Positions 1 to 64,000 of a stretch of DNA of 64,000 nucleotides are shown here, one piece after another. The translations under genes were made by a program, and so were the position numbers. Source of the stretch: Cornus controversa (taxonomy: Eukaryota > Streptophyta > Magnoliopsida > Cornales > Cornaceae); the NCBI GenBank assembly GCA_026545225.1, contig CM048845.1, positions 30,879,001 to 30,943,000 of the forward strand, written 5' to 3'. The notes below the pieces were generated by a model. That model saw only the letters and a list, made by a program, of their open reading frames with translations. It had not been told where the DNA came from and did no database searches. Positions within the stretch are counted from its first letter, which is position 1, and each line of letters opens with the position of its first letter.

Positions 1-1446
1 TGATTTGAAAAAAGAAAATGGATTGTGAGAAGATGGTGAGCTTGGGCTGCCAACTTGGATTAAAACTGGGTCAATTGAAAATGGTTTATGAACTGGGCTC
101 CTAACATAAATTGGACCAAGCATGGAAATTGAAAAGGAAGGGAAAACGGTTCAGTTGGATCAGTGGTCTGGACTACGGCATTGGGCTAGATCGAGATCAG
201 GTCTGGACCGCTTTGCAGTTGCGGACTTAGCGAAGGCGGGACCCAAGGCAAGTTGATTCTTGCCTCTATCTCCTATGTATATTTTAGTTATGTTGGTTAA
301 TTTTTACATATGTTCTTAATTTGATCATATGTGGTGTTTGTATATATATGTGCAGATATATATATATAAAGGTGGATATTGTTTATACATGGGATGTGAG
401 GATATATATATGTGTGTGTATATACATATATGTGGTGGGAAGGAAAACATGTTATACTATTTAAATGCCTGTGCATTGTATCTGAATTTGCTGCTTGTTG
501 AGTAGGTGATGTGGTATTTGATTTACATTGTTCATGTAAATGCTTCTATTCATATATGTTTTCTATACATATTGGTGTCGGACGTGTATTGCCTTGAGCA
601 TGTTGTAAATGATTTTCATAAGTCATGTGTAGTAGATTTTGTATGTTCATATGTGCTAGAGTAGCCATATACATTGTTGGTTCATGCATGCTAGGAGGAG
701 CATGGTCTTAAATATCGTGATATATTTAAGTGCATGTATATTTTTGAGAATATGTGAGGATCGACCTACTGCAGCGGTGATAGTATGGTTCTGCATACCT
801 TGTTGGGCCTTTGAGCTCACCCCCTCCCAGGTTTTGCAGGTACTGCTGATTACGGAGTCAGTTGGAGAACTGATGGTACTGATGGTAGAGGTGGTGGTTA
901 GATTCCTTAGAATCTAGTTTATGTCCAAAATATTTGATGATGTTGTACATTTGGATTAAATGTAAGGAGCGATTATGTAGATTGAGTTCCTTCAGTTGTA
1001 TTTTATTCATGTAATGTATGTATATAATACGGACATTCAAGGACTGAAACATGTATATTTTTTATTGTATTATGCATGTTATAGAAATGCTGGGGGGACA
1101 CGTGCCCAGAAGTGTCCATTTTTATTGTTAGATATAAATGTTGGGGGGACACGTGCCCAGAAGTGTCCATTTTTATTGTTAGATATAAATGTTGGGGGGA
1201 CACGTGCGAAGTGTCCATTTTTATTGTTAGATATAAATGCTGGGGGGGACACGTGCCCAGAAGTGTGCATTTAAATTGAAAGCAGGTATAACATGCCAGG
1301 ATCTGATTATTTAGAATGGGTCATACCCAATTTTCGTGAAAATAATAGGAAATTGAGATTGTATGATCAGGTGGTGGTTGTAGGGTGAGGGTGATTACAC
1401 GGGGTTCACACCTCGATTTCTGAACCTCGGGAATCGGGGCATGACA
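1..1446 (+). repeat. 5' LTR (3' part only) of the LARD-like element
   Basis: This is the downstream portion of the 5' LTR; its upstream ~1.7 kb lies outside the window. It ends ...GGGGCATGACA directly before the primer-binding site. Compared with 7693-9094 it carries about 95 extra bases around 936-1031 and one fewer copy of a ~52-bp tandem repeat. It has no gene; the short reading frames over it are products of the tandem repeat. Confidence 0.9.
1087..1275 (+). repeat. Tandem repeat in the 5' LTR, about 4 units of ~52 bp
   Basis: Units begin near 1091, 1143, 1195 and 1243. Each holds GGACACGTGCCCAGAAGTGTCC-like sequence followed by an A/T-rich stretch around TTATTGTTAGATATAAATG. GGACAC and GTGTCC are complementary and can form a 6-bp stem, and the CACGTG core is a G-box palindrome. 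One unit is internally shortened. Confidence 0.9.
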
Positions 1447-1449
1447 GAA

Positions 1450-1461
1450 TGGTATCAGAGC
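1450..1461 (+). other. Primer-binding site, initiator-methionine tRNA type
   Basis: TGGTATCAGAGC lies four bases after the LTR end. It is the standard plant Ty3/gypsy and Ty1/copia primer-binding sequence, complementary to the 3' end of initiator tRNA-Met. It fixes the LTR/internal boundary and the plus orientation. Confidence 0.9.
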
Positions 1462-2654
1462 GCTAGGTTGGAATATCTAGGGACGACGGGTGATGGACAT
1501 ATCATGTGTATGGTTGAGAATATTGGATTACGTACCTGATGCCATAATGGTATCTATCAGAGCTTAACCGGGTTTGAATACCTATGGATGACGGAAAAGG
1601 GTTAAGCCACGTGTTAGATTGGAAGGATTTGATTATTTTTGGATTGCTATTCGAATATTAGGTTAGAGACCTTGGGTATCAAGTCATGGGTATAAATACC
1701 TAAGAACGAGGTGTAATAGTCCAGTTATGTGATAGATTGGAGTTATGAGATGACGTGTAAATTATCATGTCTATGGTATGGATACTTGGAATAAATGATG
1801 AGAGATGATTGTGAACTCATTTGAGGATGAGGATTGAGGCATCTTAGTGTGTACAGAAGTACTAGAGGAAATTGGGTCATGCATTCATGCTTGCTCAGGT
1901 AGAGGACGTACCGGAACCATGCGTGGTTAGGGGTAGTTTCCTAGTGTTGGCCCGAGGGCTGGAATATTGGGTTGATTAGATGCATTACATCCCATATCAT
2001 ACATTTTATGTGCTTATTTGATTTAACATGCTATGTGTTATATGTTATGTGGAATATATGATTCATATGACTGAGTATTTGTATTTTAGTGTTTCATTTT
2101 TGCATTGCATGACTTGTAGTGACATGTAGTCACACCTAGAAATTTTGGTTTTGAAAATTAGCAAACCTGGGCTTTGAGCGGATTGTGACACTGTGATGAA
2201 CTTTTAGACTATGAGTCTAGGATTGATGTAGCTGTGTTGCAGTATTGCAATGGATTTTGGACTATGCCAGAATGGCATGCTAGTTAGGAAACCATGATTG
2301 ACAGTGATGGAACTGAAGTTGGAAGGACAAGTATGGCACGTTGCCGGGGTTGGGCTAACGAGGGAAAATGGCCCGGCCGGACATTTTTCTTTGATTAGTG
2401 CTTCTCTTACGATGTGTCAAGTCCAAGTGATTGTGGAATTAATTCGATGAGGTTTAACAAATAAGGAAAGGAAATTTGAGTATTGTGAGTATAGAAAATT
2501 TTGCTCATAAATGAGTGTATGATTGAGATTGTGATGACAAGAGTAGGTTAGTTTAAACCGCTCTTGAGGTTGTGAGTTCCGGTACATGATAGAGTACTTG
2601 AAGGAACATGTGATATTCTTGGAAGGGTGCAGACCCTGGGATGATCATTGTGAT
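1462..2654 (+). other. Non-coding internal region of LARD, 5' part
   Basis: About 1.2 kb without any convincing reading frame. No gag-like motif is visible. The sequence is G/T-rich on the plus strand, like the rest of the element. Confidence 0.7.
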
Positions 2655-3960
2655 GCTGTCATTGAGACGCAGTTTTGTCTACTGACACATCAGTTAGAGG
2701 ATCGGTCTCATGTGGACGCAGTTTTGTCTGTTGACCCATCCATTGTGGAGACCCTTGTCATTGAGGCGCAGTTTTGTCTATTGACAAGGTGGTGGTGACT
2801 CTGGGCACAGTTTTGTTCATTGTCCCATTTGAGTGGTGTTATCAATTGGACGCAATTTTGTCTATTGGCACACCAATTGAGGATCGGAGTCGTATAGACG
2901 CAGTTTTGTCTATTGACCCAATCATTATCACTTAGACGCAGTTTTGTCTATTGACAAGGTGGTGGTGACTCTGGGCACAGTTTTGTCCATTGTCCCATTT
3001 GAGTGGTGTTGTCAATTGGACGCAGTTTTGTTTGTTGACCCATCCATTGTGGAGACCCTTGTCATTGAGGCGCAGTTTTGTCTATTGACAAGGTGGTGGT
3101 GACTCTGGGCACAGTTTTGTTCATTGTCCCATTTGAGTGGTGTTATCAATTGGACGCAGTTTTGTCTATTGGCACACCAATTGAGGATCGGAGTTGTATG
3201 GACGCAGTTTTGTCTATTGACCCAATCATTGTCACTTAGACGCAGTTTTGTCTATTGACAAGGTGGTGGTGACTCTGGGCGCAGTTTTGTCCATTGTCCC
3301 ATTTGAGTGGTGTTGTCAATTGGACGCAGTTTTGTCTATTGGCACACCAATTGAGGATCGGAGTCGTATGGATGCAGTTTTGTCTATCGACCCAATCATT
3401 GTCACTTAGACGCAGTTTTGTCTATTGACAAGTGGTGGTGACTCTGGGCGCAGTTTTGTCCATTGTCGCATATGAGTGATGTTGTCATTTAGACGCAGTT
3501 TTGTCTATTGACACAGGTGGTGACTCTGGGCGCAGTTTTGTCCATTGTCGCATTTGAGTGATGTTGTCACTTAGACGCAGTTTTGTCTATTGGCACATCA
3601 GTTGGAGGATTGGAGTCGTGTGGACACAGTTTTGTCTATCGACCCAATCATGGTCATTTAGGCGCAGTTTTGTCTATTGACACGGGGGAAGGTGACCCTG
3701 GACATAGTTTGTCCATTGTCACATTTGTGGTTGGTGTTGTCACTTAGACGCAGTTTTGTCTATTGGCACATCAGTGGTAGGGGACGCAGTTTTGTCTATT
3801 AGCCCATCTATTGTGGAATTGTTGTCATCACTATAGACGCAATTTTGTCTATGGATGCAACCCTTGGATATTGTGATTTTCATTGAGGGGCTGTTTAGCC
3901 ATTTGGCACACCCAATGGTGTACTTGTTGTCATTGAGACGCAGCTTTGTCTATTGACATA
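2655..3960 (+). repeat. Hairpin tandem array inside the LARD internal region
   Basis: More than 25 copies of a core reading roughly GACGCAGTTTTGTCTATTG recur every 36-52 bp, with higher-order units of ~170-210 bp (compare 2770-2990 with 3070-3290). Each core has complementary arms around GCAGTTTT. The arms vary together: TAGAC with GTCTA, TGGAC with GTCCA or GTCTA, and TGGGC with GTCCA or GTTCA (wobble pairs). Arrays in the 3' untranslated region are known in plant gypsy elements; the co-varying arms are unusual. The array has no coding capacity. Confidence 0.85.
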
Positions 3961-5948
3961 CTTGTTGAGGTGTGATTTTCATCATGAGAGACAGTTTGGT
4001 CTATGGATGGGCGATTATGGGTAGGGTGACCCTGAGGGATTGAGTTTTTGATTGTCATATGAGACTGTGTGGTTTGTGACATGACTAGTCCTGATGTGAT
4101 TGTTATCAGAAGTGACATGGGACATAATGTTATTGTGATGTGTGACGAGACAGTTAGAGTGTGACTTAAGGCACACTAGAAGGATTGTCATTAAGAATTT
4201 CAAAAACTGAAATTGCGTGAGCATGGTGGTTGATTTGAGAAGGATTTGGAAGCCTAGGTAGAGGTTTAGAATCAAACGGATTGTGATGTTGAAATAGACA
4301 TGTTGTGATAGACTTTGAGAGTGAGAGTCTAGTGGTGATAAAAAGGGTATGATTTGCCTTGGAGTTTTTCAAACTGAGAGTTTGGTGATTCCAGTCTATG
4401 TTGAAATCTTGCATGACTAGTGAGGACTAAGAGTCAGTTAATTGACTAAGACTATTGATGGTATTATGACATCAGAATTCTAAATAGAGTGTGTCTAAGA
4501 GGGGTTATTGAGATAGTCGGATGAGGACTCGGAATTGACCTAATTCTTGGAGTCAGCGGACATGTGATGACTTTGACGATACATTGGCGATGCATCGTAA
4601 TGCCTAGGTGCTGATTAATGCAATAGTAATGCATGGAAGGATTTGTGGGGTCCTAGACGAAACAGTCAGGATCTTGGGGTGTCAAGTGAGATGCTGGATC
4701 TTGGGGTCTCAAGTGAGATGCTGGAAAGGAATGGATAAATACCCGAGCAGTCGAAAACGTCCGTTGGGATTAATGGACGAGTAAGTCAGATTCATTCCTT
4801 GGGGAATGAGATTGTGAAGTTAAGGGCATGTAAAACCCTAATCTTGGCATTAAATGCCAATGGAGTGTAGTCCACAAAAATGGACAGGACTGGATGATTT
4901 GTTTTGACAAGTGCACTCCTTATGTGCCTTAATCTTAGTGGTGCGCTGTGGTGTACGGAAGATTAATATAGTGATATCATGGTGTGGATATGATGATAAG
5001 AAAATGATGAGTTGATAATGGATGAGGATCCTGACATATGGTAGCTAAAGTGAGGATAGTTTCTTGCCGTGAAAGGGAAGAGGTGGACGTGTGGACGCAG
5101 TGGGTTGCGGCCACTGTATGGCTACTGTTTGGCTACTGTAGGTGACCTTTAACTCTCATTGGTAAGGGTTATCTAAAGTGAAGTGCTAATATAAAAAGGA
5201 ATTCTCTCTAACTGTCAACTGGTTCCTTGGTGTGAAGAATGAAAATGGGAAATAGTTCTCCTCTTAAGTATTGAGATTATGAAATCAGTGGGATGTAAGA
5301 TCCTGGACTTGGCATTGAATTCCAGTGGGTTGTAGTCTATGAGACTGGACAGAGTTATGTGGCTTGCTGTGGCAAGTACACCGCTTATGTGGTTTGTATC
5401 GGCAAGTACACTATCATGTGCCTTGCTGGTGAGTGCGCTTGTGATGTGCATTAGATTGATATGGTTTGTGTTGTGATGATGCCCAAGATATTAGACTAAG
5501 CCGGGAATAGTATGCCAGATTGAGAGTCATGTTTGACAATGATAGAATGACTTTGAGTATTGATGATCCCAGAGGATAGGGACGTATCACTGTGAGTGAT
5601 TGGTATGATTAGTCGAGGATGTTGCCTTAGACTAGAGATAGAGATTGACTGGATAGGTCTTGAGGTAGAGACTGTGGACTCAAGCAAGCAAGTGCTTCGG
5701 GAATTGTGAAAGTGAACCGTACATGGGCTTAGGAGTCACTCAGCTATGTCACAGAAGTGGTTATACTGCTTTAGAGCAGTCAATGCACTGTTGTGCAAGA
5801 CTTGAGTGTTTTGAGTTAGGTGTTGCAAGTGTAGCGCCTAGGGTATGTGGAAAGAGATAGTGACGATCATTGGAGGGAATGACGTCCGGTATGGATTGGT
5901 TTTGGAAAGACCCTGAGTATGCTAATTTTGAGGACGAAATTCCTTGAA
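3961..5948 (+). other. Non-coding internal region of LARD, 3' part
   Basis: About 2 kb without a supported gene. It holds a short tandem duplication at about 4672-4724 (GGATCTTGGGGTCTCAAGTG twice). It also holds a diverged internal duplication in which 4850-4935 resembles 5305-5425, both with a TTGGCATT(G/A)AAT...GTAGTC...GGACAG order. It ends in the polypurine tract. Confidence 0.65.
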
Positions 5949-5960
5949 GGAGGGGAGGTT
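5949..5960 (+). other. Polypurine tract before the 3' LTR
   Basis: AGGAGGGGAGGT abuts TGTAAGGACC, the start of the 3' LTR. Its place and purine content match the plus-strand primer of reverse transcription. Confidence 0.8.
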
Positions 5961-8900
5961 GTAAGGACCGGAATAATTTTGACCGGTTCCGGGTGAATTT
6001 TGACCGGATTAAATTTTTTTTGGATTAATTAAATTTTGAAAGGATGTGGATGTTTATGTTTCCATATAAGTGGAAGGTGTGTCTATATATATATATATAT
6101 ACATACATATATAGTACATATATTTATTTTTTTAACTATAGATGTATGGGTGTACATGTGTGTACTTATAAGTAGATGGAGGAGAATGTTTTTGGACAAG
6201 TATATGTGTAGTATTATGTATATATATATATAATATGTACATATACATATATATGTGGAGGAGGATAGTTGACTAATGTGTGGACCAAAAGATAAGAAGA
6301 GGATAAGAAATGAGAGGAGGAGAGGGAGTCTACCGAAAAAGAAAAAGAAGAAAGAAAAGAGAAAAGAAGGAAAGAAAAGAAAAGAAAAAGGAAAAGAAGA
6401 GAGAGAAGGAGGAATCGGGGAGAGAGAGAGAACCGAGAGGAGAGGAAAGGAGGAGGCGGCTCGGGGTGGCTCCCGGTGGGGCTTCGCCTGGGCGGCGGCG
6501 AAGGCGGTACTCCGGCAATGGCTGGAGGTGGCGGTTGAAGTGGGCCGACGGCAGGTGGTGGCGTGAGGTGGTGCCGTAGATGGGTTTCTTCGGTGGTCAC
6601 GTGGCATTGAGACACGACTGGGTCGTGTCTGGGTTGGCTGAGGGTGGCCAGTGAGGTGGTGTTCCGGCGGTGACCGAAGGTGACTCACCATTAGAGGGAG
6701 CGAGAGAGGAGTTGTGACGGTGGCAGCGACGGCTTGACGGGACTGTGTTTGGTCCGATTACGGGTGATGGCAGCGGCTGGGGATTTCTTGGCCGGAGTTT
6801 GTGGATCTACTAGTAGTTGTCCTAGTGGACAATTTTGGGCCCTCTTTCGGTAGGATCGGCTCGGCCGATTGGTTGAATCGTTGCATCCGTTGAGGTGAGT
6901 TGATGGGATTAATTTTGGGTTTCTCCTTGGTTGTTTTCGGTGGGGTTGGTGTATGTGCCGAGAGGGAGCGAGTCAGTCGTGGAGGGTGGTTGGTGGTTGC
7001 GAGTGGCTGCCATGGGAGGAATTGGGCACTCACGGCTGTTCGGACAGCCTATTTTGGTGGTTCCACGGGTTGAGTTCATTGCTGGTTTGTGGGTTTTCTT
7101 TGGTTCAGTTATGGTGTATGGTGGTTCCATAGGTGGTGTTCTATGATGGGTAATTCCTGCTAGAGAAGTGGGTTCCTTCATGGCAAGTGGTTGGGTATGG
7201 CCGCTAGTGGTCGACGTTGTGTGAGGTGGCTCATGGTGGCGTGGGCTGTTCAGTTTTGGTGTTGAGCTTTCGTAGCTGATGGTGGTGGTGAGTTGGTTAT
7301 TCGGTGCCGGTGACGGTGCTCGGACAATAATGAGACTCGCTGCCATGAGAGGTGGTAGTGTGACCGTGGTAGTTTCGGTTGGCTTTTGGTGGCAGTTTGA
7401 CTCAGTTGTGGAATTGTGTTTTTGGTAGTGGGTTCGGACGGTGGTATCAGGCTGTTCACAGTTGTTTGGACAGTCTGGTTTGGTGATTTTGAATGGTACC
7501 GAAACTTGTGGGTCGTGCATTTGATATATATATATAGTGGTGGTGATACATATGTATATATATATGGATGATGGTTTGTGCATTGGGCTTAGGCCTTGAG
7601 TTTGTGTTATATTTCCAATGGAACTAGAAGTGGGCCGAACTTGATTTATTAATTGGGTTTGGTATAGCTTGAGATTGAACTTGGACAGTGGGTGATTTGA
7701 AAAAGAAAATGGATTGTGAGAAGATGGTGAGCTTGGGCTGCCAACTTGGATTAAAACTGGGTCAATTGAAAATGGTTTATGAACTGGGCTCCTAACATAA
7801 ATTGGACCAAGCATGGAAATTGAAAAGGAAGGGAAAACGGTTCAGTTGGATCAGTGGTCTGGACTACGGCATTGGGCTGGATCGAGATCGGGTCTGGACC
7901 GCTTTGCAGTTGCGGACTTAGCGAAGGCGGGACCCAAGGCAAGTTGATTCTTGCCTCTATCTCCTATGTATATTTTAGTTATGTTGGTTAATTTTTACAT
8001 ATGTTCTTAATTTGATCATATGTGGTGTTTGTATATATATGTGCAGATATATATATATAAAGGTGGATATTGTTTATACATGGGATGTGAGGATATATAT
8101 ATGTGTGTGTATATACATATATGTGGTGGGAAGGAAAGCATGTTATACTGTTTAAATGCCTGTGCATTGTATCTGAATTTGCTGCTTGTTGAGTAGGTGA
8201 TGTGGTATTTGATTTACATTGTTCATGTAAATGCTTCTATTCATATATGTTTTCTATACATATTGGTGTCGGACGTGTATTGCCTTGAGCATGTTGTAAA
8301 TGATTTTCATAAGTCATGTGTAGTAGATTTTGTATGTTCATATGTGCTAGAGTAGCCATATACATTGTTGGTTCATGCATGCTAGGAGGAGCATGGTCTT
8401 AAATATCATGATATATTTAAGTGCATGTATATTTTTGAGAATATGTGAGGATCGACCTGCTGCAGCGGTGATAGTATGGTTCTGCATACCTTGTTGGGCC
8501 TTTGAGCTCACCCCCTCCCAGGTTTTGCAGGTACTGCTGATTACGGAGTCAGTTGGAGAACTGATGGTACTGATGGTAGAGGTGGTGGTTAGATTCCTTA
8601 GAATCTAGTTTATGTCCAAAATATTTGACATTCAAGGACTGAAACATGTATATTTTTGACTGTATTATGCGTGTTGTAGAAATGTTGGGGGGCACGTGCC
8701 CAGAAGTGTCCATTTTTATTGTTAGATATAAATGTTGGGGGGACACGTGCCCAGAAGTGTCCATTTTTATTGTTAGATATAAATGTTGGGGGGACACGTG
8801 CCCAGAAGTGTCCATTTTTATTGTTAGATATAAATGTTGGGGTGACACGTGCCCAAAAGTGTCCATTTTTATTGTTAGATATAAATGCTTGGGGGGACAC

Positions 8901-9094
8901 GTGCCCAGAAGTGTCCATTTGAATTGAAAGCAGATATAACATGCCAGGATCTGATTATTTAGAATGGGTCATACCCAATTTTTGTGAAAATAATAGGAAA
9001 TTGAGATTGTATGATCAGGTGGTGGTTGTAGTGTGAGGGTGATTACACGGGGTTCACACCTCAATTTCCGGACCTCGGGAATCGGGGTGTGACA
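5961..9094 (+). repeat. 3' LTR of LARD-like element, 3134 bp
   Basis: The LTR begins TGTAAGGACC and ends GGGGTGTGACA, with TG...CA termini. The next five bases (TGTTA) are the candidate target duplication, but its partner is outside the window. Internal landmarks are a TA-rich stretch at 6076-6260, a purine-rich (AG) stretch at 6290-6450, a G-rich stretch full of GGTGG at 6450-7450, and the GAGCTCACC...GCAGGTAC motif at 8505-8535. The antisense reading frames at 6083-6691 and 6909-7814 are low-complexity products of this composition. Confidence 0.9.
8683..8925 (+). repeat. Tandem repeat in the 3' LTR, 5 units of ~52 bp
   Basis: This is the same repeat as at 1087-1275 but with five units, each with GACACGTGCC and the complementary GTGTCC. 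Sister LTRs are identical at insertion, so the difference in unit number arose after or during the last transposition. Confidence 0.9.
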
Positions 9095-10060
9095 TGTTAT
9101 ATTCTAATTACAAATGCTTGAGTGATATAACAAAATAATAAGAACGGGTAGTGTAGTTATTTATTGTGTGAATTCGCGTAATGATTTAATCATGCTGAAA
9201 TAAATGATTTCAGATGTGGTTTAGCTATGTAATTGAGTTTTATTGTAATCTTTGAGTTTTATCTTTTGTCTAGGACAACAAAAGTTGGCCACACCATTAA
9301 CAGAGTCAATTAAGGCAATTTATTTCTTCTACTTATTTATGTTTTGTGATACACTTGTATGGTAACAGGTATATCATAGAATACCATAGCAGGCTAGCAT
9401 CCTGCATAGATGAAAGATACATTGGATATCTTTTTTCCCTCACAAATTTTACTCTAGGAGGTGTCAAAGGCAATTTTGAAAAATTTTGCCACCATGGAAG
9501 CTATATCTTATGCCAGTGGTAGCTTTAACCACGGTTTTGTGTGATTAGATCTGTTGGGAACTCATATAAGCTGCCAAATCATCAATCTTACCAAAAGGGA
9601 TCTTTTGTGCATGCACCTCATGGTTGGCTACTTGAACCCTTTTAAATGGCATTATTAGAATACTAAAATTAAGACTTGTGTGATGCATGTACTTGCTTGG
9701 ATTTTGTGGTGTCATGCAGGTACCTTCTTGGATTTTGTGGGAAAGTGTGCTAGGTTTTTGAATTGATAATGTGTGGATCAATTGTTTAATAGAAGTGCCT
9801 GGAAATTGAAAGTGTTTTACAAATGAATTTCCTTTTTTGATATATTTTGGCATATAGGTGGATTATGAAAATGTACTCCTTTAGTCTTTTGATATGTTAA
9901 TGATATATTTAATGTATTGGTTTAGTTATTAACATTAAGTAATGTGTGCATATATTCCTGTGTTTTGTTGGTTTTATTATGTTTAGTTGTAATTGTTCGA
10001 AATACAGGTCATGTGTGGATGATTAGGTAGAATTTTAGGCTGCATGTTTTTATTAAAAAA
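9095..10060 (+). other. No gene recognised; probable interior of a CACTA element
   Basis: A/T-rich DNA between the LARD insertion and the subterminal repeats of a CACTA element. The longest frame, minus strand 9545-9853 (102 codons), matches no family I recognise, and its composition does not set it apart from the background. Confidence 0.4.
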
Positions 10061-10475
10061 AAACTATATTTTATTAACGGGGGGCACAAAATCCCGTTAA
10101 TAAAAGGACATTCGATGTATTAACGAGGGGCTAGTATGTCCTAAAAGAATTATTTACGAGGGATTATGCACCTCGTTAATAAATTTATTAGGTAGACAAC
10201 AAACATTTAGACGGGGTGTATTTTACTTTTTTACGAGCGCCCGTATATGACATAAATTAAATATTAACGAGAAAATCTTCATCTCGTGAGTAAATTTATT
10301 ACATTGACAAAACATATATTGTTGGGGAAAAATCTTACTTTTCACAAGGTTAATTTTTACCCGTTAGAAATTTAGAGTATTCACGGGACCGTAATAGACG
10401 TGAGCCTTCTATGCGCCGTCAATGACTTTTCACGGCGTTTTTGGCCTCTTGTAAAAGGCCTTCTTTCTTGTAGTG
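10061..10475 (-). mobile_element. Terminus of a CACTA DNA transposon (element lies to the left)
   Basis: Read on the minus strand, the sequence begins CACTACAAGAAAG at 10475, the canonical CACTA terminus. Behind it are repeated subterminal motifs of the type CTCGTTAATA / TATTAACGAG (10076-10330). No opposite terminus is present between 9095 and 10060, so the rest of the element must lie beyond the LARD insertion, outside the window, or be lost. The subterminal motif differs from that of the 39 kb element, so this is another CACTA family. Confidence 0.75.
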
Positions 10476-11572
10476 ATATCATTATTTATCTACACTTTGT
10501 ACAAAAATAAAATCTCCAAAAACTTTACTAAAAATTGTATAGTAATAAACAGGATCGATCTATTCTCAAGTGAGATTCTGAATGAACCTAAATTCACACA
10601 CTGATTTACGGGATGAAAATGAAAATTTTTTAAAACATTTTTTTTATGTTGGAATTATAATGAAATAAATAAAATTAATACTAATAAAGTAAATCTCAAG
10701 GGAAGGAAATTCACCACCACAGATCCACATGAATAAATTTTCTACTATTCTTATATAATTTTTCCCCGAATAACTAATACACTTCACCAATTCAATTACA
10801 ACTTGATAAGATGAAGGAAAATATGGAATAAAAAAAATAACTTGATTATATATGAGAGAGACATTTTTTTACTTAATCTGATGCACATTGGCTAGGTAAA
10901 CAGAGGGAGGTATTATTCGAATTACCATTATTTGTCAGACACGAAGAACCTTCCCTCTAATTTTTGAAAATAAAAATTCAGAAAAGAAAAATAAAAAAAT
11001 TCTCTTGGATGTAAAATTATACATGAATGTAAAACTTATTTATATTTCACCATGGTGGCTTCATCATTCCATTGAGAGGAGTGTTTACAAGAAAAGAAAA
11101 TAAATACAAGAAAATATTTTCAACTACACTTTATTTTTATCTACAATTTCTAACTCATTCACCAACCCCTAAGACTCCCTATTTATAGAGTTAGAGGAGA
11201 ATGATTTAGGTGGGAAAATAAAATTTATAATACAAAAAATTGAAATACATAATTTTAAATACAAAATCTAAATTTGAATTTCTAAGATTTGATCTCCATA
11301 TCTTTAATTTGAATTCTGGACTGCTGATGTGGCCATGTAAAAAATATATATATTTTTCAAAGTTTTGAACTTTAGACCTTTTACCTATAATTTTTCTTAT
11401 GTTCATCTTTAGTTATGTATATCCATTTCAGCTCTCTTTTGCTACTTTTGTTCTCATTTGGAAATCAACACCTGTAAACATAAAATACAAAGATAACAAC
11501 ATTTAAATAAAGTAAAAGAGTAATTAAAGTCTTATTTTGAGATATAAAATAACAAGTTTTGTGCACTTATCA
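10476..11572 (-). repeat. Probable LTR remnant, reverse orientation
   Basis: On the minus strand, a TTTGGGGGTAATT tract is followed at 11572 by TGATAAGTGCACAAAAC, the usual arrangement of a polypurine tract and LTR start in plant LTR elements. The remnant runs left to the CACTA insertion at 10475. No coding sequence is seen. The far LTR end is not visible, so the length and family are uncertain. Confidence 0.4.
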
Positions 11573-12043
11573 AATTACCCCCAAACATCAAAAAATGGTA
11601 ATTAAGACTCAAAGATTTTTTTTCTCCATTAATGTGTATAAATCAAGAATAACTAATCATTCCACTTGAGTAAGTAATAAGAATTAAAAGAAAAGATTGA
11701 ACACTATTCAAAAGTTAAAAAAATCCATTACTATTCTTGGCTCAGAGTGTATGTGTGAATAGCCACCAATAATATTGATGAAACTTTCATCCCGAGCTGG
11801 TCAAATGCCAACCTGTAAAAAGACAAAATAAAGGTAACCGGAAAGACACCGGCGTGGTGCCGGCCGATTTCACTCCGACGCTCAAGTCAGATATCAGAAA
11901 GGTTTTGAAAGTTATAAAGGCACTCAGAGAGTATTAATTGCGTACCTTAGTATATGGACCATCTATGTATTTATAGTGGTCAAATGGGACTGTTTCCTAG
12001 TAGGAGACTGGCTCGTCAGTTCCCCAGACTTATCTAGAGATAG
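11573..12043 (-). repeat. LTR-like sequence, reverse orientation, split by a solo LTR
   Basis: The minus strand carries ACTTGAGCGTCGGAGTG and a following GCCGGCACCACGCCGGTG stretch near 11850-11890, sequence often seen in plant gypsy LTRs. A TATA-like CTATAAATAC lies near 11970. It continues at 15054 beyond the inserted solo LTR. It is non-coding and the boundaries are uncertain. Confidence 0.4.
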
Positions 12044-15000
12044 TGTAACACCTTTGAACTATGTTTCCTTTTTGTCTTCATCTCATTAGGATTCAAAGGT
12101 AATTTTTGGACCTTGTGGGCGTAGAAGTGTAATAATGAATATGTGTATATATATATATGAATATATATATATATATGTGTGTGTGTGTGTAGATATATGT
12201 AGGCTATATATATTATGTCTTGTGAGTGAAGCTTTGGCTTTAGATGACAGTGGCAGACAATTTGGTGCATGGTTGACACATGGAGACTTGGGCTGTGTAG
12301 ATATTGTATTAAGTGATGTATCAAGCATATCTTTTTTAAGAACCAAAGGACCAAAGGTTGTCCGCTAAAAACAAGAAAAAGGGAAAAAGAGTGGGTCTGT
12401 AGAATAGAGAGCGAAACAGAGAGAAGGAGAAGAGAAGAAGAAAAAGAAAGAGAAGAAGAAGAAGAAGAGGAGAAGAAAATCTTCATTGAGGCAAGTTGAA
12501 CCTTGTCTTTGTATTTCTATATATATATATAAATATATATGTATATATGATTTAAAGTTTTATAGCTTTTGAAGTCAATATGTTGGATTGAGATTTTAGA
12601 TTTTTGCTAGATTAGAGTATGAGATTGCGTCTATGCATGATTATATAAATTTATATGGTCCTAAAATATGATCTAGTTAAATATAGCAGAATTCTAACCT
12701 TTGTTTTATTGTCACAAGTTATGTTTTGGGTTTATTAATATGACTTCCAGTAGGTTGTTGCATAATACGAGTACACCAGTAGTTGCTTGCATCATATGAG
12801 AATGTTCTTGCATGTTGAATTGGGTGGGGCAAAAGTTATAGTTGGGTGTATAATATTGCTTGGCAATGGTGGTTTGTGTGGTTGCTTGATGATGGTGGAT
12901 AACATGGTGATGAAAATGGGTCCTCGCAATGGTGAGGCTGGAAGAGGAGTGTTTGGCAGCCATGGTGGTAGTTTGGAGTAGTCGAAATCTACCAAAAAAT
13001 TTGGTGGGTGGCTCGGCAAATGGTGGTTGTTCATGGCTTGTGTTGGGTTTTCACGGTTTGGGTTTGGAGGACATGCATGGTAGTTTTGGATCCTTGGGCG
13101 ATTCACAATGGTGGCTGGTAGTTCATGGTTTCGCTATGGAATGGGCTACCGTGGGCGGCTAGGTGGTCCAATGGTGGAGCTCGGTTGGGGTTTAGCCATG
13201 ATGGTTGGGTTCATGGTTGGCTTCCATAGTTGTTAATTGGAGGTGGACTGGTGGTGCTGAAGGGACTGTACATGGATGGTTTGGCAGCCATGGTTCTAAC
13301 TTTATAGGCTTTATTGGTGGCTGGTTTGTAAGTGCAGTTGGGTTTGACCGAAGGTGTGTATGGTGGTGCCGAAAGGGGCTGCCATGGTGGATTCATGGGT
13401 GGCTCACAGGTTGATGTTTGGGTAACTTGTGATGATGGTTTGTATGAGAGTTGGCAAAGACTATTGTAGGTGGTGCTTTGGAGTTGAAGACTCCATAGTG
13501 ATCCGTTTGGTCTTGAGTTCTCAATTGAGGTTTGGTAGAGTGGATTTAGTTATGATTTATGATTGAATATGACATGGGAGTTGGGCTGATTTCTGGTGGG
13601 CCCTTTTATGATGTTGTGAATTTGATTGACCAATGGAAATGGGCTGCCCATGTGCAAGAATTGGGTTGAAACCAATTGGGCTTTGTTTTGGGCTCATTAT
13701 AAATGGTTGCATGACAATGGACTGGGCCGAAATTAAGATTGGGCCCAATGTCATTTAAAAGAAATTTAAAGAATTTCTTTTGGGTTGCATTAGAACTTGA
13801 AGAAAAATGTTTCTAATGCTCCATTAATTACGAAAATTTATGAAATCTTTTGTTTTAACGTAATAGAGCTTGTTAAGTTAGAATAGCTGGTCCTAAGGAT
13901 TAAAGATTCGGTTAGCGACGTTTTAACCTTTATGAACGCACACAATTCACTCATTTAGTTTATTAAATGTGAAAAGCATTTAATAAATTATAAAATATTT
14001 TATGTTGGTAAAACACTTGTTTCCTTTTATTTAGAGTGAATTAGGAAAAAATATCCTTTAAGTTCTAAAAATTGTGAAAAATCTTAGAGTCGTACATTTT
14101 GGCATAATAAACTTAATTATGCTAAAATAATTAAGTTTAGAAAATCTTGTATGGTGAAATCTTAAAGTGATTAATTAATGTAATTAGTGATCACATTAAG
14201 AGAACAATTTGATTTATTAAATGTTAAAAGCATTTGGTAAATCAAGAAAGCTTGAAATCTTGAAAATGTGTTAAAATTCTTAAAGAATTTCTGAGGTATG
14301 GTCAAGGACCTACCTATGGGATGTGCACAACCCATTTGTTATGGCCATTGGGCGAAGCGTGCCCTTATTGTGTGGACGTGGTCCGGGACCATCTGGGTGA
14401 GTAGACGTACAAGCTCAGCCACATGTGCGAGCTTCCTTAGTCCGGGACTATGTGATGCACACCATTGGTTTGCTAAGCATGCCATCTATTTGAGGGGAGC
14501 CCAGGGCTCATGTGAGGTTATGTTAAATTAATCTAGATGATTAGCTTAATAAGGAATTGTTGAGAATACGGTTACTGTGTGTGCAAGAAATTGTGGATAT
14601 GATTATTAACTAGAGTTTAATTATCATAAGAAAAAGTTGGGAATCTAATCAACAAAGATTGTTGTACGAGTCCTTATATATAGGAATTTAAGGCAATGTC
14701 AATTTGTTGAGTAATGATAGTGTTTTGCAATTCTTGCTGAGCTTGTTGAGCTCACCCCATTTTATTTTTCAGGTACCGAGTGAATGGAAGCGCGGTACAG
14801 GACGATGGAGGCCATTTACATGTAAATTTCTTAGCATGTAATTATTTTTTGTTGTACATAGTTGTCTCTCAGGATGAGGAATGAAGTCTCCAGATGAAGT
14901 TTTCGTAATAGATGATCTAGATGATCACTTTTTGATTGTAATATGTAAAATTTTTAGATTGATGTGTGGTATGACGGACGTTGTATTTCAAGTCGCACAC

Positions 15001-15053
15001 CAAATTCAAGTGCCGGACTAGAGTTTCAGGTATTGAAATTTGGGGGCGTGACA
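12044..15053 (+). mobile_element. Solo LTR, 3010 bp, with intact target-site duplication
   Basis: The block begins TGTAACACC, ends GGGGGCGTGACA, and is flanked on both sides by GATAG (12039-12043 and 15054-15058). There is no primer-binding site, polypurine tract or coding interior, so it is a solo LTR left by LTR-LTR recombination. Its architecture parallels the LARD LTR: TA/TG microsatellite, purine-rich tract (12365-12480), GGTGG/CATGG-rich stretch (12930-13420), and TTGAGCTCACCCC...CAGGTACCG at 14745-14780. It has the size and layout of Tekay/Del-type gypsy LTRs. The reading frames over it are compositional. Confidence 0.85.
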
Positions 15054-15058
15054 GATAG

Positions 15059-16260
15059 AGAAGTCCTGGTCAAAGTAGATTTCTTATCCATGTCACCTTG
15101 AACTCAACCTCCCCGTTGTACGTTTCACAATTGGAGTCAAATACTCTATCAGATGTGCCTTGTTCATGAGGGTCGCTCATCGGGCCTTAGGAACACTTTG
15201 GTTGGCCCGTCGTGTTGTAGAAACAGACTCCCATTATTAGAAATTTTGCTAACCTTCCATTTTGGCCCATGGATTCCGAACCTGAACCTGTTAAGCTCCT
15301 AAGATGGCTAGCTTGGGCTAGCCTTTGGGGACTAGCTCAGGATGGGCCTAGTGGCCGGACTTGGCTGGCTTTTACGGACCAGCCTTAGCCGGCCTACTTT
15401 TTGTGAGACTTCTCTCTCTCTGAAGTGTCCTCTGGTTCCTTAAGAGAAAACCTTTATTATATAATCCTACAAAAGAACTTACGCAATGGACTCACCTTGC
15501 TGTTGGATAAAATTCCTTTCGACGGGCTGTTCTCTATAAGGTCAACTGACCATGTTCTCAGAATTTACTTATTCCATCTTTTCCATTAAATATCCCCTTT
15601 AAAGGTGTTCCCCTGTGGGGTTCCTTGACAATGCTCTTAGGATTAATTCACTCCACCTTTTTCGTTAAAAGCTCTCTTTCGAGGTCTGCCCCCGTAGGCC
15701 TGTTTGACAATGTTTTCGGAATTAATTCATCTCGCCTTTTTCATTAAAGGCCCTCAGTTAGAGGTGTGTTCCCATAGGGTTGTGCCCTCATAGAGCTATT
15801 TGACAATGTTTCTCGGAATTAATTCATCCCGCCTTTTTCATTAAAGGCCCTTCGTGGAGGTGTATGCAAGTTGAGTTTAAATGTGAGCTCGTTCCATTAA
15901 TAAGGAGGTTCGTAGGCCACCATTGTTGATGTCCCCTTAATAAGGGAAAGTTTGTGGTTCGACCCTTTAATAAGGGAAGATTCGACTCAACCCTTTAATA
16001 AGGGGAGGTTTGCTGCTTGACCCTTTAATAAGGAGAGGTGTCAACTCGACCCTTTAAGAAAGGGAGAAAATAGGCTCGACCCTTTAATAAGGAGAGGCGT
16101 CAAATCGACCCTTTAAGAAAGGGAGAAAATAGGCTCGACCCTTTAATAAGGGGAGGAAATAGGCTTGATCCTTTAGGCAATTTTTCTTCTAGAGTTTGGG
16201 CCAATATGCCCTCGTCTTTAACTGCGGTGGGTTCTGTAATTTCTTTTCTAATATAAATGG
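15059..16260 (-). repeat. Continuation of reverse LTR-element sequence with two tandem arrays
   Basis: At 15536-15865 about four copies of a ~90-bp unit occur, each with TTGACAATGTT(C/T)TC...GGAATTAATTCA...CCTTTTTCATTAAA. At 15925-16180 about nine copies of a ~30-bp unit built on TCGACCCTTTAATAAGGGGAG follow. If the surrounding element is on the minus strand, these arrays lie just upstream of its LTR. That is the position of the hypervariable 3' region of plant gypsy elements. Confidence 0.6.
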
Positions 16261-16641
16261 TTTTAACACAAATAAAATCTTATTATATACGTCAAGAAAA
16301 GAAATTAAGTAGACAGTAGGGTAACATCCATGTACACAAATTAAGATTTAAAAACCTCAAATCTCTTTTTGTAAGATGATTTTTAGAGAAATTATAATAC
16401 CTTGACGCATGTACAGAAAATTATTATTCAATATCGATTCAAATACTTGAATCTTTGTACCAATCAACAAAATCAATATAATATACCAATTTTCCTTCAA
16501 AAATTATATCACCTGAAGCATTACATGTATGCATGGGTCATCCTATTAAAATATTTTTCTCCTCCCACTCTTTGCACATTGGGATTTTTTTTTTCCGGTG
16601 CATTGAATTGTTTAATGAATTGATTGCCTTTTCTAGCATGC

Positions 16642-16690
<49 letters not shown>

Positions 16691-17655
16691 GTTTGTTATG
16701 TAATCTACCAAATTAATTGTATGTATGGAATTTAGAATCCAATCAGACTGTAATTTGTGTTTAAACCTTTAAGCATATCATTTGGATTTACGTACCTGGG
16801 CCTGGATGAAACATGGCATCTATTCAACACTAATCCGGAAGCCAATCAATTGAACAGTATCAATGACATGAGTCTTCCCTATCAGTAGTATAACTCTCTT
16901 CACAACGACACATGGCCTCCCAAATGTCTTGTAGGAAATCGCTGCAGTAGGTCACACACACAGAATTGTGTTTGGGTTTTAAACACTAGCTGTTTGTTCA
17001 CCATATGCCCAAGTGACGGTAAGCGGTGGTTCTCTCGAATTGCAAATTGAAATAGATTTGCACGAAACCAATAGACATATCAAAATAGTGGAAGATATGG
17101 GTTCCCTCAATTTTTATGGTTTAGAATGGAATATACAAGCCTTGGGTCGCTCCGTTTGATCGATCGTCATAGTGGGTGTTGTCGCTCTATTAATCACTGC
17201 CATGGAAGAGATAGGCCCATTGCAATGCATGAGTTGTTTGCTACTAGCAGGTCACCAAATTCATAGGTGGATACTGTCCATCCTCTCTTGGATCAATACT
17301 TGATGGTGTTTGAAAAAATGTCCTTATTCATCATTGTTTGGTGTATCGCAACAGAACACCGTGTCTGGGTGGACAGTCACAATTTTTGATGATTTTTCTG
17401 AAGTTCATGCATTTGATATATGGGTTCCAATGATGAGCGAGCTCTAAACCACCTTATAAATGAATTCATGTGCAGAGGCTGTGATGGAAGAGTTTAGAAT
17501 AGAGCTTTCTCATACGGGTTCAACGATGACTGTAGCTTCATCAAAAAGAAAAACATACAGAGAAGAAAATCTCCCCCCAGTTGTGTGGTTTCTTTTCAGT
17601 AGAGGGAAAAAGAATAATAATCAAAACAAATAAATTTTCAATTTATATTGATCAA
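16261..17655. other. No gene recognised
   Basis: Low-copy-looking A/T-rich sequence with a (TA)n-(CA)n microsatellite at 16646-16690. The part from 16800 to 17530 is less A/T-biased than its surroundings and may be a decayed gene. Every frame is broken and no family is recognised. Confidence 0.4.
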
Positions 17656-17737
17656 TCACACCTCCATTAAGATGGAAAAGAAAAACAATAGGCAACTATG
17701 ATGCTCTCTCTCAAAAGGTTGCACTAGTAATCTTGCT

Positions 17738-18163
17738 TTAATAATATCCAACATTCCTCTTTGTAACAGCATAGCTCCTGCTTCTTGCAAACAAGAAATC
17801 ACGCTTCTTGCTAATTTCTTCCTCCTCAAAATCACAAGACTTGTCTTCATCAATTGTTCCAATCTTTCCTAACCCAACACTATAACTCCTCCCTATGCAG
17901 TTCGGACCCACCACCAGTTGTCGCTGACCTGGTTGCCGATGGCTGTCCAACTCCACCATCGTCATAGATACAGTTCGAAAAAGCTCCCTAATATAATCAT
18001 CATCTTTCTTTCTCAAAAAATTCTTACGTAAGTTGGCCATTTGTGGAGCTGGACAGCCCATCACAATGCCATAGCCTACCTTTCCATCGAAATTGACCAT
18101 GCTCTCAACGTAAAAGTCTATAGCCTTGCTTAGAAATCTGGCAGGTGCGCCAATGTATTGCCT
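17738..18163 (-). pseudogene. UCP031279-family plant protein gene, usual start codon apparently lost
   Basis: A single uninterrupted frame of about 141 codons resembles the plant-specific uncharacterised family UCP031279 (PIRSF031279), small single-exon proteins of unknown function. The family-like features, in order, are an N-terminal PARFLSKAIDFYVESM segment, a central acidic DDDYIRELFR helix, a GRSYSVGLGKIGTIDEDKSC stretch and a C-terminal FARSRSYAVTKR tail. Where the start Met is expected (18164-18166) the codon is TTG, and a stop lies two codons further upstream. The first ATG in frame is about 22 codons in, at MVNFDGKVGYG. Either translation starts there and drops the conserved N-terminus, or the gene is inactive. 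A TATA box lies at a sensible distance upstream. The family call is from memory of the pattern. Confidence 0.65.
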
Positions 18164-18310
18164 CAACTTGCTCTACTTGTGTCATCTGCTTCTCATTACT
18201 TTGTGAACAAGTACTTACAATTGCTAGAGATGGTAGAGGTTGAAGACTAAGAAGAGCAGGTATGGTTAGAATGGAAAGCTTATGATTGGAGATGGGAAGA
18301 GAGTCATGGG

Positions 18311-18321
18311 TATATAAATAG
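18311..18321 (-). promoter_or_regulatory. TATA box of the UCP031279-like gene
   Basis: On the minus strand CTATTTATATA lies about 150 bases upstream of the reading frame, so transcription would start near 18280 with a leader of roughly 115 nt. That leader contains a tiny upstream ORF of four codons (ATGAGAAGCAGATGA) shortly before the main frame. Confidence 0.5.
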
Positions 18322-19925
18322 GTGATTTGGGTTTGATTCTTGATGTGTTTCTTTCTTGGAATGACATTTTTTGAAGAGGACTATTATGGAGTCACTTTAA
18401 TTTCTCTGGATTTTTTCAAAGGTACAAGACTTTCAAGCCAATGCTATAGGGCCTACCATAGTAGGCCATTTTTATAAACAAATGAAAGAAACACCATACC
18501 AAATGAAAATAAAATAGTTGTAATAAAGATACATAGTTGACTTATTGAATTCTTGTAGACCTCTATATTAGTATCTACTAATTTGTGCAGTCTCACTCTT
18601 ACATGACACATTTTGTGTCTACTGAAATTAGACCCTTTCACTATCTGTATATCTGCTTAGATTCCCATGTTTGGCCCTTTGTTTGACTCAATACTGTTCT
18701 TAAGGTACTCTTATTGGTACAGCAGTTTTAACATACATCTAACTATTCATAGCAGCATTATTTCTATCATCAGTGAGTGTTGCTTTAACAATAAAGGTGT
18801 ATTGGTACAGCATCTCCCCCCTCAGACGGTTTTACTTTCTTCATCTAGATGCTTTGAATCAATTCATTACATTATTAATTACAATCTACAATAACAATGT
18901 TAATGAAGTCAAGAGTTGTACTGGAACATCAAAATCATTGAAATATAAGAATTCAAAATGATGATCTTCGTTAAAGTAAATGAATATATGTATTACTCAC
19001 ATATATATGTACAAAACATGCAGGAATAACACAAGGAACACCAAATAAAAAGGCAAGTGAATCAGAAATAAAAAAAAACTAAAACAGGTAATACCAATGA
19101 AGTTGGCATTGAATTGCGTTTTTGTTTTTCTGTCTAATAGAAAATCAAGTTCAAGGTCGTGGACTTTCAGGAGTTATGTCCCGAAAAACCTGCAATCTGT
19201 TTCTCCTCATCAATCTTATACCACTCCCTGAAGTGCGCTCCCTTTCATTAGACAGCAAAGAGTTATGACCTTCAAAATTCAAGGCCTTCTTCGGCAATGG
19301 TCACTAGAGAGAACTTGACAGACTTTGTTGCAATTGGGATCTCAGAAACGGGTCCTTAATTACTAGAACCAATTCAAAATATGAGATTCAATGGCTTTAG
19401 TGGTGTTTTCCATCTTGTTGATGGACAGTTGCAGTCATTGACCTTTGGTAGTGAATATAAATGGAAAAGTGGGGAGAGAGATTATATTTTGGACTCGAGA
19501 GTCTCTCAGAGAAGCCGATGCCTAGTAATACGAATTACAACATCAATTTCTTTGTTTTTGTTTTATGTTTTTTATTTTATGCTGCGATAGCTATAGTTGC
19601 AGTAAAAATGGCCAAGACATATGGTTTCATATATAAAACCCAATTCAATGACACATGGCAGTCACTCCCAATTTCAATTTTACATAACCCAACTTAACAA
19701 CACGTGGGAGTGGCTTCATATACCAAACAACCCAACTTAAAATACATGGCATCAATATGTATATCAATATGTATAAAAGGCTTGCATCAATTTGTATACG
19801 AAAGTAATGACACGTGCTTCAGTGGATTCTGACAAGTTTTTTTTTTTAAATTACTTCATCACTAGATTTAACGAAATTTGGGCAATAATGAGATTTTAAT
19901 TGCGAAAAGAAAAAAGGACACCTGA
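18322..19925. other. No gene recognised
   Basis: A/T-rich sequence upstream of the UCP031279-like gene. The short frames at 18667-18961 and 19381-19697 have no recognisable protein features. A local duplication around 19640-19790 repeats ACCCAACTTAA and ATCAATATGTATA phrases. Confidence 0.45.
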
Positions 19926-20879
19926 TGTCATACCCCGGATTTTTTGAAGAGAAATCCGAAATATGAAAAACAAATAAAAATAAAATTAAAATAAAAGGAA
20001 GAAATGAAAATCTAAAGTCTCCAAACAGTCCCTTTATATATAAACTTTATATATAAAGTTCTGTATAAATGCTATTACATTGGAAGATAATATTAAATAT
20101 ATTTCTTCCACACAAATCCTCAAAAATATACAATATTTCAAAAATTAGACAGAAGCGAATTCTAATGGTCCCACACTGCTACCTCTTCGACCGGTACTAC
20201 CAAGTTCCGTAAATTATTCCCATGTCAGCAACCTAACCTGTAAAGTCTGAGAGTGGGTGAGTTCAAAGCTCAACAAGGATATGCTGAACAATCTTTCATT
20301 GCCGCAGCAAGTTGACTTTTGCGTCATAATCTCAAAATAATTTAATGTATATATAAATAAGTAAATACCATCCAATATTACAATTTAATCCTAGAACATT
20401 TAACATTCAATGAATTTAAATCGACAAAAATATATCGACAAGTACAAGCAACCATATACAATTTGTGCACATAACCTGACATAATATAAATGCACCAATT
20501 ATACATCAACAAGTACAAATAACAATTACCATTGTATACATAAAATGACTTAATTTAAATGCACAATTTAGTCAACGAGCACATTTAATTGTACAGAAAA
20601 GTTAACTAACACACACATGCGCATTAACAAATAATGCACATAAAATAATACACCAATTGCACTGAAGTATTAAAACACGCGAATAAATTACAACACAATC
20701 ACCTTTATCAACCACGATTTAAATTGCAAAAACATAATTTCAAATAAAGCAATTTAAATTCCCATGTCCATAGTCATCATGTAAATAAATTATAACACAA
20801 ACACCCTTATCAACCACGATTTAAATTGCAAAACATAATTTCAAATAAAGTAATTTAAATCACCATGTCCATAGTCATC

Positions 20880-20916
<37 letters not shown>

Positions 20917-21462
20917 ATATATATTTAATGCAAGTAAGTATTTAAAAATATTAACACATCGAATTTATATATATATATTTATATATATAAATTCTATACA
21001 CATTAAATCACGTATGCACATATATATAAAACATACGTAAATTAAATATAGGCGAATAGAAGAGAAGAACAAGTATCAACTTGCCTCGGTTTATTATATT
21101 CGACAGCCCGCGAATCCATAGCCGTTTGGATCATCCTGTAGCGGTTCAATGTGAAAGTCCAATTAATTGGGCAGCCCAATCCAAGTCTAATTTAATTGAT
21201 CCAAATTCAATTAAAATTGTGAGCCCAAATTTTTATATAAATAATAGGCTCAAGTCAAAATGAAGCCCAAACAATTATCAAGGTTTACTGTCCCAAGTCC
21301 AATGCTCTAGTCTACAATCTAGACCCAATGTTAAACCAATCCAACTTTAAGGCCCAAATCAAACAAATTCAGCCCAAATCACAATTTCAGCCCATTTGTC
21401 ATCTGCCTAGCCCAATTCCAATTAATTGATCCAACTTTATATTCACCATAGTGAAACCCCAC

Positions 21463-21502
<40 letters not shown>

Positions 21503-22337
21503 AAAAAAACTTTACAACAATAACATTGTCAATTGCCGAATTCTCGAGCAAATCAATCTACTTGAGAAAGCAAACATTGAAAACCAAACCAAAGTTCTAG
21601 TTATACATATCTATCATGTATCTAAGTATAATATAATTTCTGCAATGTAAAACAAGAACATATGAACTGACCTACTTGAGAACAACATTGGTGTCGATAA
21701 TAAGAAATGATGGAGGCAGACGAACCCAAGCCCACCATGATCACACTTTCGGCTTCACCACCAACTGCTGCCACCATCATCATGGCCAGCCTTCCAATCG
21801 CAACCCATAACAGCCAAACACGCATGCACCCACAACAGCCACCTCACATAACCACGATCAGCCACCATGGTTGCCGAAACCCAAACCGAATGCCACCATG
21901 GAGCACTTCGGAGCCTTGGTTGCAACCACCTACAGACGCTAAAAGGAAGACCGACCTTCCGCAATGGACCATCATGAAAGCCATGGCAGCCGCGTTGCAC
22001 CCACGTTTGAAGGGCACCACCCACGATTCCTCACTGCCAGCCATGAACCCCGATGACGGAAGCCACAAGGGAGCCTACAGCCGCTGCCCGCTCTCTATCT
22101 CGGCTTTTTTTTTTTTTCTCTAGCTTTCTCTCTCTAGGGTTATTTTCTTCTTTCTCTTTCCCCCTTTTCTTTTGGCCCATTCTCCTTTTTATCAACTTTC
22201 AAAAGATATACACGTATTAAAAACAAGCCCACTCCCAGCAAGGTTTCGTATCTACTATAAATACCACTTTTGGTCCACTAGATTCAACTAAAGTCATCAT
22301 CATACATACAATATATGTATCTCACCACAATGTAATT

Positions 22338-22381
<44 letters not shown>

Positions 22382-22773
22382 ACCATGAATATATATATCT
22401 CTATTTATATATAATTATATACTAATACCTATCCACAATATATATGTATCCATCCGTATATAATTATTTATATATATCCACTATATAAATAATTATATAT
22501 ATATATACAAATAATATAATCCAAACTCAAACCCGAATTCTCACTAATCCAATTCAAAAAAAATTTTAAAAGACTAACAGAAAATACAAAAGTCTAGTCC
22601 AACCTAAAATAAATAAATAAAATAAAACAATCTAAAACATTTAGCATTTAAGACACCCAATACTAATTTAAACAAGTAAAACATTTAACATTTAAAACAC
22701 TAAATCAACAGTTTAAATAATTAGAAAAACACCAAATTAAAATTACGTAACCTCAAAATTACGGGGTATTACA
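19926..22773 (-). mobile_element. Solo-LTR-like block, 2848 bp, reverse orientation
   Basis: On the minus strand the block starts TGTAATACCCCGTAATTTTGAGG at 22773 and ends CCGGGGTATGACA at 19926, giving TG...CA ends as in the other two giant LTRs. It shares their layout: a CATGGTGG/GGTGG-rich stretch (21700-22080 read in reverse) and a TTGAGCTTTGAACTCACCC...TTTACAGG motif (20225-20275 in reverse). No matching 5-bp duplication is seen at the ends (CCTGA versus CTAAA), so it may be an old solo LTR or a fragment. The plus-strand frame at 21707-22123 is a compositional artefact. Confidence 0.65.
20683..20880 (+). repeat. Tandem duplication of ~98 bp inside the LTR
   Basis: The stretch from TAAATTACAACACAATCACC to CCATGTCCATAGTCATCA is repeated immediately with only a few differences. 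A long (TA)n tract follows at 20880-20924. Confidence 0.85.
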
Positions 22774-22978
22774 CTAAAACTTATTGACGCTTTTTTTTTC
22801 CGAAAAAAAACAATCTCAATGTGAGTGCTTATTTGTTATAAAGAGCAAACTATATGTTCACTTTCTCACAACCAAATGCAAGATAAGAACGCAAAATCTA
22901 AACAAGTCAATTACATATATACATGAAAATCAGTAATATACCATATTACACTTTTTTCCCCCTAAATATACCATATTA

Positions 22979-23323
22979 GAGCAACTCCCGTGCCTTCTTT
23001 AAATTTGGTTCTCTAGATTTAAATTATGTGCAGCCACATCATCATTTTAGCTAATCACGTCATCATTTTAGCTACCTACATGATTTCAGAATTTGACTCT
23101 ACAACAGCTTCTCCAGATTTCTGCTAGTCAAAAATAATAAAAAAAATTTTAAAATTAAGTCAGAACATAGCATATGTAGTACTCAAATTGAAACTCTCGA
23201 AATTATCTTTCTAACAAAAATGGTTTCATTAAAAAATTCAAGTTGTAGTAAAAGTTATAGAAGTTTATACATATATATATATATATATGTGTATATATAT
23301 ATATACACGCGTGCACCAAAAAT
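22979..23323 (+). mobile_element. MITE-like repeat copy 1, truncated at the CACTA insertion
   Basis: It starts GAGCAACTCCC and shares several long blocks with the reverse complement of 62600-62896: TTCTCCAGATTT, GTACTCAAATTGAA, ATTATCTTTCTAACA and AATGGTTTCATTAAAAAATT. The match stops at a TA/TG microsatellite, and the 39 kb CACTA element begins there. It is non-coding. Confidence 0.7.
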
Positions 23324-23560
23324 CATTACAAGAAATTAAGGTTTTAGAGACAGTCTTTTAAGGACAGGCCAAAAACCGTCACTAAAAGTCCTATTTTTTA
23401 GGGACGGTAACCCTTTATCGTCACTATAGCACACCCTTTAAGGACGGTACAAAAAATCGTCACTAAAAGTCCTATTTTTTAGGAACGGTAACACTTCGCC
23501 GTCACTATTGCACACCCTTTAAGGACGGTACATTAAATACCGTCACTAAATGCTAAGAAG
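23324..23560 (+). repeat. Left terminus and subterminal repeats of the CACTA element
   Basis: The terminal inverted repeat is followed by three or four units of AAGGACGGTAC...CGTCACTAAAAGTCC...TTTTTTAGG(G/A)ACGGTAAC. GACGGT and ACCGTC are complementary, so each unit is a small inverted repeat. In this superfamily such repeats are the binding sites of the TNPA-type protein. Confidence 0.75.
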
Positions 23561-23776
23561 TTTTCGTCACCAAAATTTTCAGCGGGAAATATAGCGCCAT
23601 AGCTTTCCTTATCGCGCCATACTCTTACATTATTCTTAATATGTTCTTCAGTGACTATCGAGAGAACTAGTATCTTCAGAGAGCTTTAGTGATAGGGTTT
23701 TGTTTCATTCTTCAAAGATCTTGAGAGATCTTCAGAGAAAAGCGTAACCCCGTTCGATTTCATCTTTCAAGTCATT

Positions 23777-23820
<44 letters not shown>

Positions 23821-24470
23821 AAACCCTCTTCGTTCTTAGTCAGGTTTCACCTCTTCGATCTCTTCCATCTTCAAAGTTATTTAATTATTTTGATTTTTTT
23901 GGATCTTTCGCTGGTTTTTTTGATGTGATGATGCGAATACGTGTGTTTAGGGTTTGCAAATTGCAACTTAGAGAGAGACTCTGCTTGAAGCCCTGAAAGT
24001 TGTAAACGAAGATAGCCCTAACCCGCAAACCCCAATCTCTCTCTTACATCTACCGTGAAGCCCTAGATTTCTCTCTTTTGTATCCATCGGATCCCTTTCT
24101 ATCTCTATCGAAGCCCCAATCTCTCACTCTCTGTGAAGTTACTTCCCTCTCTCGGTTCAATCTCTCACTCGCAATCCAGTTGCAGAGCTCTTCTGACAAG
24201 CAATGGAGCCCTAATTGAACGAATTTACAAGGTATTAATTTCTTTCTCTCTATATCTCTCTTGCTATATATACATATTTGTTTGTATCTCTCTCTCACAC
24301 ACACACATAAACATAAACGCACACACAAGAACACAATCTCAAAGAGTGAGTTTGCTCAATGATTGTGACAAGTAGAGTATGCTGAGAGTGATTTTTGTCC
24401 TCAATTTATTGTTTTATTTTATTATTATTTTTCTTTAAGTTTATGATTACAAAGAAACTGAGTGTTTTTT
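23561..24470 (+). other. CACTA 5' leader region, CT-rich, no gene
   Basis: A CT-rich stretch with CTCTCTCTT and CAAGTCATTTGATATAT, a (TA)n tract at 23779-23818, and no long frame. By position next to the left terminus it could be promoter and leader of the CACTA transcript; this is inference. Confidence 0.4.
23779..23818. repeat. (TA)n microsatellite
   Basis: About 20 TA units in the CACTA leader region. Confidence 0.95.
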
Positions 24471-24486
24471 CTCACTCACTGGCTGT

Positions 24487-24633
24487 GTTTATCGAAGAAG
24501 CTAGGAACTGTCAGAGGTTATGCGACACAGAGTGGAAAGGGGGTGAATGCCCAAAGCCTCAAGATTGATGGGATTAAAGATATAATTGTTGTCTCTTATG
24601 ATAAAGGTGGCGTGGACAACTCCTCGTGGTAAT
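24487..24633 (+). other. Unrecognised short exon-like ORF, possible captured fragment
   Basis: An open stretch of about 46 codons includes KLGTVRGYATQSGKG and SLKIDGIKDIIVVSYDKGG and ends at a possible donor (CTCGTG/GTAATG). Its base composition is more gene-like than its surroundings. I do not recognise the family. It could be another captured exon of the CACTA element or chance. Confidence 0.3.
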
Positions 24634-26595
24634 GTTGCGCTATTCTTTTTATTATTATTTTTCTTTATCATGATTTGGATATTTGAAATGGGTTTTTTTC
24701 TGGATGATTAGTTATGGCGCAATATAAAAATTTAGTGAGTCTTGATAATGCTAATAGGCTTTTTGGCTTATGGTTTAAGTAATTTTAAGGTATTTTGGTG
24801 TAATGCTTATCTTTTAGTGATGCAATGTCCTCATTTTGAGAAGTTATGAATTGGGTTTTTGGGAAAAGATGAAATTTTTATGTTCGTCAACCCCCTTTCT
24901 CTCACAAGACACACACACACATATATAAATAGGACAAGCAAGTAAATGAAAGGAATAAAAAATTACAAAAGATCACCATTGGTTACTCCATTAATTCAAA
25001 TGTAATATTTATTAATATTGGATCAATAGTCTATCAGAAATCTCTTTTGTGATATGTTATATCTTTAAGCAATTTATTTCTTTCCTTCTCTTGTCAGTTT
25101 GAGGTGTTGATTCAAGTGTTTTTTTGGGAGAAACAGTTGGGAATCATATATTCTGATGTAGCTAAACATGCCACTGATTTAAGCAACTATCAGTTTCATT
25201 TTGGGCATAGATAATAGTCAAAGAGCAAAAAAGCGAAAAAGATTTTGGAAGAAGAGGTAGGAAAGTAACAAATTAATAGTTGTGCTTATTGGTAATAGTA
25301 TATGTATGTATCGTGTTGGAAGCTGTAGAGTTAGCCTACTGGATGACCAAAATTTTTATGTGATGTTAATTACTAAGCTAAAGGTGACCGAGTTGGTAAA
25401 GAAAGAAGGGGTAGAAAGGGAGGAAGGTAGGTTCGACTGATGTGTGGGTGTTTGATGAGGTGGATCGGCTAGTTGGTGCTTGGTGTTTGATGAGTGATTG
25501 GCTTAGGGTTGATGTTGGGCAAGTGAGGTAGGTGAGAGGAGGTTGGTTTCGGCTGAGGTGTGGATGTGGGTTGTGGTGATGACTGGCCGTGAGTGAGGGA
25601 AGTGGCATAGTGTTGAGCCATGGTGAGGTAACTGGTTCGGCTTTGGTAGGTGATAGTTTGCTGCCGAAGTGGGTTTTGGTGGTTAAATAATTCATTTCCT
25701 TCCTATCTGCCCTTACCAAACATATATTTGGAAGAAAAAAAAAATGACAACAAAAGATCATGTACAGTGAAGCAAATGTACAAAGACACTGTGTTTGAAG
25801 AATGCACTTGCACAACAATTAACAAAGATTTAATTAATGCATTAAAGAACATGGGTGATGAGAATAAACTATCTGGTAGATGAAAATTAATGATTGTGAA
25901 TATACTATTTTTTTAGCTTTTATGACTTTCAGAAGATCCTCAAATAGGCATCTCACTTCAAATACAGTGATTTGCAGTGCAGGTAAAACCAATGGGCTCT
26001 ATGGTCAGTTTTTCATTTTTAATTGTATGAAGTGATATTTTCTCTCGACTTTATATTATAATTTTAGGTCTGTCCTGTTCCTAATATTTTAGAGATTTTG
26101 TCGTATTATACAATTCCAAATAGCCCTTACCTTATGCAACTATTGTGAAAATTCTGAAAATTGAGATGATGAATTGGTAAAAAAAAAATATTAGCAAGTA
26201 TGAAAATGCAGGTCCTAGTTTAGCAAACCAATTATTTAGCAAGTATGAAAATGCAGGTCCTAGTTTAGCAAACCAATTATTTAGCAAGTACTATAGCTAC
26301 CTTATCAGCCCCCTATTAGGGTAAGGTTTGAAGCATCCTCAAAATCCTATATGGCTGAAAAACGCACCATACATGCATACATGTCATAGTTTAAACTTCC
26401 AAAAAGATACAACTCAGCGGTGTCAGATTACCAGACATACTTACCATTAAGTAACTAAATTACATACAGCAATTGGTTATTGACTTGGATAATCCTCCCG
26501 TGCTCCCTATCTGCATAACCAACTCTGCACATCCCATGTCAATCTTCTACGGTGTCATGGAGTTTACTGTGGTGGTAGTTCGACATGTAATCATG
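24634..26595 (+). other. No gene recognised (CACTA interior)
   Basis: A/T-rich filler. A 46-bp tandem duplication at about 26192-26286 repeats TTAGCAAGTATGAAAATGCA and its continuation. The frames at 25378-25883 have no recognisable features. Confidence 0.45.
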
Positions 26596-26990
26596 TCACC
26601 ACTTTGCCTGCGACTGCCTAGCCAATGGGTTCCCTCTTCTCTTGAGATTGTTCAATATAGGCAATGCATCATCTACCATTTCCTCTTTCTCCACATTCTC
26701 CACCTCCTCTGCCCTTGATGTCTGTCCCTTCATGCCCAGATGGTTTCCACCTCTGACATCCTCATGCTGCACTTTCTCAGTTTCTGAACAGCCCTGCTTT
26801 CTCTCCTGCCTGATTTTCTCATCCCCTGCTGCCAGTTCAATTCCCTCTTCCAACTCCTTCTCAATGATATCATCTTCATTCATCAGCTCCCTTTTCCAGA
26901 GGTCCCCACAAGACTTTTTCCTTTTCTCAAGTGCCGCCTTCACCTTGTCAATCATTTTAATAGCATCCTGGGGTGACTGGCCAAGTGGAC
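26596..26990 (-). pseudogene. Charged ORF, possibly the C-terminal end of an L1-type LINE ORF1
   Basis: The minus-strand frame is rich in Lys and Glu (KVKAALEKRKKSCGDLWKRE, EKELEEGIELAAGDEKIRQE) and ends NNLKRRGNPLARQSQAKW. A further minus frame follows with GCAELVMQIGSTGG. The order (charged linker, basic NLKRRGNPLAR, Gly-Ser tail) resembles the end of plant L1 ORF1 proteins, but no zinc knuckle is present in this piece. The upstream part of the same frame (26990-27231) is only the antisense of the LFG exon. Another captured host gene is an alternative. Confidence 0.35.
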
Positions 26991-27035
26991 CTTCCCAAAA
27001 CTGCATATTCCAATTTTCTTCAATGGATTGCGTAG

Positions 27036-27207
27036 GGAAGGTCATTTTGGAATCTGTGATCTTAACAACTGTGGTGGTTGTGAGTCTTACTGTGTACACA
27101 TTTTGGGCTGCAAGAAGAGGCCATGATTTTAACTTGGGCCCTTCTTGTTTGGTGCTAATATGGTGCTTATGGTTTATGCCATTATTCAAGTTTATGCCTT
27201 TATTCAG
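27036..27207 (+). pseudogene. LFG/BIL4: Captured exon of a LIFEGUARD/BIL4-type (TMBIM, BI-1-like) gene
   Basis: The frame reads GKVILESVILTTVVVVSLTV then YTFWAARRGHDFN, then after about two missing bases continues in the next frame as LGPFLFGANMVLMVYAIIQ. This is the central membrane segment of plant LIFEGUARD proteins (e.g. BIL4), seven-helix endomembrane/ER proteins of the Bax-inhibitor-1 family that damp cell death. A CGTAG acceptor precedes it, and TATTCAG/GTGG at its end looks like a donor, so one whole exon appears to be present. The frameshift shows it cannot encode the normal segment. It stands alone in the CACTA interior with no other LFG exon nearby, which points to capture. Confidence 0.72.
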
Positions 27208-27773
27208 GTGGCCAGTTGCAATGGCTTTCATGACTTATTAATTCAGCATTATTTTGTTGCATGTTTGTTAAAATAGTTAGTAGTAATAGATCGAATAGTC
27301 AGATCAAATCCCACCTTCATCCAGATCCACCACAACCACAACCCTCCTATGCCTGGGGTTCCTTCTTATGGGTTGTGTTTTGTTGCTTTGCTTGGCTGTT
27401 TTAGGTTTGTGTGGCTTGCTGCTTCTATGCTTTGATGTCTTTGGCTTTAATTGTGAATGTTTTGGTGCCTGGCTGTGGCTGGTTTGCTGCTCTATGGTGA
27501 TTGGTTTTTTTTAGCTGGTTCGGCTTGGTCTTCTTTCACTTTAATTTCTTGCATCTTTGGCCTCTATGTAAAGACTAAAGTGCATGATAAAATACAAATT
27601 ATGTTTGCTGCTTCTTGTTGGTTCATAGCAATTGGAACCCCCAAAAAAGTAAGTGTTGCCAGTCCTGCATGCTAGAATTGTGTTATGATTCAATTTGATT
27701 TGAGTTCCTTCTTGGAATTTTCATGTGTTCTTCAGCTGATCGAATAGGCTATTCACATGTCTAATTGTCTTTT
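27208..27773 (+). other. No gene recognised (CACTA interior)
   Basis: T/G-rich sequence between two captured fragments. The frame at 27457-27675 is compositional. Confidence 0.4.
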
Positions 27774-27777
27774 TCAC

Positions 27778-27956
27778 AGAATCATGGTAACTTGCTTTGC
27801 ATTTCTTCCCCGGTCCTTGTCAACCAGCCGGAATGCAGCGTCTGGGCCATTGATTTCTAGTACAGAGTAGTTGGGGTTCTCCATGGCCACTACCACTGGA
27901 GTTCCCTTTCTAGTATCCTTTGCCCACCACTTAAAAATATCTGTTCTTAGACCCAT
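27778..27956 (-). pseudogene. CSLC: Captured N-terminal exon of a cellulose-synthase-like C (xyloglucan glucan synthase) gene
   Basis: From ATG at 27956 the frame reads [20 protein letters not shown], then [20 protein letters not shown], then [16 protein letters not shown] before a stop. Plant CSLC4/5/12-type proteins, which make the beta-1,4-glucan backbone of xyloglucan in the Golgi, begin [20 protein letters not shown] and continue RGKNAKQVTWVLLLKAHR. The match ends exactly at KQVT, where a Trp would follow, so only about the first 55 of ~690 residues are present; the transmembrane and GT2 domains are absent. Bases 27957-28250 have the look of the native leader (CT-rich, many short T tracts) and may have been captured with it. 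The fragment lies antisense to the transposase genes. Confidence 0.75.
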
Positions 27957-27965
27957 ATTTGACAC

Positions 27966-29733
27966 TCAACTGAACTCAATTCACTCACAAAGGCAACACA
28001 ATAATAGCCAAATATGCTAAACCCAATAAGCAAAAGCTAAGAACTTTAAACCTTAGAATTACCCAGATCTCAAAATGAAGAAAATCACAAACCCATTTGA
28101 GGTCTAACCATTTAAAACAGAACCAGCACTCAAAAACCTCAAATAAAGAAGAGAACTTCCAAATTCATTGTATAAAAATTGAATAACAAACTCACAAATT
28201 CAATTCATGTCTAACTACAAAAGAACAGATCCACACAAATTCAAAAACCCCACTTCAATACTCTCTGCATTCTACATTGATCATTTTTTTTATGCAATTC
28301 AAAAGTCATTTTACTTGATTAAATAATGATAACAATCATTTGTATGCATTTTTTTTTTTAAGATTAAACAGCCATTGGCATTACTAAAACAATGTTCATT
28401 GATGGTTGTTTTAATTTAGGTATTCAATTGAGTATTTGTTTTAATTTAGGAAAAAAGAAAGTGTTATGTCCATAGAGATTTTATTTTATTTTTGATCAGG
28501 TAAGTACTTAACCAATGGAGAATTGGGTTTCTAAAAGTTGCTGTGTCCAAAACTGACTTGTATTAACCAAGGCAGTCTATTAGATTGGGTGGTAAATAGT
28601 GCAAAACTGACTTGTATAACAGTCACTTGTTTATTTTTGGTTGTATACTATTTTACCTACCTATTTTATATGAAAATTATTTGGAAATATAACATGGACA
28701 TGACAAGAAGTCCTGTCCATATTCTTATATGGACTCACATCCAGCAATTCTTCTTCTGATTGCTTTGTGTTTTTGTGCACATGTATATATATACGTGCTA
28801 ATGTGTGTGTAGGACTTCGACTGAGATTACTCTTTAAGGGCCATCACAATCACATGGTGGTCCTTTGTAAACCTTTCATAAAACGAATTGTATTGATAGG
28901 AAGAAAATGAGTTCTAATGTGAAAATCCCATGGGTTGTATAAACACATTTAGCTGAATCCATTAAAATAAATTGTATTCTATCGTGATTATGATAAGTGA
29001 CAATGCACTGAATTTTGGTCTTCTAGACCGTTAAAGAAAAGTTTTATTTCGGAAGGATTTTTACTGTGATAGCTATGTATTGCAGGCCATTTGCAAACAA
29101 CCATTGACTGTATATGGTGATGGAAAACAAACATGAAGCTTCCAATATGTCTCTGACTCGGTATGTCATATTAATTTATGTTATTTTTCCTTACCTGCTA
29201 ATGTTTTAACCAGGGACCATTTCAAATGCCTGTTGGTTATGCATTAATTTGATGTCTACTTCCTTTTCCTTTGGGTTTTTTTTAGTGTAATATAATGTTC
29301 GCATGGTACACTCAACGACTCTACTAACCTAGCAAAATTGTAAACAAAGGATTAAAACCTTTGAATAAATTGAGAAACACACACACACACACACGCATAT
29401 ATATATATATATATATATTTAATGGAGTATTATAATGTGGATTGAAAATGTGTGCGCATGTGCATGAGCTTAAAAATGCTCATCCTAACTATTTCCCATA
29501 TGTAAAAGTACTGATTAACAAATGACTTTTGAAAGTTATAATTTTATATATTTGAACGACATTTAAATATTTAAAGTTACATCTTCTCCAATCCTTTAAG
29601 CTTTTAGATTTGTTAACATTTTGCAATTATTATTTTTAGGTAAGAATAAACATGTAAGGAATAATTAGGCAAGTATAACACAGGTTGAAAGCAATTATTG
29701 TTGTGTGTATGTAAAAAATATAGATAGACTTAC
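27966..29733 (+). other. No gene recognised (CACTA interior)
   Basis: A/T-rich sequence with a (CA)n-(TA)n microsatellite at 29378-29419. A short duplication carries AAAACTGACTTGTAT at 28549 and again at 28602. The first ~280 bases may be the CSLC leader read in reverse. Confidence 0.4.
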
Positions 29734-29900
29734 CAACACAGAGCTTTGTCAATAATAACGGGGTCTAGAATGCAACCCTGTCCACTTCTTATGCCGTCCC
29801 CTTTTGTACCACTTTGGGCAAGAACATTCATAACTGCCCTCTTTGTTATGACAAGTATTTGTGCAGTCATTGAGGTCTGAATTCTGACATTCATCAATAT
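29734..29900 (-). pseudogene. WAK-like: Captured calcium-binding EGF exon of a wall-associated-kinase-like gene
   Basis: After a TTTTCAG acceptor the frame reads DIDECQNSDLNDCTNTCHNK and EGSYECSCPK. After one extra base in an A run it continues in the next frame as GDGIRSGQGCILDP. This is an EGF_CA domain of the kind found in plant wall-associated receptor kinases, which bind pectin at the plasma membrane: the D-I-D-E-C start, six-Cys spacing and GxGC end are all visible. A GTAAGT donor follows at 29733, so the exon keeps both splice sites. The frameshift would disrupt the last third of the domain. It lies directly downstream of the HEXO first exon on the same strand, an arrangement not expected in any native gene. 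Confidence 0.75.
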
Positions 29901-29955
29901 CTGAAAACGATCAAACTGATGATAATTAAGCATATATGGCCATAACAAAAGAACT

Positions 29956-30165
29956 TTATTCATCCTTCAATATTCCAGAAGCATCAACATATTTCCTTCC
30001 ATCGGTCTTGAGCTCAAAGTCCTTGCTTAGATAAAGAGTCCAATTTCCATATCTCACTGATTTTGGCATCGGCCATATGTTAAGGCGCTTAGTATCAACA
30101 ACAGATACTGAAAGGACTTGAAGGAATAGTCCAAGAAGAAATCTTTGGATCACTATCTTCCCCAT
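29956..30165 (-). pseudogene. HEXO: Captured first exon of a beta-hexosaminidase (GH20) gene
   Basis: From an ATG at 30165 the frame reads MGKIVIQRFLLGLFLQVLSV (a good signal peptide), then SVVDTKRLNIWPMPKSVRYG, then LYLSKDFELKTDG and KYVDASGILKDE. NIWPMPKSV and DASGILKD are hallmarks of plant beta-hexosaminidases (HEXO1/HEXO3), vacuolar or apoplastic enzymes that trim N-acetylglucosamine from N-glycans. Only the N-terminal ~68 of ~530 residues are present; the GH20 catalytic barrel is missing. The homology ends at ILKD, and the frame stops two codons on. Just beyond is an intron-like stretch ending in the acceptor of the WAK exon. A read-through transcript could splice or run from HEXO into WAK sequence. 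Confidence 0.8.
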
Positions 30166-30433
30166 TTCAAAATTCTAGCAAGCAAAATCAGAGAAGACTG
30201 AGAAATCAAACTCTATAATATTAAACGGAAAGATTTTGCAAGAGCTGTGAGCATATAAATCAAAGCAGGTGCAGAGGGAGAGGGAGGGGGGGGGGGTTTC
30301 AAAACTCTATTAATAGTACTTATTTATGTATGGTTATTAATGGTGATTTTATATAGAAAAATTAAGGCTGACCCCCCCAAATTTTTTAAAAAATCCTATT
30401 TATGGTTACCTATTTAAAGGTACTCTATTCTAA

Positions 30434-30479
<46 letters not shown>

Positions 30480-31092
30480 TGTTATGAATTAAAGAGAGAA
30501 GAAAAAACATGCTCCATATTTGACAATCTCATTTATGGATTGTCAACTTTTCTTCTCTCCATTTTTTCTTCTCATATAATTTATAGACATGCTCCTAAAA
30601 ATACACATTAAAAATGAATTGAAAGAAAAATTGTTATAATTATTTTATCTTATTTTTAAAATTTTATTTTATATTACTAGTTTTGCCCCCCCCCCCCCCA
30701 CCCCCAAAATAATAATAATAATACCTGAATCAAAGGTCCATAAACTTGAAAGAAAGTCCTTAAAAATTACACCACCATAGAGAAGAAGGTGGGAGATAAA
30801 TGATAAAATTTCCTTTTCTACTATTTACCTCTTGCATTTTAGTGACTAAATTCTAATGGGATGGAAATTCATATAGACTGATTCGTCAGTAATATATTTG
30901 GCTTGCATATACAATTGTAAAAGTATCAAAAATAAAGAAGAAAAGATACATTGAATATGCAAATATGCTGCTAGAAGAATTTAGGGGTTGCCAGTCGGTC
31001 ATGCTGATCAGTAACTAAGTTTCAAGAACAAAAATAACTTGCAGCATTCGATACAGAGTAAGCCCATTCAGGGGAAAGTAAAAAGTGAGTGG
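30166..31092 (+). other. No gene; paired poly-G and poly-C tracts around a TA microsatellite
   Basis: A run of twelve to fourteen Gs near 30284 and a run of Cs near 30685 lie ~400 bp apart, each followed (in mirror orientation) by a CAAAACT-like motif. (TA)n lies between them at 30435-30475. The inverted arrangement could be the ends of a small MITE. The ~150 bases nearest the HEXO start may be captured leader. Confidence 0.4.
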
Positions 31093-34000
31093 TTTTTTTT
31101 TTTTGAAAGTTAAGCTGGTCAAGTTTATTAACCAAAAACGGCAAAGCCATACATCCTACGAGGGGCATACCCTCAAGAAATATCACAAATTTAAATGAAA
31201 CCCCCACACCCACCATAGGAAAGAAAACCACATCAGGAACCATCCTATGTCAATAAGACTAACCCCGGCCCCTACACACAACAGAAACCCACTCCTTTGC
31301 TAGACATATGGAAAACAGCCCAGATTCAAAGGAATCTTCACAACTAGACAGCTTTGCGATCACATAAAACCATAACAAACGTTGGGCTACACCCACATCT
31401 TTAGCCCTTACAAACAACATGTGCAATCATAAGAACCCAGCCACAATCCAATCCACCCCATAAACCATCCATTCTTTGCTAAAACTTGGAAATCTCGCCT
31501 GGGAATTATAATAAAAGTAGATCAAACTATATGAAATCTGATTCCCATTATCATAATCTGTATTAATAATGCACTTCCTCAAACCTGACTGCCATAAGCC
31601 CATACCATCATCAATCATTGTTTGTGTGATTACCCTAGCATCAATTCTGCCATATAGAGTTTGGAAGATTCCACTCCTCTTGGATCCATAAATGCATTCG
31701 ATTTTTATCAAAATTAGAAAGGGAGAAAAGCCGAAATCTTACATTCTGGATAATATCATTGATGATGGTTGCCTCAGTCCTATACTCCTCTGCATAATTC
31801 CTCTTGTTTCTTTCTCTCCAAACCTCATACACTGTAGCAGCAAAGGCTAATCTGTTAATATCAGCAACCAGAGACCTTCCTTTCAGTACCATTGCAGCCC
31901 ACTGTACCATAGCAGTCCACCCCTCTGGCCATTGCATCCAGCATTTGCTTCTTATTGCATTCCATATCCTGCGAGTAAATCCACATTCAAAGAATAAGTG
32001 CTCTCTATCTTCTATAATATGATTGCAAAAAACACAGCAGGTGTCTGAACAAATCCCAATTTCATCATCCTACTCTTAGTCCACAATCGATCCTGAACCA
32101 CCAGCCAAAGTAAGAGGGCATGCTTTGGAATAGCATGCTTGAACCATACTATGTCCCTCCTTTGAAACTTTGCTCTGTTTGTGTCTGAGAAACTCCCAGG
32201 TTGATTTAATTGTAAAGATAACCTTACCAGGCACCCACTGAATCTTATCCTCCTGAGAGGAGTTAGGCTTAAACTCAATAGGAATACTATTTCTCAAGTT
32301 CATCCATTCCATTGTGTTTGTAACAGGCCAGTGCCATTCACTTCCTCTAATAACATCAGCTACTGCAGCATCTGTGCCCAGCCCTGAGTCTCTAATAATT
32401 CTGTTATGATACTTCAATTCTATAGGCCCATCTGGAAGCCAGTTATCATACCAAAGAGAGGTTAACAGCCCATTTCCAACCTTATGATAAACAAGTCTCA
32501 AAGTGCCCCTCATTTTCAGAATTTTCCTCCAAGTCCATGAGCATTCTGTTGGAATCTTGAGAGTCGAGAAATTTCTGTTTGTTATCAAATGAGTTTGGAC
32601 CCAGGCCACCCATAGAGAATCTGAGTTAGGTTGAATGACTTTCCACATATGCTTAGCCATAGCTGCTGCATTCCACACCTCAATATCTTTAATTCCCAGA
32701 CCCCCTTCTAATTTGGGCAGACAAATATCCTTCCAAGCCACTTTATTACCCCCTTCACTCAAACTTTGACCTTTAAACAAGAATCTTCTCATGATGGCAG
32801 AGATTTCTTTCATAATAGATTTTGGCAACACAAAGGTAGAGGCCCAATAGACTTGAACAGAAAACAAAACAGAGCTTATTAGTTGCATCCTTCCAGCATA
32901 AGATAGATACCTACTAGTCCATGATCTAACTCTAGCAGTAATTCTGTCAACTAGGGAACCACAATGCTCCTTCTTTAGCTTAGATGAAAGTAGAGGGACT
33001 CCCAAGTATTTAACTGGACGGCAACCAGCAGAAAAATTCAGTTTAGATATGATTTGAGCATAATAGTCTTGATCTAATCCTGAATGAAACATCACACTCT
33101 TCGAAAAAATCGGCATTAATCCAGACATAGCTCCAAAAGAATGGAGAGCACCCTTTAGAACCCTTATAGAGCTCACAATTCCAGCTGAGAAAAGCATCAG
33201 GTCATCCGCAAAAATCAAGCTAGAGATTTTCTGATTAGAGCACTTCCAATGATAGTCAAATTCTCCCTGTTCAATCTGCTGCTTTAATATACCTGTCAAC
33301 ACCTCCATCCCCATAACAAATAAATAGGGGGACATAGGATCACCTTGTCTTAACCCTCTCCCATTCTCAAAATATCCTTCCAAGCTGCCATTCAAGTTGA
33401 TGGAAAACTTAGCAGTTGTCATACAGGTCATAATCCACTTTCTAACCTGCTCTGGAACTTTGAAGGCTTTTAGTGTAGCTTCCATGAATCTCCATGACAC
33501 AGTATCATAGGCTTTTTTAAGGACCACCTTCATTGCAATCCTTGCTGGCTTATTATTTCTGTGATAATTCCTTAGCAATTCCTGAGCAAGCAGTATGTTG
33601 TCTGTGATACTTCTACCAGGAACAAAAGCCCCTTGATTACTGCTTATAGATGAATCCAGAACAGGTTTTATCCTATTAGCTATGATCTTAGCAATACACT
33701 TATATAACACATTGCACACTGATATAGGTCTGAAATCACCAACAAAAGTGGGATTTTGAACCTTAGGAACTAAAGTGATAATAGTAGAATTCACCTCCTT
33801 CAAAAGCTTCCCTGTTGAAAAGAAGTTTAGAATAGCTTTAGTAACATCAGCCCCTATAATATGCCAGGTTCTCTTGAAAACCCAGAGCTTTATCATCCTT
33901 CAAAGAGAGGAAAGTGTCTTGAACCTCCTCTTTAGTAACTTGCCTTTGCATTCGTAGAGCTTGTTCATCTGTTATAGGCTTTGAAATGTACTGTTGCAAA

Positions 34001-34256
34001 TCAAACATTCCTTCATCTTCACTTTGCCTGCTCAGGAGTTTCTTATAAAAATTTATAATTTCAGTAGCTATATCACTTTTCTGATCAATCCTATGCCCAT
34101 CATCTGCAGTGATTGACAAAATAGCATTGTATTTTCTTCTTTGGGTTGCTTGTTTATGAAAGAAAGGAGTATTCTTATCCCCCAAGTGAAGCCATTGAAT
34201 TCTGGATTGTTGTCTAAAAAAAGTTTCTTCAGCTTTCACCATTACCTGATAGTTAA
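31093..34256 (-). mobile_element. 5'-truncated L1-type LINE, nested in the CACTA element
   Basis: On the minus strand the element begins inside the ORF2 linker (VKAEETFFRQQSRIQWLHLG), runs through reverse transcriptase and a C-terminal zf-RVT region, and ends in a poly(A) run (plus-strand T run 31093-31104). Flanks resemble an imperfect duplication: AAAAGTGAGTG at 31081 and AAAAGTTGAGTG at 34263. The endonuclease domain and ORF1 are missing, as expected from 5' truncation during target-primed reverse transcription. It lies between captured exons and the TNP2 gene, so it inserted after the CACTA element was assembled. Confidence 0.85.
31427..34250 (-). pseudogene. LINE ORF2 remnant: reverse transcriptase and zf-RVT region
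   Basis: The largest uninterrupted frame is 32076-33896 (606 codons). In it IITLVPKVQNP, DFRPISVCNVLYKCIAK, QGAFVPGRSITDNILLAQE, GLRQGDPMSPYLF (about residues 181-193) and FADDLML (about 229-235) are the classic L1-type reverse-transcriptase blocks. Motif A reads KVVLKKAYD (about 123-131) where plant LINEs have KVDLKKAYD, so a catalytic Asp appears lost. The N-terminal linker is in another frame (33847-34347), joined by a frameshift near 33880. The zf-RVT tail (WFKHAIPKHALLLWLVVQDR, then an INRLAFAATVYEVWRERNKR segment) continues in further frames down to about 31430. At least three breaks make it a dead copy. Confidence 0.85.
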
Positions 34257-34280
34257 AAAAAAAAAAGTTGAGTGTTTTTA

Positions 34281-34796
34281 ACCTTTTTTTTTTTTTTTTG
34301 GTTGATTTGATGAGAGAATGTCCACTATTTTGGGTGCAAAGAAACAAATATAAACATCAATGCTACTCAGTCTTGTTCATGTGTCTGGCTAAGATAAGGT
34401 GAGTTTCTATCGTTAAATATAAAATGAAGACATCAACAACAAAACACTCATCAAATTTAATTTTCTTTCCTTCTCCTTAGCTTATAATTAAGAAGAAAAA
34501 TAATATATATATATATATATATATAACCAGAATATTTAAACGATGGAAGCATATATTATGCATATTTGCCTTGCAAAATTTGATTTAAAATGCTTCCTAT
34601 TTTTGTTTTTAATCTTTAGTCAAATTATACTTTGTGACATGTTAGGGCTTGCTAGAGAATTAATTAGCAATTGCACAGAAATCTGCACATCTGAAGTTCA
34701 ATTTTTTGTGTGCTTGATTCTATTAAGGGCTTTAATTACTGAACCTTTTTCTATGAAGGTCTGAAACAACATTTCATGTTTTGTACAGCTAGTTAC
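34281..34796 (+). other. CACTA interior upstream of the transposase gene, no gene
   Basis: A/T-rich, with a (TA)n tract at 34504-34525. A TTGTACAG acceptor-like site at 34780-34787 just before the TNP2 start codon suggests a leader intron; its donor is not identified. Confidence 0.4.
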
Positions 34797-37700
34797 ATGG
34801 ATAAGTCTTGGATTCATCATCACACTAGGGGTAGTCAAGAGTATTTTAATGGCATACAACAGTTCATTGAGGTGGCTAGTCGTGATACAGACTCGGCCGG
34901 TAGGTGTCGATGTCCATGTTGTCGTTGCAAAAACAAATCCTATCTTCTAATTAAAGATGTTGAGAAGCATCTTGATAAGGTTGGGATTGACAAAGATTAT
35001 ACCAATTGGATATATCATGGGGAGGTTTGTTATAACAACAATAATGTTAATGTCAATGCTAATGTTAGTGTGGAAAATGTCCATGATGAAGACAGAATTG
35101 TTGATAATGTATTTGAGTTATTGGATAATGTACAGATGGGAAACTTTAATAATGATGAACAACAAGAAAATTCACCTGAAGTTGATGCGGGAGGGGGAAG
35201 TTTTGATAGATTGCTAAATGATGCACAATGTGAATTGTGGGCAGGTTGTAAAAAATACTCTAAGTTATCAGCGATATTGAAGTTGTTTCATGTGAAGGTT
35301 ATAAATCAAATGACGAACAAAGCTTTTGACATGATGCTTGAGGCATTTAAGGATATGCTTCCTGACACCAATGTGTTACCAAAGTCTCATTACGAGACTA
35401 AAAGCTTGTTGCGTGAGTTGGGTCTCGGATATGAGTGTATCCATGCATGTAAAAATGATTGTGCTCTATTCTGGAAGGAGAATGAAGATAAAGAAAATTG
35501 TCCACAGTGTGGTGAGTCAAGGTATAAACCTCACGAAGGAAAGGGTAAGAAGATCCCTCAAAAGGTTCTTCGACATTTTCCTTTAAAACCAAGGCTTCAA
35601 CGATTGTTTATGTCAAAGGATACAGCCTTAGACATGCGGTGGCATAAGGAGAAACGTGTGAAGGAGACAAATGAGTTAAGACATCCAGCTGATTCACAAG
35701 TTTGGGAAGATTTTGACAATAAGTATAATTGGTTTGCAGCAGATTCCTGTAATGTTCGTCTTGGATTAGCAACTGATGGATTTAATCCTTTTGGTGACAT
35801 GAGTAATGCCTATAGTATGTGGCCTGTGATGATTGTGCCCTATAATTTACCACCTTGGATATGCATGAAGGAAGCATATATGTTTATGTCGCTACTTATT
35901 CCTGGTCCAAGATCGTCTGGTAATGACATTGATGTGTATCTGCGACCGTTGGTTGATGAGTTGAAAGAATTATGGACAGATGGTGTGATGACTTATGATG
36001 CTTATAGTAAATGCAACTTTAAAATGCATGCGACATTGATTTGGATCATAACCGACTTTCCCACCTATGCAATGGCTTTCGGATGGATGACAAAGGGTTA
36101 TCTAGCATGTCCAAATTGTAACAAAGAAACATGTTCTTGTTATTTGAGTCACGGACGGAAGATGTGTTATTTGGGAAGTCGTATATTTTTGCCATTTGAT
36201 CATGCTTTTAGGAAGCGTTATAAACAATTTAATGGTAAGAGGGAAGACAGAGTGCCATCGAAGCAGTTGACAGGTGATGAAATTCTAGAACAACTTAACC
36301 TCATACCTGAGGTTATTTTTGGAAAGGGACCAAATAATAAGAAACGAACTCGTGAGGATTTTGAACTTAATTGGACAAAAAAGAGCATTTTCTTTGAACT
36401 CCCTTATTAGAAAATGCTTTTGCTACGACACAACTTGGACGTAATGCATATAGAGAAAAATATATGTGATAATGTGTTGGGGACATTATTGGGCATCGAT
36501 GGAAAAACAAAGGACACATTCAAAAGTCGGTTGGATTTAGCAGCAATGGGGATTAGAAAAGAACTCCACCTTATGCGAAAAGGTGAAAAATTTGAGATGC
36601 CACAAGCACGTTACACATTGTTAAAGAATGATAAAAGACAACTTTGTGAATGGCTAAAATTAGTTAAGTTCCCAGATGGTTATGCATCGAACATAAGTCG
36701 ATGCGTGAATGTTCAGACTTGTAAGATATCTGGATTGAAAATTCATGATTCACACATTCTCTTACAGCGTCTCCTTCCTATAGGGATACGAGGGTTTTTA
36801 GATTCGGATATTTGTAACGTAATAGCAGAGCTTGGTTTATTTTTCAAGGAGTTGTGTTGTCGAACCGTTAAAGTTGATGTCTTAGAGGCAATGGAAAGAG
36901 ACATCGTTGTTATACTATGCAAGTTGGAGATGATATTTCCTCCATCGTTTTTTGACATAATGGTGCACTTGGCTCTGCATTTGCCTCGTGAAGCCATCAT
37001 CGCAGGGCCCTCACAATATCAGTGGATGTACCCCATTGAAATGTGTTGAATATTTTTAGTACACCAAAAATTTACATTCTTTAATGACAGTTTTTATTTT
37101 TGACTTGCATTGAATTATTTTTTATTATTTTAATTTGTCTAGATTTTTGCACACACTCAAACGGTACGTGCGTAACAAAGCACGTCCTGAAGGATCCATT
37201 GCTGAAGCATACGTGGACAATGAGTGCCTCACATTTTGTTCAAAGTTTCTTCGAGGGATTGAGACACGATTCAATCGAGAAGAGAGAAATAGTGAGGGAG
37301 ACTGTAACAATGGTTGGTCCACTTTTTCAGATCTAAAGCAAGTGGTTCGACCTCTAGGGGCACAAAGTATGGAGATATTGAACCGTGCAGACATGGGCAT
37401 GGCTTGATCGTATGTGTTAAGGAATTGTGAAGAAGTCATGGAATGGGAAGAGTAAGTAACTTATTGTATATCAGATCTTATCAGTTTTTTTGAATATATT
37501 GTCAATTTCTAAATACATGTATACAATTGTATTTTAACACACTGTAATTATTTAGTAAACACAAGGCAGCACTGACGATAAATAACCCACGCAATGTTCC
37601 TTTAAGACATGCAAAAGAATTCCCGAGATGGTTCGAAACACAAGTAAGTCCATCATGTATATATTTGACATACTTAAATCAAATTATTTTATTTAATTTA

Positions 37701-38514
37701 AATGATGTGCCATTATGTATTTAGATAACACATTAAATTTTTTTTAATAGATAAAGGAAATGCGTCATCGTGATAAGGCAACAACTTGTGATGATCTGTA
37801 TTCATTAGCCTGTGGACCTGATACTCGAGTAAATCGATATTCTGCATGTATTGTAAATGGAATTAGGTTTCATACTAAAGAAAGGGAGCGACATCGACGG
37901 ACACAAAATAGTGGTGTGCTAGTGAAAGGAGAAACCCAAGATTACTATGGTGTCCTGACAGATATCATCGAGTTGCAATATCCTTTGGGGAGACAAGTTT
38001 TTCTTTTCAAATGTGATTGGTTTGACGTTCGAACTGGCATACATAGAGATGCTTATTTCACGAGCGTAAATGTAGCCAGTAGAGCATACAAAGATGAACC
38101 GTTTGTACTAGCAAATCAAGCAAAACAATGTTTCTATGTCAAAAATAATAAATTACAAGGGACATGGGAGGTAGTTCAAGATATAACAAACAGAAACTCG
38201 TTTGATGTACCTGAAGTAGAGGATGAAGCCAGAGTAGATGATGAAATGGGGGCATTGCAGCATATCAAGAGAATGAATCAAGCATCATGGATATTGTTGT
38301 TGAGGCAGATTTGGATATGGATCCACTCCCTTTAAATAGGGACTACTTGGAGGGTGAAACTTTTGATGCTGAAGTGATTGAGAAAAGTAGTGGTGAAGCA
38401 CCAACTAATGATGAATTTTGGCTTGTCGAGGATGAGGGAAATGACATTCAAAACAGTTCAGATGAGGAACCAGATTTACTGTCTGAAGATGACATTGATT
38501 TGGATGACACCTGA
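34797..38514 (+). pseudogene. TNP2: TNP2-type CACTA transposase gene, 4 exons, inactivated
   Basis: The start MDKSWIHHHTRGSQEYFNGI and the Cys cluster CRCPCCRCKN mark the transposase-associated domain (first ~75 residues). The Transposase_21 core follows, including RWHKEKR, LGLATDGFNPF, MIVPYNLPPWICMKE, IPGPRSSGNDIDVYLRPLVD and CPNCNKETCS, then HNLDVMHIEKNICDN, the DUF4218-type and DUF4216-type regions and an acidic tail. Exons inferred from splice sites are 34797-37042, 37143-~37640, 37556-37643 and 37751-38514, where exon 2 ends at the GTAAGT near 37453. Two in-frame stops are seen: TAG at 36408, where ELPYW is usual, and TGA at 37405, where Arg is plausible. A frameshift lies near 38285. 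The nonsense changes fit G-to-A or C-to-T decay. The protein would have cut and joined CACTA ends in the nucleus. Confidence 0.88.
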
Positions 38515-38826
38515 AGCTTGTATTGTTGAATTTGTATTTTATTTTTTGGTTTTGTGATAGATACATTTATGTGATCTATTTAGTTCTATTACTTCGTTTT
38601 ATCTAATGATATGGATTCTGTTTTCCTTTTCTTGTAAGACAACATTGTCTTGACATGGTTTATAGCATTATGACGTGCTATATGAATATCGTGCTTGATT
38701 TTCCACTGGTAGGATTATAAACAACACTATATTGAAGTTTTGGATTGTTTGTCAGTCATTTTTTGCTTATGAAAAATAGAAAAGAAGTTTTGAATTGTCT
38801 TCTTTCTGAATTAAAATTGATTGCAG
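38515..38826 (+). other. 3' flank of TNP2 and intron-like sequence
   Basis: T-rich sequence between the transposase stop codon and a captured exon. It ends in a good branch/acceptor stretch, AAAATTGATTGCAG. Confidence 0.4.
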
Positions 38827-38984
38827 GATACTGCAACTTTAGGTGTTGGCATTGTAAGATACCGTGGTTACATTGCCACTGTGAAAGTAGAGGGGAGAGT
38901 GAATAAAGAAGTGAGTTCTCCACTAGAAAGCCTTGATCTTTTTTATCAGCCTGAAGGTGGTGCCAATGCCCTGAACATTAACAG
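38827..38984 (+). pseudogene. FMT/CLU-like: Captured exon of a FRIENDLY/CLU (clustered mitochondria)-like gene
   Basis: Between a TTGCAG acceptor and an AACAG/GTTTTT donor the frame is open. It reads [20 protein letters not shown], then [20 protein letters not shown], then [12 protein letters not shown]. The EGGANALN(V/I)N motif and the preceding GYIA(T/V)VKVE segment resemble plant CLU-family proteins (FRIENDLY), cytosolic TPR proteins needed for mitochondrial distribution. The match was made by memory of the motif and is less certain than the others. The exon is intact, sense-oriented and just downstream of TNP2, so it could be spliced onto a transposase transcript. Confidence 0.6.
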
Positions 38985-41900
38985 GTTTTTACTGATTGCT
39001 ATATCATGTTAAAAGAGTACTATGTATATGGACATATAACACTTGCATGTTTATGTAGTTTTTCATGAAGCTGGATATTATGATTTTATTAGTTGTGAAC
39101 TTGTAGATATACTACTCATGTTGAAGAATTATAATTATATATCATGTAGAGTTTTGAATGTCAGTCAATTGATTGAAGCTTGGGACACTTACAGTATGAT
39201 AGTACTAGTTCAGGGATGAGACTTCCAAGTTAGAAACATTTACCTTTTGCTTCATTTTTATACGTGTTTTGGAACTTTATTTTTTCTTTTTCATAATTTG
39301 ATAATTTAAACACCTCCTAGAGGAAGAGTACTTGTCAGCTAAAACTTTTTCAAAGTGGAAGAGTACTAGAAGTATTGAATTGATTTATTTCATATGCTGG
39401 TTGTAATGAGGATCTTGGTTCCCAAAACCTGTACATGCCTGGTAAGATTAGTTTTATTTGTTCTAGGGTTTTTGCATTCTGGATTTTAGGCCAGTTTCCA
39501 CCAGATTAGAGGTTATATTCAGGGATCTATCACCTATATATTCAAGGCTTCTTGAAAATGGTTGCACGAGTCTACTCCCATTCATGAACTTGCATCATTC
39601 TCTATGATGAATGGTAATCTTCTCTCAGTTGTACATCCCAAGATTTGGAAGTCTAGGAAGGAATGTCATGCAACGTTAGTGAGGGCTATCCCGTGAATGA
39701 AAAGGTTTCTCAGCATTATGTATGCTGCAAGCAACCAAGCAGCTTCAGGTGAGAGCTTCCTTCGGATAATAAATCTAACTAACTGACAGAGGCCAATATT
39801 CAAGTTCATTGAGATTCAAATTTCCAATCCCATAAAGGCGATACCCATCCGCCTGGATGGGTATGGTGGTAGGCATAACCTTTGTGTCTGCACAATCCAA
39901 ATGTATTTTGGATAGCCAAGGGTAAAGCACAAGGGAGTACAAACTGAATGGGTTCCCTGTAGGTTTCAACCACTCTCTACTACCTTGTTCAACCCTAATC
40001 CAAATCTCTCCAAATTAGGGCAGTTTGCAGGATGAGCTACTACTACTGCTAGTGGAGTCAAAAGCTCGCCAATTTAAAGGGTATTTTGCAAAGAATTCTA
40101 TTAAACTATGATCTTTTTGTAGATAACTCTTTTGTAATTTCTCCTCTCTTTTATTTTATTTTATTTTTTATTTCTAATTCATCCATTTTTACTTCCATTT
40201 TCTGTGTGGTTCTGCTACTCTTCAAGTTATTCTCCAATTTGCTTGCAATTTTTTACTACCATATTAGTGATGAAAAGGATCAAGATTAACTAAAATGTCT
40301 CACTTGTGATATGATGTGTACTAAAATTTTGTTTCAATTAGGATTTTATACTTTTTATTACAATTACTATGATTATGTGTGTCTGTGTCTACAGAGAAAG
40401 AGAGAGTTCTGATTTTGACAGAGAGGAAGCTAATCTTTCGAATTAATCAGCTAGGATAATGGGTCAGTGGTAGTCCAGGTAATATCTTCTTTCTTCTTTT
40501 CTCACTTTTTATCACCCTATCATGTTATTCTATGTATTAGGTTCAATTTCTGTTGAAATGAAACAAATGCATAGACTTGAAATGGCAATGCTTCTTTGGT
40601 GGTGTGTTTGCATTTAGAGAAGCATCAGGGTTGAAGGTTCTAAATGGCTCATTCATGGTCTCTCTCTTCGGATAGATAATATATATATTGCAAAGGACAC
40701 TAGTGTTAGTTATACATATAAAGAAAGGATATTCAATCTGCTCTGAATGAATTTATTACATATAGGCCTCAGCAACCTTTTGTGCTTGAGTCTAACCTTT
40801 TCTAGTTTCATTTTTTCTTTTTCTTTTTTGTGTGGGCTAGCTACTATGGCTTCTACTTATCAAACCTTATTTTGGTTTGTAATATTTTTATTCCTCAAAA
40901 CTGAGTAGATAAAGCCAAAAAAAAATAAGTAAATCTAGCTAGCTAGTTGGTCGCATATCTCATCATGATCATGCATGTTCACACATTTTTTTTCTTCCGA
41001 TAAGGACATCTTCACAGAGAATTGTTGACTGATGATACATATATAAAAGTCATGGAAGACATATTATAGTTTCGGCTATGAACTAGATTTGAAGTTAAAT
41101 TATATATCTTCATTCTCTTGAGTTTAAAATTATACAATTTGGTAATTAAGTACTTCAGAAGATTAATTTCATAGGAAACTGTATATGGTTGGAATGGTAG
41201 AATAAGATCAAGATATATACGATTCATGATTCACATAGTTTTGACAACTCGCTTGTATTGAAATATATCAGAAAGGAAATGAAGTAGTTTAATCTAAAGC
41301 AGGGAATTTCTGCAAGCAGCCATTTATGACCTTTTTTTTTTCTTCTTTCAATAAGGCTGTCATTTGTCTACTTTGATTCAACTATATATATCAATTTATG
41401 TAGATTTCTCATTAATTGCAATTTTCACAAGTATGTAATAAAGAGAAGGATATGTAGATATGAATCTTATCAGCATATTTCACTTTGTAATTCTACACAC
41501 TGAAGAAAATATAAAGAGATGATAATGGAATCAATAGAGGGTAACATACCTTAATACTATGCCAATCCTTTGCCATACCATAGTTGCTAGCACAAAAATG
41601 AAATGTCCCTAAACTGGTTTAAAGTCAATCTCATTGGATCCACAAGTAATTGGAATTACAGATGAAAGACTGTTTTATACATATTACTGTTCTTGAGAAA
41701 CTGCTTTTGGAGTAAGAACATGTCCTAGAAAATTCAAGAATTAAGAAGGAAATTATTTTAAGAAGGGCATTGTGTCCTAAAAATGACTGATTAGTCTTGG
41801 TTTGACCTCAACTTTTTATCAACAGAGAGCTTGATTATCCAGTAAATAATAATAATAATAAATTATTAAATATTCAGAAATAATTTATTTCCTGAAGCTG

Positions 41901-42897
41901 TTAGATTATACCTCCTATGTGTTATTGCTTCAATCGACTTTGATTTGATTGTAGGGTTTGTGATTTAAGGCTATCATCAAGAGCAGTAGAAGAGCTAATA
42001 TGGAAAAAGTTAATGCACTTCTTGTGCTGTGTGAGTTAAATTTATTTGGAGGCCATCTGTTTGAAAAACTGAATTCGGTCTCTTTTTAACGTATTCAATC
42101 CGATAGCTATGTGTTTGTTTAAATTCCTAGGCGGCTGACAAGCTTTACCTGAAAACATGAGCAAAATGAGTGAGGATGTGGTACTTGAGAAAAATTGATG
42201 CTTAAGATCGAGTCTGATGGAACACAAGGATTGCAGGGTGTGGACAGTGGATGCATGGACTTGGCGAGAATGCATTCTCTAGAAATTTTGATGATATGGT
42301 TAAAACTGGATGGATATTTATGTGTTTTAGGGTCGTTGGCTTTTTGATTGGATAATAAGAGAGTTTAGTTGTCGATCTTTTTGACCGTTCTGGGCAGAAA
42401 TACTTGCAAATGGGGGAATGGAGGATTCTGCAGAATCTCACAATAAGTTTTTGAGAAGGAAATATGAATGTGTACTATTAATTTATAATGTATGTGCATA
42501 TGTTGCAGTATGTATTTATGTGTTCGCCGGTGAATATCCTTTCTTTATTGCTGGAATTTATTACATATAGGCCTCAGCAACCTTTTGTGCTTGAGTCTAT
42601 GATGGAATTCAAGATAATATCTAATGAATGAATGGACCATTTCTGGAAATTTAACAGCTAGCTCATTATGGCATTTTCGTTTGCTTAAGCATGTGTTATG
42701 GATTAAAATTGCATAAGTTTGCATCTTCTCAATTTTGTTTTGGGTTTATCTTGACCCTCTTTAGCTCCTATTAATAATAGCTTGATAATCTGTTTTTCAT
42801 TTTGGTAACAGTGAGTTGGCACTTTGCAACTTTTATTTTCATGTTTTATTTCTTCATGTGATTTACTATATATTTACTCTGATTGGATGCGTTGTAG
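38985..42897 (+). other. CACTA interior, no recognised gene
   Basis: Nearly 4 kb of A/T-rich filler. An identical ~46-bp sequence starting GAATTTATTACATATAGGCC occurs at 40749 and again at 42554. The minus-strand frame 39775-39969 (ending GYRLYGIGNLNLNELEYWPL) looks coding-like but I do not recognise it; it may be another captured piece. Confidence 0.45.
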
Positions 42898-43015
42898 AGT
42901 AGAAGCCAGAAATGGTGAACTTACCAACTTTGAAGTGCTTCAATTTCTTCAATCTAAAGGAGCTAGAAAGGATCACACACGGGTTGTTGCTACATTGACA
43001 CCATCCGAGCTCAAG
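42898..43015 (+). pseudogene. RPC9: Captured exon of an RNA polymerase III subunit RPC9-like gene
   Basis: Flanked by a GTTGTAG acceptor and a CTCAAG/GTTGG donor, the open frame reads VEARNGELTNFEVLQFLQSK and GARKDHTRVVATLTPSELK. Plant RPC9 (CRCP-like, Rpb4 family; Pol III stalk subunit) begins MKI(V/K)EA...G.LTNFEVLDFL.S(K/R)GASKD.TRV(V/I)A...PSE(Y/F)KVYDYL, and this exon covers residues ~4-42. The remaining ~90 residues are absent. The exon is intact and in sense orientation. Confidence 0.75.
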
Positions 43016-43745
43016 GTTGGATATTTTTATCTTTTCAGATTTGTCTAGTTTTGCTTCTTTGAAAAGTAATTGACACCTGTATGTATGAATTTGTATATGT
43101 CTCTACCGGTAATAACTCCATAATCATTGTTTCTAAGACACAATTCAACCTTGTTAATTGAAAAGAAGAATCTTTACAGAAGTACCTTGATTTAGAAATC
43201 CAACTCCTATCCAAATTCGTCTCCTTCAACTGTTACCTAGAGATGGTGCAATTGATGGCACTATAGAGACAGGGCCATAGAGATGAGAATCTACAAAGTA
43301 TACGCAAGTAGGCTTTCTAATAGGGCCAAAACAAAAGCTTAAAAATATAAGGTGTAAACATTATGAAATGTTCAAATTTATTTACAAGAACAGATTTTGA
43401 ATCATATATCTATTTTACAAAAATAAGCTAAACATATTTAAAAAGAAAAAGAAAAAATGCATAACAATAATTTAGAAATGTAATCCTTTTATCTTGACTC
43501 ATGGTGGTTGTATTTGTTTTGCACTAAAAAGTGACTCGTATGAGATCTTGTATATGTTGAAGATGAGAGCCTTTTCAATTAGTACAAAACAAGTAGCTTA
43601 CTTTAAAAATAATATGAACTTCTGGCACTTGTCCATTGCAGTTAACAAAATGGATTCCCAATGGATCAACCTTTCAGTAATCTATTTCCACATTCCATTA
43701 TAGTTAACAAGTTACAATTCATAGTCCAATAAATATGGAAGCATC
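43016..43745 (+). other. CACTA interior next to the Tat insertion, no gene
   Basis: A/T-rich sequence without recognised content. It ends in GCATC (43741-43745), the left target-site copy of the LTR insertion. Confidence 0.45.
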
Positions 43746-44520
43746 TGTAGATACATAAATTTTGTGATAGTCTTATCACCGTCTGATGGATCAACAAGTC
43801 AAATACTCCTGGTCAATTAAATTCCATGATTGCGGGTCCCATCGACGAACAAGTGTCAAAATCTTGAAGGTGCAGGCCTTCAAACAAATGTGTGACAATT
43901 CAAATTTAAATTTGAATTTATTTCCATATAAAAAAAGATAAAATCTCTTTATTAATGAAGGTTGCCACAATTAATGGGGAGTTACCAAATTAAACTCTCA
44001 CCATTTGGCCTATAAATACAAGGTCACCCTACACATTCAAGACAGAGACACAAAGAGTTCAAGAGAACACAAAAGCTCTGCCGAAGCTCTGCCTCAACCA
44101 ACACTCGAAGTTTTGAAGACGAAGAACATCAAGCACGTCACACAAGTGCTGTTCTACTTCAAAGACCTTCAACCTTCGAAGTTCTGAAGACGAAGAACAT
44201 CAAGCACGCCACACAAATGCCGTTCTTCTCCGAAGACCTTCAATCCACCGTTCGAGATCAAGCTCTATCAGCCCTCGATCGAAAATCCAGTCAAGCCTTC
44301 CTCAATCCTGAAGTTTTGAAGAAAGCTCGTCACTACCGGTTCAAGAACAAGCTTTCGAAGCCCTTGTACCAAACATCAAGGAGATTGAATCAGAGGAAGA
44401 TTCTTTATTGTAAAAGAATCGACCACAGAGAATTGTACCCATTTTTCTCAAATTAATAAAATCGATTGTTTGTTACTCAATTTCGTTCCTAGATTTTCGG
44501 ACACGAAATTTGTGTGTACA
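43746..44520 (+). repeat. 5' LTR of the Tat element, 775 bp
   Basis: It starts TGTAGATACATAAATTTTG and ends ACGAAATTTGTGTGTACA. A TATA-like CCTATAAATACAAGG lies at 44009-44023, so R should begin near 44045. AATAAAATCG near 44455 is the probable polyadenylation signal. Confidence 0.92.
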
Positions 44521-44524
44521 AATT

Positions 44525-44542
44525 TCTGGCACGCCCGGTGGG
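44525..44542 (+). other. Primer-binding site of the Tat element
   Basis: TCTGGCACGCCCGGTGGGAC lies a few bases after the 5' LTR, at the expected place. The complementary tRNA was not determined. Confidence 0.7.
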
Positions 44543-44606
44543 ACCTCTCTGCCTCTCATCTCTATCTCCTTAATCAATTTGTCAACGATTTTCCTCGCTT
44601 GCATCG

Positions 44607-47600
44607 ATGACCCCCAAGAAGGTTCAACTCGGTCAAGGCTCAAAGAGTGTTGTCAAGAACGTTGCCGTTGCAACAATCAACAACTCTCTCGGTAAGAATG
44701 TTATGGCTCCATCAAGTGGTAGCAGCACCTCTACTGGACCAACAACTCGCAGCAAAACAAAGACAACTACTTCTCTAGCACAGAAACAAAGCGGGGCGGA
44801 TGTCAACTCAACCAAGCCGGCAAGTGCAAAAGCTCATCAGCCATTTATCACCCTCGAGTCCCTGAGGATGATGAACTTCAACACCACAAGTCTTGAAGTT
44901 TCTCCAATTTCTGAAGGCTCTTTTTCGAAAGACATGTCACCTCGCTCATCTCACTCTATGTCGAATTCTAATTTGAGTACGGGATCTCGCTCAGTTTCCT
45001 CCCCTGGATCTCCGAGAGAGTTAATTTCTCCAAGGTATTTAGATTCCCAGACGCAATCACAATCGACCAACATGCAAATTATGATGACCGATACAGCTTC
45101 GGTAGAGGAACAACTTGCGACCATGGCTCCTGCTATTGAAAAGCTCACCAAAACCGTCAAAGAAAAAGACTTGCAGATTGCTTCCCTCATGAATAGGTTG
45201 GAAACTCAAAAATCTAAGGAGTCAAGTTAAGAACTCTCACACCCTCCCGGTTTCACACCACAAGGGACCATGGCAAACAAGGCTCACCATGCAAGCGCAT
45301 CCGAGCAAAGGGCAAATCATCCCAGTTTTGCCCCCTCTATCGCTTCGTTGTCCGTTCAACAACTTCAAGACATGATCACTAATACGATCAGATCACAGTA
45401 TGGCGGTGTTTCTCAAAGCTCGCTCATGTATTCGAAGCCTTACACAAGACGAATTGACAACATGAGGATGCTAGCTGGGTATCAACCTCCCAAGCTTCAA
45501 CAATTCGATGGAAAGGGCAACCCTAAACAATACATCGCTCATTTTGTCGAAACTTGCAATAATGTCGGAACTGAGGGTGATCTTCTGGTAAAACAGTTTG
45601 TCCGTTCCCTTAAAGGAAATGCCTTCGACTGGTACACCGACTTGGAGGCTGAGTCAATCGATAGTTGGGAGCAGATGGAGCGAGAGTTTTTAAATCGCTT
45701 TTACAGTACTCGTCGTACTGTGAGCATGATAGAACTCACCAATACTAAACAATGGAAGGATGAACCTGTTACAGATTATATTAACAGGTGGCGTGCGCTC
45801 AGTTTAGACTGTAAGGACCGACTCTCAAAAATTTTTGGTGTCGAGATGTGCATGCAGGGTATGCATTGGGGACTCCTTTATATCCTTCAAGGCATCAAAC
45901 CTCGTTCCTTTGAAGAGCTGGCTACGCATGCACATGACATGGAAATCAGTATCAACGTTCATGGTGGAAAGAACCCTTCTGTCTTGGAACAACATAAGGA
46001 CAAGAAGGAAGGAAAGAAAGACGATAAGCTATCAAAGAAGGTCTCCAAGGAGACTATGGTCGTCACGGCTGTACCATTGAAGATCTTTGTGAAAGAAAAA
46101 AATAAGGAGGAGGGCAGGCAAATCAAATTCCAAGAGAAAGAAAAACCTCGTCCCACACTCAAGGAGTTGGAGAAAAAGGAGTACCCATTTCCAGACTCTG
46201 ATGTACTTGGTATATTGGAATTTTTGCTTGGAAAGAAAATAATTGAACTTCCGGAATGCAAACGCCCAGAGGAGATGGGACGCGTGCATGACCCAAAATA
46301 CTGCAAGTATCACCGTATTGTCAGCCATCCAACTGAGAAGTGTTTCATATTCAAAGAATTGGTTATGACCTTGGCAAAACAAGGAAAGATTCTTTTGGAC
46401 GGTGATGAAGTGGCCGAATCAAATCACGCTACTGTTACGTCTGAATTTCTCAACTTAAGCGGTACCAAGATTATCCAGTTTGGTTCGTTAGATCCAGTGA
46501 TTCTCCCAGTGCCACATACAAAGCTAGCTAGACAAGAAGAGGAAGGATGGACTCTTGTGACGATAAAGAAGCAAAGAAAACAATATATTACTTTGATGCA
46601 ACCTGCTCATTCCAACAGGGGGCAAAGAAGAGAGAAGCATCAACATCGTCACCCTAAAAAAATAGCGCAGAAGAGACAAACAATCATTGAAAATGACCAA
46701 GTAGATGAATTTTCATACAACGGTTCTCACAAGCTCGCTACTTTACGAGATTTCTTCCCAACTGGATATTTTAGCGATGATCAAATTCAGACTGTTTACA
46801 CAGTAACTATCACTGAAACTGACTGGCAGAGTGGAGAAGAAGATGCTGAAAAGGAATCTCAAGCCCTGGAAGGTAATGACGAGCGAGTCCCTACTGTGAC
46901 TTGTGCTTCTTGTTGTGCAGCAATCATTTTCACTGATGAGGATCTTCAACTAGGGTCGAAGCCACATAATCGACCACTCTTCGTTTCTGGATATATTCGG
47001 GAACATAAAGTCATTCGAATCCTCATTAATGGAGGTTCTGCAGTGAACATCATGCCAAAATCTACTATGAAGAATCTTGGCATCACAGTTGATGAGTTGG
47101 CTCGAAGTCGTCTAATTATTCAAGGCTTTAATCAAGGAGGGCAGAGAGCAATTGGAATGATTCGGGTCCACCTCGCCATCGGGGAGTTAAATGCTGAAAC
47201 ACTATTCCATGTCATTGACGCAAAAACCTCCTACAACCTGTTGCTAGGGAGACCTTGGGTCCATGGAAATGGCATAGTCCCTTCCACATTGCATCAATGT
47301 TTTAAATTTTACAGGAATGGCGTGAAGGTTGTGTTTGCAGATGATAAGCCATTCGCTGAGGTGGAATCACATTTTGCAGATGCCAAGTTTTACTTGAATG
47401 CTGATACACCAACAGAAGTTCTTCCATCAGAAATTCCTTCGACAGGAAAACCTAAAGGTAAAGATGTTCTGGTTCATTCTGAAGGAACTCTTGATTATGA
47501 TAGTAAGAAGTTTATAGCTGTTACACAAGAGCCTGGATCATCTTCAAAAACTTTCAAAGGCAAATCCGTTTTCAAGTATGTGCCAAAGTCTAAGAGAAAG

Positions 47601-48029
47601 GAGGGACAGTCACCATTTGTTGAGCTTACCGAGAAAAAGGAAATGAAGGTGAAACCCACTCATGCTATGGTAGAAAAAGATATGCATGTACTTAATGAGG
47701 ATTCTATAATTCCTGTCGTAAAGCTGGAGAAGTCTAGAATTACCAAACCGCCACTCAAGGGATTTTTCTTTGGCTCTCATGACTCAACGAAACAAAAATC
47801 GCTCCCTCATCAAAGAACTGAAGAAGGATTCGATCCAAATGCATACAAACTCTTGGCTAATTCAGGATATGACTTTGAAAATCCAACAGCACTTGGACAA
47901 CTCAGTCCCGAAGTCACGGGTGAGAATGTGCATGGCCTTAATGAAACACAGGAAAAGTTACGCCAACAAGGGTATAAAATCAGTTTGCCTAAAACTGGCT
48001 TAGGATTCATGCCAACTGAGCCTATCTGA
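44607..48029 (+). pseudogene. gag-protease region of the Tat element
   Basis: A Ser/Thr-rich leader ORF (44607-45230, ending in a short coiled-coil-like EQLATMAPAIEKLTKTVKEK) precedes the large gag frame beginning at 45270. In that frame, GYQPPKLQQFDGKGNPKQYI, FVRSLKGNAFDWYTDLE and EREFLNRFYSTRRTVSMIEL are the retrotransposon-gag domain. The aspartic-protease-like region is around 46980-47290, with RPLFVSGYI and a later YNLLLGRPWVHG. A split leader and gag is a feature of some Tat elements. Products would form the virus-like particle core. It is treated here as a fossil. Confidence 0.85.
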
Positions 48030-48179
48030 GTCTCTATAAGAAGAAAGGACAAGCGAGAAATTACACAATACATTAGTGTTGAAGAAGTTGAAGAGAATGA
48101 GGACCAAATACCTACTTCACGGACTTCAGTCTTTGATCGGATCGGAGCCCAAAGTCTCCATACTTCGGTATTTGAAAGG

Positions 48180-51100
48180 TTGAATATGTCTAGACAAATA
48201 AATAGATCATCTCCTCATAACAACCATTCTCCCCGGGCTTCAGTATTCAGTAGGTTGGATACCCCTGCTCAGAATAGAGAAGTTCTGAATTCTCAGCCAC
48301 GAAACTCTGTATTTTCTCGAATTAAAGGCACAAGTTCCACACCTGAGGAAAGAAGTAATGAGGTAAGTCAAGAAAAGATTGAGCTCAAATCAGAGAAGGA
48401 TGATGATGTTCGAAGCCTAATTCTATCACGAATGAAGCGAAAAGTGGATTTAGAAATTAACATTAATGAAGTACTAAAAGTCAAAAGACGAACCATTATA
48501 TGCATGGGGCATTCTAACCAAGAAGACCAAGCAAATGTTACAGAGGAAATGATTTACGCTACTTCCCACCATATCACAGTGGAGGAAGAAGATTCAAATT
48601 CTGATGCACAAGATGAAGAAATAAAGGAAGCACCTCCAACACTTGAAGACGGGGGGCAATCTACTATTGATCAACTTAAGAAAATAAACTTGGGATCGTC
48701 TGAAGAGCCTAAACCAATTTTCATTAGTGCACTCTTAAGCCCGCCAGAGGAAAAAGAATATGTCGAATTATTATCTGAATATAGAGACATTTTTGCCTGT
48801 ACTTACAAAGAAATGTTAGGTCTTGAGCCCAAGATTGCAGTCTATAACCTCGCGGTTAAGCATGGCACACAACCAATCAAGTAATCCTAACGTTTCTTTA
48901 GGCCTGATCTTATCCTAAAGATTGAGGAAGAAATTAACAAACTAATCGATGCAAGCTTCATTCGAGAGGTTAAATATCCAACATGGATTTCAAGTATTGT
49001 CCTTGTTAAAAAGAAAAATGGACAAATACGAGTTTGTGTGGACTTCCGTGACCTGAACTCTGCATGCCCAAAAGATGACTTCCCTATTCTTGTGGCTGAA
49101 CTCACGGTGGATGCAACAACGAGACATGAGGCTCTTTCGTTCATGGATTGCTTCTCTGGCTACAATCAAATAAGAATGTCACCAAAAGATGAAGAGTTAA
49201 CTGCGTTCCGCACTCCAAAGGGGATTTATTGCTACAAGGTTATGTCTTTTGGACTTAAGAATGCCGGTGCTACTTACCAACGGGCCATGCAAAAGATTTT
49301 TGATGACATGCTTCATAAAATCATAGAATGCTATGTTGATGACTTGGTTGTCAAATCCAAGGAAAGAATGACTCATCTCAAAGATCTTCGCATAGTTTTT
49401 GAATGATTAAGAAAATTCCAACTGAAGATTAATCCTCTCAAATGTGCATTTGGCGTCACATCAGGAAAGTTCCTTGGATATATTGTCCGACATCATGGCA
49501 TTGAAGTCGACCCATCAAAGATTGATGCCATTCAAAAAATGGCACCACCTAAAAATCTACGTGAATTGCGAAGTCTTCAAGGACAACTTGCTTTCATTCG
49601 TCGATTTATTTCAAATTTGGCCGAACGATGTCAACCATTTAGCCGACTTATGAAGAAAGATGCTCCATTCATATGGGACCAGACCTACCAAAATGCTTTG
49701 GACAGTATCAAGAAATACTTGCTTAACCCCCCGGTATTGGGAGCTCCTATCCTTGGAAAAGCACTTATACTATACATTGCTGCTCAAGAAGAATCGCTCG
49801 GGGCGCTTCTAGCACAAAACAATGAGAAAAATAAGGAAAAAGCTCTATACTATTTGAGTAGGAGATTAACCGCGACAGAGTTCAAGTACCCTTCAATTGA
49901 GAAGACTTCTCTTGCGTTAGTTTTTGCTTCCCAAAAATTGAGACATTATTTTTTGGCTCACACAGTCCATGTGGTTGCAAAAGCAGACCCTCTCAAATAT
50001 GTCATGTCAAGACCTGTTCTTTCTGGACGACTTGCAAGGTGGTCGATTTTGTTCAATGAATTCAAAATCTTGTATGTTCCGCGTAAAGCAGTCAAAGGAC
50101 AAGCTCTTGCTAATTTCTTAGCTGACCATCCCATACCAGCCGATTGGGAAATTTCAGAAGACTTTCCTGATGAGGAGGTGTTCCTTATTGATATCCTTCC
50201 CCCATGGATGATGTTTTTTGATGGTGCGGCACGTTCTGAAGGAGCTGGGGCGGGCGTGGTATTTGTCTCTCCACAAAGGCAAATTCTTCCATACGCATGT
50301 TCATTTCTAGAAAATTGTTCAAATAATGTTGCCGAATATCAAGCTCTGATAATTGGTCTTCAAATGGCAAATGAAATGATAATTTCAGACATTGAAATTT
50401 ATGGGGATTCTAAGTTAGTGATCAACCAACTTCTCAAGGATTACGAAGTCAAGAAAGATAATTTGATCCCATATTATCAGTATGCTTCTAATCTACTTAG
50501 TAGGTTTGATAATGTTGTTTTGGAACATGTTCCAAGGGACGAAAATCGTTTGGCAGATGCATTAGCTAACTTGGCAACCACAATGGCATTAGGGGAGGAT
50601 GAGGCAATTACTGTTCCAGTATGTCAACGATGGGTACTACCACAGTTACTTGAAGGCCAATTAGAAGAAATAAATACAATCTCTGTTTCGATTGTCGAGA
50701 CCGAAGGCTAGAGACAACCCATCATCAATTACTTGGAACATAGGAAGCTTCCTGAAGACCCTCGTCACAGAACTGAGATACGTCGAAGAGCTCCTCGATT
50801 CATCTTTTACAAAGATACATTGTTTCGACGTTCATACGAAGGTCTTTTCCTTCGTTGTCTGGGAGAAGAAGAAGCAACTCATGCAATGGAAGAAGCACAT
50901 TCAGGGGTCTGTGGGGCTCATCAGTCAGGTCCTAAGCTTCACTTTCGAGTAAAGAGGATGGGATACTATTGGCCAACCATGGTTAAAGATTGTATGGATT
51001 ACGCTAAAAGATGCCAAGCTTGTCAATTCCATGCCAATTTCATACACCAGCCACCTGAGGTGTTGCACCCTACCATTGTGTCCTGGCCATTTGATGCATG

Positions 51101-51950
51101 GGGACTAGACGTAGTTGGACCTTTCTTGAAATCTTCTAAAGGTCATTTATATATCCTTGCGGCAACCGATTATTTTTCAAAGTGGGCTGAAGCAATCCTA
51201 GTCAAAGAAGTGAAAAAAGAGACAGTGGTGGACTTCATAAAAGGAAACATTATCTTTCGATATGGTGTTCCTCGTCACATCATAACTGACAATGGATTAC
51301 CCTTTAAAAATAGTCTGGTGACCAATTTATGTGAAAGATTTGGTTTCAAGCAACATAAGTCTTCAATGTACAATGCGCCAGCAAATGGACAAGCAGAAGC
51401 TTTCAATAAAACTCTTTGCGATTTATTGAAAAAGGTAGTCTCTAAGTCTAAAAAGGACTGACATGAAAGAATGGGAGAGGCTCTTTGGGCATATCGAACA
51501 ACATATCGTACTCCAACCCAAGCAACGCCGTATTCTCTAGTTTATGGTGTCGAAGCAGTTCTCCCACTTGAGCAACAAATTCCTTCTTTGAGGATTGCCA
51601 TACAAGGACTGACAAATGAAGAAAATGCCAAATTACGTCTTCAAGAGTTGGAGGCATTGGATGAAAGAAGACTTGAGGCTCAACAGCGGTTGGAGTGTTA
51701 CCAAGCTCGATTCTCAAGTGCCTTCAACAAAAGAGTTCGTCCTCGATCCTTTCAAGTTGGTGACTTGGTGCTTGCTGTGCGAAGGCCTATTATCACTAGC
51801 CATCGTATGGGTAACAAATTTACATCCAAATGGGATGGACCATATGTGGTGCGAGAAGTCTACACCAATGGCGCCTACAAAATTGTTGATGAAGATGGGG
51901 TCAGAGTTGGGCCTATCAATGCCAAATTCCTAAAACGATACTACCCATAA
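48180..51950 (+). pseudogene. Reverse transcriptase - RNase H - second RNase H - integrase region of the Tat element
   Basis: Recognisable parts in order are a reverse transcriptase (VCVDFRDLNSACPKDDF, then CYVDDLVVKS at ~49330) and its connection/RNase H segment (LYYLSRRLTATEFKYPSIEK). A second plant-type RNase H (MFFDGAARSEGAGAGVVFVS, IYGDSKLVINQL, ENRLADALANLA; 50200-50580) follows. Last come the integrase with its zinc-binding part (near 50880-51040), the core (DVVGPF, AATDYFSKWAEA, ITDNGLPF) and a C-terminal tail ending FLKRYYP. The dual RNase H places it in the Tat lineage. The region is interrupted several times. Confidence 0.88.
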
Positions 51951-52059
51951 ACAATGGAATGACTGCTCCTGATTGCACGAGCCTAAACTGCACTACACTC
52001 CTGGCCCGCACGAGTATAAACTGTGTACGGCCCGAAAAAAAAAAAAAGTTTGAGTTTGT

Positions 52060-52235
52060 TATTTTGAACTACGTAAATGACTTGATCCCTGTTGAGGGTA
52101 CGTAGACAGCTTGGAGGTTTGTTCTGAGTTCAGTCACCTGAAAAAAAAATTTTTTTTTTGAACTACGTAAATGACTTGATCTCTGTTGAGGGTACGTAGG
52201 CAGCTTGGAGGTTTGTTCTGAGTTCAGTCATCCAA
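52060..52235 (+). repeat. Direct repeat after pol (2 copies of ~80 bp)
   Basis: TTTGAACTACGTAAATGACT and the following GAGGGTACGTAG(A/G)CAGC occur twice, separated and followed by poly(A) runs. The TACGTAGGCAGC phrase after pol is common in Tat-type elements of many plants. Confidence 0.85.
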
Positions 52236-52373
52236 AAAAAAAAAAAAAGAAGAAATAGAAATAGAAAAGGGGATCTTTTATTATTAAAATGGAAGGCATA
52301 ACAATTCTATTGAAAATTTGTTTAATGCATAACATAAAATCATTGAGAACAAGACAATATATAAAGAGAGAAA

Positions 52374-55300
52374 TTAAGACAGCCAAGGTAACTCTAGGAT
52401 CTCTTCTTGCTCTTTCTTCAACAACTTCTCTAAAGTGCTTACAACACCACGGTCATGATCAGGGATGATAATAATCTCTTCGATTGTTTTCTTTTCTTTC
52501 TTGATGCTAGCAATGACATCTTGCCTCTGAGAGATTCGTGAATTAGCCTCCGAAATTGAAGCTTCACGCTTCTTAATTTGAATAAGTAAAAGCTCTAACT
52601 CCTTTGTATCGTTGAGAAGATCTGCTTCATGTTTCTGAACATGTGCCACATCTACAATATCTGAAGAAAGGGCCTCATTAAGGCGTGAGTCAATATGGGC
52701 CAAGCGTTGGGAGTGTACTTCTTCAGTCAAAGCTTGGTCATACCTCGACTTAAGATCATTGTATTCCTCTGCATTCTGTAAATATGAGTTAACCCTCTCC
52801 CGAAACTCAGAACAGTCCATGGAAAGTGAGGAAATCTCATCAAAAGTTTCTTTAACTCTTGATTTAAGTAATGGAGCTTTAGAAAAATCCGTCCTCTTTA
52901 GCATCCTCTTGAGATTGTTTCCCAATGCTAAGGCCGATTGACGTCTGATTCCAGAAATCATATTCGTCACATCATAAGTGGGCGCTTCATAAAATGCGGC
53001 CTGGTGTGATTCCTGAATATTCACTTGGGGTATCACATGCCTCCTATTGTCTCCACACGTGCCTGACCTTGAGACTTGTGTCCAACAGAAGAATCATGAG
53101 GATGAAGATTTACCAACACTTGATCAGAAACTTGAAGGGAAGATGTGACCTCTGCTGCGGAAGGAAGAATATTTTTCTTTCTGGTCACCAACTCAAAGGC
53201 GGAGGGTCCATAAACAGACTCTTCACCACCAAGATGATTTGCATCGTCAATTGCTCCATTACCATCTTCTACCTTTAAAATAAAAAAATAAAATAAAAAG
53301 TGTGTACATGTGCAAAATATATATATATATATATACCTGCAAATCATCAACCTGCATTGGTAAAGAACCACCAGAAAGTCCTTCAAAGAAGTCCTCCGTA
53401 TTTGGAAGGGAAATAACATTCTCTGCTGAAGAGGCACAGTCTGACACTCTTGTCATGTGCTTCCAGTTGCGTTCACCACTAGCTCTTCCACCCCCACTTC
53501 GGATCACCATAGATCGAGGATGCTTCTGGATGTTAGAAGGATGACTGGATGGGTTGAAAGGGGTGGCTGACCCATTAACAAAATTATCGCTGCTCCGAGT
53601 CTTTGAAGATTCTCCAATCATGTGTTCAGTATGCGTTCCTGGTCTTCGGTTTAGAGCCTCATCCTTCCTAGACTTTGCTTCTTTATTTTTTGGAGAGGCT
53701 GGACGTTTATTTCGCGATAAGTTCTCCATTGTAGTCATGAATGGATCAACATGGACCTTTGACCACCAATCAACATAAGCTTTGGTGACTGAAAAATCCT
53801 TTAGACTCATAGTCTCTGGCAATAATACTGAAGACTTGGTGTTATGGAGAGTACATGATTTCCAATATTTGAAAACCTCGTCCAACGACCCAGTGCGAAT
53901 GTCTTGTTTCAAATTTCCTGGAACATCTTGGTGAAAACCAAACTGCCTGCTGAATTTATAGGGGCTGTAGGGTTCAAGGACATAGTAGTCACCTTGTCTT
54001 AAGGATAAAAAACTGGAGCGAAGACTGGCCAAATACTCAAAACAAATAATTGTCATCTCATCATCAACTTTAGCTTCCCTTTGGTGAAACTTCATTGCCA
54101 AGCGATTTAACACAAGACCCTTACAACAAATCTTGCGCCTCAGAATTGTTAAAGTGCTTTGCCATCCCCTCTCCTGCATATTTAGTCATCCGAGGTGAAG
54201 ATTGGTTGATTGGAGACCGAAAATGTGTCTGAAAATATTCTGCTAGCCAGGCATATACATAATGAGCAGGAAGTACAACTGTAGAATTTAGAGATTCGGG
54301 AAGTGAGATGATGTCATTCAAACCCCTATAGATGCTCGCAAGTACTGGAACAGTAAGACAAAATATTTCTCCATATGCCATCTTGCTTGCAATCTTAAAC
54401 ACTCCAGGATGAATTATGTTTGCAGGACTTGAAGGAAGCACAAACTTGCACAACCAACATGCTAAAAATGCAGCCAAATAAGTCTTCTCTTTAACTTCAT
54501 CACTTACACCGAGGTCGACAAACACCTTTTCTTCTAATGGGGTTCGCTTGCGAATAGAACCAATAGAACCAGAAGGATTGTGAAGCTCTCTTGGTCGTTG
54601 GGTTTTGTTCCTTGACTTTCTACTTGGAGGTTTAGGATGCTCCAATGAACCCTTATACCAAAAGTTCACCCAGTCGGAGATCTGTACAACTCCTGCACGA
54701 GTCGGTGATAGGCCAGAAATAAATCTTGACAGCACATCGGAAGAAAAAATTTCCCATCCTTGGTCTTAGTCGACAACTCATTTGCATTAGGGATAACCTC
54801 GTCATAGAATTTTTCGCTAAATGGAAGGCCACCTATCTCATACAAGTCCCAAAGGGAGATGGAAACCTCACCAAGTGAAGTATGAAGAGTATTAGTTCCA
54901 TGGGACCAAGATTCCAAGAATGCCTTTAACACATTTGGGTGTCGATCATAGGAAAAAAGAGAAGCAAAAATGGCATCATATAATCTCGCTGCCTTGAGAG
55001 AAGGACCATTACGACTCAAAATGTCTTCTGATCATTCCCAATACTTCTCGGTGTAAGTCAAATCACACATCATCTTGGGGGAGAAATTCCATCCTACATA
55101 TCCATTGCGAACTTTGTTGCCCAGAAGCAAAAATTTATTAGAATTGTTGACCTGTTCGTGTAAAGGAGACTGCAATAACAACGCTCGTCGAACTGAAGGA
55201 TTCTTCTCGGTTTCAAAAGGACTAAAGGTCGAAAGCTCACATAAAAGTTCCTTGGACCAATGAGACAAGTGCAGTGAAAGTCCAAAATGAGGCACAGACG

Positions 55301-55418
55301 CAGCGAATCGACCAATTAACGGCCTGTGAGCGTCAAGGGTCGTCCCTTTCTCTAGAGCATCACCTTCTTTTTCAACAACGGTTAAAGCGCCTTCTTGGAA
55401 ACATCGGAAGACAACCAT
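52374..55418 (-). pseudogene. Antisense ORF of the Tat element, plant-mobile-domain (PMD, aminotransferase-like) type
   Basis: On the minus strand, a region of about 3 kb between pol and the 3' LTR encodes a long protein-like sequence from MVVFRCFQEGALTVVEKEGD toward the left. The part around 54670-55030 (SLGEVSISLWDLYEIGGLPF preceded by AFLESWSHGTNTLHT) is typical of the plant mobile domain seen in MAIN/MAIL proteins and in some transposons. The far part (52400-53040) is coiled-coil rich (KKREASISEANSRI). Antisense ORFs in this position are known for Retand/Tat elements. The region is broken in a few places, some of which may be introns. Its function in the element is unknown. Confidence 0.75.
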
Positions 55419-55604
55419 GATTGATTTGAATCAAGACTGAAAGAAAAAGAGAATTGTAAGTAAAAAAAAAAAAAGTGTGAAATTAAAGGTTTAATTTTGC
55501 CTCCATGCTTCAAAAAAAAATAAAAAAAAAATAAAAAATACATAATCAAGCTTGCATGAAATATGATTTTAAGATAATGCTGGTGGTTCTGGTCAAACAT
55601 CGTT

Positions 55605-56060
55605 TACAGGACTGGTGCACAAAAGCGCAATTGTGCACGCAGTCAGACTTGTCTCTAAGACTGGTGCACAAGAGCGCAATTGTGCACGCAGCCGGATTCG
55701 CCTCCAATACCGGTGCACAAGAGCGTAATTATGCATGCAGCCGGATTCGCCTCCAATACCGGTGCATAAGAGCGCAATTGTGCACGCAGCTGGATTCGCC
55801 TCCAATTAAGACTGGTACACAAGAGCGCAATTGTGCACGCAGTCGGATTTGCCTTCGTGACTGGTGCACAAGAGCACAATTGTGCACACAGTCGAATCTT
55901 CAAAATGCAGAAGAACAAGCACATTTGCGCAAACTGCAAATCACACCTCCGAAAATGGTGCACAAGAGCGCAATTGTACACACAATCAGAGACTTCAAAA
56001 ATAGTCACGCAAACGCACTTGTGCAAACTGTGGTCACATCTTCTTCGGAATTGTTACCCA
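55605..56060 (+). repeat. Hairpin tandem array before the 3' LTR
   Basis: Seven clear copies of a ~50-bp unit (55612-56000) are followed by degenerate ones. Each unit contains GTGCACAAGAGCGCAATTG then TGCACGCAG; GTGCACA and TGTGCAC form a 7-bp stem around a 10-base loop. Tandem arrays in the hypervariable 3' region are a known property of Tat/Ogre elements and a source of new satellites. Confidence 0.88.
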
Positions 56061-56710
56061 AGTGCACATTTTTGTATGCAAATTTATGTTACAAAGACAT
56101 ACTGCTGGAGAAAATTTTAACAAAAAAAAAAAAAAAATCTATGCGAAGAGGTGTTCATACATTTGAACATACATGCAGATGTACAAACAGTGGGGTAGTG
56201 TTGGGTCATGCATTACTAAGAAGACACAATCAGGGTAATCTATGGGTGAAGTGGTCCCTTCGCTTTGATTTAAGCCCATACAAATAGCCAACTAATGGCC
56301 CAAGGTCAAAATCGTTCCTTCTTAATGATACTTATGAAAGGTGATGCAGTCTTGCCCATTCAAAGTTGGTCAAGATGTATTATATTTACACTTGACTGCC
56401 CATCTACTCATTCATGGATATACAAATCCAACCATTCTGTCCATATCTGTTATATACAAGGATGTTCAATTTTTTTTTTTTGGATTAACAAATGTGTTCT
56501 TGCACGAAAATATGATCATTGAACATACCCAAAAAAATAAAAATAAAAAAATGTATATATTTTAAGTTTTGCCAATCCTGTATGGTGAGCTTTCATATTG
56601 AAATAAAAAAAAAACAAAAAAGAAAAAAAATAAATTCAAATTAAGTCATGTACTTCAAGACTTTTTTTTTTTTCCTAAGTGCATAACAAGCATGCATGTC
56701 ATAAAGTCTT
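56061..56710 (+). other. Non-coding 3' region of the Tat element
   Basis: A-rich tracts and no supported frame between the hairpin array and the polypurine tract. Confidence 0.6.
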
Positions 56711-56725
56711 GAAGTGGGGGCAATT

Positions 56726-57500
56726 TGTAGACACATAAATTTTGTGATAGTCTTATCACCGTCCGATTGATCAACAAGTTAAATACTCTTGGTCAATTAA
56801 ATTCCATGATTGCGGGTCCCATCGACGGACAAGTGTTAAAATCCTGAAGGTGCAGGCCTTCAAACAAATGTGTGACAATTCAAATTTAAATTTGAATTTA
56901 TTTCCATATAAAAGGAGATAAAATCTCTTTATTAATGGAGGTTGGCACAATTAATGGGGAGTTACTAAATTAAACTCTCACCCTTTGGCCTATAAATACA
57001 AGGTCACCCTACACATTCAAGACAGAGACACAAAGAGTTCAAGAGAACACAAAAGCTCTGCCAAAGCTCTGCCTCAACCAACACTCGAAGTTTTGAAGAC
57101 GAAGAACATCAAGCACGTCACACAAGTGTTGTTCTACTTCAAAGACCTTCAACCTTCGAAGTTCTGAAGACGAAGAACATCAAGCACGCCACACAAGTGC
57201 CGTTCTTCTCCGAAGACCTTCAATCCACCGTTCGAGATCAAGCTCTATCGGCCCTCGATCGAAAATCCAGTCAAGCCTTCCTCAATCCTGAAGTTTTGAA
57301 GAAAGCTCATCACTACCGGTTCAAGAACAAGCTTTCGAAGCCCTTGTACCAAACATCAAGGAGATTGAATTAGAGGAAGATTCTTTATTGTAAAAGAATC
57401 GACCACAGAGAATTTTACCTATTTTTCTCAAATTAATAAAATCGATTGTTTGTTACTCAATTTCGTTCCTAGATTTTCGGACACGAAATTTGTGTGTACA
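56726..57500 (+). repeat. 3' LTR of the Tat element, 775 bp
   Basis: It is the same length as the 5' LTR and begins TGTAGACACATAAATTTTG directly after the polypurine tract. It ends ACGAAATTTGTGTGTACA before the ACATC target copy. Confidence 0.92.
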
Positions 57501-59455
57501 ACATCAATTAACATCTAAGCACAGTTCACATTATATAGGACCATAATTTTTTAGACACAACATTCAGGAAAATATTTTCTTAGACACAAACCCGACCTTT
57601 CTTGACAAAATATTTGCCACTTCAAGTTTCAACTAGGATAATGTAGACGACAATATTAAATTATTAGCATTCAAGAAGACAAAACAAAGGTAATATAAGT
57701 TATAATATATTGTACAGGAAAAGAAGGTTACTTCTAGTTTTTCTTATTATTAATTTTGACAAATAGTAGTTGTAGTTATCATTAGTGCATGCTTCCATCT
57801 CCACTGTAATCTATATTATATTTATTTTTTTGCCTATAATAGTAGTTGTATTTTAAAAGTGACAACATTTCTAGAATGGTTAGTCTCTTGTTTTCCTCTT
57901 ATTGTATTTGGAGGGTATGTCGTCTTGTAGATAACTTTTCTTTTTCTTAATACAACTATAAATTGTCAAAAAGAAGAGAAAGAATATAGTAAAAATAATA
58001 AAATTATTATTACAATAAGAAAATAAATCTATTTATCTTTATTTGGCTCCTCTCTACTAATGGAATCGATATTGTCCTACTAACATATCCATAATATAGT
58101 CAATCAAATTAACAATGGACAACAAAAAACTGGAGCAAGTAATACAATATGAACAGGATAGACTTTACCAGGAAAAAAAAAACTAAACAGAATGGAACAT
58201 TGGGTTAAAAACATTTATACACACATATATTGTCAGCCACTTCTTATGTCAGGCTTGTATGAAACAGGCACCTTGATGACTAATATGAAAGTAATCAAGT
58301 ACATTTTTGGTGTCTATCAAAGCTGTTGGCTGGTTAGTTAAAGACCTTTGTGGTGTAATTTTACATTGCTCAAAATTTGAAGACCACTCCTAGCAAATTG
58401 GAATGGAAAGTGAAGAAGAGAAATACTTAACACAAAGGAGGGGATTTTTTTTTCTATATATTTTTTTAATAAGGTATTCAAGCAGAGTACAAATTGGCTG
58501 GCATATTAACTGTTGGCACTATCTTTTAATGACAGTAAAATAAACTCTTAGTGACAGCTAAATAAAACTGCTACAATAAGATATTTTTTGACACCTTTTT
58601 TCCCCTGTTGTGGCAATTCAAAGAAATGGCTGGTGTACATACTTTATTTTCAGATTGGGGTATGCGCAGGTCTCTTTTTTTTTTCGAAGGCAAGAAGATA
58701 TTTTGATAAAAACTAAAGTCTAGCAAATACATGACAATCATGTTTGTTGCTCTCTTTTAGCCTGGTAATAGTTCCTTTTACATTTTTTTATTATAATTTT
58801 TGTTTATATAATTTCAAATTGTATCAGAAAATTTCCATTGAGTTCTGTATGTTGTGGATGAATTCTTTATTTATACAAAGTTAAGATGGATTTTTGTATG
58901 GAGTGTATATGGACCATTGCAGATTGAGATTGAAGTGTCTAAATTTTTGTTGTTTGGTTGCAAGGCTGGTGAGTGATATTGGTTGTGTAGGCTTTGGGTG
59001 TAGTTTGGTTGGAAATAATGTATAAGCAGAACTTGTGGATTACAACAGATTATTTTTTAATTTATATATTGAATGTCTAACCGAATTTGAATTGCGGCTA
59101 ATTAGTTGACCTTTTTGGTGTGGGCTCTTTAATTTAAATTATATAATATAGTTGATTGTTAAAAAAATGTGTTATGGGAACTCTTTCCTAAGCCCTTGGT
59201 GATTTCCTTCACATGTCTTTTTTACAATATAGGAGGTTCTAATAAGCATATATTATATTACTTTCTTTTTTCTATTTTGAATCATTAGGATGTCTTTACT
59301 CTCTTTATTCCATGTTTTGAAGCTTTATATTGATGGAGGTGTCTAAAATTGAATTTTGTTTCACTTGTATTGGTTCTTTGATTAATTGTTCATAATCATA
59401 ATTTAGCTTATTCCAATAATTTTGTATTTGTAGTTGTTTGATTGTATCTCTCTTC
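57501..59455 (+). other. CACTA interior upstream of the TNPA-type gene, no gene
   Basis: About 2 kb of A/T-rich sequence. Around 58520-58560, TTAATGACAGTAAAATAAAC and TTAGTGACAGCTAAATAAA resemble the element's subterminal motif. Nothing else is recognised; introns or a promoter of the downstream gene are possible. Confidence 0.4.
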
Positions 59456-61450
59456 ATGGACATCTCTGAGCCTCCAATGCATAGAGTACTAAGGTCTCGC
59501 ACGGCTCGACCTGACCCACCATTTACAAGTGCACATGATGGCCAACCTAGTGGAGAAGGTGATGGTAGTAATTCACTTAATACACGAGCAAGTATCGAAA
59601 GTTCAGGTAGTGTTTCACAGATGAACCCACAATCGAGTGGAGGAGGACAACCAAGTGGAGAAGGTGATAATTATGTTGCACCATTAATTCATCATATATA
59701 AGCTCTTTTATAATTGCTGTATTTTAATAATGATGATAAATTTATTTTTTAGGCTCATTTCGGAAAGGGTGTGGAAAAGCAAAGAATGAAGCCTTAGTGA
59801 AAGCTAAGAAACTTTACGGAAAAGGCAATCCAGTTCCGGTAGAGTTCTCGCCAGATTCTTATAAACCTGTTGACTTAAACAATCATATTTGGACAGCTGA
59901 GATTGGTATCAGTACTCGACAAAGAAATACACTTCTTCTACATAAATCATGGAAGGATGTTCGCGAATATGAAAAACAAGACCTCTATGACCATGTAAAG
60001 GTATTGAATTATTATTTTTTTATATTATATTAGTGTATGAAATATGTTTTGTTCTTTTTTATATCATATTAGTGTATATAAGTGGTTCATTTTTTAGTAT
60101 GCCACTGAGATTTTGCCTGACCATTACTTTGTTTTAACTTGTATTGAATATTCATATAAAGAAAACATTTGGAGTGGATGCATATGCCAATGAAAACGAT
60201 TTTAAGCGAGTGGACAGGAGACTATCTGAGAGTTTGAGGAAATATAGATGTAGTTTGAAGAAACATTTTGATGAGCATCTTTCGGTTGAGAATGCACGCC
60301 GACATCCCAAAGATGACATTGATATTGATATTTGGCAAGTCTTGTGTGATAGGTGGATCTAAGAGGAATTTCAGGTTCTCAACTATGTGCTTTTGATTAT
60401 TTACCATTTGACAATTTACTTAAATCATTTAAATATTAATTTTACTTGCTAATTGAGTTTATTCACTTATTTTTGTATTATTGTTTGAATTACTACATAG
60501 GAAATAAGTGCAAAAAACAAAGAAAATCGATCAAAGAATACAATTCCACATGTTTCTGGATCGATGTCCTTCATTAGACGCTTTCATGGTTACGTACGTA
60601 AAATGTTTAATAATAATTATAGATTTTTAATTTACTATCCATTCAAATCATATATCGTTCGATGTTAACTATTAGTTTATACTACAGCTTAAAACAAAGG
60701 AAAATCAAGCAAATGAGGAAGTCGAGGAAACTGGAATTCATCAGCCTGGTCCTGCAATCAGCACCTACAAGGACACACACTTTAAAGAAAATTCTGGCTG
60801 GGTAAACGAGAAAGCTAAAAGGAATTATGTAAGTTAATTATGACACTGTTTTAATCATTAATGTTACTAATTCTTGTTTTATTTATTGTTCTTTCATTTA
60901 TTTTATATATTTTTAATTTTATCTAGACTTAAAATATGTTATTTTAATGCAGGATGATATGATAGAAAAGTCGTTACAAGTTTCTCTTGAATCTGATGGT
61001 ACCAGCAGTCCAAATGATGTCGAGATACTGCTGGAGCAACTAGGAGGTGTTAGGAAGGGATATCCTCATGGCCTTGGGAATGGGTACATTGTTTCGAGTC
61101 GTCAACGTGTATCCTCATCTTTTGAAGAGTCCTCTAGAAGGAGGGCAGAAATAGCAGAGGAAAAAAATGAAAAAATGGCAGAGGAATTAGCAAACGTGCG
61201 AGAACAGTTGCAAAAAATTACCAAAGTGCAGGAGATGATGCTTGCGCAACAACAACAACCTCCACCATGGTTCCACCATTATCAGCAAACATCAGATTCC
61301 GAACGGCAGCATGCACCACCTGCACCACCAAGCTATCCCCAGCCACCACCATGGTTCCAGTTTTCTCAACAGCCCCAATCAACACCAACACCAACACCAT
61401 CAGAGTCAGCCCCAACACCAACACCCCATTCAGCACCAACACCACCTTAA
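59456..61450 (+). pseudogene. TNPA-like: TNPA-like (Transposase_24, Ptta/En-Spm) gene of the CACTA element, 6 exons
   Basis: Splice sites give exons 59456-59663, 59753-60000, 60162-60374, 60501-60593, 60688-60828 and 60953-61450. The product opens MDISEPPMHRVLRSRTARPD, has a Ser/Gly-rich linker, then VDLNNHIWTAEIGISTRQRN and LHKSWKDVREYEKQDLYDHV, DIWQVLCDRW, EFQ/EISAKNKENRSKNTIPH, and YKDTHFKENSGWVNEKAKRN. These are the Transposase_24 order of blocks. A coiled coil (AEEKNEKMAEELANVREQLQ) follows, then a Gln/Pro-rich tail. In En/Spm the TNPA-type protein binds subterminal repeats and brings the ends together. One in-frame stop (TAA 60360-60362, in DRWI*EEFQ, where Ser fits) interrupts exon 3; otherwise the gene looks whole. 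The far right position next to the terminus is usual for this gene. Confidence 0.82.
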
Positions 61451-61755
61451 ATCTGGATTTGCTTTTGTAGGTTCTATCTTAGATCTATATTGTTCAATGC
61501 ATGCTTGTTTTATTTCAAGACAAATTTGTTTGATTTATGTTTTATTTTGTTATCTTGGATGTTGAACTAGCTTGTATTAACTTATTGGTTTTTTTTTATA
61601 AAAGTCCTAATTAGGTATTGTTATGTAATTTATGCAATATTTATTTAATATTGTCATATATATAATATTTATTTAAGAAATGTAAATTAACATATTAAGC
61701 AAATTACAAAAATAAAAATTAAGCAAAATATCAAACAAATACCTAATTGTCCCTA
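61451..61755 (+). other. 3' flank of the TNPA-like gene
   Basis: T-rich sequence expected to hold the 3' untranslated region. No further gene. Confidence 0.5.
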
Positions 61756-62285
61756 ATACGTATGCATATTAGTGACAGTCAAAAACTGTCACTAATAGTC
61801 CAGTTATTAGTGACGGTCAAATTCGTCGCTAAAACACCAGTAAATTAGTGACAGTTTCATACCGTCACTAATAAACCAGTTATTAGTGACAGTGAAATCC
61901 GTCGCTAATACGTCTGCGAATTAGTGACAGTTCTTGACCGTCACTAATAGTCCAGTTATTAGCGACGGTCATAACCGTCCCTAATAGTCCAGTTATTAGT
62001 GACGGTCAAAACCGTCCCTAATAGTCCCCGTTATTAGTGATGGTCAAAACCGTCGCTAATAGTACCCGTTATTAGTGACGGTCAAAACCGTCCCTAATAG
62101 TCCCCGTTATTAGTGACGGTCAAAACCGTCGCTAATAGTCCAATTATTAGTGATGGTCAAACTTGACCGTCACTAATGCCCTTTTGCGACACCAATTTTA
62201 GTGACGGTCCGATTTGAGCATTAGCGACGGTTTTTTGACTTTGTGACGGATTTGACCGTCACTAAAACCCTGATTTCTTGTAGTG
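61756..62285 (+). repeat. Right subterminal repeat block and terminus of the CACTA element
   Basis: More than ten units of TTAGTGACGGTCAAAACCGTC(G/C)CTAATAGTCC-type sequence, about 35 bp apart, end in CCTGATTTCTTGTAGTG. GACGGT and ACCGTC are perfectly complementary, so every unit is a palindrome. This end has many more copies, and more regular ones, than the left end, an asymmetry known from En/Spm. Confidence 0.88.
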
Positions 62286-62355
62286 TAATTTAATGAGACA
62301 ATTTTGATAAAAAAAAATTATTTTGCTTGATTTAACGGTTAGCTTGATTAAGCTA
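62286..62355. other. Flank between the CACTA terminus and the second MITE copy
   Basis: Seventy bases of A/T-rich sequence. No continuation of MITE copy 1 is present here. Confidence 0.5.
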
Positions 62356-62540
62356 AGAGCATTTATTATGGGTTGGCCAAACCATGATCTGGCCAAGCAA
62401 AACCTACTATTCATTTACAACAGCTTGGCTAAATAAACGGGCCCCACTCTTGTTGGCTAATTCCTTGACTTAATTTATCCAAGCAACTAGCCAAGCATTT
62501 GTACTTTTTTAATTTTTTTTTTGTCCTCACATGGAATAAC

Positions 62541-62588
<48 letters not shown>

Positions 62589-62896
62589 TGTGTGTTTTTT
62601 TTTCACTTAAATATTTATAAGTTTTACTACACATTAAATTTTTTAATGAAACCATTTCTGTTAGAAAGATAATTCTAAGAGCTTCAATTTGAGTACCACT
62701 TATTCTATGTTTCGATATAATTTAAAAAATATTAAAATATTATTATTATTGGCTAGTGAAAATCTGGAGAAACTATTGTGGAGCCAAATTTTAGAGATCC
62801 TGACATGTTGATATGGCTGGCTAAAATGCTGACATGGCTAGCCAGAATTTGAATCTGGAGAAGCAAACATAGAGAAGTCATTCTAAAATGCCCTAA
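62356..62896 (-). mobile_element. MITE-like repeat copy 2, opposite orientation, near full length
   Basis: It runs from GAGCATTTATTATGGG to CATTCTAAAATGCCC. The ends are weakly inverted (GAGCATTTA / GGGCATTTT), and a TA/TG microsatellite at 62541-62597 lies in the middle. The right half matches the reverse complement of 22979-23300. It is non-coding and resembles the common plant MITEs that begin GAGCATCTCC. Confidence 0.65.
62541..62597. repeat. (TA)n(TG)n compound microsatellite
   Basis: TA units followed by about 18 TG units, inside MITE copy 2. Confidence 0.95.
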
Positions 62897-64000
62897 CCAA
62901 ATAGTTAAGTTACATGTGGGACTTAATTTTTGGCCATGTTAATTTAGTTAGCTAAAAAAAACTTTTAGCCAAGTAGGAGATACTCTCACACTTCCCTTAG
63001 AAGTACTGATAAGAACATTAAAATGCAATCTCTAAGGCAGCTATATCAAATCAACCTTAAAATGCAATCTCTAAGGCAACTATATCAAATCAACCTGTCA
63101 ATAATACATATGTTCAGGCATATACAAGGTAACCCAAAGTCACCAAATTATTATAATATATTAGACCAAAAAAATTAGTTGATTACCTTCTTCAAGCATT
63201 TAAATGGGTTGGAATCTATTTGATTACCTTCAAGCATTCAGGCATAGGTAACCCAAAGTCCCTACTAACTGTTTTGAGGATTCTCATTTTCGGAGAGGCT
63301 TTTTCCAAATTTTGAACCCAATTTCGAACCGGAGATATACTACTTTGGGCGAAAGACACTTGCCATCGCACCAAACATGCAAACATTTTGTTAAACATGT
63401 TAAGTGCAAACTGGTTCTTTCCCGCATATAACAACATTCTGTCAAACATGTTAAGTGCAAACTGGTTCTTTCCCGCATATAACAATATTATATTCTTAGA
63501 TTAATCAAATAACAAATTAAACTCACCCAACCACTATTCCATAATTTTGAAGAGAAGACATAGATGAATCAAATAATAAAGTAGTGATTGAAAATACAAA
63601 CAACCAACCTTTACTATATATATATATAGACTTGAAAGATTCATTACACACCTCTATACAATATATACATTTAGATATTCTAATTAGAAAAACAACACAT
63701 TGTTTCTTATCTTCTAGTTTTTCATTGTGTTTTCCGAATGAATATGGACTTCTCCACGATTAGCTAAACTATTTCTATGGACTTATTTGTATCTATATAA
63801 TACATATAGAGAGAACCTGGAGAGAGGGGATGATGATGGAGTAGAACAGTGACGCTGATGATGGAGTTCTCTAAACTAGGTCATCTGTGAATTCTCTGAG
63901 CTCGGTGAAGATGGATTCTGACGATAGAGTGGAGAGAGTGATCGGTGCTAGTGACGATGGAGTTTGGAAAGTTATCTGTGTTCGGTGATGATGGAGTCGA
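62897..64000. other. Right flank, two short tandem duplications, no confirmed gene
   Basis: A ~41-bp unit (AAAATGCAATCTCTAAGGCA...) is repeated at 63019-63096. A 51-bp unit (AAACATGTTAAGTGCAAACT...) is repeated at 63393-63484. A minus-strand frame at 63216-63485 contains the second duplication, and its C-terminal part (NLEKASPKMRILKTVSRDFG) could be a gene fragment, unrecognised. From 63825 to the window end GATGATGGAG-like phrases recur. Confidence 0.45.

Follow-up and report, generated by a model that had tools for sequence, protein, structure and literature searches.

A probable mosaic, hybrid-ended CACTA locus with host gene pieces in Cornus controversa

The question raised by this locus is whether positions 23324 to 62285 of the window, which is the whole analysed stretch of 64,000 nucleotides from Cornus controversa (contig CM048845.1), form one CACTA transposon carrying pieces of unrelated host genes, as the initial annotation had proposed, or a patchwork of several origins. 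The genome searched was the same 771.7 Mb C. controversa assembly that contains the window. CACTA-type termini, subterminal repeats, a TNP2 gene, a TNPA-type gene, six named gene pieces and a seventh were observed between 23324 and 62285, as listed below in window coordinates.

23324-26421, forward: 5′ segment with A-type left end; 92% to C1:66.213M over 290 bp, then 96% over ~2810 bp
23324-23353, forward: left terminal inverted repeat, A type, with CACTA changed to CATTA
26420-27011, no strand: block of unclassified nature; 92-93% in C5:66.666M, C6:14.310M and C6:14.061M
27015-29080, no strand: LFG-CSLC block, common to six other loci
27018-27197, forward: LFG/BIL4-like exon; donor-like C6:63543969-63544152 (C6:63.544M), 93%
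27787-28276, reverse: CSLC-like exon piece plus neighbouring sequence; donor-like C1:97097983-97098472 (C1:97.098M), 99%
~29081-29163, forward: exon of UDP-glucuronate decarboxylase (UXS), broken by one in-frame stop; 2b69_A, E 3.1e-5
29682-29960, reverse: wall-associated-kinase (WAK) EGF exon piece; EGF_CA, E 3.7e-10
29958-30741, reverse: start of exon 1 of a HEXO-like (beta-hexosaminidase) gene with its upstream region, abutting the WAK piece
31092-34261, reverse: nested LINE; RVT_1 match
34797-38515 (end approximate), forward: TNP2 (tnp2/TnpD) transposase gene, several exons; Pfam, copies
38717-39326, forward: CLU/FMT-like intron-exon-intron piece, exon ~38827-38988; donor-like gene C9:56.374M, 86%
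42754-43073, forward: RPC9-like exon piece, exon ~42898-43015; donor-like C1:18.396M, 95-96.5%
43481-57687, no strand: A-family segment split by the LTR retroelement into 43481-43745 and 57502-57687, both 97-99% to three A elements
43743-57501, forward: nested LTR retroelement with matches to gag, RT and integrase
59455-61450, forward: TNPA-type gene, B family, the type inferred from position and copies
61749-62285, no strand: B-type right terminus with its subterminal palindromic repeats; repeat analysis, B copies

The left end at 23324 reads CATTACAAGAAATTAAGG... and the right end at 62285 reads ...CCCTGATTTCTTGTAGTG. With respect to the CACTA start of the superfamily, the right terminus reads CACTACAAGAAATC and the left one CATTACAAGAAATT, one base off, while the left ends of all four A-type elements fetched read CACTACAAGAAATTAAGG. 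The termini had been annotated as matching and inverted; inverted they are, and 25 of the outermost 30 bases agree in the alignment, but they belong to two families, A on the left and B on the right. Subterminal repeats were confirmed at both ends, as an array with an 81 bp period on the left and one with a 38/113 bp period on the right.

The left end is 95-97% identical to the A elements C2:74.37M, C1:35.71M and C10:9.40M, and positions 23324-24332 are common to three A elements besides C1:66.213M at 95-97%, whilst the right ends of the two A elements read are only 70-71% like that of the window. The window's right end is 94-96% like those of the B elements L033, L034, L035 and C2:68.71M, whose outermost left ends match the window at 75%, 68%, 73% and 78%, respectively. 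The A and B left ends differ mostly in the outer ~110 bp and are 85-95% alike further in, and positions 23929-24728 are present in three B elements too (93-95%). The 44 aa reading around 24500-24620 could not be matched convincingly to anything. None of the seven independent A-type left ends had a B right end downstream among the 40 of 178 right-end candidates that were scored; four of these seven loci were read through, and C10:33.90M (L008, 3 kb), C2:59.49M and C3:68.74M are known from the left-end region. Among the matches listed, only two local duplicates with both flanks join an A left to a B right end; within that reach, the ground for refutation named in the annotation itself, termini of different families joined by no other genomic copy, applies. 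These duplicates are 99.4% identical to the window in the left flank and 99.6% in the right flank.

A 3 bp target-site duplication (TSD) was not found, as the triplets next to the two termini, AAT and TAA, agree at one base only. Among the six other elements whose two ends were both read, the TSD is perfect in five (C2:68.71M, L033, L034, L035 and C2:74.37M; CAT, ATG and CAT for the three L elements in order), and the flanking triplets of the sixth, C10:9.40M, are alike at two of three bases. The left flank is a truncated MITE-like repeat and the right flank an inverted, seemingly longer copy. A CACTA inside a palindromic MITE with the inverted flanks as its arms was considered and is not supported; among the best self-matches listed for the copy of this repeat in C1:35.7M, none forms a second, inverted arm of any length to speak of. 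Given two end families, unlike flanking triplets and the lack of an independent copy joining both ends among the matches listed, the proposal of one ~39 kb element at 23324-62285 is not supported, and the A-left/B-right unit is at most a candidate for transposition.

The claim of host gene pieces fared better, and a donor-like locus was found elsewhere in the assembly for every one of the six named pieces. A seventh, the UXS exon, was missing from the earlier list. Donor-like loci for all seven lie at 84-99% identity; four of these loci were read, and those of LFG, CSLC and UXS are known from the match alone. The UXS exon matches C10:45.425M at 84% and C3:29.922M at 80%; the WAK piece matches a cluster at C10:34.45-34.48M at 87-88%, where the one locus read also matches GUB_WAK_bind (E 8.5e-11); and the HEXO-like piece matches C6:44.620M at 98% over 29958-30293 and at 88% over the whole 29958-30741. 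Since each piece is single and exon-sized and has a donor-like locus elsewhere, the reading of the pieces as parts of native genes at the window locus was rejected. The family names stood in part: WAK and UXS are backed by Pfam or PDB, but LFG (PF01027, E 4.1e-4), CLU and HEXO fell below the curated Pfam cut-offs, the HEXO match being weak with nothing useful from the PDB search. The CSLC-like piece had no relevant match in the Pfam search, and the RPC9-like piece had no PDB match and no relevant Pfam match, so CSLC for 27787-28276 and RPC9 for 42754-43073 are presumed names; HEXO for 29958-30741 is likewise presumed, and LFG/BIL4 for 27018-27197 partly so.

The identity of TNP2 was borne out by PF02992 (E 4e-97) and PF13963 (E 3.6e-19), and this tnp2 domain places the sequence in the CACTA superfamily. 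The gene is 97-98% identical to those of C2:68.71M, C7:11.04M and C8:25.78M, and 84-86% to those of two A elements. An in-frame stop at 36408-36410 speaks against the annotated full, possibly autonomous transposase pair; TNP2 of C2:68.71M has its own in-frame stop at a different place. The TNPA-type gene gave no significant Pfam match, and its presence is upheld by the region from it to the right end (59275-62286), which is 95.5% identical to the complete copy C2:68.71M; against the A element C10:9.40M the TNPA-type region reaches 67-69% over two long pieces and 73-80% in shorter ones.

The two nested retroelements of the annotation are real. The LINE is bounded by AAAAAGTGAGTG at 31080-31091 and AAAAAGTTGAGTG at 34262-34274. 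The LTRs of the other (43743-44521 and 56723-57501) are 97.05% identical over 779 bp, and its site is uninterrupted sequence in three of the four A-type elements fetched; the fourth, C1:66.213M, had no match to the part around the insertion.

Analysis of other loci revealed that the core is mobile. C2:68.71M is a complete copy of 16,784 bp with TSD TTT/TTT, containing TNP2, the CLU and RPC9 pieces, TNPA and a window-type right end, and its left end is of a third type; B right ends thus transpose with varied left ends. The 3′ part of TNP2 is joined to the CLU piece at no fewer than eight loci besides the local duplicates, all eight retrieved with a CLU query, and two TNP2-bearing A elements are without the CLU piece. 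Because C2:68.71M is complete and these eight loci share the junction, gene-fragment cargo does travel on transposase-bearing CACTAs, as had been suggested. The UXS-WAK-HEXO module recurs at two other loci, where it precedes TNP2-CLU in the same orientation, and at some loci the HEXO piece is reduced to a 56 bp scrap. The LFG-CSLC block is 97-98% identical over 27015 to ~28800 in the two loci read, its match stops at 29080 in all six, and these loci tie it to neither terminus; at two of the six, the ~4 kb that was read showed no CACTA end.

An 84 bp copy of the B right terminus lies inside two A elements, which are among the seven A-left loci, 4.4 kb downstream of the A left end, suggesting that ends cross between families. 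These 84 bp copies are absent among the right-end matches listed. At a separate site, C1:66.213M carries the A-type left end followed by the 3.1 kb leader seen here, which is partly B-like, so the hybrid 5′ end was copied at least once.

We consider it fairly probable that repeated capture and end-swapping made this region into a mosaic, hybrid-ended CACTA locus. The core would be a family B transposase-bearing lineage comprising TNP2, the CLU and RPC9 pieces, TNPA and the right end, which may have gained host gene pieces stepwise that then spread along with it. To the left of TNP2 would stand the UXS-WAK-HEXO module, the LFG-CSLC module and the 5′ segment with the A-family left terminus. We infer that the joining involved aberrant excision or repair between related neighbouring elements, comparable to the proposal for Arabidopsis Pack-CACTAs, and that the LINE and LTR insertions followed, and then local copying of the locus including its flanks.

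A genuine 39 kb autonomous-type CACTA that inserted once as a unit, after earlier end-swapping and with later decay of the terminal base and TSD, is unlikely. The 25 of 30 shared terminal bases agree with it, as do the leader of C1:66.213M at its different site, in view of which the A-left/B-right hybrid may be truly mobile and have lost its TSD by decay, and the perfect TSD of C2:68.71M with its other left-end type; but the unlike AAT and TAA stand against perfect duplications in five of six elements, none of the seven independent A-type left ends has a B right end among the matches listed, and the repeats flanking the two sides do not add up to one interrupted copy. The lack of a TSD and the truncated left MITE-like flank would suit two truncated neighbouring CACTAs joined by deletion, an A remnant at 23324-~26421 and a B remnant from ~27015 or 28287 to 62285, without any hybrid being formed; homology to C1:66.213M also ends at 26421, and that to C10:14.22M begins at 28287 in the stretch read. 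This too appears improbable, as both C1:66.213M and the 5′ segment with the A end already contain B-shared sequence (24332-24728, in one B element also 24967-25294), and TNP2 is separated from TNPA by an A-type segment (43481-57687), so the mixing goes deeper than one junction. An assembly artefact fusing unrelated pieces is very improbable: the region is highly repetitive with three near-identical local copies, but the left joint occurs in all three of these, each of the four right-end copies has the right joint, six cargo-region queries match all three local copies at 100%, and the internal joints were found again at independent loci.

A more speculative proposal is that in this genome the transposase-bearing lineage acts as a modular exon-shuffling platform, whose CLU, RPC9, UXS-WAK-HEXO and LFG-CSLC modules are kept, lost and exchanged between end-swapping families, the CLU piece beside TNP2 possibly being kept as useful to the element, e.g., as a transcript part or as cover from silencing; we consider this rather unlikely. 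Modes of CACTA capture of unrelated gene pieces have been proposed, and several stages are seldom seen. One genome here offers related states side by side, namely the complete C2:68.71M with its CLU and RPC9 pieces, loci where UXS-WAK-HEXO precedes TNP2-CLU, and loci reduced to the 56 bp HEXO scrap. The presence of donor-like loci at 84-99% identity might allow captures to be ranked by age, and the occurrence of one core type with ends from different families makes the hybrid-element model directly testable.

Comparison with known systems, as far as the available text of the cited papers goes, indicates that the locus is best read as a variant of a known phenomenon, the gene-piece-bearing mosaic CACTA. 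Genic pieces lie between CACTA ends (seven here), as in Pack-CACTAs, and those of maize often combine pieces of several loci in one element (PMC8903248). Pack-TYPE elements are, however, non-autonomous by definition (PMC8903248), whereas TNP2 and a TNPA-type region lie between these ends and the B lineage bears transposase genes; the Pack-CACTA label is thus unfit, and together with the end families and missing TSD this led to rejection of a single autonomous 39 kb Pack-CACTA. The Arabidopsis hybrid-element model of Catoni et al. 2019, in which Pack-CACTAs originate by joining two related neighbouring elements (as described in PMC13317346), predicts hybrid ends such as those seen here. "Exceptional", as the cargo had been called, is too strong a word given the multi-fragment or transposase-bearing cases in soybean, maize, grapevine and Chenopodium (PMC1947982, PMC8903248, PMC2528002, PMC8978399). 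Tgm-Express1, a 5.7 kb soybean CACTA, carries five unrelated gene fragments (PMC1947982), likewise as intron and exon pieces of host genes between CACTA ends; the main text of that paper nowhere uses the term transposase, whereas the window has TNP2 and TNPA-type genes beside the cargo. Tgmt*, a 20.5 kb putative autonomous soybean CACTA, is likewise a large CACTA with a tnp2-type gene and subterminal repeats and has a 3 bp duplication; it differs in that the available description gives no captured host gene set (PMC2613891). Gene fragments on transposase-bearing CACTAs are known from grapevine Cactavine families and Chenopodium elements (PMC2528002, PMC8978399), at one or two per element versus about seven here, with ULP domains besides in five Cactavine families. 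The Chenopodium elements carry gene pieces 5′ of the transposase, as the window does from LFG to HEXO (PMC8978399), and Cactavine-5 has a PPR piece downstream, in the manner of CLU and RPC9 (PMC2528002).

The stretch at 23324-62285 is best read as a mosaic CACTA locus with hybrid ends, the left end belonging to one end family (A) and the right end to another (B), with the following components (plain coordinates are window positions; C1, C2 and so on are contigs of the same assembly, with positions in M).

23324: left end, CATTACAAGAAATTAAGGTTTTAG, adjoining triplet AAT
27018-27197: LFG piece; donor-like locus C6:63.544M, 93%
27787-28276: CSLC piece; donor-like locus C1:97.098M, 99%
About 29081-29163: UXS (UDP-glucuronate decarboxylase) piece; C10:45.425M, 84%, and C3:29.922M, 80%
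29682-29960: WAK piece; donor-like cluster C10:34.45-34.48M, 87-88%
29958-30293: HEXO piece; C6:44.620M, 98% (88% over 29958-30741)
31092-34261: nested LINE, RVT_1 (E 5.1e-37), between AAAAAGTGAGTG and AAAAAGTTGAGTG
Start about 34797: TNP2, PF02992 (E 4e-97) and PF13963 (E 3.6e-19)
38717-39326: CLU piece; donor-like locus C9:56.374M, 86%
42756-43088: RPC9 piece; donor-like locus C1:18.396M, 95%
43743-57501: nested LTR element with gag, RT and integrase matches
About 59455-61450: TNPA-type gene, named from place and copies
62285: right end, near inverse of the left end, adjoining triplet TAA

The flanking triplets differ (AAT on the left vs TAA on the right), and the subterminal arrays repeat every 81 bp at the left end and every 38/113 bp at the right end. 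TNP2 contains an in-frame stop at 36408-36410, and two stretches of the TNPA-type gene searched against Pfam gave no significant match, so that label rests on its place and copies. The LINE target stretch is present once in C7:11.04M, C8:25.78M and C2:68.71M, and the LTR element, whose LTR pair is 97.05% identical over 779 bp, occupies a site that is uninterrupted in three A-family elements. Antisense to its gag-pol lie ORFs at 52374-55430 (-), one of which (54121-54765, between integrase and the 3′ LTR) matches the plant mobile domain (PMD, PF10536, E 3e-10), and a 49 bp unit forms a tandem array within the LTR element at 55610-55891. A MITE-like repeat was also found in inverted orientation near both ends of the stretch (23090-23267, truncated, and 62608-62790). 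Elsewhere in the window, 1-9094 is an LTR-type element (1-937 vs 7693-8628, 99.25% identical, each with a 51 bp tandem repeat inside), and at 2651-3971 a 50 bp unit built around GACGCAGTTTTGTCTATTG recurs in an array of 19 degenerate copies.

All counts of copies elsewhere refer to the window's own assembly (771.7 Mb, 61 contigs), in which the window is C1:30879001-30943000, with 40 of 65 and 40 of 55 left-end candidates and 40 of 178 right-end candidates scored. The A-type elements C2:74.37M (10,093 bp, TSD GTT/GTT) and C10:9.40M (15,992 bp, flanking triplets TAG/TGG) match the window's left end at 95-97%, and its right end at 70-71% over 176-178 bp. Three B-type elements of 5.9, 5.4 and 8.3 kb (L033, L034 and L035; TSDs CAT, ATG and CAT) match the right end at 94-96% and the outermost left end at 75%, 68% and 73%, respectively; further inward, A and B left regions are 85-95% alike. 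The A-type left end matches from base 1 at ≥87% at no fewer than seven independent loci, none of which (0/7) lies upstream of a right end among the matches listed (40 of 178 candidates scored). Four of the seven were followed inward, two of them as far as an A right end, and C1:35.7M and C1:66.2M for 20 and 40 kb without one being found. The pairing result is countered by two 84 bp copies of the B right terminus, in C10:9.40M and C1:35.7M, about 4.4 kb inside and just upstream of TNP2; their next triplet is AAA, vs left triplets of TAG and TGA. With ends of two families and no longer A-left/B-right pair outside the local duplicates among the matches listed, the stretch is not shown to be the single unit of about 39 kb that the initial annotation proposed.

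Among the matches listed, longer A-left/B-right pairs are limited to the window, C1:30742003-30781860 (39.9 kb) and C1:31225716-31261162 (35.4 kb), which share a common left flank (99.4%) and right flank (99.6%). A fourth right end, at C1:30819338, shares this right flank and has no left end among those matches. Three copies with both flanks and an extra right end (C1:30742003, 30819338, 30902324 and 31225716) fall within about 0.5 Mb, and we read the C1 copies as local duplicates rather than transpositions. The left-end spacings of 160,321 and 323,392 bp suggest a segmental duplication of roughly 160 kb.

The mixing of A and B goes beyond a single joint. Within the A-ended 5′ segment, 24332-24728 is present in three B elements and absent from the A element C10:9.40M, and 24967-25294 is also present in L035; an A-type segment (43481-43745 plus 57502-57687) lies between TNP2 and TNPA in the window and 5′ of TNP2 in A elements. 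The clearest sign that the hybrid 5′ end was itself copied elsewhere comes from C1:66.213M, where an A-type left end and the first 3.1 kb of the window element occupy a different site; over the following 40 kb no terminus fits the search pattern. Most likely the B core is a conventional CACTA that transposes by cut and paste through TNP2-type and TNPA-type proteins, as reported for En/Spm (PMC2613891), and the intron-containing host gene pieces would have been taken up as genomic DNA. In the model outlined for Arabidopsis Pack-CACTAs, aberrant excision of related elements that lie close together, accompanied by complementary terminal deletions, yields a hybrid element enclosing the intervening DNA (PMC13317346). 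Hybrid ends and enclosed DNA are expected under such a model, and the window locus fits it without proving it. Gap repair with template switching is an alternative origin that is also compatible with the locus.

That host gene pieces move with transposase-bearing CACTAs, as initially suggested, was borne out by C2:68.71M, an element that is complete at 16,784 bp (TSD TTT/TTT) and has TNP2, CLU, RPC9, TNPA, a window-type right end and a left end of a third type (78% to the window). It matches window 34262-40072 (97.9%), 40071-41740 (98.9%), 42446-42760 (98.4%), 42754-43073 (98.8%) and 59275-62286 (95.5%). Not counting the local duplicates, eight loci have the CLU piece attached to the 3′ part of TNP2, at 91-98% (C2:68.71M, C10:14.22M, C6:22.80M, C8:30.97M, C2:88.37M, C7:3.81M, C7:11.04M and C8:25.78M), both ends having been read only at C2:68.71M; 12 of the 23 CLU-piece matches listed were read, including three local copies and C9:56.374M. 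The RPC9 piece recurs at C8:25.78M, C2:68.71M, C7:11.04M and C6:22.80M (97-99%), and the UXS piece at five loci beyond the local copies (94-99%). WAK-HEXO recurs at C6:22.77M and C10:14.22M (97-98%), where CLU follows downstream on the same strand after 26 kb and 5 kb, respectively, and each pair may lie in one element. The HEXO capture seems older than the split of C7:11.04M and C8:25.78M, because both retain 56 bp (95-96%) corresponding to 30204-30259, a part of the HEXO-matching stretch; this scrap directly precedes the LINE target site upstream of TNP2.

Four of the seven donor-like loci were read (CLU, HEXO, WAK and RPC9). The CLU locus has more exons on either side, with a Pfam CLU match below the cut-off (E 0.0064), the HEXO exon continues beyond the captured edge, and a GUB_WAK_bind match (E 8.5e-11) falls in a further exon at the WAK locus. 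The 2 kb read at C1:18.396M has no match to the window apart from the RPC9 piece. The LFG, CSLC and UXS loci are probably genes and donors, judging from the extent of the matches. The UXS name comes from a hit in PDB, UDP-glucuronate decarboxylase (E 3.1e-5). Pfam and PDB searches left CSLC and RPC9, and partly HEXO, CLU and LFG, unsettled; we take the first two pieces to be CSLC and RPC9, and the other three names are partly our assumption. The spread of identities suggests gene captures of differing age.

The LFG-CSLC block occurs at six other loci with a shared boundary at 29080, none (0/6) among the left-end or right-end matches listed, and these loci are read as having a further LFG exon upstream without counterpart in the window. 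At C4:22694276-22695841 (-), a CACTA-type left end (72%) is followed some 1.2 kb further in by an LFG piece (92%), so a different CACTA subfamily may carry LFG as well. A further block, at 26420-27011, recurs at three other loci (92-93%).

Multi-gene cargo has already been published, both in Tgm-Express1, a CACTA described with five gene fragments (PMC1947982), and in maize Pack-CACTAs, described with cargo from several loci (PMC8903248), as have transposase-bearing CACTAs with gene fragments (PMC2528002, PMC8978399). Among the titles and abstract openings of the open-licence papers listed, none was seen to describe so many pieces on a CACTA lineage that bears transposase genes.
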